NCBI GenBank assembly: GCA_025331445.1
Contig: JAIWNE010000114.1
Location: 1-64,000 of the forward strand
Direction: 5' to 3'
Source: Blakeslea trispora
Taxonomy: Eukaryota > Mucoromycota > Mucoromycetes > Mucorales > Choanephoraceae
DNA length: 64,000 nucleotides
Part shown: in pieces, positions 1 to 64,000 of the stretch
How positions within the stretch are numbered: the first letter of the stretch is position 1
How the letters are laid out: each line of letters opens with the position of its first letter
Translations under genes and position numbers: made by a program
Notes under the pieces: model-generated
What the model was told of the DNA's origin: nothing
The model's database searches: none
The model's input: only the letters and a program-made list of their open reading frames with translations

Positions 1-303
1 ATTTTAAAATCTTAATAAAACAATCCATATCATGAAGTTTTATATCCCAATCAGCCCGCTAGCAACACTGCTATTTGAGCTCAGAAATACCCCATGGAGC
101 ATTTTTGTTCACCATGTTGCCGAAACAGATCGAAACTTTTTTGTTAAATCCTGTTCAAAACTCAAGCTCAAACTACACTCTTTTTTTGTTTTGTAATGAT
201 ACATTCTATTTTATTCTGAAAACTCAAGTCTTTGTGCAGTATTGTTCTTGTTCTGGGAGTTTTGCTCTTATGCATCTTCTTGAGTGCGGATCGTTTTGAT
301 ACT

Positions 304-3300
304 CTAATCATCTTCTTCTTCGATATTTTTCTTTTGACGTTTTTCGGCATATTCTACTACGTCAATAGCATCCAAGTTTAAACCATACTTGCGCTTGATT
401 CGTAAGGCAATTCGAATCCAAAGAAAAACAGATTTTCGCTCTTTCGTACACGAGACATTGCTACATAAAGCTGACCATGAGACATCATATCATCTAAATA
501 TATTGCTACAGAGTCGATAGTGGCACTTTGAGCTTTATGAATGGTAGAGGCAAAAGCAGGCACGATTGGAAATTGCGATCTAAGATAGTTAGTTCCTGGT
601 ACACTTCTTGAAATCCTCTGCACCCATAAAGTCATTTCGTCACCATCGGGTCCCTCTTTAGAAAGAAGAACATTTTCCTCTTCAATCTCCTTGACTTGAG
701 CAATGGTACCATTAACCCAGCCGCTAGAGACGTGCAGGTTTTGAATTAACATTACAGGCATATCAATTTTAAGCTTCAATTCTTGTAGTAGTCTCGTTTC
801 ATTTAGAGCACGAATAGCTGAACTTCCGGATCTTCCATTGTATGTATCATGAGCAAGAAAAAATACGGCTTCTCCTGACATAGCATCAAAGTCTTTTGAA
901 TTAGCAGTGTTGACTCTCTGACGAGTAGTGTAAAGTCTCAACGATCGGTTTGGAATATCTCTTTTTAGCACCGCTCTACTGTTGATGTACTTGATCACCG
1001 ATTCATCAAATTGGCACAATCGTACTTTGTTCAAAATCTCTATAAAACCAGCTTCAGTTTGTCTTACAGGTTCCATTAAACAATACTTTGCAGAGTAACG
1101 AAATAATCCAGACTTCCAAATTGGTTCTTCTTTTTGGTTTACAGGAAGAAGTTGTGCCAAATCTCCAAAAAAGATACTTTTGATGCCACCCATAGCCACG
1201 TTTCTATTTGTAGCTTTGATTATGTGTTATTTAACATATCAAGCAAAGTTTCACTCAGCATTGAGTATTCATCAATTAAAAGAATTATCTTGGGGTACAG
1301 CTTCAACATGTTATCTATCATCAAGTGGTTAGGACTGTTGGTCGAAGCATTGATACCAAAAAATCTATGTATTGTCATTCCGCCAATGTTATGAGCAGCC
1401 ACGCCTGTTGGTGCTAACTTGAAAACCTATTTTGGTACGACAAACTGTAAACATTATTGTGCAATGTCTTCTTTTTTTTTTCTTGCCTTAAAACCTTGAA
1501 TTTTGTAGTGTCTTTCAAGCATTTTCAACAAATAGGACTTTCCAGTACCTGCAGCACCAGATACAAAGGCGGTAGTATTTGTTGTCAGTTCGTCTATAAC
1601 ACCTTGGAATATCTCTTTTTGAGATGCGTTGGCACTGTTCAGCATCACTTCAAGTTCTACTTGCGTAGCTTCTAAACCCCTTTCAGAATCACGAACATCT
1701 TCTAAGTTTTGAATATTAGTGGGTCTATCTTCTAAGGAGATACCACCTTGTTCTACTGGAATCGATACAAGATATTCAAAGTAATCTGTCGTTCAAAGTG
1801 TTAGAACCTGTTTGGTTTAAAAGAGAAATGACTCACCTCTCCAAGTCCTGTAGGACCCTTTTCCTTTTCAAAAGTAGTTTTGTATATGGCCTTTTTTATG
1901 ACTATTTGCTGATAATAATACTTTTCACCATTAAGTTCACTTTGTAGGAATGTTCTCCAATAAGCTTCTTATGTCGAAGTACGTATATAGTATATTGTGA
2001 TGAAACATATTTGGGAGTTCTTCATGATAAAAGGAACGCATGTGGTTGCCACCTGTTCCAGGTAACTATCCATATCAGCCTCTCTATAAAATGAATAGAA
2101 CTGAGGCATTGTCAACTGCTTTGCGCCATTTCTAGTTTCGTATTTTTCTGTCAAATCCAAGTCAGCAATTGTCGATATTCAGTTCATTTCATTCAACTTA
2201 CCAACATGAGTTCGAGTAAAGATTTTATCACTGTTAGGATCAAGATCCTTGATACCCGATTTAAGTAATCTACGATCGTCGCTTGGAAGATTGGTTTGTA
2301 AGAAAGATACTGATCTTGAGCTTTGATGCTTGTGCCAACCCATCAAGTCGTACACAGCTTCAACAGCTCCTACTATTCTACTTTTATAGTGCTCTTTTGA
2401 AGATCTTTCATTACTGACCTTATAATGTCATGAGTAGCTTTGCTATTGATCTCGTATATAGTATCCGACTCATTCTTGGCCATGTATTTTGCTAAATATC
2501 TTACAGCCGCTTTACCACAGTTGTATTGAAATCCATATTGGCTCTCCAAACGGCTAAAAGGTAAGGATTGTAGTTATTGATGTTCATGTCTTCAACCCAC
2601 GCTCGTAATACATGATTCACCAACAAACTCGGTACGAGGTGCAGGTTGTTTAGGATAACCGAAACGACATGTACGTTTTCACCTAATTTGCAGTATCTAT
2701 CAAGAATAAAGCCAGTTTAAGTAAATCAATTGTACTGATCATAGTTAAATACATACACGGGATTGCAGATATGTGTTTGGTGCTTTAAGATCAAATCATG
2801 GAGAAGAGGATCATCGGCGGCTCTTCTAGGCTGTAACTTACACGTATTACATTGAGGCGGATCAATTCTTGTACAGATTTTTCAGTCCAAAGAACGCAAT
2901 GAATATGAGGACTTCCTCTATCTTGAATTTCGAGCACCCAGCTAAAACCTTTTACACCGCCTATCATATTGGCAAAATGACCAAGTACATATACGTTGAA
3001 AAAATGTTTCATTTTCTTTTGAAGTGGTTGGCAAAAAGTACAGAATCTTCCCAAGGATACTGAGTACTAGTAGCAGCAGCAAAGTCAGGACTGTAATCAT
3101 TACAGCTAAAAGTCAAAAACAGTTGAGGGGCACCAAGATTGTTAAACACTGTTTGCAAATTCAAGAAATTTCTTCTTTTATAAGCATACGATGAGCGAAC
3201 AACGTAAGGAACAGTGGATACGATATTTTGTTATACGATTTAGTGGCAGCATCAATCACATCCCTTTGTCTAATGTTGCTTCGACCCTTTGTTGAAATAA

Positions 3301-4446
3301 CAAGTCTGTTGGCAGCAGCAATGTTATTCTTTTCAATAGCGTCCAACATAAAAAAGAGGAAAGACTGGTCTTTTGCGAATCTACGATCTTTCATCATGAG
3401 TCTCAATCTGGTGTAGCCCTTTAAGTTTTCCCCAGCAAGAGTTGCCTTTGCAATTCCACCATGATCTTCAGCAAGGGCACGGTTTTCCTCGGTAGGAGTA
3501 GCCATGGAATAGTGGCCCTTACTCTCAGGATACAGGTAAGGAAACAACAAAGCCAGCAAACTAGGGTGTGACATTCTTATATTTGTTCCTGTCGTGTCTT
3601 GACCAATATACAAGTCCTGAAAGTTTGGTTCAGATGCTTGAGGGTGTACGGTATCTTCTGGAAGTAAATAGTTGTTAGGCCATTCATCTCTTCTGCGAGC
3701 ACCGATATACTTGGCATTTTCTTTGATATGATAGTTAACCAAAGAATACATTAATGGCTGCAATTGATAACGAGCCAAAAGAGGATGGGTTTCTTGAAGG
3801 GCAGCGTAAGCCGCAATGACTCTTTGTTTTCTAATATTAGCGGGATCACTCTTTGGTAAATAAACCTAGAGTACCACCATAGGCCATTTCGGCAAGTTCA
3901 TAGTTATGTTTCAGATTTACAGCACCGGAAACCTCGTAATGACCAATACGACCATTTAGGAGGGTTGACTTTCTGGTGATTTGTGTCATCAATTTTAAGG
4001 GCGAAAGAACACAGCGTTCTCTGTAGTTCAGAGCTTGAGCTTCTGGAATCAAGTCGCCTAGGTATTATGCAATTTAGCTTTTAACTTTTGCAATAACATT
4101 TATTATTAAGTTACAAACCTGGATACACATAGGTTGGAAGCTCGTTTTCAGAAATATTTACATGGGCTTTGCAAACCATGTACTTGGTTCCTTGAGGGTT
4201 TCTAAGAGGAACCAACTTCCACTTATAGCAGTTCTTCAAGCTATTTTCGGCATCCTGAAGAGTGCGGTATGCCTGTTCTTCTTTGTAGAGAACATAGAGA
4301 CAGATACAACAGAATCCATCTGGTTTCATCCCAGCAAACTTTTGAAACTTTACGATTTGCTTTTTTTGCAAGTTATCAAAAGAAGCCAAAGAGTTGTCCT
4401 GGAAACGGAAGCGGGAGACAAAAGCTCGAATTTCTTGACGAGACAT
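304..4446 (-). pseudogene. Helitron RepHel gene, decayed (HUH replication initiator + Pif1-type helicase)
   Basis: This is a rolling-circle transposon protein that would nick, replicate and unwind the element's DNA. Reading down the minus strand there is a Cys-rich N-terminus (about 4446-4111), a block typical of fungal Helitrons ending near 3846 (GHYEVSG), and the Helitron-like N domain (3778-2791) with the HUH metal motif in PHIHCVLW near 2900. A Rep tyrosine pair YLAKY follows near 2480-2505. The helicase follows: Walker A GAAGTGKS near 1545, LLIDEYSML near 1280, FFGDLAQLLPV near 1155, and motifs V/VI STIHKAQS and YVAMSRVR near 530-450. All key motifs are visible but spread over several reading frames, and only some breaks look like introns. 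A one-base shift near 395 separates the tail, which ends in an acidic EEEDD at 304. No Helitron 3' hairpin or CTRR end could be placed. The family call is secure; the exon model is not. Confidence 0.88.
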
Positions 4447-4820
4447 CTTGATCAAATTTTTGGAACTGAGTGAAAATAAAAAGTATATGAAAAGCGAAAG
4501 AAAAGGAACTCAATAGTTCTGGTTCGAGAAAATTATATAAAGTTTTCTTTGGAAAACCTTACGATATTTAACTAATATGCTGTTTCATTATTTGATATTT
4601 GAAATAAAATGGCTTGATTTAATTTAAAAAAAAGCTTTATTGAGCAAAAAAAAAAATTCACCAACCCTACCCAATCAACCTCCAAAGGATTCGTGTAAAA
4701 ATAAAAATAATAATAAAAAAATGAAAACTAAAAAGAAAAAAGAAAGAGAGACAAAAGGAAAAAATGTGACAAAAAAAATAACTGCCAGCCCTATCCAACC
4801 AACCAACCATTGGGCTAACC
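4447..4820. other. Intergenic, purine-rich, no gene seen
   Basis: This spacer lies between the Helitron gene start and the end of the next minus-strand gene. It is A-rich, with runs such as AAAAATAATAATAAAAAAATG around 4700-4780. The one ORF here (about 4640-4888, Lys/Asn/Pro-rich) follows the base composition and overlaps the end of the next gene, so it is not called. Confidence 0.5.
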
Positions 4821-5730
4821 CTAATCCATCATTCCAGCCAGAGGAGAACCAGAAAGAGGAGCAGATTCATCAGCTTCCGGAGGGCTGACGAAGATGAACT
4901 CGTCAAAGGCCGAGTCTTCATCCATCAAAGAGGCCAGAGAGAGATGGGTTGACTCCAGGTTAGTGGCAGGGACATTTGGGTTATATACCCTAACCTGGAC
5001 AGTGCTACGACGAGCCGAGCGAGCGCCACGAGCATCCCTGATCCTGCGTTGCTCCAAAAAGACAGGACTGGCGTTTGGAGCGGCCAGCTCAGCATCGACT
5101 AGGTGAGAGTTTGAATGAGTCAAAGATTTAGAAACTAAAACGAAAATAGAGTAACTTACCGAGGTCATCGTACAAGCCCTCCAAGTAATCCGTGAAGGGC
5201 TCACGGAGAGTCTCCCTTCTTTTGATTAAGGTCTCGTTTGACCAGTTTTCCCAGACGTATCGGAACATGATAAACTTGAGCTTGCTGTACTCACGGTTGG
5301 GAGGGGCATTCTCCTCATTTACGGGAAAGTACCCGTGCTCCTGGCCAAAACCAGAGATGTTTCCTTGAAAATCCACCTCTCGAATTGGAGCGATGGATTG
5401 AACCCCTACGCGGACAGAAGCAAAAGCACGGGTGGCATCATCGAATGTGTAGGCCGACACGTTGAGTGACCCTTTTTGTAAATTAAATAATTAGTAATCA
5501 TCAAAATAAGCTTTAAGTTTTAACAATCTTACCAACAACTCTATGCGCAGTACGCATTTTGAAAAGCGGAGGAAGTAATACATCATTGCATAATTGTTAT
5601 TTGATACCAAAAAGCTGATACGAATACTCGTATCCGTTCCCCTGGCCTCCAAAGTAATTGTTTGACCACTGGTCACACGAATCATTGGCTCTTGGACAAC
5701 AATAACTCTATCGCAGACAACAGTAACCAT
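4821..5730 (-). CDS. Unknown three-exon protein
   Basis: I do not recognise a family. Exon 1 runs 5730-5533 (MVTVVCDRVIVVQEP start, beta-rich), exon 2 about 5471-5160, exon 3 5098-4821. The intron between exons 2 and 3 (5159-5099, 61 nt, GTAAGT...CCTAG) joins cleanly in frame at YDDL/VDAEL. The exon 1/2 junction (GTAAGA near 5532, AAAAAG near 5472) is off by one base, so there is either a frameshift or another splice site. The middle exon has aromatic-rich segments (YVWENWSNE), followed by an Arg/Ala-rich stretch and an acidic C-terminus. The gene lies 375 nt upstream of the Helitron Rep gene on the same strand. It could therefore be a passenger or accessory gene of that element, but no Helitron 5' end was found to prove it. 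Confidence 0.5.
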
Positions 5731-6352
5731 TTGAATGAATTCTTTTTAAAGAAAGATATATCAGTAAGAAGATGATGATCTGCATTGTAATTGTCAATCT
5801 GATTATATATATGAATTTCTTTTCCGTGTGTTACTAGCCTTGATCTATCTGTTTGCCCCTTAAAGCACTTCAAGTCACACAAATAAAAATATCATTCTTT
5901 TTTTTTTGACAATTTTAAAATTTTCTCTTGATCAGGACAAAGATATTGCACCTTTTCAAGAGTTAAGACCAAATATTGAGACTTAAGTGCCGCAGACTAT
6001 CGACATGAGTTAAGAGTCATGTGCATGGTTATGAGCTGGCGATTAATAGTGGCGTTAAATAACCTCTCAATGTGAGTATACTGCTTTTGTTATCATCAAA
6101 ATAGCACCTTATACAAAGCTTTCTTAAGAATTCTCATTTGCATGATAAAATTAAGATATAGCTGAAATCTATCACCAGATAATTTTTTTTTACCGTAAAC
6201 ATGAACACAAGCTTTAGGCAGTCAGTCAAATAGTATTTGTGGATTTTAAATTTAATAGAATTTTTGGAATTTGACGCGAAAAGAAATAGAGTTCAATTTT
6301 TTTGCAATTTTTATGGCGCCTTTCTTAAAATTTCAAATCTTTTATGGCCTCA
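5731..6352. other. AT-rich intergenic DNA, nothing identified
   Basis: No coding frame, tRNA or clear repeat was seen here. It lies between two minus-strand genes and presumably holds the promoter of the downstream one. Confidence 0.4.
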
Positions 6353-8145
6353 TTAGTTTTTATTAAATCTGAAGACAAATTGTTCCATTGAACCGTAAGA
6401 GCCTTGCTTAGGTTTCTTCTTTGACTGAGTGGCCTTTCTTGAAGTTTTACCTCTCTTGCGTTTCGTTGTAGAGCAATTATTTGTCATATCACCTTCAATT
6501 GTTGTAGTAGTGTCAATATTCTGTGGACTTTCAGCCTCCTCAGTTCTTTGTGTTTCGCCATCTGAATATGGCATGACACTTTCCCGACTATTTATTTCTA
6601 AATGAGTTGATTCTTCTTCCTATGGGCAGTTTTATTAATGCAAAAATTTTTTTTCATTGGCTAGCTCTTTGTAACATCGAGCTTGATATGATAGAGAGTT
6701 TACTTACAGCATTATCGTTTAATGAATCGACATTTTCTGTATTGAACGATACCTCAGCACTTTGTTGTCTTGTGTCTAAAGACAATTATAAATAAAATAT
6801 ACTGCACATCATTGCTTTTCGACTACTTACTGCTGTTGCCAAATAATTCAGTTCTAAACTGATGACTTTCCTTTCTTACAGGTTCCTTTCCCTTTCGAGA
6901 AAGATGAGGTGATACTGTAATGCTTCGGCGCATTCGATTGATTTGAGTATCTAGACTATTTTGAGGTTTCGAGAAGCGAACAGCAGAAGTTACGGAAGAC
7001 AAAAGGAGAGACTAGGTCCTTCACCGAAACTGTCATCAGAAGCTTGTCTTTCAAGTGTTTGATTTTCTGACAAGTTTGTTGTCATCATACTTTGATACAA
7101 GGCACTATCTAATGAACTCAATCCATCTGTCTCAGCGTCTTCATTACAGAGCGACATATCACTGTAATCTAACATCAGGTTTAACAAACGGTTAAAATCA
7201 TTCAAACTTTAATTGAAAAGAAAAATCATGTCTTACTTCTTTGCAATCCAGGACTTGAACGATCCATTTGAATACTAGGATCCTCTTCTGCATCCAGTTG
7301 GTTCAATTGAGTTGATCATTTGTAATTAGACAAAGTGCTACTATGTTTTTAAGTATCTTTCAAACTTGCCTCATTCATGTTTTCTAACATTTCAGCTTGA
7401 GCATCGCTGAAAGAGTGACCTTGACTCTCTCTTCCATCATCATTATCTTCATCTTCACTGGAGTTGGACTCTATCTCATCTTGATCAGAATGCAATGCAT
7501 TATGACCATCTTCTGAGATATGATCGTCTTAATTTCCCTCTTTAACGACGTTGATAATATTTTTCCAATAAGCAACAATGTTAAACATAATACAAAAACT
7601 GATATACCTTCAGTATTGATTTCTCGGAGATCTGGCTCACCAAAAGTTTGATTGAGAGAGTGGTTGACAAGAAAGTAGCCATTTTTTACTCCTTCTCGAA
7701 CCATGTTTGGCGAGATGTCAGGGTGTACTTTGTCTTTCAACACTTCGGGAACCAAAGGAAGACAAGGTAATACAGTAATGCTACTGCATTTCGCATGAAA
7801 TTTCTCTTCCAAAACAGGTCCAAGAAATGATTGCCCAATCTCTTGCTGAACCATGGAGCCACCAACAGAAACCATGATGGGATCTTTGTGGGTGACAAAT
7901 GCATCCAAATCCCATTCACTATCATAGTCTTTGATAGCCTTCTCCAAAAGACGAGAATCTCCTACAGACCATTGTCATTTTTGGTGTTAGCCAAGTACTT
8001 TTATTCTTTTTCTATGGTCAAATAAACATTACGCCTTGCTGAGCTCATAGACTGCCATATAAAATTTCTCTATGCCATCCTCTTCAATATACTCTACTGT
8101 GTGAGGAAAGCATACACCAAAAAATACAAAAATGATTGATTCCAT
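6353..8145 (-). CDS. Unknown multi-exon acidic/basic nuclear-type protein
   Basis: No family is recognised. The start at 8145 sits in a good context (ACCATGG). Several introns splice in frame: after INTE near 7609 (next residues DDHISEDG near 7541), after LQR near 7238 (to NYSDMS near 7165), after FGNS near 6831, and after NDNA near 6704 (next exon EEESTHLEI). A possible 38-nt intron (GTAACT...AATAG) near 6990 would keep frame across an apparent stop. Two joins are unresolved: exon 1 to exon 2 (near 8035/7965, off by one) and the exon ending QAEMLENMNE near 7370. The middle is strongly acidic and Ser-rich (SNSSEDEDNDDG). The C-terminus is basic with a nuclear-localisation-like KRKRGKTSRK. Preserved splicing suggests a real host gene or one recently active, but function cannot be assigned. 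Confidence 0.55.
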
Positions 8146-10960
8146 GGTAAACGATAATACTGTTGTTAAACGTTGAATAAAAACAAGTTGAAGAAGAAAA
8201 GTAAACTAAGAGCCGAACAAGACAAGAAATAAAGATTTATGTGATCTGATTTATTTTCAATATAACCTGACTCTGGTTCTCTAACAAAATATTCAAAGGA
8301 TATTCCTTTTATAAACTGAAGTTGAACAAAGTCACATCACTATCTTGCGATTGCCTGAATGAACTAGCTAAGTATTCAGTCGTAATTAAACAACTACAAG
8401 TACTTTAATCAGATGAAAACAATTCGCTTATCATATAAGCTTACTTGGTTTAGTGTAAAACAACAGACACCAGTCTAATCAATTATAGTACATTTTAAGA
8501 GTAAAGCTTTCAACTTTAGCAATTTCAATACGATTTGACATGCTTTATTGAATAATGAATTGTACAATTGAATCAACACTTGCAACAAAACAATGAAACA
8601 ATAAATTAGATTCGAATGGCAAACAACGTTATAACACACAATAAGAATATAAGAAGAACTCAAATCACATTTGACAGATATAAGCCTATCGTTGATATGT
8701 TGTTAAATAATACTAGATTTTTCTCAAGACAAAAAGCATTTGAACAATTTAATATAATAAGACATGTGTTGGTCCTATTGAGTAGAAAACCAAGAATTGA
8801 ACTACTGTTTTGCTGCTAAAGATAATGCAATGTGTAGACGCCTACTAAAATCAGTATCCTTCTCTTGCTCTATAGCCAGTATCGCTGATTTTGAAAACAA
8901 AAAAGCTTTGTTGAATCAAATTCAAAGCCATTATATCGAATGAAGCTAAAGATACTTTTTTGCAAGAATATATACAAAAAGCTAGCAGCAACATCATCAC
9001 TCAGCATAAAACAAAGTCATGACACATAAAAAAAAGTAGCAATTTACACCTACAAACTGCAATTTACTATTAAAAGCCAAATGACTTTTCTAAAAGAAAT
9101 TTTGACTTGAGAATAACTTTCAATCAAGTAATCAAGCATTATCAATTTGAAAAAAAAAACTCGGCAAATGCAAGAAAGTCATATTCCAAAACCATACATA
9201 CATCATAAATTGGCAATATAATTCTATATACAATTGCCAAAAGACAAGCAACATTGAGCATGTTCCTTTTGATAGTGGTTTCTCATTACATGATCTAGTT
9301 AACTACAATGAAAGCCAGAAAAACTAGTGATTTCAAGTACAACTAATCTTTACTTGAGCTTTGTATCAATGTAAACATGACTATCAACCATAGAAGCAAA
9401 TTAATTTTCGTAGATAACCAAAATCAAAATCTACTTTTTACAATAGATCAATTACATGGATTAGCAAATTAAACAAGTTGTTTCGCATTTACCTAGTACA
9501 AATTGTTATCATTCAGAAGGCAAACAACCATAAAAAAAAGACTAATTATAGCACATAAGTCAAACGTTTGCAGCTATCAGAACAATATTAATAAAGTTCT
9601 TGATAAAAACATGTAGGAGACATGAACAATATTGTAACCAGAAATTTAGATGGAAACAAATATAGATGTTAAAACAAAGCAGCTTTATAGTAGCGCTTTA
9701 GTCGTGAATAAGAAAAGATAATTTGACAAGCGTATATTCCATCTCTAAACATGGCATATCAATTGCGTGATCAAAAAGTAATCAGAGAAAACATTGCTCT
9801 AAAAGAGTGTTGAAATAACACTTGAAGTATCACTTTCAATTTTTAATAAAGATTAAATAAGTGTGCTAGAACATAGCAAGTAAAATTAAAGAAATAGATG
9901 AGCAAAATGTGTATATATATAAAACCACTTAAAGACATATGATGTGTTTGAGGCTTCATTCAAGCTTGTAATGGAGTTAAAGTATACTGAATAACATAAA
10001 CAATTTCAGATGCTTTGGCATTGATATCAAAATCGACAAAAAAGGAAACATCATCATAAACTTGAAAGCTCTCTGCTCTTTGCCTCTCAAGAAAAATTCA
10101 AAAATCGACAAATATGGAAATAAAGTCAGTCACAACTTCGACCTCAACAAAAAATCCAAAATCGACAAATAAGGAAAGTGTTGACGAAACACATATTATC
10201 AGGTCAAGAAGCAAGCGATCCAAGTATAAAGGCTACAAAAGATGATAAAAACCATTGCTAATATGATACCAGTATCAATAACCAAAAATCATGTCTAAAA
10301 GTATAAATCTAATGCAGAAATACTCAATAAAAATGTAACAGCACGTCTTTTTCATCGATTAATTACGAAAAAGTTATTCAAAATGCTTGACAACAACCAA
10401 TGAAGCAAGTCAGTAACTATCCTCATCTCATGGAGTATTAAGAACGAAAAACAAGGCATCAAGCATATTGACATTAACCAAGAAACAGAGATATCTTTAC
10501 AAATTTTGTTTTGCTCACAGAAAATTGATGGATTTACTCGACATATAAGGAAGGTAAAAAATTGACGAATATGGTAAATGGCATTCATCGTCGTACGGCG
10601 TTACTAAACATGGTAATTTTCTAAGCAGGGAACCTCCCTATATCTTAATAGTAGTTAACCCAAAAACATGCATGTGACTTGATATCTATCGTCACTTAAT
10701 AAACAAGAGCAGCTGCTCCATATAAAAAAAAACTTTTTTCAACGAAAATTAGAAAACTAATTCGCCGATAAAATAGCATGTTTCATTGACCTTGCCTTTC
10801 GTTTTTTATATAATCAAGCACTTTAAGAACCAGTACAATAACTGAATCAATTACAAGCCCATATAAGGGTCTCTTTTCTTTTTTTATGAAGTCTCTTAGT
10901 GAAATGTGTTTTTTTATCCGCGAATCGATTTTCAAATTTTCGTTGAAAAAAGTTCATTTT
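8146..10960. other. AT-rich non-coding stretch with short dispersed motif
   Basis: About 2.8 kb carry no supportable gene; the longest frames are short and show no domain. A roughly 18-nt motif of the form AAAATCGACAAATAAGGAAA recurs loosely near 10029, 10101, 10158 and, more diverged, near 10540. No terminal repeats or target duplications were found around it. Confidence 0.5.
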
Positions 10961-10964
10961 TTTT

Positions 10965-12279
10965 ATAGGGGCACTAAGGCTCAATTTATTAAGTGCTTGC
11001 AGGGCAAGTCACAACTACGTTTTTGGGTTTTTTATTTTTAAAATGTTTTTAAGGGTTTTGTGTTTTGGATAAATATATGAGAGAGGATAGGGACAAAGAG
11101 AACGCTAGAGCGAATCATCGATGTGAAAAAACGGTAAAGGACGATGGGGAATGCCTTTGCGAACAAGCGATTCCTGAGAAGCAACGTGGACTTGGGAGAG
11201 GATGTTTTGGAAGACGACTTCAGGAGAGAAAGGACAATTGTCAAAGATATAACACCAGTAGGCACGCCATATGCATTGTAAAGCGGAGCCAATAATGACT
11301 GGTGGAGGGAAAAAGTGCGGAGAAGATGCCGGTGGGAACAGAAGGGAGAGAACGGTGCTTTGCAAAGTGATGCTAGATATGGATAAGTTGGCCGGGCTTA
11401 TAAAGAAATTATTTTACGTCAATTGCCAAACACACAGCTTCAAAGGGCAAGAAAAGACAAAGTGATCGAAATCTTCCAAATCATGATGGCAGAGGGGACA
11501 CGCCAGAGAGGAGAAAGCATCTGGAAGCCATGTATGCAAAATATCTCGAGTAGGGAGTTTTTTGTGGATGGTACGAAACCAGACATTGCGAGCGGAATGC
11601 GTCAATGGAAACGTCCAGAAAGCTTGCCACGATTTGCTTGAGAGAACAGGCAAAGGTGTATTCGAGGTGGGAATGGGGAGACACATCTTGCGGTATAAGG
11701 AACGCGTGAGTAAAGACTGGTGAGTCGGTGCATCAAGAAGAAAGGAGGACAGAAACGGAGTCAAGTCGAATCTACGATGATCAATCACAGGAGTGAAAGG
11801 ATGGCGACCGAGGCGTGCAAAAGCAAGAGGAATAAAGGCCCGAACGAAGAAGTGCGAAAATTTGACGGCATTAGTACTTACCAACCGATGTAACCGTCGA
11901 CAGAGTGTAGGATACCTGAGCAGATGAGAGCGTGAGATGATTGGTTTGAGGCAGAAATCCCTGTCGGCGTTGTGCTCGTATAAGTGAGACACAGTGAGAG
12001 AGCGAATGGACGTAGGGATGCGACAGATTGTTTCAGGAGTGACGATGGAGGAAAGAGGCAAAGAGAGACAAGTAGCGGCTGAAGCAACAACAGAGGCAAA
12101 AGAGTGTGGCAAGAGATCCATGGCTTGCAAGGGCAGAGAGAGACAGCTATCAATGCTCTTGAGTGCAAAAGGAGGGGGAGACGAAAATCAGGAAGGTTGG
12201 GGGCATGGTGGACCAAGAAGTTAATTAGCCGTGGCAACACAATGGAAGCAAATTCGGTAGAAGCAGGGTCAATGGACAA
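10965..12279 (-). pseudogene. 5'-truncated LINE (non-LTR retrotransposon) 3' fragment with zf-RVT region
   Basis: The minus-strand frames resemble the region after the reverse transcriptase of fungal LINE ORF2 proteins. The clearest part is the zinc-binding segment near 11570-11420: a WFRTIHKKLPTRD block followed by a C-x2-C pair (CPLCHHD) and an H/C pair (DHFVFSCP). Upstream sequence (12279-11878) continues in another frame, and downstream (11365-11038) in two more, so the copy has at least three frameshifts. A minus-strand AATAAA lies near 10988, and A-rich sequence (TATAAAAAAAA) follows, as expected for a LINE 3' end. The RT catalytic domain is absent, consistent with the 5' truncation usual for LINE copies. 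Confidence 0.7.
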
Positions 12280-14096
12280 AGAGGAGTTGAAAAAAGTTCA
12301 AAAACCTGGCAGATTGATTTTTTTAAAAATCCGCACTTTTTTCATTGAATCTGCGAATTGGCAGTGGAACGACTGTAAGCATGAGCAACGACATGAAGAC
12401 ACAAAAAGAGAAAAGCCACAAGCAGTAAAGTTGGAAAGAACCCCAAGTTCAATCAAAAAGAGATTCGACAAGCTTTAAAAGCACAGACCATAGTAGTGGA
12501 AGGAGAATAGGCGGATAAAGAGCATTTCTTGAAGATGAGGTAGAGAGATGGCAACATTAGAAGAGACCCAGTTCCTTGAGCGACGATATATCAGAGAGGA
12601 AAAGTATTTCTTGAAGTTAGGACAATGGCCAATGGCAATAGTTAGAGAGAAAGACCACATGAGCACATAAGAAAGAAGGTAGACATGAATAACTCAGACA
12701 TAGGATGGAAGCATGATGGACAATTGAATGTGTGTTTGTTAAAAGGCCCCAAGGCAATGACTACAAACAGAGCAAGCTAGTAAATGCAATGTGTACAAAA
12801 TCGTTTAGACATATAAATGGAGAAACTGAAGGATCTTAGGCATGAGTTACTTGAAAAAAGGCATCCATCCAGATAGGCAGCATTAATAGAGATAAAATTC
12901 AGATATAAGTGAAAGAAGAATAAGTTTGAGCTACATGAAATATAGCAGGCAGTTTGGATTAAAAAGCCATGGATGAGATGGTGAAAAGCAATACAGAAGA
13001 AGGTGGCGTGTATAAAGGATTCTCAATTAGAGCTTATGATGAGTATGTATATAAGTGTATTTAATGTTGATGATAAGCAGATAGATACAGATGTTGGGTT
13101 GGAAAATGCTAAATAAGAAGAGAAGCGTAGTCGAGTTGTTGAAATGTTGTCATCAAAAGGTGATATACATGTAACTATTGTGAAATAAAAGAGTCAGTGA
13201 TGTTGATGGATTATAGAAAAAAAAAAGCAGAGATAAAAGTGCTTACCATTTGCTGTGGATTAAATGAAAAAGAGAGAAAAAAGAAAATGGGGGTTTTAAA
13301 AGAAAAATAGCCAGTATATATGAGAAATATGACAGTGATGGGAAGAAAGTATTATTTCATTGACAGATTCAGGCTAAAATTGTACTGAAATGGGAAATGT
13401 CTTGGATTTGCATAAAGAGCAATTTTTACTGTAGAATGAATGGTAATTTTTGTCTATAAAGAGCGAAACACATTTAGCAATGTAATATGATGGTATTTAG
13501 TTCTTTTGTCTAAAACGATTCTCCCAAAATAGCCAGACCCCCAACTTACAAACTAGCATGTTATTTGCATAAAATACTCACTGTTTGTCCCCCATTTTTA
13601 GCTCATAGCAATTTCGCACTCATACATGACTTTCTTTTTTCTTTCTTTTTTAATCATTTCTGCTAAAAAGCACCTTGTCTGATATTTTTTGGGACTTAGA
13701 ATTTTTTTAAGGAAATTTGATGGATGAAAATAACATGTATCTGGTCGACCTTTCCAATCTGCTTCAAACTTTTAACAAGACATTCTTGAACTTGAACACG
13801 TATCATAAACTAAAAAAATTGAATCGTTTATACATTAAATCAATTAAAATTTGATCTCCAAAACTTATCGTGTGGGCCACACTACCACTTTTTGGGCCAA
13901 ACTACCACAAATTAAATTTTCTTGCGCTGTAGCGAAGTACTATCAAATAAACTGTAATGATATAAATCCTCAAGTAGAAAACATATAAATAGCTGTTGTT
14001 AGAATACTCTCAAATCTGTAATCATCTTTGATCGAATAAATTCATGGTAAACAGTCTCACTGTATTTCTATCTGTCCCTTCTTCACATTTTATCTA
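12280..14096. other. Purine-rich non-coding DNA, no gene seen
   Basis: Long purine-biased sequence without domains or convincing frames. Near 13865-13905 a short direct duplication of GGGCCACACTACCAC / GGGCCAAACTACCAC is visible. Its significance is unknown. Confidence 0.45.
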
Positions 14097-16836
14097 ACGT
14101 GCCTCTGAACTTAAAACCACAAAAACAAGAAATTGTTTCATTTTTTAAGGACTCATTTTTTTTGCTTTTGGTATGGATCGATCATACGACCTGTCAATCT
14201 TTTTGGAGATTTCTTTTCTTTGAGCAGCATAATTAAATCACGATTGAGAGCAATCCATCATCAAGTGTTTTATTTTTTTCTTTTTTAACTTTTAAATGTC
14301 TTGAGGAGCTCTCACTTTTCTATGGGACAAATACTTTTTTTCTAGAAATTTCTTCAACTCCTTTGCTATTTCTCTGCCATCGTCGTGCTTACTATATGCT
14401 TCGATATAGTTCATGCAACGTTGAAAAAATCTTCGTATTTTCTTGACATCTCCTGCATTGTCCAAAAACATGGGGATGTTTTTTTCGAGAGACTTGAATG
14501 TGTAATCACATCTCAATCTAGCCTCTCTCTTGGCCAATCCCCAATACATCTCTATCCAATTGCACTCGCAGTGGTATTTTGGATAGAGCTCGAAAATGTG
14601 GCCAGCATTTTCTACTGCTTCTTGCAAAGCAGTCTTTTGAGCTGCAAAATTCACTCTACTTCCCAGGAAATGGGAAGCGCAGCACATAGACTTCAAACCT
14701 GGCTCAGGGGCACCACAACGAAGCTTCCACGCCTTGCCTTCAAGGTCACCAAGCCATTGACCACGTTCTTCAAGGATTCGTTTGATTCCTGTTATTGTAA
14801 AGATGTTAGAAGAGTTTGCTTCGGAAATACATGTGCTATTTACCTTTAAAATATCTGACTCGTTTGTTTTTGGGTCTACCTTTTGAGTCATGAGAAGAGA
14901 TTTCTTTCTCATAAAAAAAATGACTGATGAAGAAGCTCACCGGTCGAGAGTTTGACGGTTGTGTCTCTGAACTGATATTTATCAGTCAGAGACCATGGTT
15001 TCTCGTTGAGAGTCATACGACTTACAACCAATGCGTCATCACTGTAAGCACCATGGTTTGAACTGTTGTCAAACAGGAATACAGCTCGGCAGTCAGGATG
15101 TAAGTTTTCGAACAGCCCAATGACATAGTCCAGCTGAGAGACCATGTCTTTATGAGTCCACCAACCGTCTCTACTCTCTCCAGCTTTGAAAAGCTTATGG
15201 GAGGTCCATCCACCCAACTTCATCGTTCCATGACAGGGGCACTGGAATTCACTTACCATAATGGAGGATCCAGGCCCCTTTTTGCGGATGGAAGATTCAC
15301 CTTCCAAACTCCAAATGTCATTTTTGCCATCGTTGGCGTAAAAGGTTGATTCGTCATGAGTGACGAATACAACCTTCTCATCACCCTCCAGAAGAACTGG
15401 TTCAAGAACATTTTCTTTTTGATCTCCTTCGTAGAACTCAGATTTACGCATGTAGTCTACCATTCGTAGAGCCCATTCTTTGCGGTATTTCACCATGTCT
15501 TCTCGTTCGTGTCCATCAAAGAAGAGGCCCTTCTTGTTGCCATAAGAGTAGCCCCATTCGTGCAAGTACTTGCTGATGGTAGAGATGGCAACAGTTCCAG
15601 GCACACCCAAAAAAGAAGGGATTACTTCATATTCAATGAAGTCCTTGATGGCCACAAGCAATCTTTCAGCAGGCTTTGTTTTCTGCATATATTCCACAAC
15701 TTGCATCTTTACGTCGTTGTGACTCAAGAAGGATTGCCTTTTGGTGTGAACACCTTGGCTATGATCGGAGAGATCATTGTGCTCAAGGTATTCCTTTGCC
15801 CAACTCATGATGCTTCTTGAGCGGACATCCTTTGAGTAGCTTGGCCAGAAAAGTTCAGGTACTCTCTGAGATGCCTTGCCCATCTTCGTTCCTTCCAAAC
15901 AAAGTTCAAAGTACATGAGAACAGAGTACAAGCGGTATTGGTTGTATGAACCTACTGAGCTACCCTCCATTCTCTGGTTCATTTCAGGCTTCACTTGCTC
16001 ACGCAACAACTCGATGCAATCACTGATTTTGATCAGTTCCCTTTGAGGATGGGTCAGCTTGTTTTCAGCATCCTGCTCTTCATTTTCATTTTGTTCCTGG
16101 ATATCACTGTTGACAACAGTGATACCAAAGTTGAACAAGGTAGATTTGGGGTCTACCTTGCTGGACTCCACTTTTCTTCTCCACTTTGTGGTTCTTGAGT
16201 CCTTGGTGTAGTGGATCTTTCTCTTCTCACCAGAGGATACACTATCTCTAAGGCGGGAAAGGGCTGACATATCCATTTCACCACCCAAAGTTTCCCAATC
16301 TTCATTGATTTCAATTACTTCTTCAGAAATAACTTCAGGAACATTCTCTTTCAAGAATTTTCCTTTAGCGTCCTTTTTCTGGGCGTTGAATCTTGCTTTT
16401 CTTTTGCTTGGGAAGGGCATATTTAATAATAAGTTGGATAAAGGAAAACTTTTGCTATATGGATGTCAGTTCCTAAAAATAATCACCATAATCTGAAGGG
16501 AACACAAAAATTGCTATACACAGTTTTTATTGGCTTCCATTTGTTACACAAATATACATAACGGTCTTTCAAATCTTTAGCAGTACATTGACCTGTTTCA
16601 TTTCCTTGGTCCCCTCTATATCTCCCCAGCTTAAATTTTGAAAAACCGACCAACTTTCAAAAACCTTTACATAAAAACTTTTATATGAAATTCCAAAAAC
16701 TGAGTGGATCATTGTGTTCAGAAACGTTTTCTCAACAGAGTTATACACTCAGTTTTTTATTTTTTATATGAAAGTTTTTATGTGAAGATTTTTGAATATT
16801 AACAATATTTTTGTAGTTTTAAGTTCAGAGGCACGT
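14097..16836 (-). mobile_element. TA-inserting DNA transposon (IS630/Tc1-mariner-like), complete ends
   Basis: Both boundaries are visible. The left end begins ACGTGCCTCTGAACTTAAAA. The right end carries its inverted copy, 29 bp with one mismatch, ending at 16836. Each is flanked by TA (14095-14096 and 16837-16838), the target duplication of the Tc1/mariner group. The 2,740-bp element holds one transposase gene on the minus strand. Confidence 0.88.
14292..16420 (-). pseudogene. DDE transposase of the TA element, one frameshift
   Basis: This cut-and-paste transposase acts on the terminal repeats of its own element. A basic N-terminus is followed by a helical DNA-binding region and an RNase H-fold core. 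The likely acidic triad is D in VTHDEST (near 15355), D in FLFDNSSNH (near 15070) and E in CNWIEMYWG (near 14560). The long frame stops at about 14911 inside a run of eight T. Removing one T gives QSFFYEKEISSHDSK, and an intron from near 14871 (GTAGAC) to near 14792 (AACAG) then leads in frame into GIKRILEERG. The gene is therefore one base away from intact. The family is widespread in fungi, and the TA duplication agrees with the DDE call. Confidence 0.82.
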
Positions 16837-16838
16837 TA

Positions 16839-17260
16839 TTTCTCTACCTCAAAAACATCACAATATGCCCAAATACAACAATGGCGTAATCATCACATCG
16901 TGTTGAAAGTGTATCTATAAGTCTTAAAATTAATAGGTGTTTTGTATTGAAAACCGTTATATTGTTAGACTTGCGAAAAAAAATAACAGTGAAGGTTAAT
17001 TTATCCAAAAAAAAACGGTACACAAAAGAAATGTATGTGTGCACAAATGTTTAAGTACAATAAGAAAAAGTGTTTATGTGAATAAGCCAGAATAGTGTAT
17101 GACTTTTCATTCAGTAGCACAATATTAGAACCAAAGTTGCTTAACCTTCGGTTAACCGAACTGAGAATCGAACCAACGATCAATTTTCGCGGAACCGAAT
17201 TGCAACCGACAGCTTGAGATTCCTGTTATTTACTTTACTCTTGGTTGTAGTTTGACATAT
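16839..17260. other. Intergenic, nothing identified
   Basis: AT-rich sequence between the TA transposon and the tRNA-linked repeats. A local run of short GGTTAACCGAA / GAACCAA words lies near 17140-17200. No gene was seen. Confidence 0.4.
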
Positions 17261-17329
17261 TCACTACCTAAATCCACATATTGTTATTAGTTCCCTTGAT
17301 ACTTATTACAGATCAATGTATTCATTTAT

Positions 17330-17505
17330 TACATCTCTTCTTTTATATTACTTTATTCTCTCTACTTTACTTATATCTCTAATCGGACGACTTAAAACCT
17401 GGTGCTCATTACTTATAACCTTGCTGCCTGATTGCTCTGTTATATCTATTTGTTCTCTTTCTCAAGTTACTGCAAAAACTATCCTTTGTCCTGTTGTTAC
17501 AAACA
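17330..17505 (-). repeat. LTR-like repeat type 1, tRNA-linked
   Basis: Read on the minus strand from about 17505, this repeat begins TGTAACAACAGGACAAAGG and continues through a segment also found at 63618-63674 (TTTTTGCAGTAACTTGAG). It is a diverged relative of the type 2 repeat at 17872-18198, sharing the GAGCACCA and GAGATATAAGT blocks. It is probably a fragment of a long terminal repeat; the exact ends are uncertain. Confidence 0.6.
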
Positions 17506-17871
17506 ATAATTTAGCACTTTATAATTATATGCTTTAGTATTATTTTACTTCTTTTACTTTATTATACTTCTCTCGTCTTATTTTCTCTCATATTATCTAT
17601 CATTATCTTATTCTAAATATACTTATTATACTATTTTTATCTATCTTACCCCAATCTCATTTAAAACTCACATTTACATCTATCTATTCAACGAATCAAA
17701 CTTATTATAACAATCTATCTCACTGAAAACTTTTCAATCTTCCCCAACATTATTTGTATTTCACCATTGTTATATTATTCAATTGGTTAACAACACCATC
17801 AGACTAGCAATGACTCATAAATTTACTTAACTTAGATTCTTTTAGATAGGACTGTCATCAATAGGATGAAC

Positions 17872-18198
17872 AGATATAAATATCAATTAGTTTATTAAAT
17901 AAACAGGAAGCTCTTTTCTCCCTCTAACTTTACTATATACTTTGACATTAACCTTGCCGCATAGACAGGCTTTCTATTACTAAGACTTCCCTTGATTAAC
18001 TGCTAATACGCTTAATCATTGTATCATTTATATATTTCATTTAACTTACTTTTCTTTTCTTTTCACTTATATCTCTTCTTAAGGTTCGTTACCTAAACAA
18101 CGTGGTGCTCATTACATAACAATCGTTCCTCTCTTTGGTTTTGTTGTATCATTGACTCTGACTCGTTACTGGCAAAATACTACTTACGTCCTGTAACA
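17872..18198 (-). repeat. LTR-like repeat type 2 downstream of tRNA-Pro
   Basis: On the minus strand it starts TGTTACAGGACGTAAG at 18198, 94 nt past the 3' end of tRNA-Pro. It is the reverse complement of 63675-64000, with about three differences over about 326 bp by eye. The TG start and placement suggest a solo or partial LTR of a retrotransposon that inserts 3' of tRNA genes. No internal gag/pol is in the window. The inner end is not resolved, because the other copy runs off the window. Confidence 0.7.
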
Positions 18199-18292
18199 CT
18201 GTAACACTGTATTAGTATAAACTTTAAACTTAATTGTATAAAATAATGGATCAAGTTAATTTCAGATGATTGAAAACCTCTAAAAGTAAAAA

Positions 18293-18364
18293 GGGTTTCT
18301 CCGGGAATCGAACCCGGGACCTCTCGCACCCTAAGCGAGAATTATACCACTAAACCAAGAAACC
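18293..18364 (-). tRNA. tRNA-Pro (anticodon AGG)
   Basis: A 72-nt cloverleaf without intron. The acceptor GGTTTCT pairs with AGAAACC plus discriminator C, the anticodon stem TCTCGC/GCGAGA encloses loop TTAGGGT (AGG), and the T-loop is GTTCGAAT. A T5 Pol III terminator follows directly (18292-18288). The 5' leader ends AAAAGAAAAGT, a motif also found directly before the tRNA-Thr gene at 63501. Confidence 0.95.
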
Positions 18365-18504
18365 ACTTTTCTTTTCTAAATTTTGCAGTTGGTATCGATA
18401 TTTTGTTTTTAAACCCCGAAGTCACTACACCGAATGCTTGACCAACGTACGGTGGTCATCCACGGTTAACATGGTCTTAGGTGCACCCCAAACCCAAATA
18501 TTGA

Positions 18505-18690
18505 TTTTGATTATAAAGATTGCTGTTTTTTTGACAGATATTTAGATGTATAATTTGGACTTTCAGAACTTCTTACAGAATTCAAAACGAGTTTGTTTCC
18601 ATAAAGTTATAACCATTTAGATTTCTACCTGCTTAAAGAAAATTCGCTCTTTAAATTTTTTGGCAGTGATTTTTTGTCTTCTTGAATTTT
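18505..18690 (-). repeat. Conserved subterminal non-coding block, copy 1 (element A left arm)
   Basis: On the minus strand this block contains AAAAAATCACTGCCAAAAAA followed by AAAGAGCGAATTTTCTTTAAGC and a GGTTATAACTTTATGG word. Related blocks occupy the same relative place in A right (34962-35140), B (52776-52980) and C (63180-63385), though the outermost 50 bp of these elements differ. It is a candidate cis-element for transposase assembly or for the transposase promoter. Confidence 0.6.
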
Positions 18691-18699
18691 GAATCAACT

Positions 18700-20340
18700 T
18701 GATTTCCTTAATGCTGAGGAGTTTAAATTGACTTGTCTTTTTTTTTAAAAAATATAAGACCTGAAAATACAGCTAAAAAAATTGGAGAATATTTTCGGAA
18801 TGAGAAATTAAAAATTGAGAATGAGGCTCACAAAATAATTGGGAAAATCTTTTAAAAATGGAAATAAAAAACTTAAAGCACTGAAGAGAAAAACTCTAAT
18901 AAACCAAGAGAAAAAAACAAAAGAACCAATAAGAACGTGCAAGCAATTCTGATTTTTGTATTAGATCTTGCTAAACTAACCGTTTTATGTCTGTTTATGA
19001 AAGCACTCCTCCAAACATTAATTCCTTTACTCGTTTCTATACATTTACACACTTTATCATCTCAAAATAACAAACCGCATACAGAAATAAAGTAATAACT
19101 TGACAGGAAAGATGTCGTCTTTTTTATTGTATAAACACAATTCTTCAGCCAAATATCCAAACTTATTGTTCGTGATGCAGCCCATTCAAACAAAGATCCG
19201 TTTATATTCTAGCTAAAAGTATTACTTACCTCATACTTAACGAGCAATAAAGTGATCAACGGTGTAATTCACTAGCTGTGGTTATAATAATTACAACTGC
19301 ATACCAAATAGAAATGATGCCGAAAAGAAAGATCTTACACGTTTGTTGGGTCAAAGCCTTTTACTGAAATATTTAAAGAATCTTTATGGTTGTCCTTTTT
19401 CTTGATGCTTCTAGATTCTTGTCGACTTGTTCGTAACGCGCTTGAATTGTATTGGTTTATTGTAATGACTAAAGTCTATTGAGTTTCATCAGTCCTTTTT
19501 TTCTTTAGAGATGGGTAAGTCAGGAGTCAAGTTGTTTCAATAAAAAAAGTAAATTTGAAGCGAGGTAAAAAAATTTTCTGGGACATGTTTTTTTTAAAAG
19601 CGGAAGGAGTATTTCTGTATGAGAATAAAATTGACTGCCTTAATTTTTTTGTGTAAAAATGCACTATTCAAATCACTTAAAAAAGAGAAATCACTGTATT
19701 TTATTACGGCGTCTATCAACAGTTGAAAATAAAAGAGAGTAATTACTTACTGCAACTGCTTATCATACACAATGCTATATCTTTTTTATTTTCGTCTCTT
19801 TTGTAAGTATCTCAAACATCGGAGTGAAATAACCAAGATTGACCCTGATTTATTTTTCTAAGAAAAGACATCAAAATCTGACATTCAAAAACATCCTTTG
19901 AACCAAAAAATATGTATCAAAACACAGTCAAATAACAAAACAATATCATATTCACAAAATAAGGCATTCAATATTTAGTTGTCATGATGCAACAAATCTT
20001 GTCTACAAAAAGTAGAAACAATAAAGAGAGAATGCACAACTTTTGGAAAAAAGACTTGTGAACACGTTCTCTTCAACTCCGTGTATTACAGTAAGACAAG
20101 AATTGACAGACAGACAGAAATCCCTTAAAATTAGTAATAAAAAAAGTAAGTTCAAGAACAATGGCTGTCATTGTATTGAAACAGCATTTGGATCCTGAAA
20201 AGATTGTCGATAATATCATTCTAGTTCCAAATCAAGGGTAAACCATTGGTATATATATCACTGTCAACATTCAACGGAATTGGTATTTTCCTCACTTTTA
20301 CCCTCTCACTCTCTCTCTCACTCTCTCTCTATTATTTTTA
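18700..20340. other. Element A left arm non-coding leader
   Basis: About 1.6 kb precede the transposase start without a credible gene. The sequence is repeated, inverted, at 27600-29440. An interior block near 19080-19260 is also recognisable in element C near 62378-62560 (key word CGAACAATAA), so this leader is conserved between families. A (CT)-rich tract precedes the ATG. Confidence 0.5.
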
Positions 20341-20343
20341 AAA

Positions 20344-23300
20344 ATGTCTACTTCTACAAACTCTTCCGCTTGTAATGGTTTGATGGTGTGCTTTTGCACT
20401 GTATGCAAGGAAAACTCTCAAGTGGACATGGCAAGGTCACTAAGCGTACTTACCGTGAGCATCAAAAGCGTGAAGTTGAAAAGAGACAAAGACTTGAATG
20501 TAATTATACAACTTTTGTATATCTAATCATTATTGACATCTAATACTCATGCTTGTTTTGTAGATGATGCTACTCTCAATCACTTAACTCGGGTCTTACT
20601 TATTCACTCAACAGTCTTTTAGTCGAGATGGTAAGCTTTGCGGTATACGATATAATCTTACATACATTAACGTCAACTTAATAGAAATGGAGTTCTCTTT
20701 TGGTGTTGTTCCTCATACACCTACGCCTATTGAAGACATTCCAGCTGGAGACGTCAATCAAGATGGTATATCTCCATTCTCAATGTTTTTAAATGATCAA
20801 TAAACTTATTTATCATCCTTATTTTTTAAAAGCTCCTTACGAATGTCCTGTCAATGAGAATTTTCCTACTTCGCCTATCGCTTCACTTTTGTTCGCCATG
20901 CTACTCTTTTGCCCAAAAACCAGCTTGCCGATGTCACTCTGAAACAGTAATGCTTTTTTGCAACATGATTCTTTGTTTACGGAGGAAAGCTTTAGATTTC
21001 CTTCTACCATTGAGACTTTCGATAGATGGAACTCATCTGATAGACACAGAAGTAAATCAGTAAAGGAGTATGTAAACTGTACTCAATGTCACGCCTTTCA
21101 TCCATACAATTCAGATGAAGAAAAACAAAAAGTACAAGACCAACGCTATTGTGCAGACACTGGCATCTTCAACGACTCTGCTTTCTGTGAAGCCGAACTA
21201 TTAGTGACCAACCAGTACGGTAAACTTGCTCCAGTGAGATCATTCTTTTACAATTGTTGGTGATACTTAAAGGGTTTCTTCATGCGCATGGATTTGTCGA
21301 AAGTCTTACTCTCTAGAAAAACGCCAAGTTCTACCTGGTATGCTATCAGACATCTACGATGTCAAAGTCTGGAATGAGTTAGGATTAATAATACCGACAG
21401 CCAACCCTTTGTATTCCAGAGTGACTACAATCTGCTTCTTACGTTGAACTGCGACTGGTTCCAGGCATACAAAGAATCATACAGTGTTGGTGCAATCTAC
21501 TTACGATTCAGAACCTGCCTCGCGAAGTGCGTAATCTCCATACGAACACCATTTTAGTATGCTTGATACCTGGTCCTAGTGAGCCAAGCACGTATCAGAT
21601 GAACAACTACTTGCGCCCTCTGGTCAAAGAACTTTTGGTTTAATGAACGGTGTCCAAATGGAGACAGGACAAAGGCACTCATCTGATAAAGGCTGGTATC
21701 TCGTTGTATATGATGGATCTTCCTGCTCAGAAAAAAGTGGTGGGCTTGACATCCTGCACCTCAACCAACGGATGTCACAAGTGTAAGAAGCAATTCCCTG
21801 CATTCGTCCAAGGAAAGACGGCTCGTGATTTCACTGACTTCACATTGAGAACTGGGTCAAAAGAAGTAGCCAATAGCACCGAGAACAGGCAAGACAATGG
21901 TGCGACACCAAGACTAATGCTGAGCGTGTTCTTTTGGAGAAAGCAAACGGTACTCGTTGGAGCGTCCTTTTGGATTTGCCTTATTTTGACCCTATCCGTC
22001 ATGTTGGGGTAGATATTATGCATAATCTTCTCCTCGGCATCACAAAAAAATGGCAAAAGTTAGACAAGTCCTATGAAATCAGGTGCAAGTACACTCTCTC
22101 CTTTAATCGACTCCAAAGGTCTTAAAGACATGTAAGCAGTCTTGACAGATAAGTTTGTTTTGCCTCCGGGCCATGCGTTGTCGTCTATTGCTCGGAAAAT
22201 AGCAGTTGGTGATGGTTTTCGAACATGAAGGCTGACGAAAGGGCTACTTGGCTGTTGGTGCTTTCAAGACATTTGCTTCCGGCATATCTTGGTCAAAGAG
22301 CATACGAGCATTGGATGCTTTTTGTAAAGGCCTCAGAGATTTTTCTTTCCCCTTGTGTGTCCCTTGTTGAGCTTGACAATGCTCAGAATCTCTTGCACCC
22401 GTTCCTTTCTGGGTTTGACGCTGTATACAAGAACAAATCTTAATCACACCCAACTTCCACTACGCTTTGCATCTAAAGGAAACGATGTTAGATTACTCTG
22501 CTTCGCCTTCTCACTGGCTCTTTAACTTCGAACGATATAACCAGGACATCAAGACATCCGAACCAACAGAAAGGACTGCGTTGAGCGTACCTACCTCAAC
22601 AAATTCTTGTTGCAAGTTCATTTCGAAGAGTCAGTTGCATCCCTGTTGCCCTTTATACCCCAGTCATGTACTGCTCAAGTTCAAGACCTTTGGTAGTCTC
22701 AAGGCTAGACTTGGTAGCTTGGCGGATCGTAGCTTTTGTCTGAAAACCTTGTACAAGATACACATTGGAGATGTTCCTGCTTTTGGTTCCAAGCCTCTTC
22801 CTTCTGCTGCACTTGGGCCTAATAAGATCAGATTAGGACCTTGTCAGATGATATGTTCTTCTGCCTTGTCCTATACTACAACACTGTATACACTGGTGTC
22901 TATAAAGACGAGATATGCAGCATTTGTCCTGGCAATTCCGTACACGACAAGTAGACAAGTTCCTTGAGATTAATATACTGGGTAACCGGTTCAAGTCTGT
23001 TGAGGCTTCCACAAAAACAAACGCGGTTCGTATGCCTTGGCATACTACCAAGAAAATGATGTTGCTGTGCTCCGGTGTTGTCAATTGAATGTCTTTTAGA
23101 CATACAGTAATGGTAGAAGATGAAAACGGGGACAATCTCCAACAACATACATTTGCATATGTCAAGTGGTTTGTCCAATCTGACATGCAAATGCATTACT
23201 ATAACAACAGCGACTCTTCCAAGTACGGTATGAGGCTTCTAAAGAAGAATTTGAACCTCTTTCCATCGCATCCATCATACCTGCTAGTCAACTCTATAGC

Positions 23301-23373
23301 CAGATTGCTATTATTAAAACCATATTACAAACTTGCATGTTGCAATCGACCTGCCAGCCAATTAATAGCTTAG
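20344..23373 (+). pseudogene. Tnp2-type CACTA transposase, element A left copy (broken)
   Basis: Same gene as the right-arm copy but more decayed. It keeps the original ATG at 20344 (MSTSTNSS) and the first-exon Cys cluster (CFCTVCKEN), but loses a T shortly after, shifting frame. Recognisable parts are HYDRATED only in pieces: YVNCTQCHAFHPY near 21075, PVRSFFYN near 21230, the zinc-type segment DLPAQKKVVGLTSCTSTNGC near 21715, HVGVDIMHNLLLGITKK near 21995, SPSHWLFNFERYNQD near 22505 and the C-terminal YNNSDSSKYGMRLL near 23205. Many one-base indels lie between them. It shares with the right copy a missing base in CTAGAAAAACGCCAAG (near 21315). Confidence 0.85.
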
Positions 23374-23697
23374 ACTTTTCTTTATTTCACACATATATAT
23401 TTACCCTTGCCTTTTTTTTTGTATCTTGATGTTCTTGTCAGTTACTTTTTTTTTTATTTAATAAATTTTTATTTCCTGTTCTGCTTAATCTCTTTCTCTT
23501 TTTTTTAAAATTTTATTTTCCGTTTGATGAATTTTTAACAGCTACGCTTGCTCTTTCCTTCTACACGGGTAGCATTTAAGAGACATCAAAAGCAAGCATA
23601 TGTTACAAGCTAAGTATTCGAAAACACTGATACCAAGGGCTTATAGCTTTCTTAAACGCTTTTATTTATTAGAAAAAAAAGAAAAAGAAACCAACGT

Positions 23698-23816
23698 TAA
23701 GGTCTGAAGGCCCCAAAGAGGAAGCGCTTGACGATGTTCGTCAGACAACACCTTTTCAACAACCTGTTGACGACGAAAGACTTGGCAGCGGCTTCTGAGT
23801 CCTTCTTGTTGCTATT
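23698..23816 (-). pseudogene. Accessory-gene terminal exon fragment, element A left arm
   Basis: This is the reverse-complement copy of the end of the accessory gene seen intact in element B. The minus-strand frame ends ...LPLWAF and stops at 23698. The fragment is cut off at about 23816, where the inverted duplication begins, so upstream exons are missing. It is convergent with the left-arm transposase, as in B and C. Confidence 0.7.
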
Positions 23817-24034
23817 CCCTCTTGGCGCTCTCAAAAGGTGAGTTATAGGAGTTGTATTGTTGTTTCCATGATATTAACGCATCAATTTAGCTGACCAATT
23901 CTACACCTTCTTGACAAAGCAAAAAGAAGGACTCGAGAAGCCGCTGCCAAGTCTTTCGTCGTCAACAGGTTGTTGAAAAGGTGTTGTCTGACGAACATCG
24001 TCAAGCGCTTCCTCTTTGGGCCTTCAGACCTTAA
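23810..24034 (+). pseudogene. Accessory-gene last two exon pieces, element A right arm
   Basis: The end of exon 3 (IPSWRSQ, to 23837), a short intron (23838-23890, GTGAGT...TTTAG) and exon 4 (23891-24034) match the B and C accessory genes, including the SWRS exon end and the closing LPLWAF(R) segment. Exon 4 has a one-base loss just after the acceptor. An AATAAA poly(A) signal follows near 24063. The upstream exons are absent because the palindrome junction lies here. Confidence 0.75.
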
Positions 24035-24366
24035 CGTTGGTTTCTTTTTCTCTTTTTTTTCTAATAAATAAACCTTTAAAAAGTATAAGCTCTCCCAGTA
24101 TTGGTATGCAACTTGGAATACTTAGCTATATAATATATGCTTGCTTTTGATGTCTCTTGAATGCTACCCATGTAGAAGGAAAGAGCAAGCCACAGCTGTT
24201 AAAAAATTTCCACCGAATGGAAAAATAAAAAATTAAAAAAAAGAAAGAGATTAAGCAGAACAGGAAATAAAAATTTATTAAATAAAAAAAAAAGTAACTG
24301 ACAAGAACATTAAGATACAAAAAAAAGGCAAGGGTAAATATATATGTGTGAAAATAAAAGAAAAGT

Positions 24367-27300
24367 CTAAGCTATTAATTTGGCAGGCAGGTCGATTGCA
24401 ACATGTAAGTTTGTAATATGGTCTTTGACAATAGCAATCTGGCTATAGAGTTGACTAACAGGTATGATGGATGCGATGGAAAGAGGTTCAAATTCGTTCT
24501 TTAGAAGCCTCATACCGTACTTGGAAGAGTCGCTGTTGTTATAGTATTGCATTTGCATGTCAGATTGAACGAACCAGTTGACATATGCGAATGTGTGTAC
24601 TGTTGGAGATTAGTCACCGTTTTCATCTTCTACCATTACTGTATGTCTAAAGAGACATTCAATCTGACAACACCGGAGCACAGCAACATCATTTTCTTGG
24701 TAGTATGTCAAAGCATACGAACCGCGTTTGTTTTTTGTTGAAGCCTCAACAGACTTGAACCGGTTACCCAGTATGTTGATCTCAAGGAACTTGTCTACTT
24801 GTTGAGTTACCGGAATTGTACCAGAACAAAGTGCTGCGATATGCTGGTCTTTATAGGCACCAGAGTACACAGTGTTGTAATACAGGACAAGGCAGGAGAA
24901 CATATCATCTGACAAGGTACCTGATCTGATCTTATTAGGCCCAAGTGCAGCAGAAGGAAGAGGCTCGGAACCAAAAGCAGGAACATCTCCAATGCGTATC
25001 TTGTACAAGGTTTTGAGACAAAAGCTACGATCCGCCAAGCTAACAAGTCTAGCCTTAAGACTGCCAAAAAGATCTTCAACTTGAGCAGTACATGCCTGGG
25101 GTATAAAGGGCAACAGGGATGCAACAGACTCTTCGAAATGAACTTGCAATAGGAATTTGTTGAGGTAAGTACGCTCAACGCAGTCCTTTCTGTTGGTCCG
25201 GATAGTCTTGATGTCCTGGTTATACCTTTCAAAGTTAAAGAGCCAGTGAGAAGGCGAAGCAGAATAATCTAACATTGTTTCCTTTAGATGCAAAGCGTAG
25301 TGGAAGTTGGGCGTGATCAAGGACTTGTTCTTGTACACAGCGTCAAACTCAGAAAGGAACGAGTGCAGGAGGTTTTGAGCATTGTCGAGCTCAACAAGAG
25401 ACACACAAGGGGAAAGAAAAATCTCTGAGGCCTTTACAAAAAGCATCCAGTGCTCGTATGCTCTTTGACCAAGATATGCCGGAAGCAAATGTCTTGAAAG
25501 CACCAACAGCCAAGTAGCCCATTCGTCAGCCTTCATGTTCGAAAACCCATCACCAACTGCAATTTTCCGAGTAATAGACGACAACGCATGGCCCGGAGGC
25601 AAAACAAACTTATCTGCCAAGACTGCTTGCATGTCTTTAAGGCCTTTGGAGTCGATTAGAGGAGAGAGTGTTGTACCTGACTTCAAGGGACTTGTCCATA
25701 CTTTTGTCATTTTCTTTGTGATACCGAGGAGAAGGTTATGCATTATGTCAACCCCAACATGACGTACAGGGTTGAAATAAGGCAAATCCAAAAGGACGCT
25801 CCAGCGAATACCGTTTGCTTTCTCTAACAAAACACGCTCTGCATTGGTTTTGGTATTACGCCAGTTTTTTGCCAGTTCTCGGTGCTCTTGGCTGCTTCTT
25901 TTAATCCAATTTTCAACGTCAAAGTCGGTGAAATCACGAGCTGTCTTTCCTTGGACAAGTGCAGGGAATTGCTTCTTACACTTGTGACATCCGTTGGTTG
26001 AGGTGCAGGATGTCAAGCCGACTACTTTCTTCTGAGCAGGAAGATCCATCATATACAACGAGATACCAGCCTTTATCAGATGAGTGCCTTTAGTCCTTGT
26101 CTCCATTTGGACACCATTCATTAAGACCAAAAGCTCTTCGACCAGAGGGCGTAAGTAGTTGTTCATCTGATACGTGCTTGGCTCACTAGGACCAGGTATC
26201 AAGCATACCAAGATGGTGTTCGTACGGATATTACGCACTTCGCGAGGCAGGTTCTGAATTGTCAAGTAGATTGCACCAACACTGTATGATTCTTTGTATG
26301 CCTGGAACCAGTCGCAGTGCAACGTAAGAAGCGGGTTATAATCGCTCTGGAATACAAAGGGTTGGCTGTCGGTATCATTGATCTTAAACTCATTCCAGAC
26401 TTTGCCATCGTAGATGTCTGATAGCATACCAGGTAGAACTTGGCGTTTTTCCAGAGAGTAAGACTTTCGGCATATCTGTTGCGCATGAAGAAACCCTTCA
26501 AAGTATCCACCAACGAATTGTAAAAGAATGACCTCACTGGAGCAAGTTTACCGTACTGGTTGGTCACTAGTAATTCGGCTTCACAGAAAGCAGAGTCGTT
26601 GAAGATGCCAGTGTCTGCACAATAGCGTTGGTCTTGTACTTTTTGCTTTTCTTCATCTAAATCGTATGGATGGATGGCGTGACATTGAGTACAGTTCACA
26701 TATTCCTTTACTGCTTTGCTGCTGTGTTTGTTAGATGAGTTCCATCTATCGAAAGTTTCGATAGTGGCAGGAAATCCAAAGCTTTCTTTCGTAAGACAGA
26801 GCACCATGTTGCAAAAAAGCATTACTGTTTCAGAGGTGACATCGGCAAGCTGATTTTTGCGCAATAAGAGTAGCATGGCGAACAAAAGCGAAGCGATAGG
26901 CGAAGTAGGAAAATTCTCATTGACAGGACATTCGTAAGGAGCGTCTTAATAAGGATGAATAGATAATTTTATTGATCATTTAAAAAAATTGAGAATGGAG
27001 ACATACCATCTTGATTGACGTCTTCAGCTGGAATGTCTTCAATTGGCGTGGGTGTATGAGGAACAACACCAAAAGAGAACTCCATTTCTATTCAGTTGAT
27101 GTTAATGTATGTAAGACTACATTGTATATCGCAAGGCTTACCATCGTCGACTAAAAGACTGTTGAGTGAATAAGTAAGTCCTGAGTTAAGTGAATGAGAG
27201 GTAGCATCATCTACAAAACAAGCATGAGTATTAGATGTCAATAATGATTAGATGTACGAAAGTTGTATAATTACATTCAAGTCTTTGTCTCTTTTCGACT

Positions 27301-27438
27301 TCACGCTTTTGATGCTCACGGTAAGCACGCTTAGTGACCTTGCCATGTCCAACTTGGGAGTTTTCCTTGCATACAGTGCAAAAGCACATCATCAAACCAT
27401 TACAGGTGGAAGAGTTGGTAGAAGTAGAAATTTTCGAA
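24367..27438 (-). pseudogene. Tnp2-type CACTA transposase, element A right copy (near-complete, broken)
   Basis: This transposase of the EnSpm/CACTA superfamily would cut at CACTA ends and give 3-bp duplications. Four exons can be traced. Exon 1 has a Cys cluster CFCTVCKEN and a basic KRAYREHQKRE. Exon 2 codes HSLNSGLTYSLNSLLVDD. Exon 3 codes MEFSFGVVPHTP. A long exon 4 follows from about 26935. Exon 4 carries the zinc-type segment DLPAQKKVVGLTSCTSTNGC, the Tnp2 signature VDIMHNLLLGITKK (compare DPMHNLFLG in Tnp2 proteins) and SPSHWLFNFERYNQDI. Breaks: the start codon is ATT (left arm has ATG at this place), one C is lost in TGGAAAAACGCC near 26447, and a TAA lies near 24613. The 605-residue frame from 26427 to 24610 is otherwise open. 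Confidence 0.88.
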
Positions 27439-28136
27439 AATAAGAGAGAGAGAAAGAAAGAGAGGATAAGAGTGAGGAAAATACCAATTCCGTTAAATGT
27501 TGACAATGATATATGTACCGATGGTTTACCCTTGATTTGGAACTGAGAATGATATTATCGACAATCTTTTCAGGATCCAAATGCTGTTTCAATACAATGA
27601 CAGCCATTGTTCTTGAACTTACTTTTTTTATTACTAATTTTAAGGGATTTCTGTCTGTCTGTCTGTCAATTCTTGTCTTACTGTAATACACGGAGTTGAA
27701 GAAAACGTGTTCACAAGTCTTTTTTCCAAAAGTTGTGCATTCTCTCTTTATTGTTTCTACTTTTTGTCGACAAGACTTGTTGCGTCATGACAACTAAATA
27801 TTGAATGCCTTATTTTGTGAATATGATATTGTTTCTGTTATTTGACTGTGTTTTGATACATATTTTTTGGTTCAAAAGATGTTTTTGAATGTCAGATTTT
27901 GATGTCTTTTCTTAGAAAAATAAATCAGGGTCAATCTTGGTTATTTCACTCCGATGTTTGAGGTACTTACAAAAGAGACGAAAATAAAAAAGACATAGCG
28001 TTGTGTATGATAAGCAGTTGCAGTAAGTAATTACTCTCTTTTATTTTCAACTGTTGATAGACGCCGTGATAAAAGTACAATCATTTCTCTTTTTTAACTG
28101 ATTTGAATAGTACATTTTTACACAAAAAATCAAGGC

Positions 28137-28456
28137 TGTGATATTTCTAGTATAATTGATAACAAGTAAAATTCAATCAGACCAAAAATAAGCTGTCCTT
28201 TATTCAATTCAAATTATTCTCTTATTTATATAAAACTAAGTGGTCCCACGTTAGAACTGAGAATGTTGGCTTCTTCCATTCTTTAGGATATTCATCTATA
28301 AAGAATGGCACTTTTAATTTATGTGATGATTCATCTGACTATGGAAAGGGGTAATGCACTCCTAAATGCGCTCTCAGACTCTGGATGTACTAATCGTCTG
28401 TGCTTGCACTTGTATCTCTGGTTAGGGGTAACCACTAATGTAGCGTGCATGCAACA
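28137..28456. repeat. Solo LTR, 320 bp, in element A right arm
   Basis: It begins TGTGATATTTC and ends GCATGCAACA, with direct 5-bp flanks AAGGC at 28132-28136 and 28457-28461. The left arm has the uninterrupted site (AAGGC once, inverted, near 19637-19641), so the boundaries are supported by an internal empty site. It is absent from the left arm, so it arrived after the duplication or after the arms separated. Confidence 0.88.
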
Positions 28457-29441
28457 AAGGCAGACAATTTTATTCTCATACAGAAATATTCCTTCCGCTT
28501 TTAAAAAAAACATGTCCCAGAAAATTTTTTTACCTCGCTTCAAATTTACTTTTTTTATTGAAACAATCTTGATTCCTGACTTTCCCATCTCTAAAGAAAA
28601 AAGGACTGATGAAACTCAATAGACTTTAGTCATTACGATAAACCAATACAATTCAAGTGCGTTACGAACAAGTCGGCAAGAATCTAGAAGCATCAAGAAA
28701 AAGGACAACTATAAAGATTCTTTAATTATTTCAGTAAAAGGCTTTGACACCAACAAACGTGTAAGATCTTTCTTTTCGGCATCATTTCCATTTGGTATGC
28801 AAGTTATAATTATTAATAACCCACAGCTAGTGAATTACACCGTTGATCACTTTATTGCTCGTTAAGTATGAGGTAAGTAATACTTTTAGCCTAGAATATA
28901 AACAGATCTTTGTTTGAATGGGCTGCATCGCGAACAATAAGTTTGGGTATTTGGCTGAAGAGTTGTGTTGATACAATAAAAAAGACGACATCTTTCCTGT
29001 CAAGTTATTACTTTATTTCTGTATGCGGTTATGTTATTTTGAGATGATAAAGTGTATTAATGTATAGAAACGAGTGAAAGAGAATTAATGTTTTGGATGA
29101 GTGCTTTCACAAACAGACATAAAAACGGTTAGCTTTAGCAAGATCTAATACAAAAATCAGAATTGCTTGCACGTTCTAATTGGTTCTTTTGTTTTTTTTC
29201 TCTTGGTTTATTTAGAATCCTTTCTCTTCAGTGCTTTAAGTTTTTTATTTCCCATTTTTAAAAGATTTTCCCAATTATTTTGTGAACCTTATTCTCAATT
29301 TTCTAATTTCTCAATTCCGAAAATATTCTCCAATTTTTTTAGCTGTAATTTTTCAGGTCTTTATATTTTTAAAGAAAAAAAGACAAGTCAATTTAAATTC
29401 CTCAGCATTAAGAAAATCAAGTTGATTCAAAATCTCAAGAA
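28457..29441. other. Element A right arm non-coding leader
   Basis: Inverted copy of the left-arm leader (about 18690-19640). No credible gene; short frames are not shared in phase between the two arms. Confidence 0.5.
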
Positions 29442-29766
29442 TGTTTTGTAGTTCTGAGTTTTATTTAAATAACAATTACCAACTGGATTAAAATATAAAG
29501 GTTAAGATATGAAATATAGTTATAATTTGTTAATGGTACTGACCAAAATGTTGGTAACGAGTTAATAGATATAAGTAAAGTGAAGAAATAGATAAATTGA
29601 AATAGAATGAAAAAGAGAGAAAAACAAGATGTATGAGAAAGCGGTTTACTGTGGTTTTATGGGTTTTGAGGCAAATGGTGTAGCATCACACAATTACTGT
29701 GTTATACCATTGTAGAAGAACAGTCATACCAAAGGTTTTTACCCAAAATCAGTGCACCACAGAACA
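29442..29766 (-). repeat. Ty3-1 3' LTR
   Basis: 325 bp, read in + as TGTTTTGTAG...CAGAACA. By eye I see no difference from the 5' LTR at 34633-34957, indicating a young insertion. Confidence 0.95.
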
Positions 29767-29783
29767 TACTCCCCCAGACAAAT

Positions 29784-31680
29784 TTATTCTCTTGAATGAA
29801 TTTTTTTTAAGGAACTAATATTGACCCTTCTTTTGATGAGACGACCCATTTGATCTGCGAGTTGGCATGTTCCGTTTGCGAAGCAAGAGACAACGGTGAA
29901 GACCTCAGGCTTAAAGTGAGAGTCCAGTTTCGAATGTTTGTTGTGACGGAAACGTACAACTTGAGTGCCTGGTTCAAAGTATTTTCTCTTCACAGTGGGC
30001 CTGGGATCATATTCTTGTAGAGCGTTATGATCATCTATTTGAATATTTCTGTCATTTAGTTCAACTAGACGTTCCATGCCAAGAGCACGACCTAAGAGCT
30101 GTAAAGGATCCATTATTGCCGAGTTTGGGGCAATGCCGAACATAAATTCATAAGGTGAGATTTTCAGAACAGAATGAGCTTTAGTTCTGTACGCATACAG
30201 AACAGCGTCGAGATGTTCATCCCAATCCTTCGGGTTATCAATGGCAAGTTTCTTCAGGGCTTTAACGATGTTGCCATTCATTTGTTCGTTTCGTCCATTG
30301 GTGGATGATCGATAGGGCGCCGTGAATTTGTGATGGACATTTAACAAGTTCAGAAAATTGTCAATGATTTCATTATCGAAACAGGAACCATTGTCTGTGA
30401 GAATGTGTGTTGGAGGACCGAATTGGCAGAATATATGTTTATAAAGGAAGTTGGCAACCGTTTTTGCTTCTGTATTGGGTGTGGCAATGGCAATTGGCCA
30501 ACAAGTAAAGCATTCGACAGCGACCAAAATATGATAGTTATCTGCATTTGACTTGTTAAAAGGACCTACGAAACCCAACGCAAATTGTTCAAAGATGTAA
30601 TAGATGGGTACTCGAGACAATGCAGCATTTGGGGTACGAGTAGAGAACAATTGACATTCCCTACAGGTGCGAATGTGTTCACGCATATCTTGATAACATG
30701 ACGGCCACCAGTAGTCCTTGTACAGTCTTGCCCAGGATGCATTAACACCGTAGTGTCCATGTCCCTCATGTATCTCATTCATAATGGCTCGTCTTTGTGG
30801 AATGGAAGGTACAAGTACAAATCTCATACCCACCTTTCGATACAATTTGTGATCTTGATACAAGTATTTTAAAGATAATCGCTTGATCTTGAGAGTGTTT
30901 TGAGGATGTCCAGGAAATTTAAAGTAAAAGATGAGATCGCTTAACCACGTTTCATATTGAGGATCAACACCTTCTTCCATTAGCAAATGGTCAAACAAGG
31001 CATCAATACAGTCTTCGCCATCCTCGTCATCTTCCATTGTTTTAGGCGGGAAGCGCGACAGAGCATCAGCGACAGAGTTTTTAGTGGACGGTAAGTGCAT
31101 AATCTTGAATTGGAATTCTTGAGTACACATAATCCATCGTTGCAGTCTTTGTGATGGTTCATTTTTATTGAACAAATAACATACAGCTGTATTATCACAG
31201 TATAATGTAAATTCTCGGTCAAGCAAGTACTTTCGTAATTTCTTGAGAGCATAAATCACAGCCAGAAGTTCTTTCTCCACAGTTGGGTATCGGGTTTCTG
31301 CTAGTTGTAATTTTCTAGACAAATACAATACAGGTTTTTCACCTTCATCTGTGATGGCAGCTAAGCAAGCTCCTATACCAACCTCGGAAGCATCGCAGTA
31401 CAGATGGTATTTGGTGTTTGCATCAGGGATTGTTAGAACGGTGGCGTTAACCAGGGCTTGTTTCATAGAGTTGAATGCGTTTTCGCAAGTATCATGCCAT
31501 ATAAACGGATTTTTCTTTTTCAGCAGTTCATTTAATGGTGCAGACAAATCAGCAAACCCGGGAATATGACGACGATAGAAGCCACACAAATTTACAAAGG
31601 CGCGAACTCCAGTTTCATTAGAAGGTCTAGGAAAGTCCATAATTTTGGAGACCTTAGAAGGTGAAGGAGCGATACCCTTT
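29784..31680 (-). CDS. Ty3-1 pol, RNase H and integrase part
   Basis: This continues the pol polyprotein in a different frame after a one-base shift near 31675. The first residues resume the RT thumb/connection (GFYRRHIPGF). RNase H follows (YHLYCDASEVGIG, then DALSR). The integrase has an H-H-C-C zinc finger (HEGHGHYG ... CRECQ) and a core with LTDNGSCF (second Asp) and NGRNEQMNG (Glu). The position normally holding the first catalytic Asp reads ALGFVGPF, with Gly instead of Asp, so this integrase is probably inactive. The C-terminal domain runs to a stop at 29784 close to the 3' LTR. Confidence 0.9.
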
Positions 31681-33232
31681 CAGAGACAACAAATCCCAGA
31701 AGCGTGATTTCCTTTTGGTAGAATTCACATTTGTTGGCGTTAATCTTCAAATTAACTTCTCTCATTCTACGCAGGAATCTTTCAATATGATTCAAATGGT
31801 CACTTTTGTATTTGGAATATATAGTGACATCGTCGAGATAGTTAGTGGCGAAATCATCAAGAAATGGTTGAATGGCAAGATATACGCAGCGACTAAAAAC
31901 GGCAGGACCATTGAGTACTCCAAACGGTACACATCGATAGGAATAAGAACCCCATGGAGTAGCAATCGTGAGTTTAGGTATAGATTCATCTTCTACAGCT
32001 ATCTGCTGAAATGCTTTCAACAAATCCACTACGGAGAACCACTTTGAATTTGCAAGGCTTTCCAAAACATCTACCAAATTAGGTAATGGCCATGGATCTC
32101 TTACTGTCACGGCATTAAGCTCACGGAAGTTGGTAATCAACCGTTTGTCACCCGTTTTCTTCGGAACATAACGACATGGAAAGGACCAACCTGCATTGGC
32201 AGCGTTACCTGGTACGTGCGTAGAAGGCGTAAGTATACCATGCTTAACCATTTCTTCGAGATCTTTTTTCAAATCGTTCTTCTCGGAAAATGACAAAAAT
32301 GAGTAAGGTCGTTTATAAATAGGCTTCGCATTGCCAGTATCAACATGGAACTTCAGTAAATTAGTCTGAGACAAATGCTCGTATTTTGTACCAAAGCAAT
32401 CTTCATAGGAGTAGAGTAATTCAATAAGGGCTTCCTTTTCGTCTTTATTTATATTATCTGGATTATGAATTCTGTCAATAAGTTGTCCGAAACGACTTTC
32501 ATCACTAACGTTGGTTTCAGCCACAAATTCATTTTCATCATCGGAAGCTTCCATGATAAGATATCCTTCTTCGAAGTCATCTTGATCTATGTAATCCCCT
32601 TCATCATTGTCACTATCGGGAGGGTCAATATCATCATCGGTGTCGGCACTGTTTCTTGTCGTAATTTCATTATAATAGGCTTCCAATGGTACTGTTCCCT
32701 CGTTTCTTTTCACATACCAGAAATGAGTTGACCAATCGGTGCCAATTTTGAGCAAATGTAACCCTTCACGACCAACAATGAAATTGTATTTTTGCACATC
32801 GAAGCACAATGCATCAACGGACACGACTTCAGATTCTCCTACTTGAACTCGTAGATTTTTGACTATGCCTACAGGAGAGTAGCTCTTTCCGTCACCAAAC
32901 ATAACAGACGTGTTACAGGATTCCATTTCTCGAATTCCTAGCTTTTTAACAAATCCTAGACTAATAATGAAAGAGGTGCATCCGCCGTCAAGGATGACTT
33001 CACATGGTTCGCCACTGATCCAACCACGTGCTCTTGGTGCACTCTTCCCTTTTGGTACATTAGTCACTACTTCACCCAGCAGAGCACTAGGCGTGTTGAC
33101 GTCGTTGACCTTCTTGTGAGCTTGAGGCTTGGTTAAGCGACTTTTGAAGCCTGTTCTTGCAGCTGGTGATAACAAAGCCATTTCATCCATCGTAAGAACA
33201 ACTGTGGCGTTATCAAACAACTTGTCTAGTAC
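31592..33232 (-). CDS. Ty3-1 pol, protease and reverse transcriptase part
   Basis: In frame with gag but separated by one TAA codon (33235-33233). No ATG occurs for about 11 codons after that stop, so the start is probably reached by read-through or results from a nonsense change. The protease-like segment has ILDGGCTSFI in place of the usual D-S/T-G. The reverse transcriptase follows, with CRYVPKKTGDKRLITNFREL, the VPFGVLNGPAVFS segment and the active-site YLDD near 31835. The frame runs out after GFVVSER near 31675, where the next pol segment continues in another frame. Confidence 0.9.
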   Translation of the reverse strand, partial: VLDKLFDNATVVLTMDEMALLSPAARTGFKSRLTKPQAHKKVNDVNTPSALLGEVVTNVPKGKSAPRARGWISGEPCEVILDGGCTSFIISLGFVKKLGIREMESCNTSVMFGDGKSYSPVGIVKNLRVQVGESEVVSVDALCFDVQKYNFIVGREGLHLLKIGTDWSTHFWYVKRNEGTVPLEAYYNEITTRNSADTDDDIDPPDSDNDEGDYIDQDDFEEGYLIMEASDDENEFVAETNVSDESRFGQLIDRIHNPDNINKDEKEALIELLYSYEDCFGTKYEHLSQTNLLKFHVDTGNAKPIYKRPYSFLSFSEKNDLKKDLEEMVKHGILTPSTHVPGNAANAGWSFPCRYVPKKTGDKRLITNFRELNAVTVRDPWPLPNLVDVLESLANSKWFSVVDLLKAFQQIAVEDESIPKLTIATPWGSYSYRCVPFGVLNGPAVFSRCVYLAIQPFLDDFATNYLDDVTIYSKYKSDHLNHIERFLRRMREVNLKINANKCEFYQKEITLLGFVVSERVSLLHLLRSPKLWTFLDLLMKLEFAPL

Positions 33233-34534
33233 TTAATTGACTTTCGCCTTTACTGATGTGTCTTCGTTGTTTAATTGTTCATGGGGGTTCAAAGGGTGAT
33301 GCGGGTTCACTTGTACTTTTCTGGTGTTCGCTTGATTCTTGGTTTTAGAAATAGGTTTGTGTGGCAAATAAGGTTCGGATTCTAGGGATGGTAACAGCAT
33401 CGAACTAGGGTTTGCACCACGGACAGCACTACGCTTCAAATTTGGAGCTGGAATAGTCTTGCCCGATCGTGAGACTCGTACGTTCCTTTCTTCATTACCA
33501 TCGACTAAATCAGTGTCATCGATTTTTCTCTTCTCCGAGAGGTAAACTTCTTCAATAAGCATAGATTCTGATGTTTGTTGGGGAACATTCCGGGTCTTGT
33601 TATTCTTATACAATACACATTCATAGTGTTTGTGTCCTGGTTTGTTGCACAGTTTACAGGGTCTTACACAGTCTTTGGTCAAATGATCATTTGCTAGGCA
33701 ATTCCAGCAAGAAGGTTTGTAATTTTTGGTGATGGTGTTACCATTGTGGTTTGACTTAGTGACAAGTTCGCCAATTAGAAGAGTCATATTCTTGAATTCG
33801 TTTATGAGTTCGGCTACTCCTGGTTCCTTAACAGCCGCTTTTTCGTTTTTAGCAGAAGTATCCTTTTTAGTGATTTTGCGTTTGATTTTTGTAGCATCTT
33901 CGTCAATGTCTTCTGATTCAATGTCACTGTCACTTTCAAACTTCTCAGGGTTTTCGTCAATTTCTGGACCGTATACTTCCTTCAAGATGTTGTAGGCCTC
34001 TTGTAGTGTTTCCGGCTTCTCAGTACGTAGGAAACGTTTGATGCTGTTTGAGCCCACTCCTTCAATAAAGTAGTTTAGGAATCCGTTTTCTGAAATAGAT
34101 ACATTTTCTTGAATAGATGTGCTTGACTTTGATGCGGAAGATTCTGGTTGTTTATCACTGGTACCCTTAGTAATGTTCACATTGGTTCTTTGTCGTTTCG
34201 CTAATTCTAGCAGGTACATGGATCTCAGTTCTTCGTATCTTTCAATGTACTCCATAATGTTTTCATTGGATTTCATCTTGAAGTTGATGAGGTTTGAGGC
34301 AATTTTGTCGAAGTTAACCTTTTTTGAGAATTTGTTTAAGAAAGATGTCTTGAATTCGTCCCAAGTTGCGAAGTCTTGTTGCATAAACCACATTTGCAGT
34401 TTTTCATTGAAGCAATTGTCGACATAATACAACTTGGTTTTCTCATCCCATTTGTTCATGGTTGCTGCTTTATTAAAGCGGTAAATCCATAAGGAAGGAT
34501 CATCTTTGGGGTTTAACTTTGGGACGTCGAACAT
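33233..34534 (-). CDS. Ty3-1 gag (433 residues)
   Basis: Structural polyprotein that packages the RNA. The N-terminal half is a retrotransposon gag domain (WIYRFNKAATMNKWDE; DFATWDEFKTSFLNKF). A Lys/Glu-rich linker follows, then two CCHC knuckles: CWNCLANDHLTKDC and CKLCNKPGHKHYEC (both C-x2-C-x4-H-x4-C). The frame is intact and ends TAA in line with pol. Confidence 0.93.
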   Translation of the reverse strand: MFDVPKLNPKDDPSLWIYRFNKAATMNKWDEKTKLYYVDNCFNEKLQMWFMQQDFATWDEFKTSFLNKFSKKVNFDKIASNLINFKMKSNENIMEYIERYEELRSMYLLELAKRQRTNVNITKGTSDKQPESSASKSSTSIQENVSISENGFLNYFIEGVGSNSIKRFLRTEKPETLQEAYNILKEVYGPEIDENPEKFESDSDIESEDIDEDATKIKRKITKKDTSAKNEKAAVKEPGVAELINEFKNMTLLIGELVTKSNHNGNTITKNYKPSCWNCLANDHLTKDCVRPCKLCNKPGHKHYECVLYKNNKTRNVPQQTSESMLIEEVYLSEKRKIDDTDLVDGNEERNVRVSRSGKTIPAPNLKRSAVRGANPSSMLLPSLESEPYLPHKPISKTKNQANTRKVQVNPHHPLNPHEQLNNEDTSVKAKVN

Positions 34535-34632
34535 CCTTAGTTATTAGAGTTTAGCCACTTGGATATCGCTAGATATGGTTGAGTCTGATCCTTTTCTTGC
34601 GATAAATTCAATTTCTGGCAGAAGGCACCAAA

Positions 34633-34957
34633 TGTTTTGTAGTTCTGAGTTTTATTTAAATAACAATTACCAACTGGATTAAAATATAAAGGTTAAGATA
34701 TGAAATATAGTTATAATTTGTTAATGGTACTGACCAAAATGTTGGTAACGAGTTAATAGATATAAGTAAAGTGAAGAAATAGATAAATTGAAATAGAATG
34801 AAAAAGAGAGAAAAACAAGATGTATGAGAAAGCGGTTTACTGTGGTTTTATGGGTTTTGAGGCAAATGGTGTAGCATCACACAATTACTGTGTTATACCA
34901 TTGTAGAAGAACAGTCATACCAAAGGTTTTTACCCAAAATCAGTGCACCACAGAACA
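34633..34957 (-). repeat. Ty3-1 5' LTR
   Basis: 325 bp, apparently identical to the 3' LTR. It should hold the promoter for the minus-strand genomic RNA. Primer-binding-like TGGTGCC starts two bases past its inner edge. Confidence 0.95.
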
Positions 34958-34961
34958 AGAA

Positions 34962-35140
34962 GACAAAAAATCACTGCCAAAAAATTTAAAGAGCGAATTT
35001 TCTTTAAGCAGGTAGAAATCTAAATGGTTATAACTTTATGGAAACAAACTCGTTTTGAATTCTGTAAGAAGTTCTGAAAGTCCAAATTATATATCTAAAT
35101 ATCTGTCAAAAAAAACAGCAATCTTTATAGTCAAAATCAA
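34962..35140 (+). repeat. Conserved subterminal non-coding block, copy 2 (element A right arm)
   Basis: Counterpart of 18505-18690, beginning with AAAAAATCACTGCCAAAAAA. It was split from the rest of its arm by the Ty3-1 insertion. Confidence 0.6.
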
Positions 35141-35220
35141 TATTTGGGTTTGGGGTGCACCTAAGACCATGTTAACCGTGGATGACCACCGTACGTTGGT
35201 CAAGCATTCGGTGTAGTGAC

Positions 35221-37388
35221 CACTACAAAAAAAATTTTGTACATTTCACGGAACTTTCGCCGTGAAAGTTCCGTGAAATGTACAAATTACATTAATGTGA
35301 CAAGGTGTATATTTAAGCGAAATTATACCTTTCAGGCCTCAATGTTGCGTGAAATGTATAATTTTTCAAGCAGACAAAAATTATACCTTTCAGGCCTTAA
35401 TTTTCGTGAAATGTACATTTCTTTAGGCTGGCAAAAAACATATCTTTCGGCCTGTGATCTTTAACTTTCAACCAACATTACAGGCCTATACCTCGATCCT
35501 CTTTGCTCTTTTGCTTGAAACGTGTAGCATGTTATTGGCTCCAAAAAAAAGTTCGGTGTTTACACTGTTTTATTCCCATAGGCTCTTTTATGTTACATTA
35601 TTACACGAATACTATAAATACACTTCTTTGCTATTCGACCTTGGTTTAAAGATGTATTCTTTATTTGGTATATTGCTTTTGTTTATTGGCTGCTACGCCT
35701 TGTATCATTACTCTTGTGGTATACGGTTAAAATATAATACGGAAAACGTTTATGTATTCTTTTATATTATTGGTTTATTTATTGCAAATATTACTATATA
35801 CTATATATTGGGCGTACTCTATACGTCGCACCATTGGCTTATTCTATATTGAACGTACCAGGCTCCCATGCTCACTTTGGCCTCTTTACTGGCCAAACGT
35901 ATTGCAGTCTTGAGAATTTTTACTTACCTTTGGATATACATTTTTTTGTCATTGAATACTTGTCATAACGGCTACAGAAAGGCGAAAAAGTGCAAAAGCG
36001 GCTTGGTTCTTGTCATAAGCAAATAGACTACTATTAAAATAGTATAAAATAAAGGGATTAGAACCAGCTTATTATATGATGATAATCAAAAAAACTTACC
36101 TTTGGATGCTTTGAGATTTGGCCTTTACAGATATACAGAGCAGACCATCTAGTAGATAGAATCAACTCAAAGTTAGCGACTAAATAAGCTTATTAAAACC
36201 TTTTACTTACTCAGTAACCTATGTTGGGGTTTGCCAGCTTATTTACAACAACCGTAGACGCAGAGCTAGTCAATACACTACAAAATTTCAGCAGATAAAT
36301 GTTAGTGATGCCCTTACAACTAAGCAAAGTGTTTACCTTTCTAGCATCATGTACAATAATAAGACTAGTTGATTGCTTGAGGCTACTCTAAACGCAAGTT
36401 GACTTATATCAGTATCAGATCTTTTCTTTTTGTAAAATACAAACCTGGAACCACTGAGAGAAGAGAAGATAAAGAAAAGGAAATAAAGAGAAAAAAAAGG
36501 AACACACAAAATTTTATTAGTTTTTACATCTTTTTTTTTGGCCTGTTCCAATTAACGCTCAGGATCTGTATTATTCTAATTCCGATTTTTTTCTTTTTAT
36601 TCCTTTTTGAAAATTTATTTTTTTGGAACAGATTAATACCATTTAGACTACAAGGTGTATATAGCGTAATTTCAGCTCATCTAGTACTTTGAAGCCACAT
36701 CTGCTTAACATCAGTACATTGACAGTTGTGTTTTGCTTTCTTTCAACCAAGTGTAGAGATGATTCATATTTGAACCCTTAAACGATAATAATCTATTCTT
36801 TTTTTACAAAACGACACCTTTTATTGTAGTAAATCGTACTTTTATAGCCACCAAATACAATGCTTGCGAAAGTTTGACCATAATATCGTGATTAAATGTT
36901 TTTTGATAGAATAAGAGATGGTTTAGTTGAAGACACTTTCTCGATGAGCAACAAAAATACTAATAGTATCAGCTTAGAACATAACGTTTCTTTTTAAGCA
37001 TACTTAGCAGTTTTAAGACGGGGGCTTTGGTTTGTTTTCTGCTTGTCTATCAGAGTTGTTTTCCCTCTCCTTTTTTTTTAATGTGTGACAAAGCCCAGAC
37101 ATCAGACATTTTTTAACACTTTGAAATTTTTTGACCTTTTTTTTTTATAAGTTAAATAAAATTTTAATTCAATAGCTATAAAGAAGCATATGTTTGCAGT
37201 AAAGACTTCAACATTTTTACATGGGTGTATTCTAGACAATTAGGGATACACTCTGTCCAAGTTTTAGCAAATTCTGACCATTTTTGAGAGATTTGATTTT
37301 TTACCGCTTAAAGACCTCGTGAAAGGACCAATTTAATGTAGGAAATTTTTTATCACTTTCAGGCCTCAAGTGTAAACTTTCTGTAGTG
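35221..37388. mobile_element. Element D: non-autonomous CACTA-end transposon, TSD GAC
   Basis: It starts CACTACAAAAAAAATT and ends TTTCTGTAGTG. Direct trinucleotides GAC at 35218-35220 and 37389-37391 fit CACTA target duplication. Its left duplication contains the last G of element A, so D inserted at A's tip. No transposase remains. Subterminal words ACCTTTCAGGCCT and GTGAAATGTACA recur near both ends (35280-35410 and 37320-37380). The hydrophobic frame at 35454-35852 is not supported as a gene. Confidence 0.85.
35236..35286. repeat. Perfect 23-bp hairpin in element D left end
   Basis: Arms 35236-35258 and 35264-35286 (core ACATTTCACGGAACTTTC) are exact inverted copies around the 5-nt loop GCCGT. 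It lies 15 nt inside the terminus. Confidence 0.95.
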
Positions 37389-37439
37389 GACTGAGAGTTG
37401 AATTTACAAGCACAAGTATTATTTCAAGACTGACACAAA

Positions 37440-37750
37440 TGTCAGCGTCAGATATATAAGTGAGCTTATATTGACCTGTGATGTAAAGATATTAAAAGAT
37501 GTACTTTATTGATGATAATATTTATAAACTAATTTACCTGTGATGTAAAGATATTAAAAGATAAAGAGTTATTAATATCTTCTCATCACAGTCTATTTAT
37601 ACTATGGCTATGGTTATGGCTGTCCGGACCGGAACGTCTCTGACGCTTGGCGGGGCTACAATTACTGATCTTAGGCTTGAACCTACGCTTCTTGTTTACG
37701 TTCCAGTTGCGTAGGAATACAGGAATCTCTTCAGTGTTGGCAAAGTCCAA
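37440..37750 (-). repeat. Ty3-2 3' LTR, portion shared with the 5' copy
   Basis: 311 bp from TGTCAGCGTC to GTCCAA, apparently identical to 43961-44271. The true LTR is longer: its inner end cannot be fixed because the 5' copy is truncated. A CACAACA near 38543 is one possible end but is unproven. Two direct copies of ACCTGTGATGTAAAGATATT lie inside. Confidence 0.85.
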
Positions 37751-38602
37751 ATTCACTTCGTTACTAAGGTAACCGCTATTTGTTACCATGACATTATCCC
37801 CCCCTTGGTTTTTTGTTCGTCTCTGAACAACAACAGCGGATTCAGGAGGACAGAAGGCGGTAGACTGGGGCGGTGGAGGGTCAACGTCCGAAACAATAGG
37901 AACAGAAGGCATAGTGATCAACAAAGGACTTGAGTGAGTCAAAGACAGATCTTGAACTGGTGGTGTTGTATTTGATGGAGTGATATCGGTTACTTCGACA
38001 GGTATTTCTGATGAAGTTGTAATTGTAGACGGTGATATATCATGTACATCATGGACAACACTTGGTGAGGAAGTGGGTGGGCTAATGTGTGTAGCAGACG
38101 GTAGTAGAGTAATTACTTGATTTTGGCCTTGTACCAGTACTACTTGATTATTGGATCCCGTAATGTTGATAACAGGTTGAGAAGAAGTCGTGGGTGGTAC
38201 ATTATCAAAGTCAGTATCAGCAATTTGGTTGTCTTGGTCCATGTCACTTGTAGATGAGGCATCTTGTATCTCTGTATCGCGAATAAAATCCGAAATGTTA
38301 ATTCGTTCATCAGACAAGTCTAATGATAGTTGCTCATTATTTACTGAAGACGCAGAAGTCAGCATAGGCGAAGTGGCAATAGACTGATTGGCTTCCTCAT
38401 TATCAGAGCTATTATCACTAAATACCTCAATAATGCTTGTAGACGGAAGGTGGTGTATCTCAAGTTGAGATGGTGAAAATGCTGGAGGCTTTCTGTTGAC
38501 TTCGTCAGCAACGACGGACTGGGCTTCTGTTGAAGACACAACACTAATCGCGTCATGGAAGCTTTCGCTATCTTCACTATCTTGATCATCATCTTGTTTA
38601 AC
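37586..38602 (-). CDS. Ty3-2 pol C-terminal extension running into the LTR
   Basis: An open frame in phase with the integrase frame, separated from it by a single TAA at 38605-38603. It lacks an early ATG (first codon used is GTG). The product is rich in Ser, Thr, Pro and acidic residues and ends with a basic tail (NKKRRFKPK ... KRQRRSG). The last 55 or so codons lie inside the repeated LTR sequence. No domain is recognised. It is probably a polyprotein tail rather than a separate gene. Confidence 0.6.
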   Translation of the reverse strand, partial: VKQDDDQDSEDSESFHDAISVVSSTEAQSVVADEVNRKPPAFSPSQLEIHHLPSTSIIEVFSDNSSDNEEANQSIATSPMLTSASSVNNEQLSLDLSDERINISDFIRDTEIQDASSTSDMDQDNQIADTDFDNVPPTTSSQPVINITGSNNQVVLVQGQNQVITLLPSATHISPPTSSPSVVHDVHDISPSTITTSSEIPVEVTDITPSNTTPPVQDLSLTHSSPLLITMPSVPIVSDVDPPPPQSTAFCPPESAVVVQRRTKNQGGDNVMVTNSGYLSNEVNLDFANTEEIPVFLRNWNVNKKRRFKPKISNCSPAKRQRRSGPDSHNHSHSINRL

Positions 38603-40122
38603 TTAATTTTTTTCTTTATCTTGATCATTTTTCTCCTTTTCTTGGTTACTAATGTCGTCGCGTTCATCTTTTTCAACTTCATCACGGACGAAACCGTCGG
38701 CAATAGATATCATATCTTCATCAGGTAGAGACAACACATCGTTATTACTTCCAGTAAATGACAGCATGTCGTCATCTTGACAAGACGTTATTGGCTGGGG
38801 ATTGGGCTTTACTAGACCGACAGGTGATGGCGATGATGATGTTGGTACTGGCAAGCTTATGGTCTCAGGCCCAACTAAGGGTGGTGGTATGTCTGTAGGT
38901 GGCTCGGACAGACTTGCTTGGCGAGGCATTGTCATAACAGGAGCGATTGGATCCACATAGTCTTGTTGAAGACTGATCTCTTTGGAGGCTGCTTTAACCA
39001 ACCTACGAGAGGTAGTCGGGTCATACCATAGTGTTTCTGGCTTGTTCCCCTCAGCTGGCTTCAGCCTATCAACGTGGACCAAAGAGTCTAATGGTTCTCC
39101 AGCCACCGTTTCCAAACGGTATGTTTCATATTCTGGATACGAGGCTACTACCATATACGGGCCTTTAAACCTGGGCTCCAAACCATATCGACCCTCATGA
39201 GAGAGCATAACCATATCACCTGGTTCGAAAGACAGCTTCTTTATATGCGCATCCCATCTCTCTTTGTCTTTGTCTGCAATGGCTTTCAATCTGAACTCTG
39301 CTGCTGCTCTGTGCTGACCAAGTTCTTCTAACTCTCGTGAGGTAATGTCTGCTATTGTACGAGGATCTGCTTTTGCTGATCGGTCCAGATATGGTTTCAC
39401 TTCATCTCCGGGAAGATGAGGCTCACGACCGTAGATCAAAAAGAATGGTGGATATCCTGTCGTACTATGTGTACGGATACGAGTGGCCCACAAGGCAGAG
39501 TGTATGAAATCATCCCATCTGTGAATGGCTCCATTGGCATATTTTCTGAGCATCTGCTTGATGATACCATTATATCGTTCTACTTTACTATTAATACGAG
39601 GATGGAAGGCGGACGTAAGCTTGTGGTTGGTTCCCACACGTTGGAGATAGGCTTCTACCAACCCATTGATGAAATTGGCACCACGATCAGTGATGATCTC
39701 GGAGGGGCACCCAAACTTCATGATAATTTCCTCATAAAGAAAGTCTGCTACCGCCTCTTGTGAGGCGACAGGCACTGCTCTAGCGATTGGCCAGTTTGTG
39801 AGTGAGTCTACTGCAGTGAGCAGCCACTTATTTCCATTCTTTGTTGTAGGCAATTCGCCAACGAAATCGAGGTGTCAGCGTTCAAAGGCCTTGGGTACAG
39901 GCAATGGATGCATAGCATCCTGGTGAGCCTTTGTACGTTTGCTATTGATTTGACAATTCGGGCATGTCTTGAGCCAGTCTTGTATATCTCTTTTCATTGA
40001 TGGCCACCAATAACGAGACTCCATTATATGGACCATGGTTTTAAAACCGGCATGTCCGAACCCAACATGGTATTTCTCTACCCAATCAACTCTGTCCTCA
40101 AACGGAACAAACTGAACTTCCT
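38603..40122 (-). pseudogene. Ty3-2 integrase part of pol
   Basis: The frame resumes after a shift near 40130-40165. The H-H-C-C zinc region (HVGFGHAGF ... CPNCQ) lies near 40070-39950. The core starts HLDFVGELP (first Asp, near 39870) right after a TGA at 39875 where related proteins have Trp. ITDRGANF (second Asp) and VERYNG (Glu) follow, so the triad is complete. The C-terminal part holds LVHVDRLKPA and an acidic/Lys tail to the TAA at 38603. Breaks: one TGA and one frameshift. Confidence 0.88.
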
Positions 40123-42027
40123 TTACTTCGGTGGTTTGATTTGTTTTCTCCCCCTCCTCAGTGTTACCTTACGGTATACACGGTTGTTACGCACAGAGAA
40201 GTGAGGACGTTGAGCTTGTAGATGATCTTTGAGCTGCTTTGACTTGAGCTTGGATATATTTTCTTCCTTCAGATATAACAAAGGCCAGTCAGCCTTCAAC
40301 TCCGGTGATACATGGTCCCAAGTGACATACAAATAGTCAGGTTCCAACGAGTCTACCAAAGGGTGATCAGCTAATTCGGCACTTCTTGACAAGGCATCAG
40401 CAACAGCATTTTCCTTTCCAGGCTTGTATTGTACGTTGGGCGAATACAGTTCGTATTCAGCGATCCACCTCACCAAACGACTTGTAGGCTTTGCCTGGGA
40501 TTGAAAATATAAGAGAGGCTTATGGTCACAAAGGACCGTATACCCGGCCTTACAGCCGTCTACCAAGCAACGCCAAGTACGCAAAGCATGGATGATGGCG
40601 ATGAGTTCACGCTTTTGGGCGAGGAACTTTTGTTCGGCAAGAGACAGCTTTCTTGATTCATATGCGATAGGGGCCCAAGTGTTTGTCTGTGGATCGAGTT
40701 GAAGCAGCACGGCGTCAACACCAAAGTCACTAGCATCTGTTTCTATGCGAAATGGAAAATCCAGATTTGGCAAGCGAAGTACTGGTGGTGAAGTAAGTAA
40801 TGTCTTGAGTTTGAGGAAACTCTCCTCACACTTGTCGTTCCACACAATTGCCCATTTCTTGGCACCGGTACCGTGAGTCAACTCAGTAAGAGGGGCGGCA
40901 ATCGAGCTAAAGTTGGGACAGAAACGGCGGTAATGCTGAGCAAGACCTATGAATTGTCGTACCTCCTGTACGTTTGTTGGCCTAGGCCAGTTGTGAATGG
41001 CTTTGACTTTTGAGTCAGAAGGAAGGATACCGTCAGCACTGATCTTAAAGCCGAGGAACTCTAGTTCACGAGCAGCGAACGTACATTTCTTCACATTAAG
41101 TATGAGTTCTGCTTTTTGTAGTCTTTGCAATACTTCAGTGACATGATGTTTATGCTCTTCTTCGGTACTGCTGAAGATCAAGATGTCATCAAGGTACACC
41201 AAAGCGAAACGGTCAATACACCCATCTAGGACTTGATTCATCATAGACTGGAACGTGGGAGGCGCATTACTTAAACCGAAAGGTAGGACCAGAAACTCAA
41301 ATTTACCGTACCGCGTATTAAAGGCAGTCTTAGGAATATCAGAGTCCTGCACTCGTATCTGGTGATAGCCCGACTTTAAATCAAGAGTCGTAAAGAACGA
41401 CGCACCTTGTAAGTGATCCAAGCATTCGTCGATTCTAGGCAAAGGAGTGGCATTTCGTTTTGTCAAGCTATTGATAGCACGGTAATCAATGCACATTCGC
41501 ATTGATCCATCCTTTTTCTTGACTAGTAAAACCGGTGAGCCCCAAGGGGAACTGCTGCGACGAATTAAACCCAGAGACAAAAGTTCATTCAGCTGCTTAT
41601 GAAGCTTATCCAGCTCAGCTGGGCTCATGCGGAATGGCATGCGATTAACTGGTTTGGCTTCACCCGTATCGATGACGTGTTGAACACCCCTTTCAGGTGG
41701 TAACCCAGGAAGAGAATCCAAAAAGACAGATGGGAATTCGTCAGGTAAGTGGGACCAGAATGAGGTGTTGTCCTTTTTAGGTGGAGTAGATGAAGACGAA
41801 TCATCCATTGGATACAAGAAGCATGCCTGCGCACCCTCTTTTTCAACAGCTTTCTTGGCCTGTTGCTTTGATATCAGATAGTTCAAGGTTGTTGGAGCTA
41901 CAACGTCATCGCCAGCATGACTCAAGTCATCAAGTATAGGCATAATAACACCACTAGCATCAGGTTCGAGACAACAATTCACAGACCAAGAGTCATCTAA
42001 CCAGTTAGCCTTAGGCGCATGTGACTT
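40123..42027 (-). CDS. Ty3-2 reverse transcriptase and RNase H part of pol
   Basis: In frame with gag/protease across one TAA at 42030-42028, where related proteins read GRSWLK (here GRSW-stop-K). It contains VLLVKKKDGSMRMCIDYRAI, LPFGLSNAPPTFQ, the active-site LVYLDDILIF near 41190, RNase H RIETDASDFGVDAVLL, and DALSRSAEL. Open for 619 residues until the frameshift near 40165. Confidence 0.92.
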   Translation of the reverse strand, partial: KSHAPKANWLDDSWSVNCCLEPDASGVIMPILDDLSHAGDDVVAPTTLNYLISKQQAKKAVEKEGAQACFLYPMDDSSSSTPPKKDNTSFWSHLPDEFPSVFLDSLPGLPPERGVQHVIDTGEAKPVNRMPFRMSPAELDKLHKQLNELLSLGLIRRSSSPWGSPVLLVKKKDGSMRMCIDYRAINSLTKRNATPLPRIDECLDHLQGASFFTTLDLKSGYHQIRVQDSDIPKTAFNTRYGKFEFLVLPFGLSNAPPTFQSMMNQVLDGCIDRFALVYLDDILIFSSTEEEHKHHVTEVLQRLQKAELILNVKKCTFAARELEFLGFKISADGILPSDSKVKAIHNWPRPTNVQEVRQFIGLAQHYRRFCPNFSSIAAPLTELTHGTGAKKWAIVWNDKCEESFLKLKTLLTSPPVLRLPNLDFPFRIETDASDFGVDAVLLQLDPQTNTWAPIAYESRKLSLAEQKFLAQKRELIAIIHALRTWRCLVDGCKAGYTVLCDHKPLLYFQSQAKPTSRLVRWIAEYELYSPNVQYKPGKENAVADALSRSAELADHPLVDSLEPDYLYVTWDHVSPELKADWPLLYLKEENISKLKSKQLKDHLQAQRPHFSVRNNRVYRKVTLRRGRKQIKPPK

Positions 42028-43725
42028 TTACCAAGAGCGACCTAAAATGATATCAAACTTCGTATCGAAAACAAAGGCAGACATGCGACTTGAATGACCT
42101 TGCAGGTTAAGATTGAAAATCACACGTTCTGTAATGGGAGAGGTGTTACCTCCTGCAGTCTCAACTTCACGTCCGTGAACATGATGATGCGTACCTGCTA
42201 TCATTTCGGATATTTTAGGTGAGATGTAGTTCTCACTGGCACCGTTATCAATGAGGATATGAACATCTAAAGGTGAGCCATCGGAAGATGTAACAACACC
42301 ATGATACAGCGGCAAGTTACAAGATACAACCGTATTCAGATGAGAGAGATGAGCAGCTTCTAGAACAAGAGACGAATGGTTTAGGCTTTGATCATGATCG
42401 ATCGAAACCGAGCCCTTTGAAATACCTGACGCCGTGATGGGTACAAGTTCCATAGGTAGACGAGTGTTATTATCAGAAGGAACCGACATTTCAACTGTAG
42501 AAGAAAGAGAAGAAGACTTAGAGCTCAACTCATTTTCACATTTATGAATGGTCTCAGGTGTAGCATGAGTGACCTCATTAACTGAAACCTCTGACTTTAA
42601 AGTCGAAGATACATAGGATGATAAATCAACTACTTTATTATGAATAGTAGACTTGTGGGAGAAACTACGGTCATAATCAGGTTCATTAACAGTAGAGTTG
42701 ATGGCATTCAGAGAAGAAGATTTGGTACCAGAGCCAGAAGAACTACCACGATGACCACCTTGTTTGTGACGGTACTTGTCTTTCATTTTGGATTCATAAT
42801 TGGCTAAATCCTTAGCTCGGGTGCGATACTCATTGATCTTGTGACCTTTACGAGAGCAGTAATGGCAGGTACCAGAGAAAGGAGGACCACGAGCAGCACG
42901 ATTGTCCTTGTTGCCACTAGAATGAGAGCCTTGTTGGTGATAGTTACGCGAGTGGAGAACATCACAATCCATAGGATCATTGAATGTTGAAGATGGTTCA
43001 ACGACCGTATCAGTGTGCACAGATGAGCGGAGAACATTAGGAGCATAGCCATTATTTGTAACTTGTGTAGACGGATGATGAGCAGCCTCAAAGTCTAGAG
43101 CCTCACGGAGTACTCGCTCCATCGTACGGTCTTCAATGCTGATACCTCGTATGCGCTGAATGAGTTCAACATCACGAAGACCACGAAAAAAGATATCAGA
43201 CAAGAACCGCTCCATGACTTGTTGAGGAGTCAGACCAGAAGTGTTAAGCAGCATGGAGATGTCCATAAACGTGTCAACGTAGGCTTGGATAGAAGACGTT
43301 TGGCGAGTGTTATAGAGGCGATCACGCACCATGTCTTCTGCGTTCGCAGGACGAAAGGTGATGATTAGGAGATTTTTAAACGATGGCCAATCAGAAGGGC
43401 CGGTACCATTGATTTCTTGACTTGAGAACCAGGCTTCTGCACGACTAGAAAGAAGAGTACGAGCGCAACGGAAGGTTTGGATATCATCCCATGAGTAATA
43501 CTCCTTCAGACGATCAATAGAACGAAGCCAGCTATCCAGTTTCCATACATTTTGGCTTTTATCGTAAGCTTCAGGGCGTTGTAATTGGATCGATGGGGGC
43601 TTGGCCAAAATATTCTGAGAAGAATCGGCCGTCTGAGTTTGTAAAACCCTTGTCAATTGAGTTACAAAATCAATTACAGCAGGGTGTACGTTTGAGTCTT
43701 GAGCAGATTGATGAGGATTATCCAT
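42028..43725 (-). CDS. Ty3-2 gag and protease (565 residues)
   Basis: Retrotransposon gag domain (VWKLDSWLRSIDRLKEYYSW; FKNLLIITFRP). One knuckle, CHYCSRKGHKINEY, has lost its last Cys. A Ser-rich linker of about 200 residues follows, then an aspartic protease-like end with ILIDNGASENYIS and FDIILGRSW. The protease site reads D-N-G, not the usual D-S/T-G. Confidence 0.9.
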   Translation of the reverse strand: MDNPHQSAQDSNVHPAVIDFVTQLTRVLQTQTADSSQNILAKPPSIQLQRPEAYDKSQNVWKLDSWLRSIDRLKEYYSWDDIQTFRCARTLLSSRAEAWFSSQEINGTGPSDWPSFKNLLIITFRPANAEDMVRDRLYNTRQTSSIQAYVDTFMDISMLLNTSGLTPQQVMERFLSDIFFRGLRDVELIQRIRGISIEDRTMERVLREALDFEAAHHPSTQVTNNGYAPNVLRSSVHTDTVVEPSSTFNDPMDCDVLHSRNYHQQGSHSSGNKDNRAARGPPFSGTCHYCSRKGHKINEYRTRAKDLANYESKMKDKYRHKQGGHRGSSSGSGTKSSSLNAINSTVNEPDYDRSFSHKSTIHNKVVDLSSYVSSTLKSEVSVNEVTHATPETIHKCENELSSKSSSLSSTVEMSVPSDNNTRLPMELVPITASGISKGSVSIDHDQSLNHSSLVLEAAHLSHLNTVVSCNLPLYHGVVTSSDGSPLDVHILIDNGASENYISPKISEMIAGTHHHVHGREVETAGGNTSPITERVIFNLNLQGHSSRMSAFVFDTKFDIILGRSW

Positions 43726-43960
43726 GTCAATTTAAGATTGAGAGGACAATAACAGAAAACAGATATAGTGCAGATAGAGAGCGAGAAAAAAAAATCGGTG
43801 ATGACAGTGATCGATGATTTTTGTAGACGAAAGTAGACAACAGAAGAAACAGCCGTGGAAGAGTGTAGCAGATACCAGTAAATGGGCGACAAGTAAATTG
43901 AGAGAAAATAGACAACAATCAGCAGGAAAAGAGAAAAAAAAATGCAGAGATGCTACCAGT

Positions 43961-44271
43961 TGTCAGCGTCAGATATATAAGTGAGCTTATATTGACCTGT
44001 GATGTAAAGATATTAAAAGATGTACTTTATTGATGATAATATTTATAAACTAATTTACCTGTGATGTAAAGATATTAAAAGATAAAGAGTTATTAATATC
44101 TTCTCATCACAGTCTATTTATACTATGGCTATGGTTATGGCTGTCCGGACCGGAACGTCTCTGACGCTTGGCGGGGCTACAATTACTGATCTTAGGCTTG
44201 AACCTACGCTTCTTGTTTACGTTCCAGTTGCGTAGGAATACAGGAATCTCTTCAGTGTTGGCAAAGTCCAA
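43961..44271 (-). repeat. Ty3-2 5' LTR remnant
   Basis: Matches 37440-37750 without visible differences. It ends where element B begins; the last three bases (CAA) are B's target duplication. Confidence 0.88.
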
Positions 44272-44284
44272 CACTACAACTAAT

Positions 44285-44490
44285 TGGTCGTCCATTGCAT
44301 TAAATTTTTGCAATGGACAAGCTGTATTTGTACAACGCCAAGTTGTCCATTGCAGTGAAATGGTCGCACAGTCCTATTGCTGCAATGGACGAGTGCAATG
44401 GACGAGCAATCCAAATGCGTTTATTGGACGAGCATAATGGACACCTCGTCCATTTGCATTAATTTTGTAACAAACATCTTGTCCATTGTA
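44285..44490. repeat. Element B left subterminal repeat cluster
   Basis: The decamer TCCATTGCA / TGCAATGGA recurs about eight times in both orientations in the first 220 bp, sometimes with one change. The right end (52993-53025 and 55243-55255) has further copies. Such arrays bind the element-encoded protein in plant En/Spm. Here binding is an inference. Confidence 0.8.
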
Positions 44491-44499
44491 CTGGTTGTA

Positions 44500-45786
44500 G
44501 CTTCGCGATTGGTTCATTTCTTAAAATCATTTTCTTCAATTGGTCATTGATAATCATTTTACATTAATTCCCTTTGTTTGATTGGCTTTAAATTTGCCAT
44601 TTTATCTAGATGTACGTTTATCATTGGATGAAATAGACTTCGTTACACAAATATACTTCTTTACGATTGGACTATATTAAACAGATATATAGGATTAGAG
44701 GCTTAAAAAAGTGGCTTTTTTTATTGAAAAATCTTTTTTCTGCTGAAAATAATAGCTATATTATGGGGGAAATGCCAGGGGAATCAGGTCAAATAATTAG
44801 GGAAAATGGCAGGCACCGATTACAGGGATAGGCAGAATATTTAGTAGAAAAAGCCCTTAAAAGCCTGGTGGAAATGACAGGAAAAGATGGCAGGGGAGGC
44901 TAAAACACTGGCAAAATTGAGCTGTAATTTTGCCACTAGTACAGATAAAAACCATAGAAACAACTGACGAGAGACAACGATAACGGGGTAGAATCCAAGG
45001 GCTATAAGCAGACAGAAACAGTGGAGGAACAGAGTAAACAAGGAGCCCACATACGAGTGCTAAAGTAATAAAGCGATTAATGAAACTGAAAGAAAAACGA
45101 AAGTGATGAGTAACTTGCATTAAATCAGTAAAGAATACTATAAGAATAAGAGCATACAGCCAAATAAAAACGAAGTCTTCCTTAAAAGGATCAATAAACA
45201 AATTATGAGTATTCAAAATCTCTAAGTATTCATTTAACAACTTACAGTTCAAAAGAAGAGACTGATGCTTGAGACTTATAAGAAAGGCCACATAGAGTAC
45301 CTAAGAGATAATTGTCAGGACAGTTGTTGGACTTTGTATTATATGTTAATTACCTGTAAACCATTTCAACCAAGATAAAAGAGATGTAGAGGCAGAGAGA
45401 CTCAGTTCAAGGGGCTTTTATAACACTAAAAAATTAGCTTATAAGACAACAACATGTTTGCAAGTCATTACCTCAAGCAGTTAGATACAATACAAATGAT
45501 TCTATTAAAACCATTTGTTAACTAAAAAACTTTTGTTAGCCTTTACTCAATCAAATCAGTACCAACTTACTTATTATTTCTATAAAAAAAAAACTGGAAA
45601 GAAAAATAAAATAAAAGGCAACAAAAAAAAGACGCAAAAATACTCAAAAAAATTTTGTTGATTTTAAATTAAAAAGGAACGTCTATTTTGGGAACAATGA
45701 AGATCCAGCAACCGATCAAAATAGTCTGAAAGCTATAAATAAAGCTTATCGCAAGGTATAAATTTTTTTTATTATTCTTTAACAAA
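44500..45786. other. Element B accessory-side non-coding region
   Basis: About 1.3 kb precede the accessory gene. The block near 44655-44800 (CTGAAAATAATAGCT) resembles element C near 55660-55800, so it is a conserved leader. The minus-strand hydrophobic frame at 44857-45291 has no counterpart in C and is not called. Confidence 0.5.
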
Positions 45787-46839
45787 ATGAACCGTCAGAT
45801 CCCCCAAGTAGCTGCCTCTACCCCTCGCACTCCTGCTCGTACTCCTGCTCGTGCTCTTACCCGTCCTGCTGCTCTTCCTGTTCCTGTCGCTCAGCCAGAT
45901 GGACGCATTGATGATCTCTTAGAGCGTATCGCCTTTCTCGAGTCTGCTTTTGGTCGATCTGGCACTAGTAGCGCTAATGACGATGCTACTAGAAGACCTC
46001 TCAGTGGTAGAAACCCTGTGTTGCTTGTAAGTTAAAGACTGCTGCAAAAAAGATGATTTCAATACTTACATTCCCACAACGTTTAATAGAAAGCCGTCAA
46101 GAATGCGCTTGAGACCGCCAAGCGAATTGGTGTCGAGTTTGCCTTGGATCATTCCTTGAAGAAGTCTGGAAGAAACCAACCGGTATTCAGGGCTATCCTT
46201 CAGAATGCCATTACTGAGATGAAAGCGTTTGCTGGTTACTCCGAGCACGAAGAACTCTCCAAGGAGGTTATAAAGTGCTTGGAGGAAAAGATAAGAAACC
46301 AATTCAATGTTTCTAGAGCGAATGAAAAAAGAGGTGTCTCTAGCCTTGCATCTCGGGAACAGACATCGCTCAAGGAACGCAAGCGTAAGCGAGTTGATAG
46401 AGTAAGTAAAAACAGAACATACTACTTTTAATGATGACTTACCTTTCTCTTGAAAGAAACTAATGGCTCGCAGAGCTTGCTTTGCGAAAGACTCGGTTTC
46501 TCTGTCTCGTGACATTGGCAGTGTAGAGGAATGCAATGCTGTTCTTGAGAGGGCATATATGTCTGACGAAGAAGATGAAGCAGATGGAGAGTTTGGCGAA
46601 CTCTTTCGTGTGTTGGTTCCTTCCTGGCGTTCTGACAAGGTAAGTTGTTGAATATTTGTTTTGTTCAAGCGTAATAACGACAGTGTTTCTAGTTGAACAG
46701 TTTTTTCTCTCACTTGGACGACGCGGACAGAAGAAGCAAAAAGAAGCATGTACGTGCTACTCGTCGTCGTAGAAACGTTGAAGCAGCTTTGTCCGAAGAG
46801 CTTCGTCGCCCTCTTCCTCGTTGGGCTTTGAATGAGTAG
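45787..46839 (+). CDS. CACTA accessory protein, intact four-exon gene (element B)
   Basis: Unknown family, seen in B and C and as a 3' fragment in A, always convergent with the transposase. Exons are 45787-46026, 46090-46401, 46457-46639 and 46693-46839. All introns are GT-AG, phase 0, 52-63 nt, giving 293 residues. The N-terminus is a low-complexity Arg/Pro/Thr/Ala tract followed by a short heptad-like DDLLERIAFLES. The core (exon 2) holds KRIGVEFALD and KIRNQF. Exon 3 has an acidic patch (YMSDEEDEADGE) before VPSWRS. The C-terminus is very basic (RRSKKKHVRATRRRR) and ends LPRWALNE. AATAAA lies about 45 nt downstream. The basic tail suggests nucleic-acid binding, so a TnpA-like role on subterminal repeats is a reasonable but untested idea. 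Confidence 0.82.
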
Positions 46840-47099
46840 ATTTCGTCTTTTCTTTGCTTTTGTTTTTTCTCTTTTTTTTTGCTATTAATAAACATTTGTA
46901 TTAAAATAAGCCTGACGTTGACATGTACACTCCTTACTTACCTCTGTTACGTGAGATCGCTGCTTTTGTTACAGTTCTAAGTACTAAAGCTAAAGATTCA
47001 TACCCATTAAGCCTAACTTAGCAAAAGTAAGGAAACAGGGGTTCGCTGATATGATTTAAATATTGAAGAAAAGAAAGGAAAATTTATTTGAATAAAAAA

Positions 47100-47335
47100 A
47101 TTAACAAAAAGAAATCTATAAAAAAAATGTAAAAAAAAAGAGAGAGAGAGAAAAAAGAACAAAAAAGAGAGAAAAAAAAAGAGAAAAAAAAAGAGAAAAA
47201 AAAAGAGAAAAAAAAAAGAGAAAAAAAAAGAGAGAAAAAAAAAGAGAAAAAAAAAGAGAAAAAAAAAGAGAGAAAAAAAAAAGGAGAAAAAAAAAGGAGA
47301 AAAAAGAGAGACAAGAAGAGAGACAAGAAGAGATT
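47100..47335. repeat. Purine microsatellite between convergent genes (element B)
   Basis: Repeats of GAGAAAAAAAAA with varying A length end a few bases before the transposase stop codon. A similar tract occupies the same place in element C. The long Lys/Phe frames here are composition artefacts. Confidence 0.85.
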
Positions 47336-47338
47336 TAA

Positions 47339-50300
47339 CTAAGCAATAAGCTTTGGTTCTATCTGGACAACCACATGAGTGTTGCTTAGGTGGTCAAGGA
47401 CAATTGCCACTTGGCTATGCAAATGCAATACAGGAATAATTGAAGCAACTGAGTTTGACTCGAAGCCTTTTTGAAGGGCTTCCATGCCAAACTTGGTTGT
47501 GTCTTGGTTGTTGTAGTAGTAAAATTGCAAGTCAGACTTGCAAAACCATCTCACGAAGGCAAGGTAATGTGTTGTTGGCGATTGTTCGCCGTTTTCTTCT
47601 TCTACCATGGTAGTATGTCTAAAAAGACATTGTATTTGGCAATACCTAAGCTCAAGGCCGTTGGTGCCAGGATAATAGGCCATTGCATACGAACCTCGCT
47701 TGCTTGTTGTTGATGCATCAACCGAGCTGAACTTGTTGCCCAGAATATTAATGCGCTTGAACTTATGGGCCTTCCTTTGAACTGAAAATGATTTGGGGTT
47801 CAAGACAGCAGCATATTCATCCAAGTACATTGACCCATACACCTGAGTATAATACTCAACAAGAGACGAGAACATTTCCTCCTTGAGCATAGTTGCAACA
47901 GGCTTTACTGACAAAAAGGAACTAGGCTGGAGTTGCTCGAAGCCATAAGCAGGCTCATTACCCGTCCACGTGGTATGAAAGTCAGAAAGGCAGAAAGTCT
48001 TGACAGCATCATCATATTCTTGACGTAGCATTTCATGACAGGATGGCTTCTGAACAAAAAAGAGATCTTGCACTTGAGCCTTATCTTGATCAGGAATACA
48101 TTGCGTCAAATTTTCAATCAAATCTTCAGCATAAACATTTAATAAGAACTTGTTTATGTAAGTTCTCTCGACGCAGTCTTTTCTGTTGGTTCTGATGCCC
48201 TTCAAGTCTTGGTTATATCGCTCGAAGTTGAACAACCAATGCGATGGTGAAGCCGAGTAATCCAGAATTGTCTCTTTGAGATGTAGTGCATTATGAAAGT
48301 TGATGGCGATTAATGATTTCTCTTTATAGATACTTTCAAAATCAACCAAAAACATTTTCAACATACTCTGAGCATCATCAAGTTGTGCGAGGGACAAACA
48401 GGGGGAAAGAAGAACACGAGAAGCCTTTACCAATAGCATCCAATGCTCGTAGACCTTCTTGCCGATGTACTTGTGTAGAAAGTATGGTGACAACACCAAC
48501 AACCATGTCGACCACTCATCTGCCTTGAGATTTGAAAACCCAGTTCCGATTGCAATCTTGCGAGCAATCGACGATACAGCATGCCAGAGGGAAGAACGAA
48601 CTTGCTTTCAAGGACTGCTTGAATTTCTTTCAGGTTCCCCATTGTGAGCATAGGTAAGCTGGTGTCTTTGTTGCTGGTCCAAATTATTGTCATTTTTTTG
48701 GTAATCTCCAAAAGGAGATTATGCATAATAATGATTCCAACATGGCGGATGGGATCGAAGTACGGCAACTCCAGAAGAACACTCCAACGGGTACCATTTT
48801 CTTTCTCTAGATCCTTACGCTCACTATCGGTCTTTGTCTTGAGCCATCTTGAAGCTTGGGTGCGGTGCTCTTGACATGATCTTCTTGTCCATCTTTCGAC
48901 TTCAAAGTCAGTAAAGTCTCGAGCTTTATCACCTTTCTGAATACCCTTAAACTGCTTCTTACATTTCATGCATGCATTCATGGAGTTAAAAGAAGTAAAA
49001 CCGGCTACCTTTCGCTGGGCTGGCAGATCCATGATGCACAAGGAAAGTGCAGCCTTGACAACTTGCTTGCCATGCTTTCTTGTCTGCATTTCTACGCCGT
49101 TCATCAATGCAAGAAGTTCCTTAACCAAGGGACGGAGATAGTGATTCATCTCGTATGTCTTGGGCTCCTTTGGACCATTAATCAAGCATACCAAGATGGT
49201 GTTGGTACGAAGATTTCTTATCTCACGAGGCAAGTTTTGAATAGTGAGTAAATGGCATCAACACTATGTGAATCCTTATAGGCTTGAAACCAGTCACAGT
49301 TCAAGGTGAGCAAGAGGTTGTAGTTACTTTGGAGGATGAAAGGCTCATTGTCGGTAGGATCAACCTTGAACTCGTTCCAAACTCGACCGTCGAAGATGTC
49401 AGAGAGCATGTCAGGCAAAACTTGGCGGCTTTTCCATTGGCAGACATTTTCAACAAATCCATCTCGCATGAAAAAGGATCTTAAAGTCTCTGTCAAAGAG
49501 TTGTAAAAGAATGAGCGGACAGGAGCTATCGTACCATATTGGTTGGGGGCCAAAAGGCTTTGCTGACAAGGCAAAGAACCAAGAAAAAGACCATTGTAAA
49601 GACATTTAGGCTGTTCAAGAAGAGCTTGTCTTTCAGCTTCGTTATCATACGGACGAATTGCATGGCAAGTGATACAGCTGGCATACTCCTTAACACCGAA
49701 CCCAAAAGAACCAGCGGAATGACACCAGCTATCGAAAGTAACGATCGACTTAGGAAACCGGAAGCTTTCTTGAGTTAAACAAAGGACCATGTTACAGAAG
49801 AGCATGATGGCTTCACTTGATATATCAGTCAACTGGTTCTTGCGCAACAAGATAAGCATCACAAACAACAAAGAAGCAATTGGGGTAGATGGTAAGTTGT
49901 CGTTGCGAGGAAGCTCAAATGCAGGTTCTAAAAATAAAACATAAAAAGTAAGTTAACTAACCAACAAACAAAAAACTATTATATAAATAAAGACATACCT
50001 TCATGACTAGCATCTTCAGCTTCAGTAAAATCGAAATCAGTTTGATCATAAGAGAAGTCCATTTCTAATAAGATAATGAGTAACATATATAATATACTCA
50101 AGTGCATTAAATGTTACCTTCATCAGCAAAAGTTTCATCGACGGCAGTATCAGCATTAGAGTTGGTGTTGACTTCAGAGGCAGATGGACCTACACAATTG
50201 AGAGTTAATAAATGTCATTAATAAGAATGGCTTTAATGGATATTACCTTCTCTAGCTCTTTTGATGGTACTCATAAGCACGCTTTTTCATGCTACTACCT

Positions 50301-50368
50301 TGAGTGATATAGGTGATACATTGCAAGCAGTCGCACAATGAGTTTTGAGTAGCAGAAGAAGCAGACAT
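47339..50368 (-). pseudogene. Tnp2-type CACTA transposase, element B (frameshifted)
   Basis: Same four-exon plan as in A and C. It starts MSASSATQNSLCDCLQC at 50368, with a Cys cluster and basic KKRAYEYHQK, then two small exons (about 50190-50120 and 50061-50000) and a long last exon. Signatures are DLPAQRKVAGFTSFNSMNAC with CMKCKKQF, HVGIIIMHNLLLEITKK (the usual V-D reads I-I and G reads E, losing an acidic residue) and SPSHWLFNFERYNQDL. Single-base changes break it in exon 1 near 50243, near 49240 (AIYSL) and near 48583 (LPSG). The altered MHN signature and three shifts indicate an inactive gene. Confidence 0.87.
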
Positions 50369-50384
50369 AGCAATAGGAAAGTAT

Positions 50385-52380
50385 ATTTTGGGAATTTAAA
50401 AGAGAGGGTCAATATATTTCACAATTCATCTACCCTTTTATAATGATGATCTTTTTTAAAAAATTTATTTAAAGTACTCGATTGATCTGTTCATCCTAAT
50501 TCAACCACATCTACACCGATGATAATTTATAATTCAATTGAGATTGCGTTTGATAGATAAAGTGAGTCTTGTTACCCGACTCTTTACACGAAAGATGAAT
50601 TTTCAGGATAAGCTAAGTTGATCCCGATTTGACGTAACAATAAACATGACATGTCGATACCAAAAATATTCATGGAAATGATGTATTAGATTTATTAATC
50701 TCAGACAGTTTCTAATCCCACTACCTACATGTAACACACTTTTGAGGTATGAATTTTAATGGGTTGTTCCTAATCGATGAGACGAAAATAACTCGTATTC
50801 GGTATTCATACACAATTAGACCAGTTTATTCAAATTCATAGAGTAAAGCAGTTTGATCATGAAAAACCATCAGTGACGCTGGCTTCTTTTCTCGATAAAT
50901 CATACAGGTTCTACAAGCCCTGATTATTTTTTTCTGCGAACTTCAAACAAGGAAAAGAGATCTCTAATTATCTTTCTTTCTTCCTTAAAGCAACCCACAA
51001 CAATGGCACTAACGAAGGCACCACTGTAGAAAGTTATATGAAACGATCGCTTTTTACTCAAATCGCGCTATCCCTCAATCGGGAATAGTTTTGATAGCAT
51101 CTTTAACTTCTATTTTTTTTTATCTTTGGATGAAGTATCACAGAAATTAAAAGCGCCTGAAAAAGATGGGATTAAAACAATTAATCTATTTTAAGCTTTT
51201 GACAAAGAAAAAAGAAAGGCTTGTATAATTCTTGTAAAAATGAAAATGCATTCATAGGGTTTATTGAGTATCCATAACTTGGTTTCGGCTTTGGAGAGCA
51301 AAATGTCATGTTTTGATCATGACTTTCGAATGATGAGCTCTTTCAAAAAAAAAGGCAGCGTATAATTTTCGGAAGTGGTCAATTTAACACCAGCAAAAAA
51401 AAACATTCGTATTCTTTTTCTTTTTTATTTTTTACAAGAGGTCTCGACTGGCTTACTTCCCGTAAATAGATAAGACTTAACAAAGTAAACTCATCACTGT
51501 AGCACGATAAAGCAGAAACATTAAGAAACAACAGGTTGTCATGTCAGAAGTACTAAAAATATAACAGATAAAAAGACTAGTTAAAAATGTCAGAAAGAAT
51601 AACTTTTGTTTTTGTTAGACTTATGAAGCATTTCAGTTCAACTTTGCTAGTAAGCGAGTTCAACTTACAGTCATTGCCAGTGTGCACTTAATAGCGCGCG
51701 TCACCTTATTTACTGGAGAACTAGGAAAACAGTTGTGGACAATATGAGTGGTTTTTTTCCTAAATGACAACAGTTCTCAACTTGACGAAACCCGATCAAC
51801 GCCTTTCCTAACAACAACTTTTACACAACATGTAAGTCATGTCTCAATCTTCAAAAATACTTGTGTCTATTTCAAATAGCGTGTATTGTGAAGTAAGGCT
51901 TGTCGCTTTTGTTCACAACTTGTTCCTCTACAATAAAATAATGAAAGTTTGAATGTCAACTTTATAATCAAATACTTATTAGCTTTTATTGCAGTGTTTG
52001 ATAGTTATGAATGTGGATCAAAGTGGATCTTTACTTAGAACGGTATATAAGAGTGAAATAGGTTAAGAAATGAGTAGTGTAGTCTATTGTTGTTATTGCT
52101 TATGCTGTTAAGATGAGAACGTAATGATCTTTCACTTTTTTCAAAGAAATACTTCTTTTGCTGTTGATTTATCTAGGCTTCCTGTTTTATACTCGATTGA
52201 CTTTTAGCCTTTACAGACATTGCTTCTTAATGCCTTTTCGTTATCTCTTTTTTTTTATTTGTCACTTCTTTTTCTTTAACACCTTTTTTTTAAGATCGAT
52301 TTTTTTTATTGAGGTTACTTTTTTAAGCGTAATAAAGATTACTTAATTTTCGGACATTTTCCTTAACAGATTGAATTTTT
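50385..52380. other. Element B transposase-side non-coding leader
   Basis: About 2 kb without a credible gene between the transposase start and the terminal region, matching the size of this interval in A and C. Individual frames are short and T- or A-rich. Confidence 0.5.
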
Positions 52381-52381
52381 A

Positions 52382-52712
52382 TGAACATTTATTTATGGCT
52401 CTTAGCTTCAAATTAATTTTATTTATCAAACAAGTAAAAACACAAAAGCTAAAATGAAAGAAATGAAAGCATAATAATGGTAATACTAACCAACGTGTTG
52501 GTAACAAGTTGAAGAACATATACAAGACAAAATTAGTGAATATATTGATGTGAAATAAAAGTGAAGAAAAGTGGAGACATATAAAAGTATTTGTCAAATT
52601 ATTTTATAAAATATGGTAAACGGTGTTGATCATCTCGATATACAACATTATTACTAACATCAACCAAGTCAGTTAGACAATAAAGTAGATACCTCTGGTA
52701 CAGCACAGAACA
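52382..52712. repeat. Diverged LTR-like relic related to the Ty3-1 LTR
   Basis: Shares scattered words with the Ty3-1 LTR (ATGGTA..ACTAACCAA..GTTGGTAAC; GCACAGAACA end) and has similar length (about 331 against 325 bp). No target duplication is visible, so the ends are tentative. Confidence 0.45.
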
Positions 52713-52775
52713 GTATTTAACAAAAAAAAAGATTTAAACTCCTCAGCTTAAAAAATAAAAAAATGTAGGGAAAAT

Positions 52776-52980
52776 TAGGCAGAAAAAAAATCACTGTCAA
52801 AAATTTCAGAGAAGCGGAATTCTTTAAGCACTAAAGACATGCTCTAAAAAATAAATGGGTATAACTTGATGAAAATGCAACCAATTTCGATTCTGAAAGA
52901 AATTTTCAATACTTTAACTAACCCTCAGCATTTGCAGCTAAAAACATAGCAAGTTTCATAAACAAAATCGAAAGTTGTAA
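52776..52980 (+). repeat. Conserved subterminal block, copy 3 (element B)
   Basis: Contains AAAAAATCACTGTCAAAAAT, a TCTTTAAGCA word and GGGTATAACTTGATG in the same order as the A and C copies, about 90-280 nt from the element end once the Tc1 insert is removed. Confidence 0.6.
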
Positions 52981-53146
52981 ATTTGGATATTTTGGACATC
53001 TTGTCCATTGCACTTGTCCATTGTACAGTCAGAACGAAAAAAAAAGATAATTTTTAAGACTCCGCAAAAAAGGGTAAATGTATGACACGTCTTACATTCC
53101 CATCATTCTACCTCTCTTTCTTAATAAAATTCCTTAAAACTCACAA

Positions 53147-55038
53147 TATGCCTCAATTATCCACTGAACTCAAAGCTATCATTGTTGATCGTTGGCAAAG
53201 AAACCAACCACAGATCGAAATTGCCCAAGAACTTGGAATTAACCCAGTCACTGTTAACAGGACCATCAAGAGATTTCAAGCCAGAGGTACCGTTGAAAGA
53301 GCTGGGGGCTCTGGAAGACCCAAATCTCTTGACGAACGAAGCAAGAGAGTTCTGAAGAGAGCCATCCAAAAGGACAGATCTGTTACGCTTGCTTCTTTGC
53401 AGCAAGAGCTGCCAGTAAAGGTGCACACCCAAACCATTGCAAAGGAGTTGCATGGTTTGGGTTACAACAAGAGAGTTGCGGCAAAGAAGCCTTTTCTAAA
53501 GGAAGCCCATACGGAGAAGAGGCTTCAATTTGCCAAAGCTCACCAAAACTGGACAATAGAGCAATGAAAGCAAGTCGTCTGGACAGATGAGTCCAGCGTG
53601 GAAATCGGCAAGGATATCTTGCAAAAAAAAGTCTGGAGACTGCCCGAGGAGAAGTACAAGAAGGACTGCTTGAAACTTTCCTTCAAGAGTGGAAGGACCA
53701 GCGTTATGGTTTGGGGGGCTATTTGTGGCTACAACAAGTCCGAGTTGGTGTTCTTGCCCGAAGACAAAAGAACAAGCAGGGATTTTGTAGACCTAATCTA
53801 CAAGCCTGTTCTTCTGGACTTTCTCCGGAGCAATCCTGGATCCGTCTTGATGGAAGACAATGCCAGCATCCACACTGCCCAGGCAGCCAAGGAGTGGAGG
53901 GATCTCAGTGGGGTTTGTGATATTTGCAGTCTCAAAAAGATTCAATGAGAGGGAACTCGATTTTTTTATCAAAAAGAAAGAGAGAGAACTAATTCTACTG
54001 CAAGTCCATGTTGTGTTTATATATTATTTCTATCTCGGTTTCAATCAATCACTCCGTTATAATTTTATCTGTATGAGCAGTTTTCCTACTAGGATGACTG
54101 GTCACCTTAATGGAAAGATGGCTGTAGCCAGATTTCATCCCCCGCCTTGAATAAGGTGGAGATATATTGTTTACTTGATTTATATCTTGGAGAGATAATA
54201 ATTATGCTCGACAAGATATGTTTTAATCTTGATTAGTGTTTCAATATATCAGGCATAACTGTTTTATACTTGTTCACTTGTTTCGTTGGATGTTTAGATC
54301 AGTTTAGATTAGGTGATAACGATAGACAAGCCCTTTGTAATTATGTCTCAGAACTATCTTTATCCAAGTAATGATTTAGTCTTTTCCTATAATGAAATCT
54401 CTAGCATCATTGCTTGTTTTGTTAGATGCTGCTACCTTGGTATTATAAGGCCTATGCAACCATCCTGCTATCACATGTGTCATGTCATATAGCCATTTCA
54501 AGTATTGATGAGAAGAGAGTCAATGAATATAAATCTGATCCTGCTTTCAATGTGTTAGCTAGGCACATTGAGCACTTTATATATCATATCATCGCTTTTT
54601 ACCAATGCTTGTTAGATGTTTGATTTCAGGATTACCTCTGGTAATATCTGAAATGATTTTAAGTTTCCAACTTTGTGAACATTATTTGATTTATTGTTAT
54701 TTTGACATTATCTGTCAAAATAACCTTTTATGATGATTAATTGAATTTCCGATTATAAGTCGTTCTGGCTTCTATATTTGCCCAAATACGACAGGGTTGA
54801 GAAAATAGAGTGGCCTGCTCAATCCCCTGATCTCAACCCCATTGAGAACGTCTGGAGTGAAATGAAGCGACGCTTCCATCAAGACTGGTCCAGGTTTAAA
54901 GGCCAGAAAAGCAATGAGGAGGTGCTGGTGGATGCTTGGAACAGTATCACTGTCGAATACCTCGATAAAACTCTTTCAAGCATGCCATCACGCATGAAAA
55001 AAGTGATTGCTGCCAAAGGAGGCTCAATTGACTCCTAG
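53147..55038 (+). pseudogene. Tc1 DD34E transposase, interrupted
   Basis: Starts MPQLSTELKAIIVDRWQ. An N-terminal helix-turn-helix pair (IAQELGINPVTVNRTIKRF) is followed by a GRPK-type hook (GSGRPKS) and the catalytic core: D in VVWTDESS near 53585, D in LMEDNASIH near 53858, and E in SPDLNPIENVW near 54845. The 878-bp LTR at 53916-54793 splits it. Taking that insert and one target copy out brings WRDLSG in frame with VEKIEWP. Exactly 34 residues then separate the second D from the E, as in Tc1. One nonsense change (TGA where WKQVVWTD is expected) lies at 53565-53567. Confidence 0.92.
53916..54793. repeat. Solo LTR, 878 bp, inside the Tc1 gene
   Basis: Begins TGTGATATTTGCAG and ends AATACGACA. 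Direct GGGTT flanks it at 53911-53915 and 54794-54798. The first ten bases equal those of the 320-bp solo LTR at 28137, so the two may belong to related retrotransposons. No gag or pol inside. Confidence 0.9.
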
Positions 55039-55289
55039 GCAAGCAATCCAAAAATAAAACACATCTTTTGCCCCAATTTTTTTATAATTTTATTAATTAG
55101 ACGTTTGAAAGTGTATGATCCGAAAAAAGAAAGCTCGGTTAACTAAGAAGTATTGACTGAACAACAAGTAAAATGGTCCTCATCCCTCATGATGACCTTG
55201 TCGGAGTTTAAAAAATTATCTTTTTTTTTCGTTCTGACTGTACATTGGACAACCATTAGGTGTAGTGCAAACACTACACATAAAGGGTC

Positions 55290-55470
55290 GTCGTGCGCAC
55301 GCCAATTTCTGCGGTTAACTTGCCTGTTACGCACGTTCCAGGCAAGTTAACCGCACGGCGCACGCCGTCATGTGTTTTCGCATTGGGACGACAAAGCGGA
55401 ACACTGTCATGTGTCAACGCATTGGAAGACAGGGCGGAGCAACGTCTTGTGTTTTCGCATGAGAGTTTGA
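55290..55470. repeat. Element C left subterminal repeats
   Basis: GC-rich inverted words (GCGGTTAACTTGCCTG / CAGGCAAGTTAACCGC) and repeats of GTGTTTTCGCATTGG / GTGTCAACGCATTGG form a family-specific subterminal array distinct from that of B. Confidence 0.7.
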
Positions 55471-55862
55471 GTGAACCTCTTTGTCTTCCGCTTTCATTAA
55501 AACGACCTGATTGGATTGTTTACTCATGACATCCTCATTCAATTGGCTTCTTTATCAAAATATACAATCATCAATTCGTTTTAATTGGCTTCATACTCGG
55601 TATCTTTATTGAATGTATGCATTTAATTGGACAAAATGGACTTCTTTACGTCAATACACTTCTTTATGATTGGGTTATATAGATCAAATATAGAGGATTA
55701 TAGGTCTAAAAATAGTGCTTTTTATTATAAAAAAATGGTATATATTGGCTGAAAATAATAGCTTATACAGGGGGAAAATATTAGGGGTTCTATAGGAATC
55801 CAGGTAGAATGAATAGGCAGAAATCCAGCCAAAATGTTAGGCAAAATGATGGGCAAAATACG

Positions 55863-55955
55863 GCCAAAAGGCAGGCAAAAGGCAGGCAAAAGGCAGGCAA
55901 AAGGCAGGCAAAAGGCAGGCAAAAGGCAGGCAAAAGGCAGGCAGAAAAGCAGGCA
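55863..55955. repeat. 11-bp tandem repeat (AAAAGGCAGGC), about 8 copies
   Basis: Near-perfect head-to-tail copies in the accessory-side leader of element C. The Leu/Cys-rich minus-strand frame across it reflects the repeat and is not a gene. Confidence 0.92.
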
Positions 55956-56772
55956 GAAAAGCAAAATCAGTTATTACAAAATGGCAACAATTTCTTGAAT
56001 TTCAGGCATTTAAAAATCAGAAAAATTCTGGCAAAATGACTATTGAAATGGTAAATCAGTTAGTTATAAAGCAAGCAGAAAATATTGTAATATACTTACT
56101 TTAAAAGTCTCAAACAGCCATCCGGAAAGTAGAGGGTAACGCACTAAAGCGATAGAAGCTCAACAACAGAAAAAAAACTAGAAAAACTGAATAAGTTAAA
56201 CCGAAATGAGATAATTTAATCATTTACTTACATACTAAAGCATCATAGCACCTCAAGTTATAGCCAGATACAATTACGAGTGTCTAAGGTAACTAAATAG
56301 AACAGTTAGAGAGGCCTTGAGTCATATTCAATGACTTTACTTACTATATACCCAGTTTCTCGAGAAAAGACAAAAATACGTGACTAATCCTAAGAAAAAA
56401 AGGATGGTAAGTAAACAGCAATATACTTGTTTGTCAAATTGTACCTTAAACTAAGTAACAATCTTCATGAGGCTTTAAAGAAAACATGCCTACATGGAGA
56501 ATAATATTCAATAAACTGCTGCTTGGGTATGGGAAAGTACTTACAAGTTTTATTTCAAAATGAAGATAAAATAAAAGAAATAGAAGAGAAAAGAATAAAA
56601 AATGACAAAGAAAATCGTTCTAAATAAATTGAAATATCATCAAACTCCTATTTTTACACAAAAAACCAATCGAACACAAAAAAAGATTTGTAAAAATACG
56701 ATCTGTAGAAAATTGTATAAAAAGAGATGCAAGATACTCGATTTGATTTCATCATCTTTTTATTCCCACAAA

Positions 56773-57832
56773 ATGAACCAGATTCCTGTTGTTGCCACCG
56801 CTTCTCGCCCTGTCTCTCGCCCTGTTTCTCGCCCTGCCCCTCGTCCTGCTGCTTCTCGTCCTGTAGTGCATCCCTATGTTGCTGAGAGCCGGTTTGAAGA
56901 GGCTTTCGACCTCATGAACAGTCGCGTCGGCAGAATGGAAGCCATTTTTTTCCCTACTCGCCAGCCCACCGCCAATGCCAACGATGGGCCCAGATATGGT
57001 GATAACCGTGCCTTGCGAGTAAGTTATTCATCTCCTTTCATACTACCACTTTTACTTACATATTTATATTGTTGCTTAGGATGCTGTCAAAGTTGCCATC
57101 GAAAAGGCAAAGGCTCTCGGTATCGAATTCGTTTTTGACCAGTCGATGAGGCATACTACAAGAAACCAGTTTGCCTTCGATTGCATCTACAAAGGTGCAA
57201 TCGAAGAAGTAAAGGCTCCACTGGTCACCCGGATGATCAAGAGCTTTCTGCTGGTCTTCTCTTGGCCTTGAAGATGAAGATCAGAAACCAGTTCGATGCT
57301 ATGGTCAAGAAGCATAAAAAGAAAGACCTCACTCCTCACGAGGTTGAGATGAGAAATGCTTCGCTTCGTAAAGCTAGACGTTTGCAGAGAGTTAGTAAAA
57401 CAATTTACTGTCAAGTTTTAAATAATTAATCACCTCTTTTTTTTTATAGAAGCGTGCTGTTCGCAACGAACAGTACCTTGTTTCTCAAGGTTTGCTTGGT
57501 TTGGGCTTTGGTACAAGCGAAGAATGTGAGGCTGTACTTCAGTCAAAGTACATGTCCGAGGAAGAAGAGGGTGATGACTCTGTTGCTGGCGGTTACTTCC
57601 GCACAGTTGTTCCTTCTTGGCGCTCGGAAGAGGTATGTTGTATGACTTGTAGTTCTCAAATACAGTACTGATTCTATATGTTTAGTTGAACAACTTCTAC
57701 CGTGCGCTCGACAGAGCAGCCATGCAAGGCAGACCAAGACATGCTCGTGTTTCTCGTCGCGTCGAGGTCGTTGAGATGGAGTTGCCTGACAAGTATCGTC
57801 AAGTTCTTCCTCGTTGGGCTTATCGCTCCTAA
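56773..57832 (+). pseudogene. CACTA accessory protein gene, element C (one-base deletion)
   Basis: Homologue of the gene at 45787. Exons are 56773-57018, 57080-57390, 57450-57632 and 57686-57832, with introns at the same places. Exon 2 is 311 nt against 312 in B; the frame changes after IEEVKA near 57215 and resumes with TGHPDDQELS, so one base is missing. Conserved items are the Arg/Pro/Ala/Ser repeats at the N-terminus (SRPVSRP), KIRNQF, an acidic YMSEEEEGDD, VVPSWRS and the closing LPRWAYRS. The N-terminal and loop sequences differ strongly from B while the exon borders and motifs are kept, which argues for selection in the past. Confidence 0.8.
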
Positions 57833-58099
57833 CTTTTGTTTCGTTCTCTTCTCTTTGTGTTGTTGTTTTTTTTTTTGAAATAATAAAATGTTTAAGTCAA
57901 AAAATAATATAAGTGTATAAGAAAAGTACTTAGCTGCATGATAAGTGTTGATTTCCAAAGTTGATGTCGAAATGAAGAGTAAACGCAACAATAAAAAAAT
58001 CGAAAAGTGATAGTTCAAAAATTAAAAAAAAAAGAAGAGAGATTTGAAAAAGATTAAAAGGATTATAACAATTTATTGAAGAACAGATAAATTAGAAAA

Positions 58100-58300
58100 A
58101 AAAAAGTAATTGATGTGAGAACAACAAATACAAAAAAAAATATGACTATAAAAAAGAGAAAAAGAAAAAAGAGAAAAAGAGAAAAAGAGAAAAAGAGAAA
58201 AAAGAAAAAAAGAGAAAAAGAGAAAAAGAGAAAAAGAGAAAAAGAGAAAAAGAGAAAAGAAAAAAGAAAAAGAGGAAAGAGAAGAGAGAAGAGAGAAAGC
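58100..58300. repeat. Purine microsatellite between convergent genes (element C)
   Basis: (GAGAAAAA)n-type tract ending next to the transposase stop codon, in the same place as the one in element B. Confidence 0.85.
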
Positions 58301-58303
58301 AAA

Positions 58304-61300
58304 CTAGGCAATTATTTTAGCGGGCAGATCAAGAGCAACATGGAGATTTTCAAAATGGTTTAGAACAATAGCAGCTTGGCTGTAGAGCTGACTAATGGGT
58401 ATAATGGAAGTATGCGAGTCAACTTCAAAAAAGACTGCAAGAGCTCCATACCATACTTGTTGGGATCGCTGTTGTTTTCGTAGTATAATTGCTTGTCTGA
58501 TTTTTTAAACCATTTGACAAAAGCGAGAGTGTGGGTTGTTGGTGATAGGTCACCGTTTTCATCTTCTACCATGATTGAGCTTCTGAACAGACACTGCACT
58601 TGACAGTACTGAAGTACAGCAGTGTCGTCTTGTTGAAAGTATGCAAGAGCATATGAACCACGTTTCTTTATTGTTGACGCCTCAACAGACTTAAACTGAT
58701 TACCCAGTACATCGACATGCTTGAACATGTCAACTTGTCTTCCAACAGAGATAGTTCCTGGACACAATGCAGCTATGAATTCATCTTTGTAGGTTCCAGC
58801 ATATATCGTATTGTAATATGCTACGAGACAAGTGAATGCATCATTTGGCAATGCGATAGGTCGGGCCTTGATCGAAGTGATGGTCTTTGGAGGAAGTACC
58901 TCACAACCAAAAGCGGGAACATCGCCAATACGCATTTGATAGAAAGCGTTAAGACTAAAATTGCAGTCTACCGATCTCTGACTAGCAGGTTTAGATGTAC
59001 AGAAAAGCTCTAGGATTTGGCTTGTACAAGACTCAGGTATGGATGGTAACAAGGCTGCGATTAAAGTCTCGGAATGAACCTGGAGCAAGAACTTGGTAAG
59101 ATATGTACGTTCTACACCATCCTTTCTATTCGTTCTTATGCCTTTAAGATCTTGGTTGTATCTCTCAAAGTTAAAGAGCCAATGGGAAGGGGATGCCGAG
59201 TAGTCCAAAATTGTCTCTTTCAGATGCATGGCGTAATGGAAGTTGGGGGGAATCAATGACTTGCTTTTGTATATACTTTCGAAATTTGAGAGAAATTCAT
59301 GTAAGAAGGCTTGAGCATCATTGAGTTCATCGAAGGACAAACAAGGAGAGAGAAAGATACGCGAAGCTTTAACAAGCAGCATCCAGTGATCAAAGATCTG
59401 TTTGTTAAGGATATGCGGCAGCAAGTATGGCGACAAGACCAACAACCAAGTAGACCATTCGTCTGCCTTAAATCGAGAGAAGCCATCACCTATTGTAATT
59501 TTACGAGCTATAGATGACACTGCATGGTTGGGAGGGAGAATAAACTTGGTTTGCAAGATTGCTTGCATGCCTCGTAAGTCCTTGACGGAGACCATTGGCT
59601 CGATGGTTCTGGTACCTGTGGTCATTGGGCTTGTCCAAATGGTGGCCATGCGCTTAGTGACGCCCAAGAGAAGATTGTGCATGATATCGATCCCTACATG
59701 ACGTATGGGATCGAAATAAGGTAGATCCAAGAGGACGCTCCACCGAGTACCATTCTCTCTTTCTTTCTCTGCACGCTCTGTCTTGGTGGTGGTCTTGAGC
59801 CAGTCTTCGGCATGGCGACGGTGTTCTTGGCTTGTTCTTCTGGTCCAGGCTTCCACATTGAAATCGGAGAAGTCCCGAGGGGCTTGACCTCTAACTAAAG
59901 CCGGGAAATGCTTCTTGCACTTGTGACATGCATTAACCGAAGTGTAAGAAGTTAATCCTACCACTTTCTTCTGGGCAGGCAAGTCCATCATGTACAGGGA
60001 GATGGCGGCCTTGACTACTTGCATGCCATTGCCTCTTGTCTTCATTGGTATACCTTCTTTCAATAATAAAAGATCTTGTACTAAAGGACGCAGGTAGTTG
60101 TTCATTTCGTATGTGCTAGGTTCTTTAGGGCCGCTAATCAAACACACCAAAATGGTGTTGGTGCGTAGATTACGGACCTCACGGGGCAAATTCTGAATAG
60201 TCAGATAAATAGCACCAACGCTGTAGTCATCCTTGTACGCTTGGAACCAGTCACAATTGAGAGTCAAGAGCAGGTTATAGTTGCTTTGCTCAACGAAAGG
60301 CTTTTCATCAGTTTCTTGAAGTTTGAAAGTCTTCCAGACTTGACCATCATAAATATCAGACAAAGTACCGGGAATAACCTCTCTGAAATTCCATTGGCTG
60401 ATGAGATCAACAAAAGTATCTCTCATGAAAAACGACTCCAAAGAATTGACCAACGAGTTGTAGTAAAATGAGCGAATAGGAGCAATCAATTTGGCCTGGC
60501 AAATGGCAGAGGAAGCAAAAATACCAGCGTCTAAACAATAAACTTGTTCTTGGATCTTCTCTTTTCTTCTTCTGTGTCGTATGGGTGGATAGCATGGCAT
60601 TCGACACAGTTAGCATATTCCTTGACACTATTGCTGCTATAGTTGCTTGACAAGTTCCAGTTGTCAAAGGTGGATACCTTACTAGGAAAGCGAAAGCTTT
60701 CTTCGGTCAGGCAGAGCACCATGTTACAAAACAACATAACAGTTTCGGAAGTGGCGTCGGTAAGCTGATTCTTACGCAACAAGAGAAGCATTGCAAACAA
60801 GAGAGTAGCGATGGGTGAAGTGGGATAGTTCTCATTCACGTAATAATCGTTTTGAACATCTAAAATAGATTGTAAAAAAAATTGAGTTTATTGATCATTT
60901 AGAAACAATTCGAAAGGGGACATACCATCTTGAACGATGTCTTCAACTAGGTTGGCTTCGACAGGTGTGGCTTCATGAGGAGTCTCACCGAAAGAAAAGC
61001 CCAATTCTATTATTCGCTTTTTAGTAATCGTGCGAGTATACTATAAAAAAAAGTGAACTTACCTTCATCAACCAAAAGACTATCGAGGGCAAAAGTAAGG
61101 CCTGAACTAAGAGTAGGATGGCTAGCACGATCTAAGAATTAAGAGAGTATGAGTTGTCAATAATAATCATAAAAAGTAAGTTTAAAAAATTACAATCAGC
61201 CTTGTGTTTTCTTAAGGATTCACGCTTTTGATGTTGACGGCTAGTACGCTTAGTCACCATTCTGTAGCAAAGGGGGATGTTTTGCTTGCACTCAGAGCAT

Positions 61301-61341
61301 TCGCATCTAATCATGCCATCGTTGGTAGAAGGGGTAGACAT
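58304..61341 (-). pseudogene. Tnp2-type CACTA transposase, element C (best preserved)
   Basis: Exon 1 61341 to about 61193 (MSTPSTNDG; Cys cluster CECSECKQN; basic SRQHQKRES), exon 2 about 61132-61064 (SSGLTFALDSLLVDE), exon 3 about 61005-60927 (ELGFSFGETPHE), exon 4 from about 60860. Splice phases match the A copy. Exon 4 holds YANCVECHAIHPY, RSFYYNSL, DLPAQKKVVGLTSYTSVNAC with CHKCKKHFP, RHVGIDIMHNLLLGVTKRM and SPSHWLFNFERYNQDL. The 746-residue frame (60600-58360) is open. Only two single-base shifts break the gene, near 60560 (EEEK) and near 58433 close to the C-terminus, which ends DLPAKIIA at 58304. Confidence 0.9.
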
Positions 61342-61344
61342 TTT

Positions 61345-63180
61345 GTGAATAGTGATTTTTTTGAAGAGGTTAGAAAGAATAAAATTCGAGAAAGAGCATA
61401 AAATAAAAGTGAATCTAGTATTTAATATTTTTAAGTTATGACAATGCTTGTACCTGATCTCGATGAGAATCGCATAAAATGATCATCCCTTCGATGGCGA
61501 CAGCCTGAATCAATGCCCGCTCAGGTCATATCTCACAAAGGTGACAAGAATAATTATTCAGGACAGCCTTTAAATGTCAGATTAAAAATGAACACACTTT
61601 TTTACAGATTGGCAAGTAAACAATTACAATATAAATCACAAAAACTGGTTTATAGGATTAAATTCCAATAAAAAAATAAAGATATTCTACTCTTTCAGCC
61701 TTTTAGGCTGTGTCTTTATGAAAAGTTTTCACTAAACTTTAATCACTCTAATTTTTAATCTTTATAAGAATCGTAAAAAAATGATTATTCCTTCGATGGC
61801 AACAGCCTAAATTAATGTCCGCTCAGCTCGTATCTCGCGAGTGTGCTAAGAATACTTTTTCAAGATGGAAGCACAAAGAAGAATTGCTAACATTGTGCTT
61901 TAAATGAGCTGTACTTGACTAAACCAATAGTGTAGATATCATTACATGTGTAATTCATTAGAGTAAATATTTGAGATACTTTACAGCACAAAAAATAAAA
62001 TGTTATTCATAATGAAAGGTGACAGCTTTTCTGAAATAATCTTTTATTTTTTTTTCGAATGATTTTTTTTCTCTCGTTCTATTTTTTTTTTTACTGAACC
62101 AACCTTTTCCTCTTCATTTATATATCCTTCAAATAGCTTGATAAACCTCAACAAACTCTAGTCATCACAACAAAGCAAAGCAACACAATTGCTTAATCAA
62201 CAGCCCTACAAGAGCCTCGAAGTTTAGAGTAAAGAATGACTTGGATCGTGGATACAAAAAAAAGTTAACGCTAGCAAACGTGTAAGATTCTTTCAATTCG
62301 GCATCACTGTTTTTTACACCCAAGTATTAGTTATTGCAGTACACAGCTATTGAAATCTACTGTTGAACACTTTACAAGAGGTAAGTAGTACTTTTGGTTT
62401 AGATTGTAAACGGCTCTTTGTTGGAACGGACTGCATCACGAACAATAACCTTGGATATTTGGTTGAAGAATTGTTTTTGAACAATAAAAAAAGACAGCAT
62501 CTTTCATGTCAAGTTATTACTTTATTTTTATATGTGGCTATGTTATTCTGGGATGATATGTATAGAAACGAGTATAAGGGAATGGAATACGATAAAAAGG
62601 ACTGTTGGCATAAAATAGTGTGTGATAATGACTTTGGCCTTACTTTATTTATGAATCATGAAAGGGATTAGCATCTTTGTATTGTATTTCAAAAATAAAC
62701 CTTCAATACGAGCAGCTTTAACAAGATCTAGTATAAGGATTAAATTATGTTTGTATGTTGTCTACGTCTTTATTTTGACAACTTTTGGCTTTTCAAACTA
62801 CCCATCTTTAAGCGATTGTTAAATACTTTTTCAGTATCTCTTTTTCTTTTCAGCATCTTTTTTTTGGTGTTTTTTTTGAGTGTCTTTCTTTTTTTTTGAG
62901 TATCTTTTTTTTTTATTTTTTTTGAGTGTCTTTTTTATTTTATTTTTTTTTGAGTGTCTATTTTTTTTTTTTTTCGAGAGTGTTATTTTTGCACACCTTT
63001 AAAAGATTTTCCCAATAATTTTATGAGTCTCATTCTCAATTTTATAATTTCTCGCTTCCGAAAATATTTTCCAATTTTTTAAGCAGTGATTTTTCAGGTC
63101 TTTATTTTTTTTAAAGAAAAAATGACAATTCAATTTAAACTCCTCAGCATTAAGGAAATCAGGTTGCTTTAAAATCTTAA
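61345..63180. other. Element C transposase-side non-coding leader
   Basis: About 1.8 kb without a supported gene. Two diverged copies of a block ending TCGATGGC(A/G)ACAGCCT lie near 61480-61560 and 61780-61850. T-rich GAGTGTC-T(n) repeats fill 62860-62990. The segment 62378-62560 is conserved with element A (near 28865-29040). Confidence 0.55.
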
Positions 63181-63385
63181 GCAGAGAAAAAATCACTGCC
63201 AAAAAAATTTAAAGAGCGAAATTTCTTTGAGCAGTGAAATGATAGAAGAAATGTAAATGGTAATAACTTTATGAATATACATCCAAATTTAATTTTGTAA
63301 AAAGTTTTAGAAGGCTAGAAGATACATCTACATTTCTGCCCAAAAAAACAGCAACTTTCATAGTCAAAATCAAAAGTTGGAAAAA
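63180..63385 (+). repeat. Conserved subterminal block, copy 4 (element C)
   Basis: Has AAAAAATCACTGCCAAAAAA, AAAGAGCGAAATTTCTTTGAGC and AATGGTAATAACTTTATGAA in the same order as the other copies. Confidence 0.6.
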
Positions 63386-63500
63386 TAAGCCCATGTTAGC
63401 CGCACTTGTCCGACGTGCGTCCGACTCGGGTTAGGTGTAGTGGCTTGTACTGCTTTTTAAGCCGATCTAATTACTATATTTCATCTCACAAAAGAAAAGT

Positions 63501-63572
63501 GCCCTTATAGCTCAGTGGTAGAGCGTTAGTCTTGTAAACTAAAGGTCCGTTGTTCAATCCAGCGTGGGGGCA
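63501..63572 (+). tRNA. tRNA-Thr (anticodon TGT)
   Basis: 72 nt, no intron. The acceptor GCCCTTA pairs with TGGGGGC plus A, the D-arm is AGCTCAGTGGTAGAGC, the anticodon stem TTAGT/ACTAA encloses loop CTTGTAA (TGT), and the T-loop is TTCAATC. The Pol III T5 terminator is at 63582-63586. Leader AAAAGAAAAGT lies directly upstream. Confidence 0.93.
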
Positions 63573-63617
63573 GAGACAAGATTTTTATCTTTTGACGATT
63601 CGAAGTTGTATGTGTAT

Positions 63618-63674
63618 TGTTACAGGACAAACGATAGTTTTTGCAGTAACTTGAGAAAGAGAACAAATAGATAT
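63618..63674 (+). repeat. LTR-like repeat type 1, 5' piece, downstream of tRNA-Thr
   Basis: Starts TGTTACAGGACAAACG 45 nt after the tRNA and matches the repeat read on the minus strand from 17505. It is interrupted after 57 nt by the type 2 repeat. Confidence 0.65.
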
Positions 63675-64000
63675 TGTTACAGGACGTAAGTAGTATTTTG
63701 CCAGTAACGAGTCAGAGTCAATGATACAACAGACCCAAAGAGAGGAACGATTGTTATGTAATGAGCACCACGTTGTTTAGGTAACGAACCTTAAGAAGAG
63801 ATATAAGTGAAAAGAAAAGAAAAGTAAGTTAAATGAAATATATAAATGATACAATGATTAAGCGTATTAGCAGTTAGTCAAGGGAAGTCTTAGTAATAGA
63901 AAGCCTGTCTATGCGGCAAGGTTAATGTCAAAGTATATAGTAAAGTTAGAGGGAGAAAAGAGCTTCCTGTTTATTTAATAAACTAATTGATATTTATATC
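63675..64000 (+). repeat. LTR-like repeat type 2, partial (runs off the window)
   Basis: Starts TGTTACAGGACGTAAG, 102 nt after the tRNA 3' end. It is nearly identical to the inverted copy at 17872-18198 and is nested in the type 1 copy. Confidence 0.75.

Follow-up and report, generated by a model that had tools for sequence, protein, structure and literature searches.

CACTA transposon ends at a narrow distance upstream of tRNA genes in the genome of Blakeslea trispora

Tethered, position-locked integration beside genes transcribed by RNA polymerase III (Pol III) has so far been a retrotransposon story. In Dictyostelium, TRE5 elements insert 40-54 bp upstream of tRNA genes in one orientation, and the available text of the source reports that an element protein binds TFIIIB subunits (PMC5911963); in principle any isotype can serve as a target, according to the accessible part of PMC5633606. 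Ty3-like LTR elements (Ty3, DGLT-A, Tj1) are described in the available portions of PMC5911963 and PMC8632968 as position-locked beside tRNA genes via TFIIIB. In Rhizopus oryzae, Ty3 elements were reported to be co-localised with tRNA genes (PMC2699053, accessible text). DNA transposons are mentioned once in the accessible part of the tethered-integration review, in its general introduction (PMC5911963). The Dada elements are DNA transposons with a DDE transposase whose targets are tRNA and snRNA genes; as described in the available text, each family enters RNA genes of its own isotypes at a defined sequence within the gene, and the duplications are 6-7 bp long (PMC3706591).

Position-locked tRNA targeting by retrotransposons and insertion of DNA transposons inside tRNA genes are thus already known; what is new is the combination seen here in CACTA (EnSpm) transposons of the fungus Blakeslea trispora. 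As in TRE5 and Ty3, a narrow distance to tRNA genes goes together with many isotypes (41 sites, 51-58 nt, 14 isotypes). TRE5 is, however, a retrotransposon whose RNA is copied into a nick, whereas the elements described here are cut-and-paste transposons that leave 3-bp duplications 51-58 nt from the gene. Ty3-like elements use an integrase and insert at the start site, while the CACTA site lies farther out. Unlike Dada, the CACTA elements are found outside the gene, beside many isotypes and with duplications of 3 bp, and so do not follow the Dada pattern. A fixed distance and orientation beside a conserved gene, achieved through a targeting protein, are also known for Tn7 at attTn7, which is bacterial, uses one site, has a dedicated DNA-binding subunit and displays target immunity; the CACTA elements, in contrast, stack. 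An earlier note on this DNA knew of no CACTA transposon targeted to tRNA genes, and no such description was found by us in a literature search that covered subscription papers thinly and is not proof of absence.

The window, the whole stretch of 64,000 nucleotides that was analysed, is part of contig C18 of an assembly of 37,198,342 bases in 285 contigs. Its features are as follows:

18293-18364, minus strand: tRNA-Pro(agg) gene (ARAGORN, Rfam)
18365-18422, minus strand: interval of 58 nt between tRNA-Pro and element A
18423-35218, no strand: CACTA element A, 16,796 bp, a large palindrome, both of whose ends are of the tRNA-facing type
29442-34957, minus strand: gypsy-type LTR element inside A, edges approximate
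35221-37388, no strand: CACTA element D, 2,168 bp, GAC duplication on both sides, tRNA-facing end at 37388
37389-37439, plus strand: 51 nt similar to DNA directly upstream of tRNA genes, truncated by the next element
37440-44271, minus strand: gypsy-type LTR element, right LTR broken by B
44272-55267, minus strand: CACTA element B, 10,996 bp, CAA duplication on both sides
55272-63442, minus strand: CACTA element C, 8,171 bp, distal end at 55272, tRNA-facing end at 63442
58360-60609, minus strand: transposase frame of C, 749 aa from stop to stop, Transposase_21, predicted RAG1-like fold
63443-63500, plus strand: interval of 58 nt (57 nt with ARAGORN) between element C and tRNA-Thr
63501-63572 (Rfam) or 63500-63573 (ARAGORN), plus strand: tRNA-Thr(tgt) gene

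From tRNA-Pro to tRNA-Thr the order is therefore A, D, the 51-nt piece that resembles DNA in front of tRNA genes, the LTR element, B and C. The edge of tRNA-Pro at 18364, the start of A at 18423 and the gap of 58 nt between them agree with the earlier note, and the equal gap that it gave for element C and tRNA-Thr holds with the Rfam start (63501) and becomes 57 nt with the ARAGORN start (63500). Three-bp target duplications surround B and D but neither A, whose flanks are AGT and ACC, nor C. Since the two flanks of C do not match, exchange between copies is likely for this element. Transposase ORFs are present in both arms of A; B contains transposase pieces at 47339-49952 and a Tc1/mariner insertion at approximately 53026-55240.

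The ends that face the tRNA genes in the window were mapped throughout the assembly, yielding 28 copies of the element A end (up to two mismatches allowed) and 69 copies of the element C end (up to three). Flanking DNA of up to 400 nt outside the element was collected for 96 of these 97 ends; the end at C84:39, with 38 nt of contig left, was excluded, and at one end on C151 (L062), where no tRNA was called, the flank opens with 20 nt of the element itself. ARAGORN called a tRNA in 21 of the 96 flanks. All 21 were co-oriented, i.e., pointed away from the element, and started 51-58 nt from it, while no tRNA was called at any other distance or in reverse orientation within 400 nt of the 96 ends; the random scatter relative to tRNA genes that, according to the earlier note, would speak against targeting was thus not seen. 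With 240 tRNA genes assumed, a figure borrowed from the 239 tRNA genes of Rhizopus oryzae (PMC2699053, accessible text), chance would place a co-oriented tRNA start at 51-58 nt from about 0.0025 of the 97 ends. We conclude that the spacing is not a coincidence, a cause which the earlier note had still entertained. A second CACTA-type end adjoined within 14 nt in 35 of the 96 flanks. By assignments that, beyond the 21 tRNA cases, are judgements of varying strength, the remaining 40 flanks comprised one (L111) in which a tRNA-like sequence stands where the tRNA would be expected, three with the first part of such a sequence (L076, L088, L124), five that open with a decayed CACTA-like end (L041, L082, L093, L113, L126), 14 with a repeat junction approximately 50 nt out by alignment, about ten that looked similar by eye, and seven that were unplaceable (L049, L061, L068, L069, L070, L073, L079).

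An Rfam list of at least 57 tRNA genes, which is independent of the CACTA ends, provided the view from the tRNA side. For 30 genes with loci, 1.5 kb of upstream DNA was read: TGTAGTG was located 55-58 nt upstream in eight and elsewhere in four (318, 559, 560 and 1231 nt), and the inverted motif was present upstream of two (322 and 868 nt). Within 1 kb of the at least 57 listed genes, nine of the 97 tRNA-facing ends were found, with gaps of 51, 55, 56, 56, 57, 58, 58, 58 and 559 nt, compared to none of 61 distal CACTA ends and none of 49 Tc1/mariner ends. The 1.5-kb flanks of other Pol III loci, 5S (two loci) and U6 (one locus), contained no CACTA motif.

A search that is independent of terminus family used a pattern in which TGTAGTG precedes an A box and a B box. 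Thirty-two sites matched with the tRNA start 43-73 nt away, and ARAGORN found a tRNA in 30 of them. Throughout the assembly, no match was obtained when the gap was shifted to 12-42, 74-104 or 105-135 nt, nor when CACTACA, the inverted motif, replaced TGTAGTG at 43-73 nt; backward-pattern controls gave three matches at 43-73 nt, one each at 74-104 and 12-42 nt, and none at 105-135 nt or with the inverted motif. Pattern sites, the direct end list and L011 were pooled into 41 sites, each with an ARAGORN tRNA. Outside this set remained L111 and L146, tRNA-like sequences at the right place that ARAGORN did not call, and L013, which has TATAGTG instead of TGTAGTG. The gap was 55 nt in 12 sites, 56 nt in 12, 57 nt in nine, 58 nt in five, and 51, 52 and 54 nt in one site each, which places 38 of the 41 at 55-58 nt. 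Every one of the 41 has the same orientation and lies outside the tRNA gene; 14 isotypes and nine terminus families (threshold of 85% over 30 nt) are represented. The sharp peak with a single orientation that the earlier note had regarded as supportive of targeting is thus present in the window's own assembly, at 55-58 nt, and the fixed spacing that it had put forward stands as a narrow peak at 51-58 nt, not as a constant 58 nt.

The intervals between element and tRNA comprise 31 (75% threshold) or 35 (80%) distinct sequences in the 41 sites, shuffled intervals reaching a maximum of 71% identity. This agrees with the view that the spacing was not inherited from one duplication, and it argues against a single shared ancestral interval, though some intervals in front of different tRNAs are related, in part as LTR ends (see below). 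Three pairs of sites have near-identical or identical intervals (L133/L139, L135/L138, L141/L150); the interval of the window's tRNA-Pro is identical to that of a copy on contig C50 (L139), and these two sites therefore represent one event.

CACTA target duplications are generally 2-3 bp long. An exact 3-bp duplication was found in 24 of 48 C end pairs, with 18 different triplets among them, against 2.2 expected with shuffled partners; the other 24 pairs lacked it, and none of the 48 had a 4-bp duplication. At the target, the three duplicated bases carry 0.43, 0.32 and 0.19 bit of information, and none of positions 4-15 exceeds 0.11 bit. When sites were aligned on the tRNA, values of up to 0.66 bit were found from -5 to -11, close to the presumed start site; farther out, the maximum was 0.24 bit. 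The preference for target sequence is thus very weak.

The polarity noted earlier, with the tRNA-facing end on the side upstream of the transposase, was confirmed: in A, B and C the Transposase_21 frames run away from this end. The opposite, distal end of family C is present in 62 genome copies, and no tRNA was called within 150 nt of the 61 that were considered (the distal end on C104 was left out). One distal end (L204) adjoins a sequence resembling the 3' half of a tRNA. In 22 cases a C distal end adjoins another element, and in all 22 the neighbouring end is of the tRNA-facing type (20 by pattern, two variants by eye), which indicates a head-to-tail arrangement of these stacks in the direction of the gene. 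Conversely, neighbours of tRNA-facing ends were of distal types in 18 of 22 cases for C and nine of 12 for A, counts that are partly circular because the types x3a and x3c were named for never being seen facing a tRNA. Head-to-head exceptions, with neighbours of the tRNA-facing type, numbered one of 22 for C and three of 12 for A (one of these three by eye).

Both ends are known for 17 of the stacked C elements; nine of these have duplications that take in bases beside the older neighbour, and eight lack a 3-bp duplication. In the nine, the C copy therefore entered between its neighbour and the tRNA, and its site seems to have been measured from the tRNA, since what lies outward of it is another transposon. 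Insertion of newer copies between older ones and the tRNA gives rise to head-to-tail stacks, of which the window is one: the order of D, the LTR element, B and C is compatible with a series of arrivals at a single tRNA gene, C probably being the latest. Short C copies are, judging from their length, presumably non-autonomous.

Gypsy-type LTR elements insert at the same tRNA genes, closer than CACTA and near the start site, behaving like Ty3-like elements elsewhere; such a layer has been described before, in Rhizopus oryzae, where Ty3 elements were reported to co-localise with tRNA genes (PMC2699053, accessible text). Upstream DNA can be common to different tRNAs right up to the gene (L022 versus L032, 97% from -558 to -1), and the similarity between intervals is due, at least in part, to the insertion of LTR ends at the start sites of tRNA genes. 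Solo LTRs of 499 and 498 bp with 4-bp duplications lie between CACTA end and tRNA in L026 and L036, and their subtraction leaves gaps of 57 nt in both; subtraction of a 738-bp candidate LTR in L103 leaves 54 nt. In L131, a tRNA-Cys was found, as predicted beforehand, at 26894, beyond a full-length gypsy element of the window type near C278:26866, and the outer pieces total 63 nt, or 58-59 nt less a 4-5 bp duplication. Thus, in all four cases with a tRNA found beyond the LTR sequence, subtraction gives 54-59 nt. The other 16 of 18 extended flanks of the class with approximately 50 nt followed by another repeat had no tRNA within 1000 nt, a distance that full-length elements would exceed; the interpretation of this class as LTR-separated tRNA sites is borne out in part. 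In the window, B interrupts the right LTR of the element starting at 37440 at the place where the related LTR of L219 leaves 58 nt to the tRNA.

We consider it highly probable that CACTA elements of at least nine terminus families insert some 51-58 nt in front of tRNA genes that represent many isotypes, always with the same end towards the gene, by docking on a complex at the tRNA promoter. Distance, orientation, 3-bp duplications, very weak preference for target sequence and recurrent insertion into one spot are features read from the sequence of one genome. It is quite unlikely that the transposase instead reads DNA sequence, such as LTR ends at tRNA start sites, the tRNA being incidental. 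Some intervals are related across different tRNAs and several resemble LTR ends, as such recognition would have it, but 31-35 distinct intervals occur in 41 sites, the bit scores over the duplicated bases and positions 4-15 are low, the tRNA-aligned signal peaks at -5 to -11, and in stacks the outer side is taken up by another transposon. A preference for open, nucleosome-free DNA, of which tRNA promoters would be the best example and which would require no contact with a specific Pol III factor, is unlikely. tRNA genes do generally lie in open chromatin; such a preference would, however, hardly confine all 41 sites to a range of 8 nt and a single orientation, and the 49 Tc1/mariner ends are not close to the listed tRNA genes.

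Insertion could also be random, with survival only of copies in harmless spots beside tRNA genes. Such spots are thought to be safe for retrotransposons (PMC5911963, PMC5006619, accessible text), yet survival would not easily narrow the gap to 51-58 nt with always the same end inward, and neighbouring distances, though just as safe, are unoccupied, as is the reverse orientation, making this explanation very unlikely. That a few transposon-tRNA units were multiplied through duplication or recombination is extremely unlikely as a general account and could cover a minority of sites: the three pairs with matching intervals, and the unmatched flanks of the window's C, which copy exchange would give, are in its favour, while 14 isotypes, nine terminus families, 31-35 intervals and 18 triplets in 24 duplications speak against it.

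Under the docking interpretation, the transposase, alone or with a partner, would bind a protein complex at the tRNA promoter in one way only, approaching the Pol III initiation complex from upstream, on its outer side; contact by one half of the paired-end complex would then fix both distance and orientation. The dock very probably consists of Pol III factors, and TFIIIB itself is a reasonably likely candidate. It is also likely that a eukaryotic cut-and-paste clade evolved Pol III-guided integration on the outer face of the promoter, with LTR elements on the inner one, that each tRNA gene is an ordered record of transposition, and that the transposase carries the tether, for which a BAH-like C-terminal domain is a candidate. 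A cut-and-paste element that fixes its orientation raises the question of how a two-ended transposase complex loads one way round, and would add to that of Ty3 another way in which proteins can solve the ruler problem. The order of past insertions can be read from the stacks, and the system is a possible model for insertion at harmless sites.

Membership of these elements in the CACTA/EnSpm group is indicated by their termini, which begin with CACTACA in A, B, C and D and likewise in the nine families at tRNA genes, and by Transposase_21 (TNP2-type) frames of A, B and C that score above the Pfam cut-off. The catalytic fold predicted for the C transposase is RAG1/Transib-like, as is characteristic of CACTA/EnSpm. 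The elements resemble tRNA-targeted retrotransposons in action but, carrying DNA transposase frames and CACTA termini, are not such elements (no reverse transcription). In keeping with a host from the Mucorales, the protein nearest to the C transposase shares 58% identity with it, followed by one from Choanephora cucurbitarum (56%) and then others, including those of Mucor and Rhizopus.

At a minimum of about 20 of 31 tRNA loci, a repeat starting near TGTTACAGGAC was observed by eye, with its onset no more than about 110 nt 3' of the tRNA gene. The tRNA loci read were L009-L038 and L220, and the repeat was seen, again by eye, at two places in the window:

~63617-64000, beyond tRNA-Thr
18198 downwards, on the tRNA-Pro side

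Past tRNA-Thr, the repeat leads to gag/reverse-transcriptase-like frames that run in the same direction as the tRNA gene, and it is read as a candidate LTR element targeting the 3' side of tRNA genes. This putative element recalls Skipper-2 or TRE3. On the 5' side, palindromes, either TCACGTGA or CCGGNCCGG-like, lie ca. 45-65 nt from many tRNA genes (for example, at loci L009, L016, L022, L026, L033, and L037); at some tRNA genes, these are portions of LTR ends.

Throughout the genome, copies of the CACTA family of window element C have a strikingly uniform short form (a span of 2879-3078 bp in 30 of 48 end pairs), which is presumably non-autonomous. Among 61 distal ends of this family, a single one, at locus L204 (C27:84083), was contrary to the rule that the distal end faces away from the tRNA gene: it adjoins sequence resembling the 3' half of a tRNA. 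Element A (18423-35218), the CACTA element next to tRNA-Pro, is a giant palindrome with arms of ca. 5.5 kb, not counting the nested LTR element. Both of its sides carry the tRNA-facing type of end, and no target duplication was found at its flanks. Element A is perhaps a fusion of two copies.

The window also contains the following:

14292-16465, minus strand, transposase-like pair of frames (Pfam: weak DDE_3 match only)
378-1226, 3161-3865, and 11414-12187, minus strand, pieces of Helitron (Pif1 helicase part; weak Helitron_like_N match) and non-LTR retrotransposon (zf-RVT)
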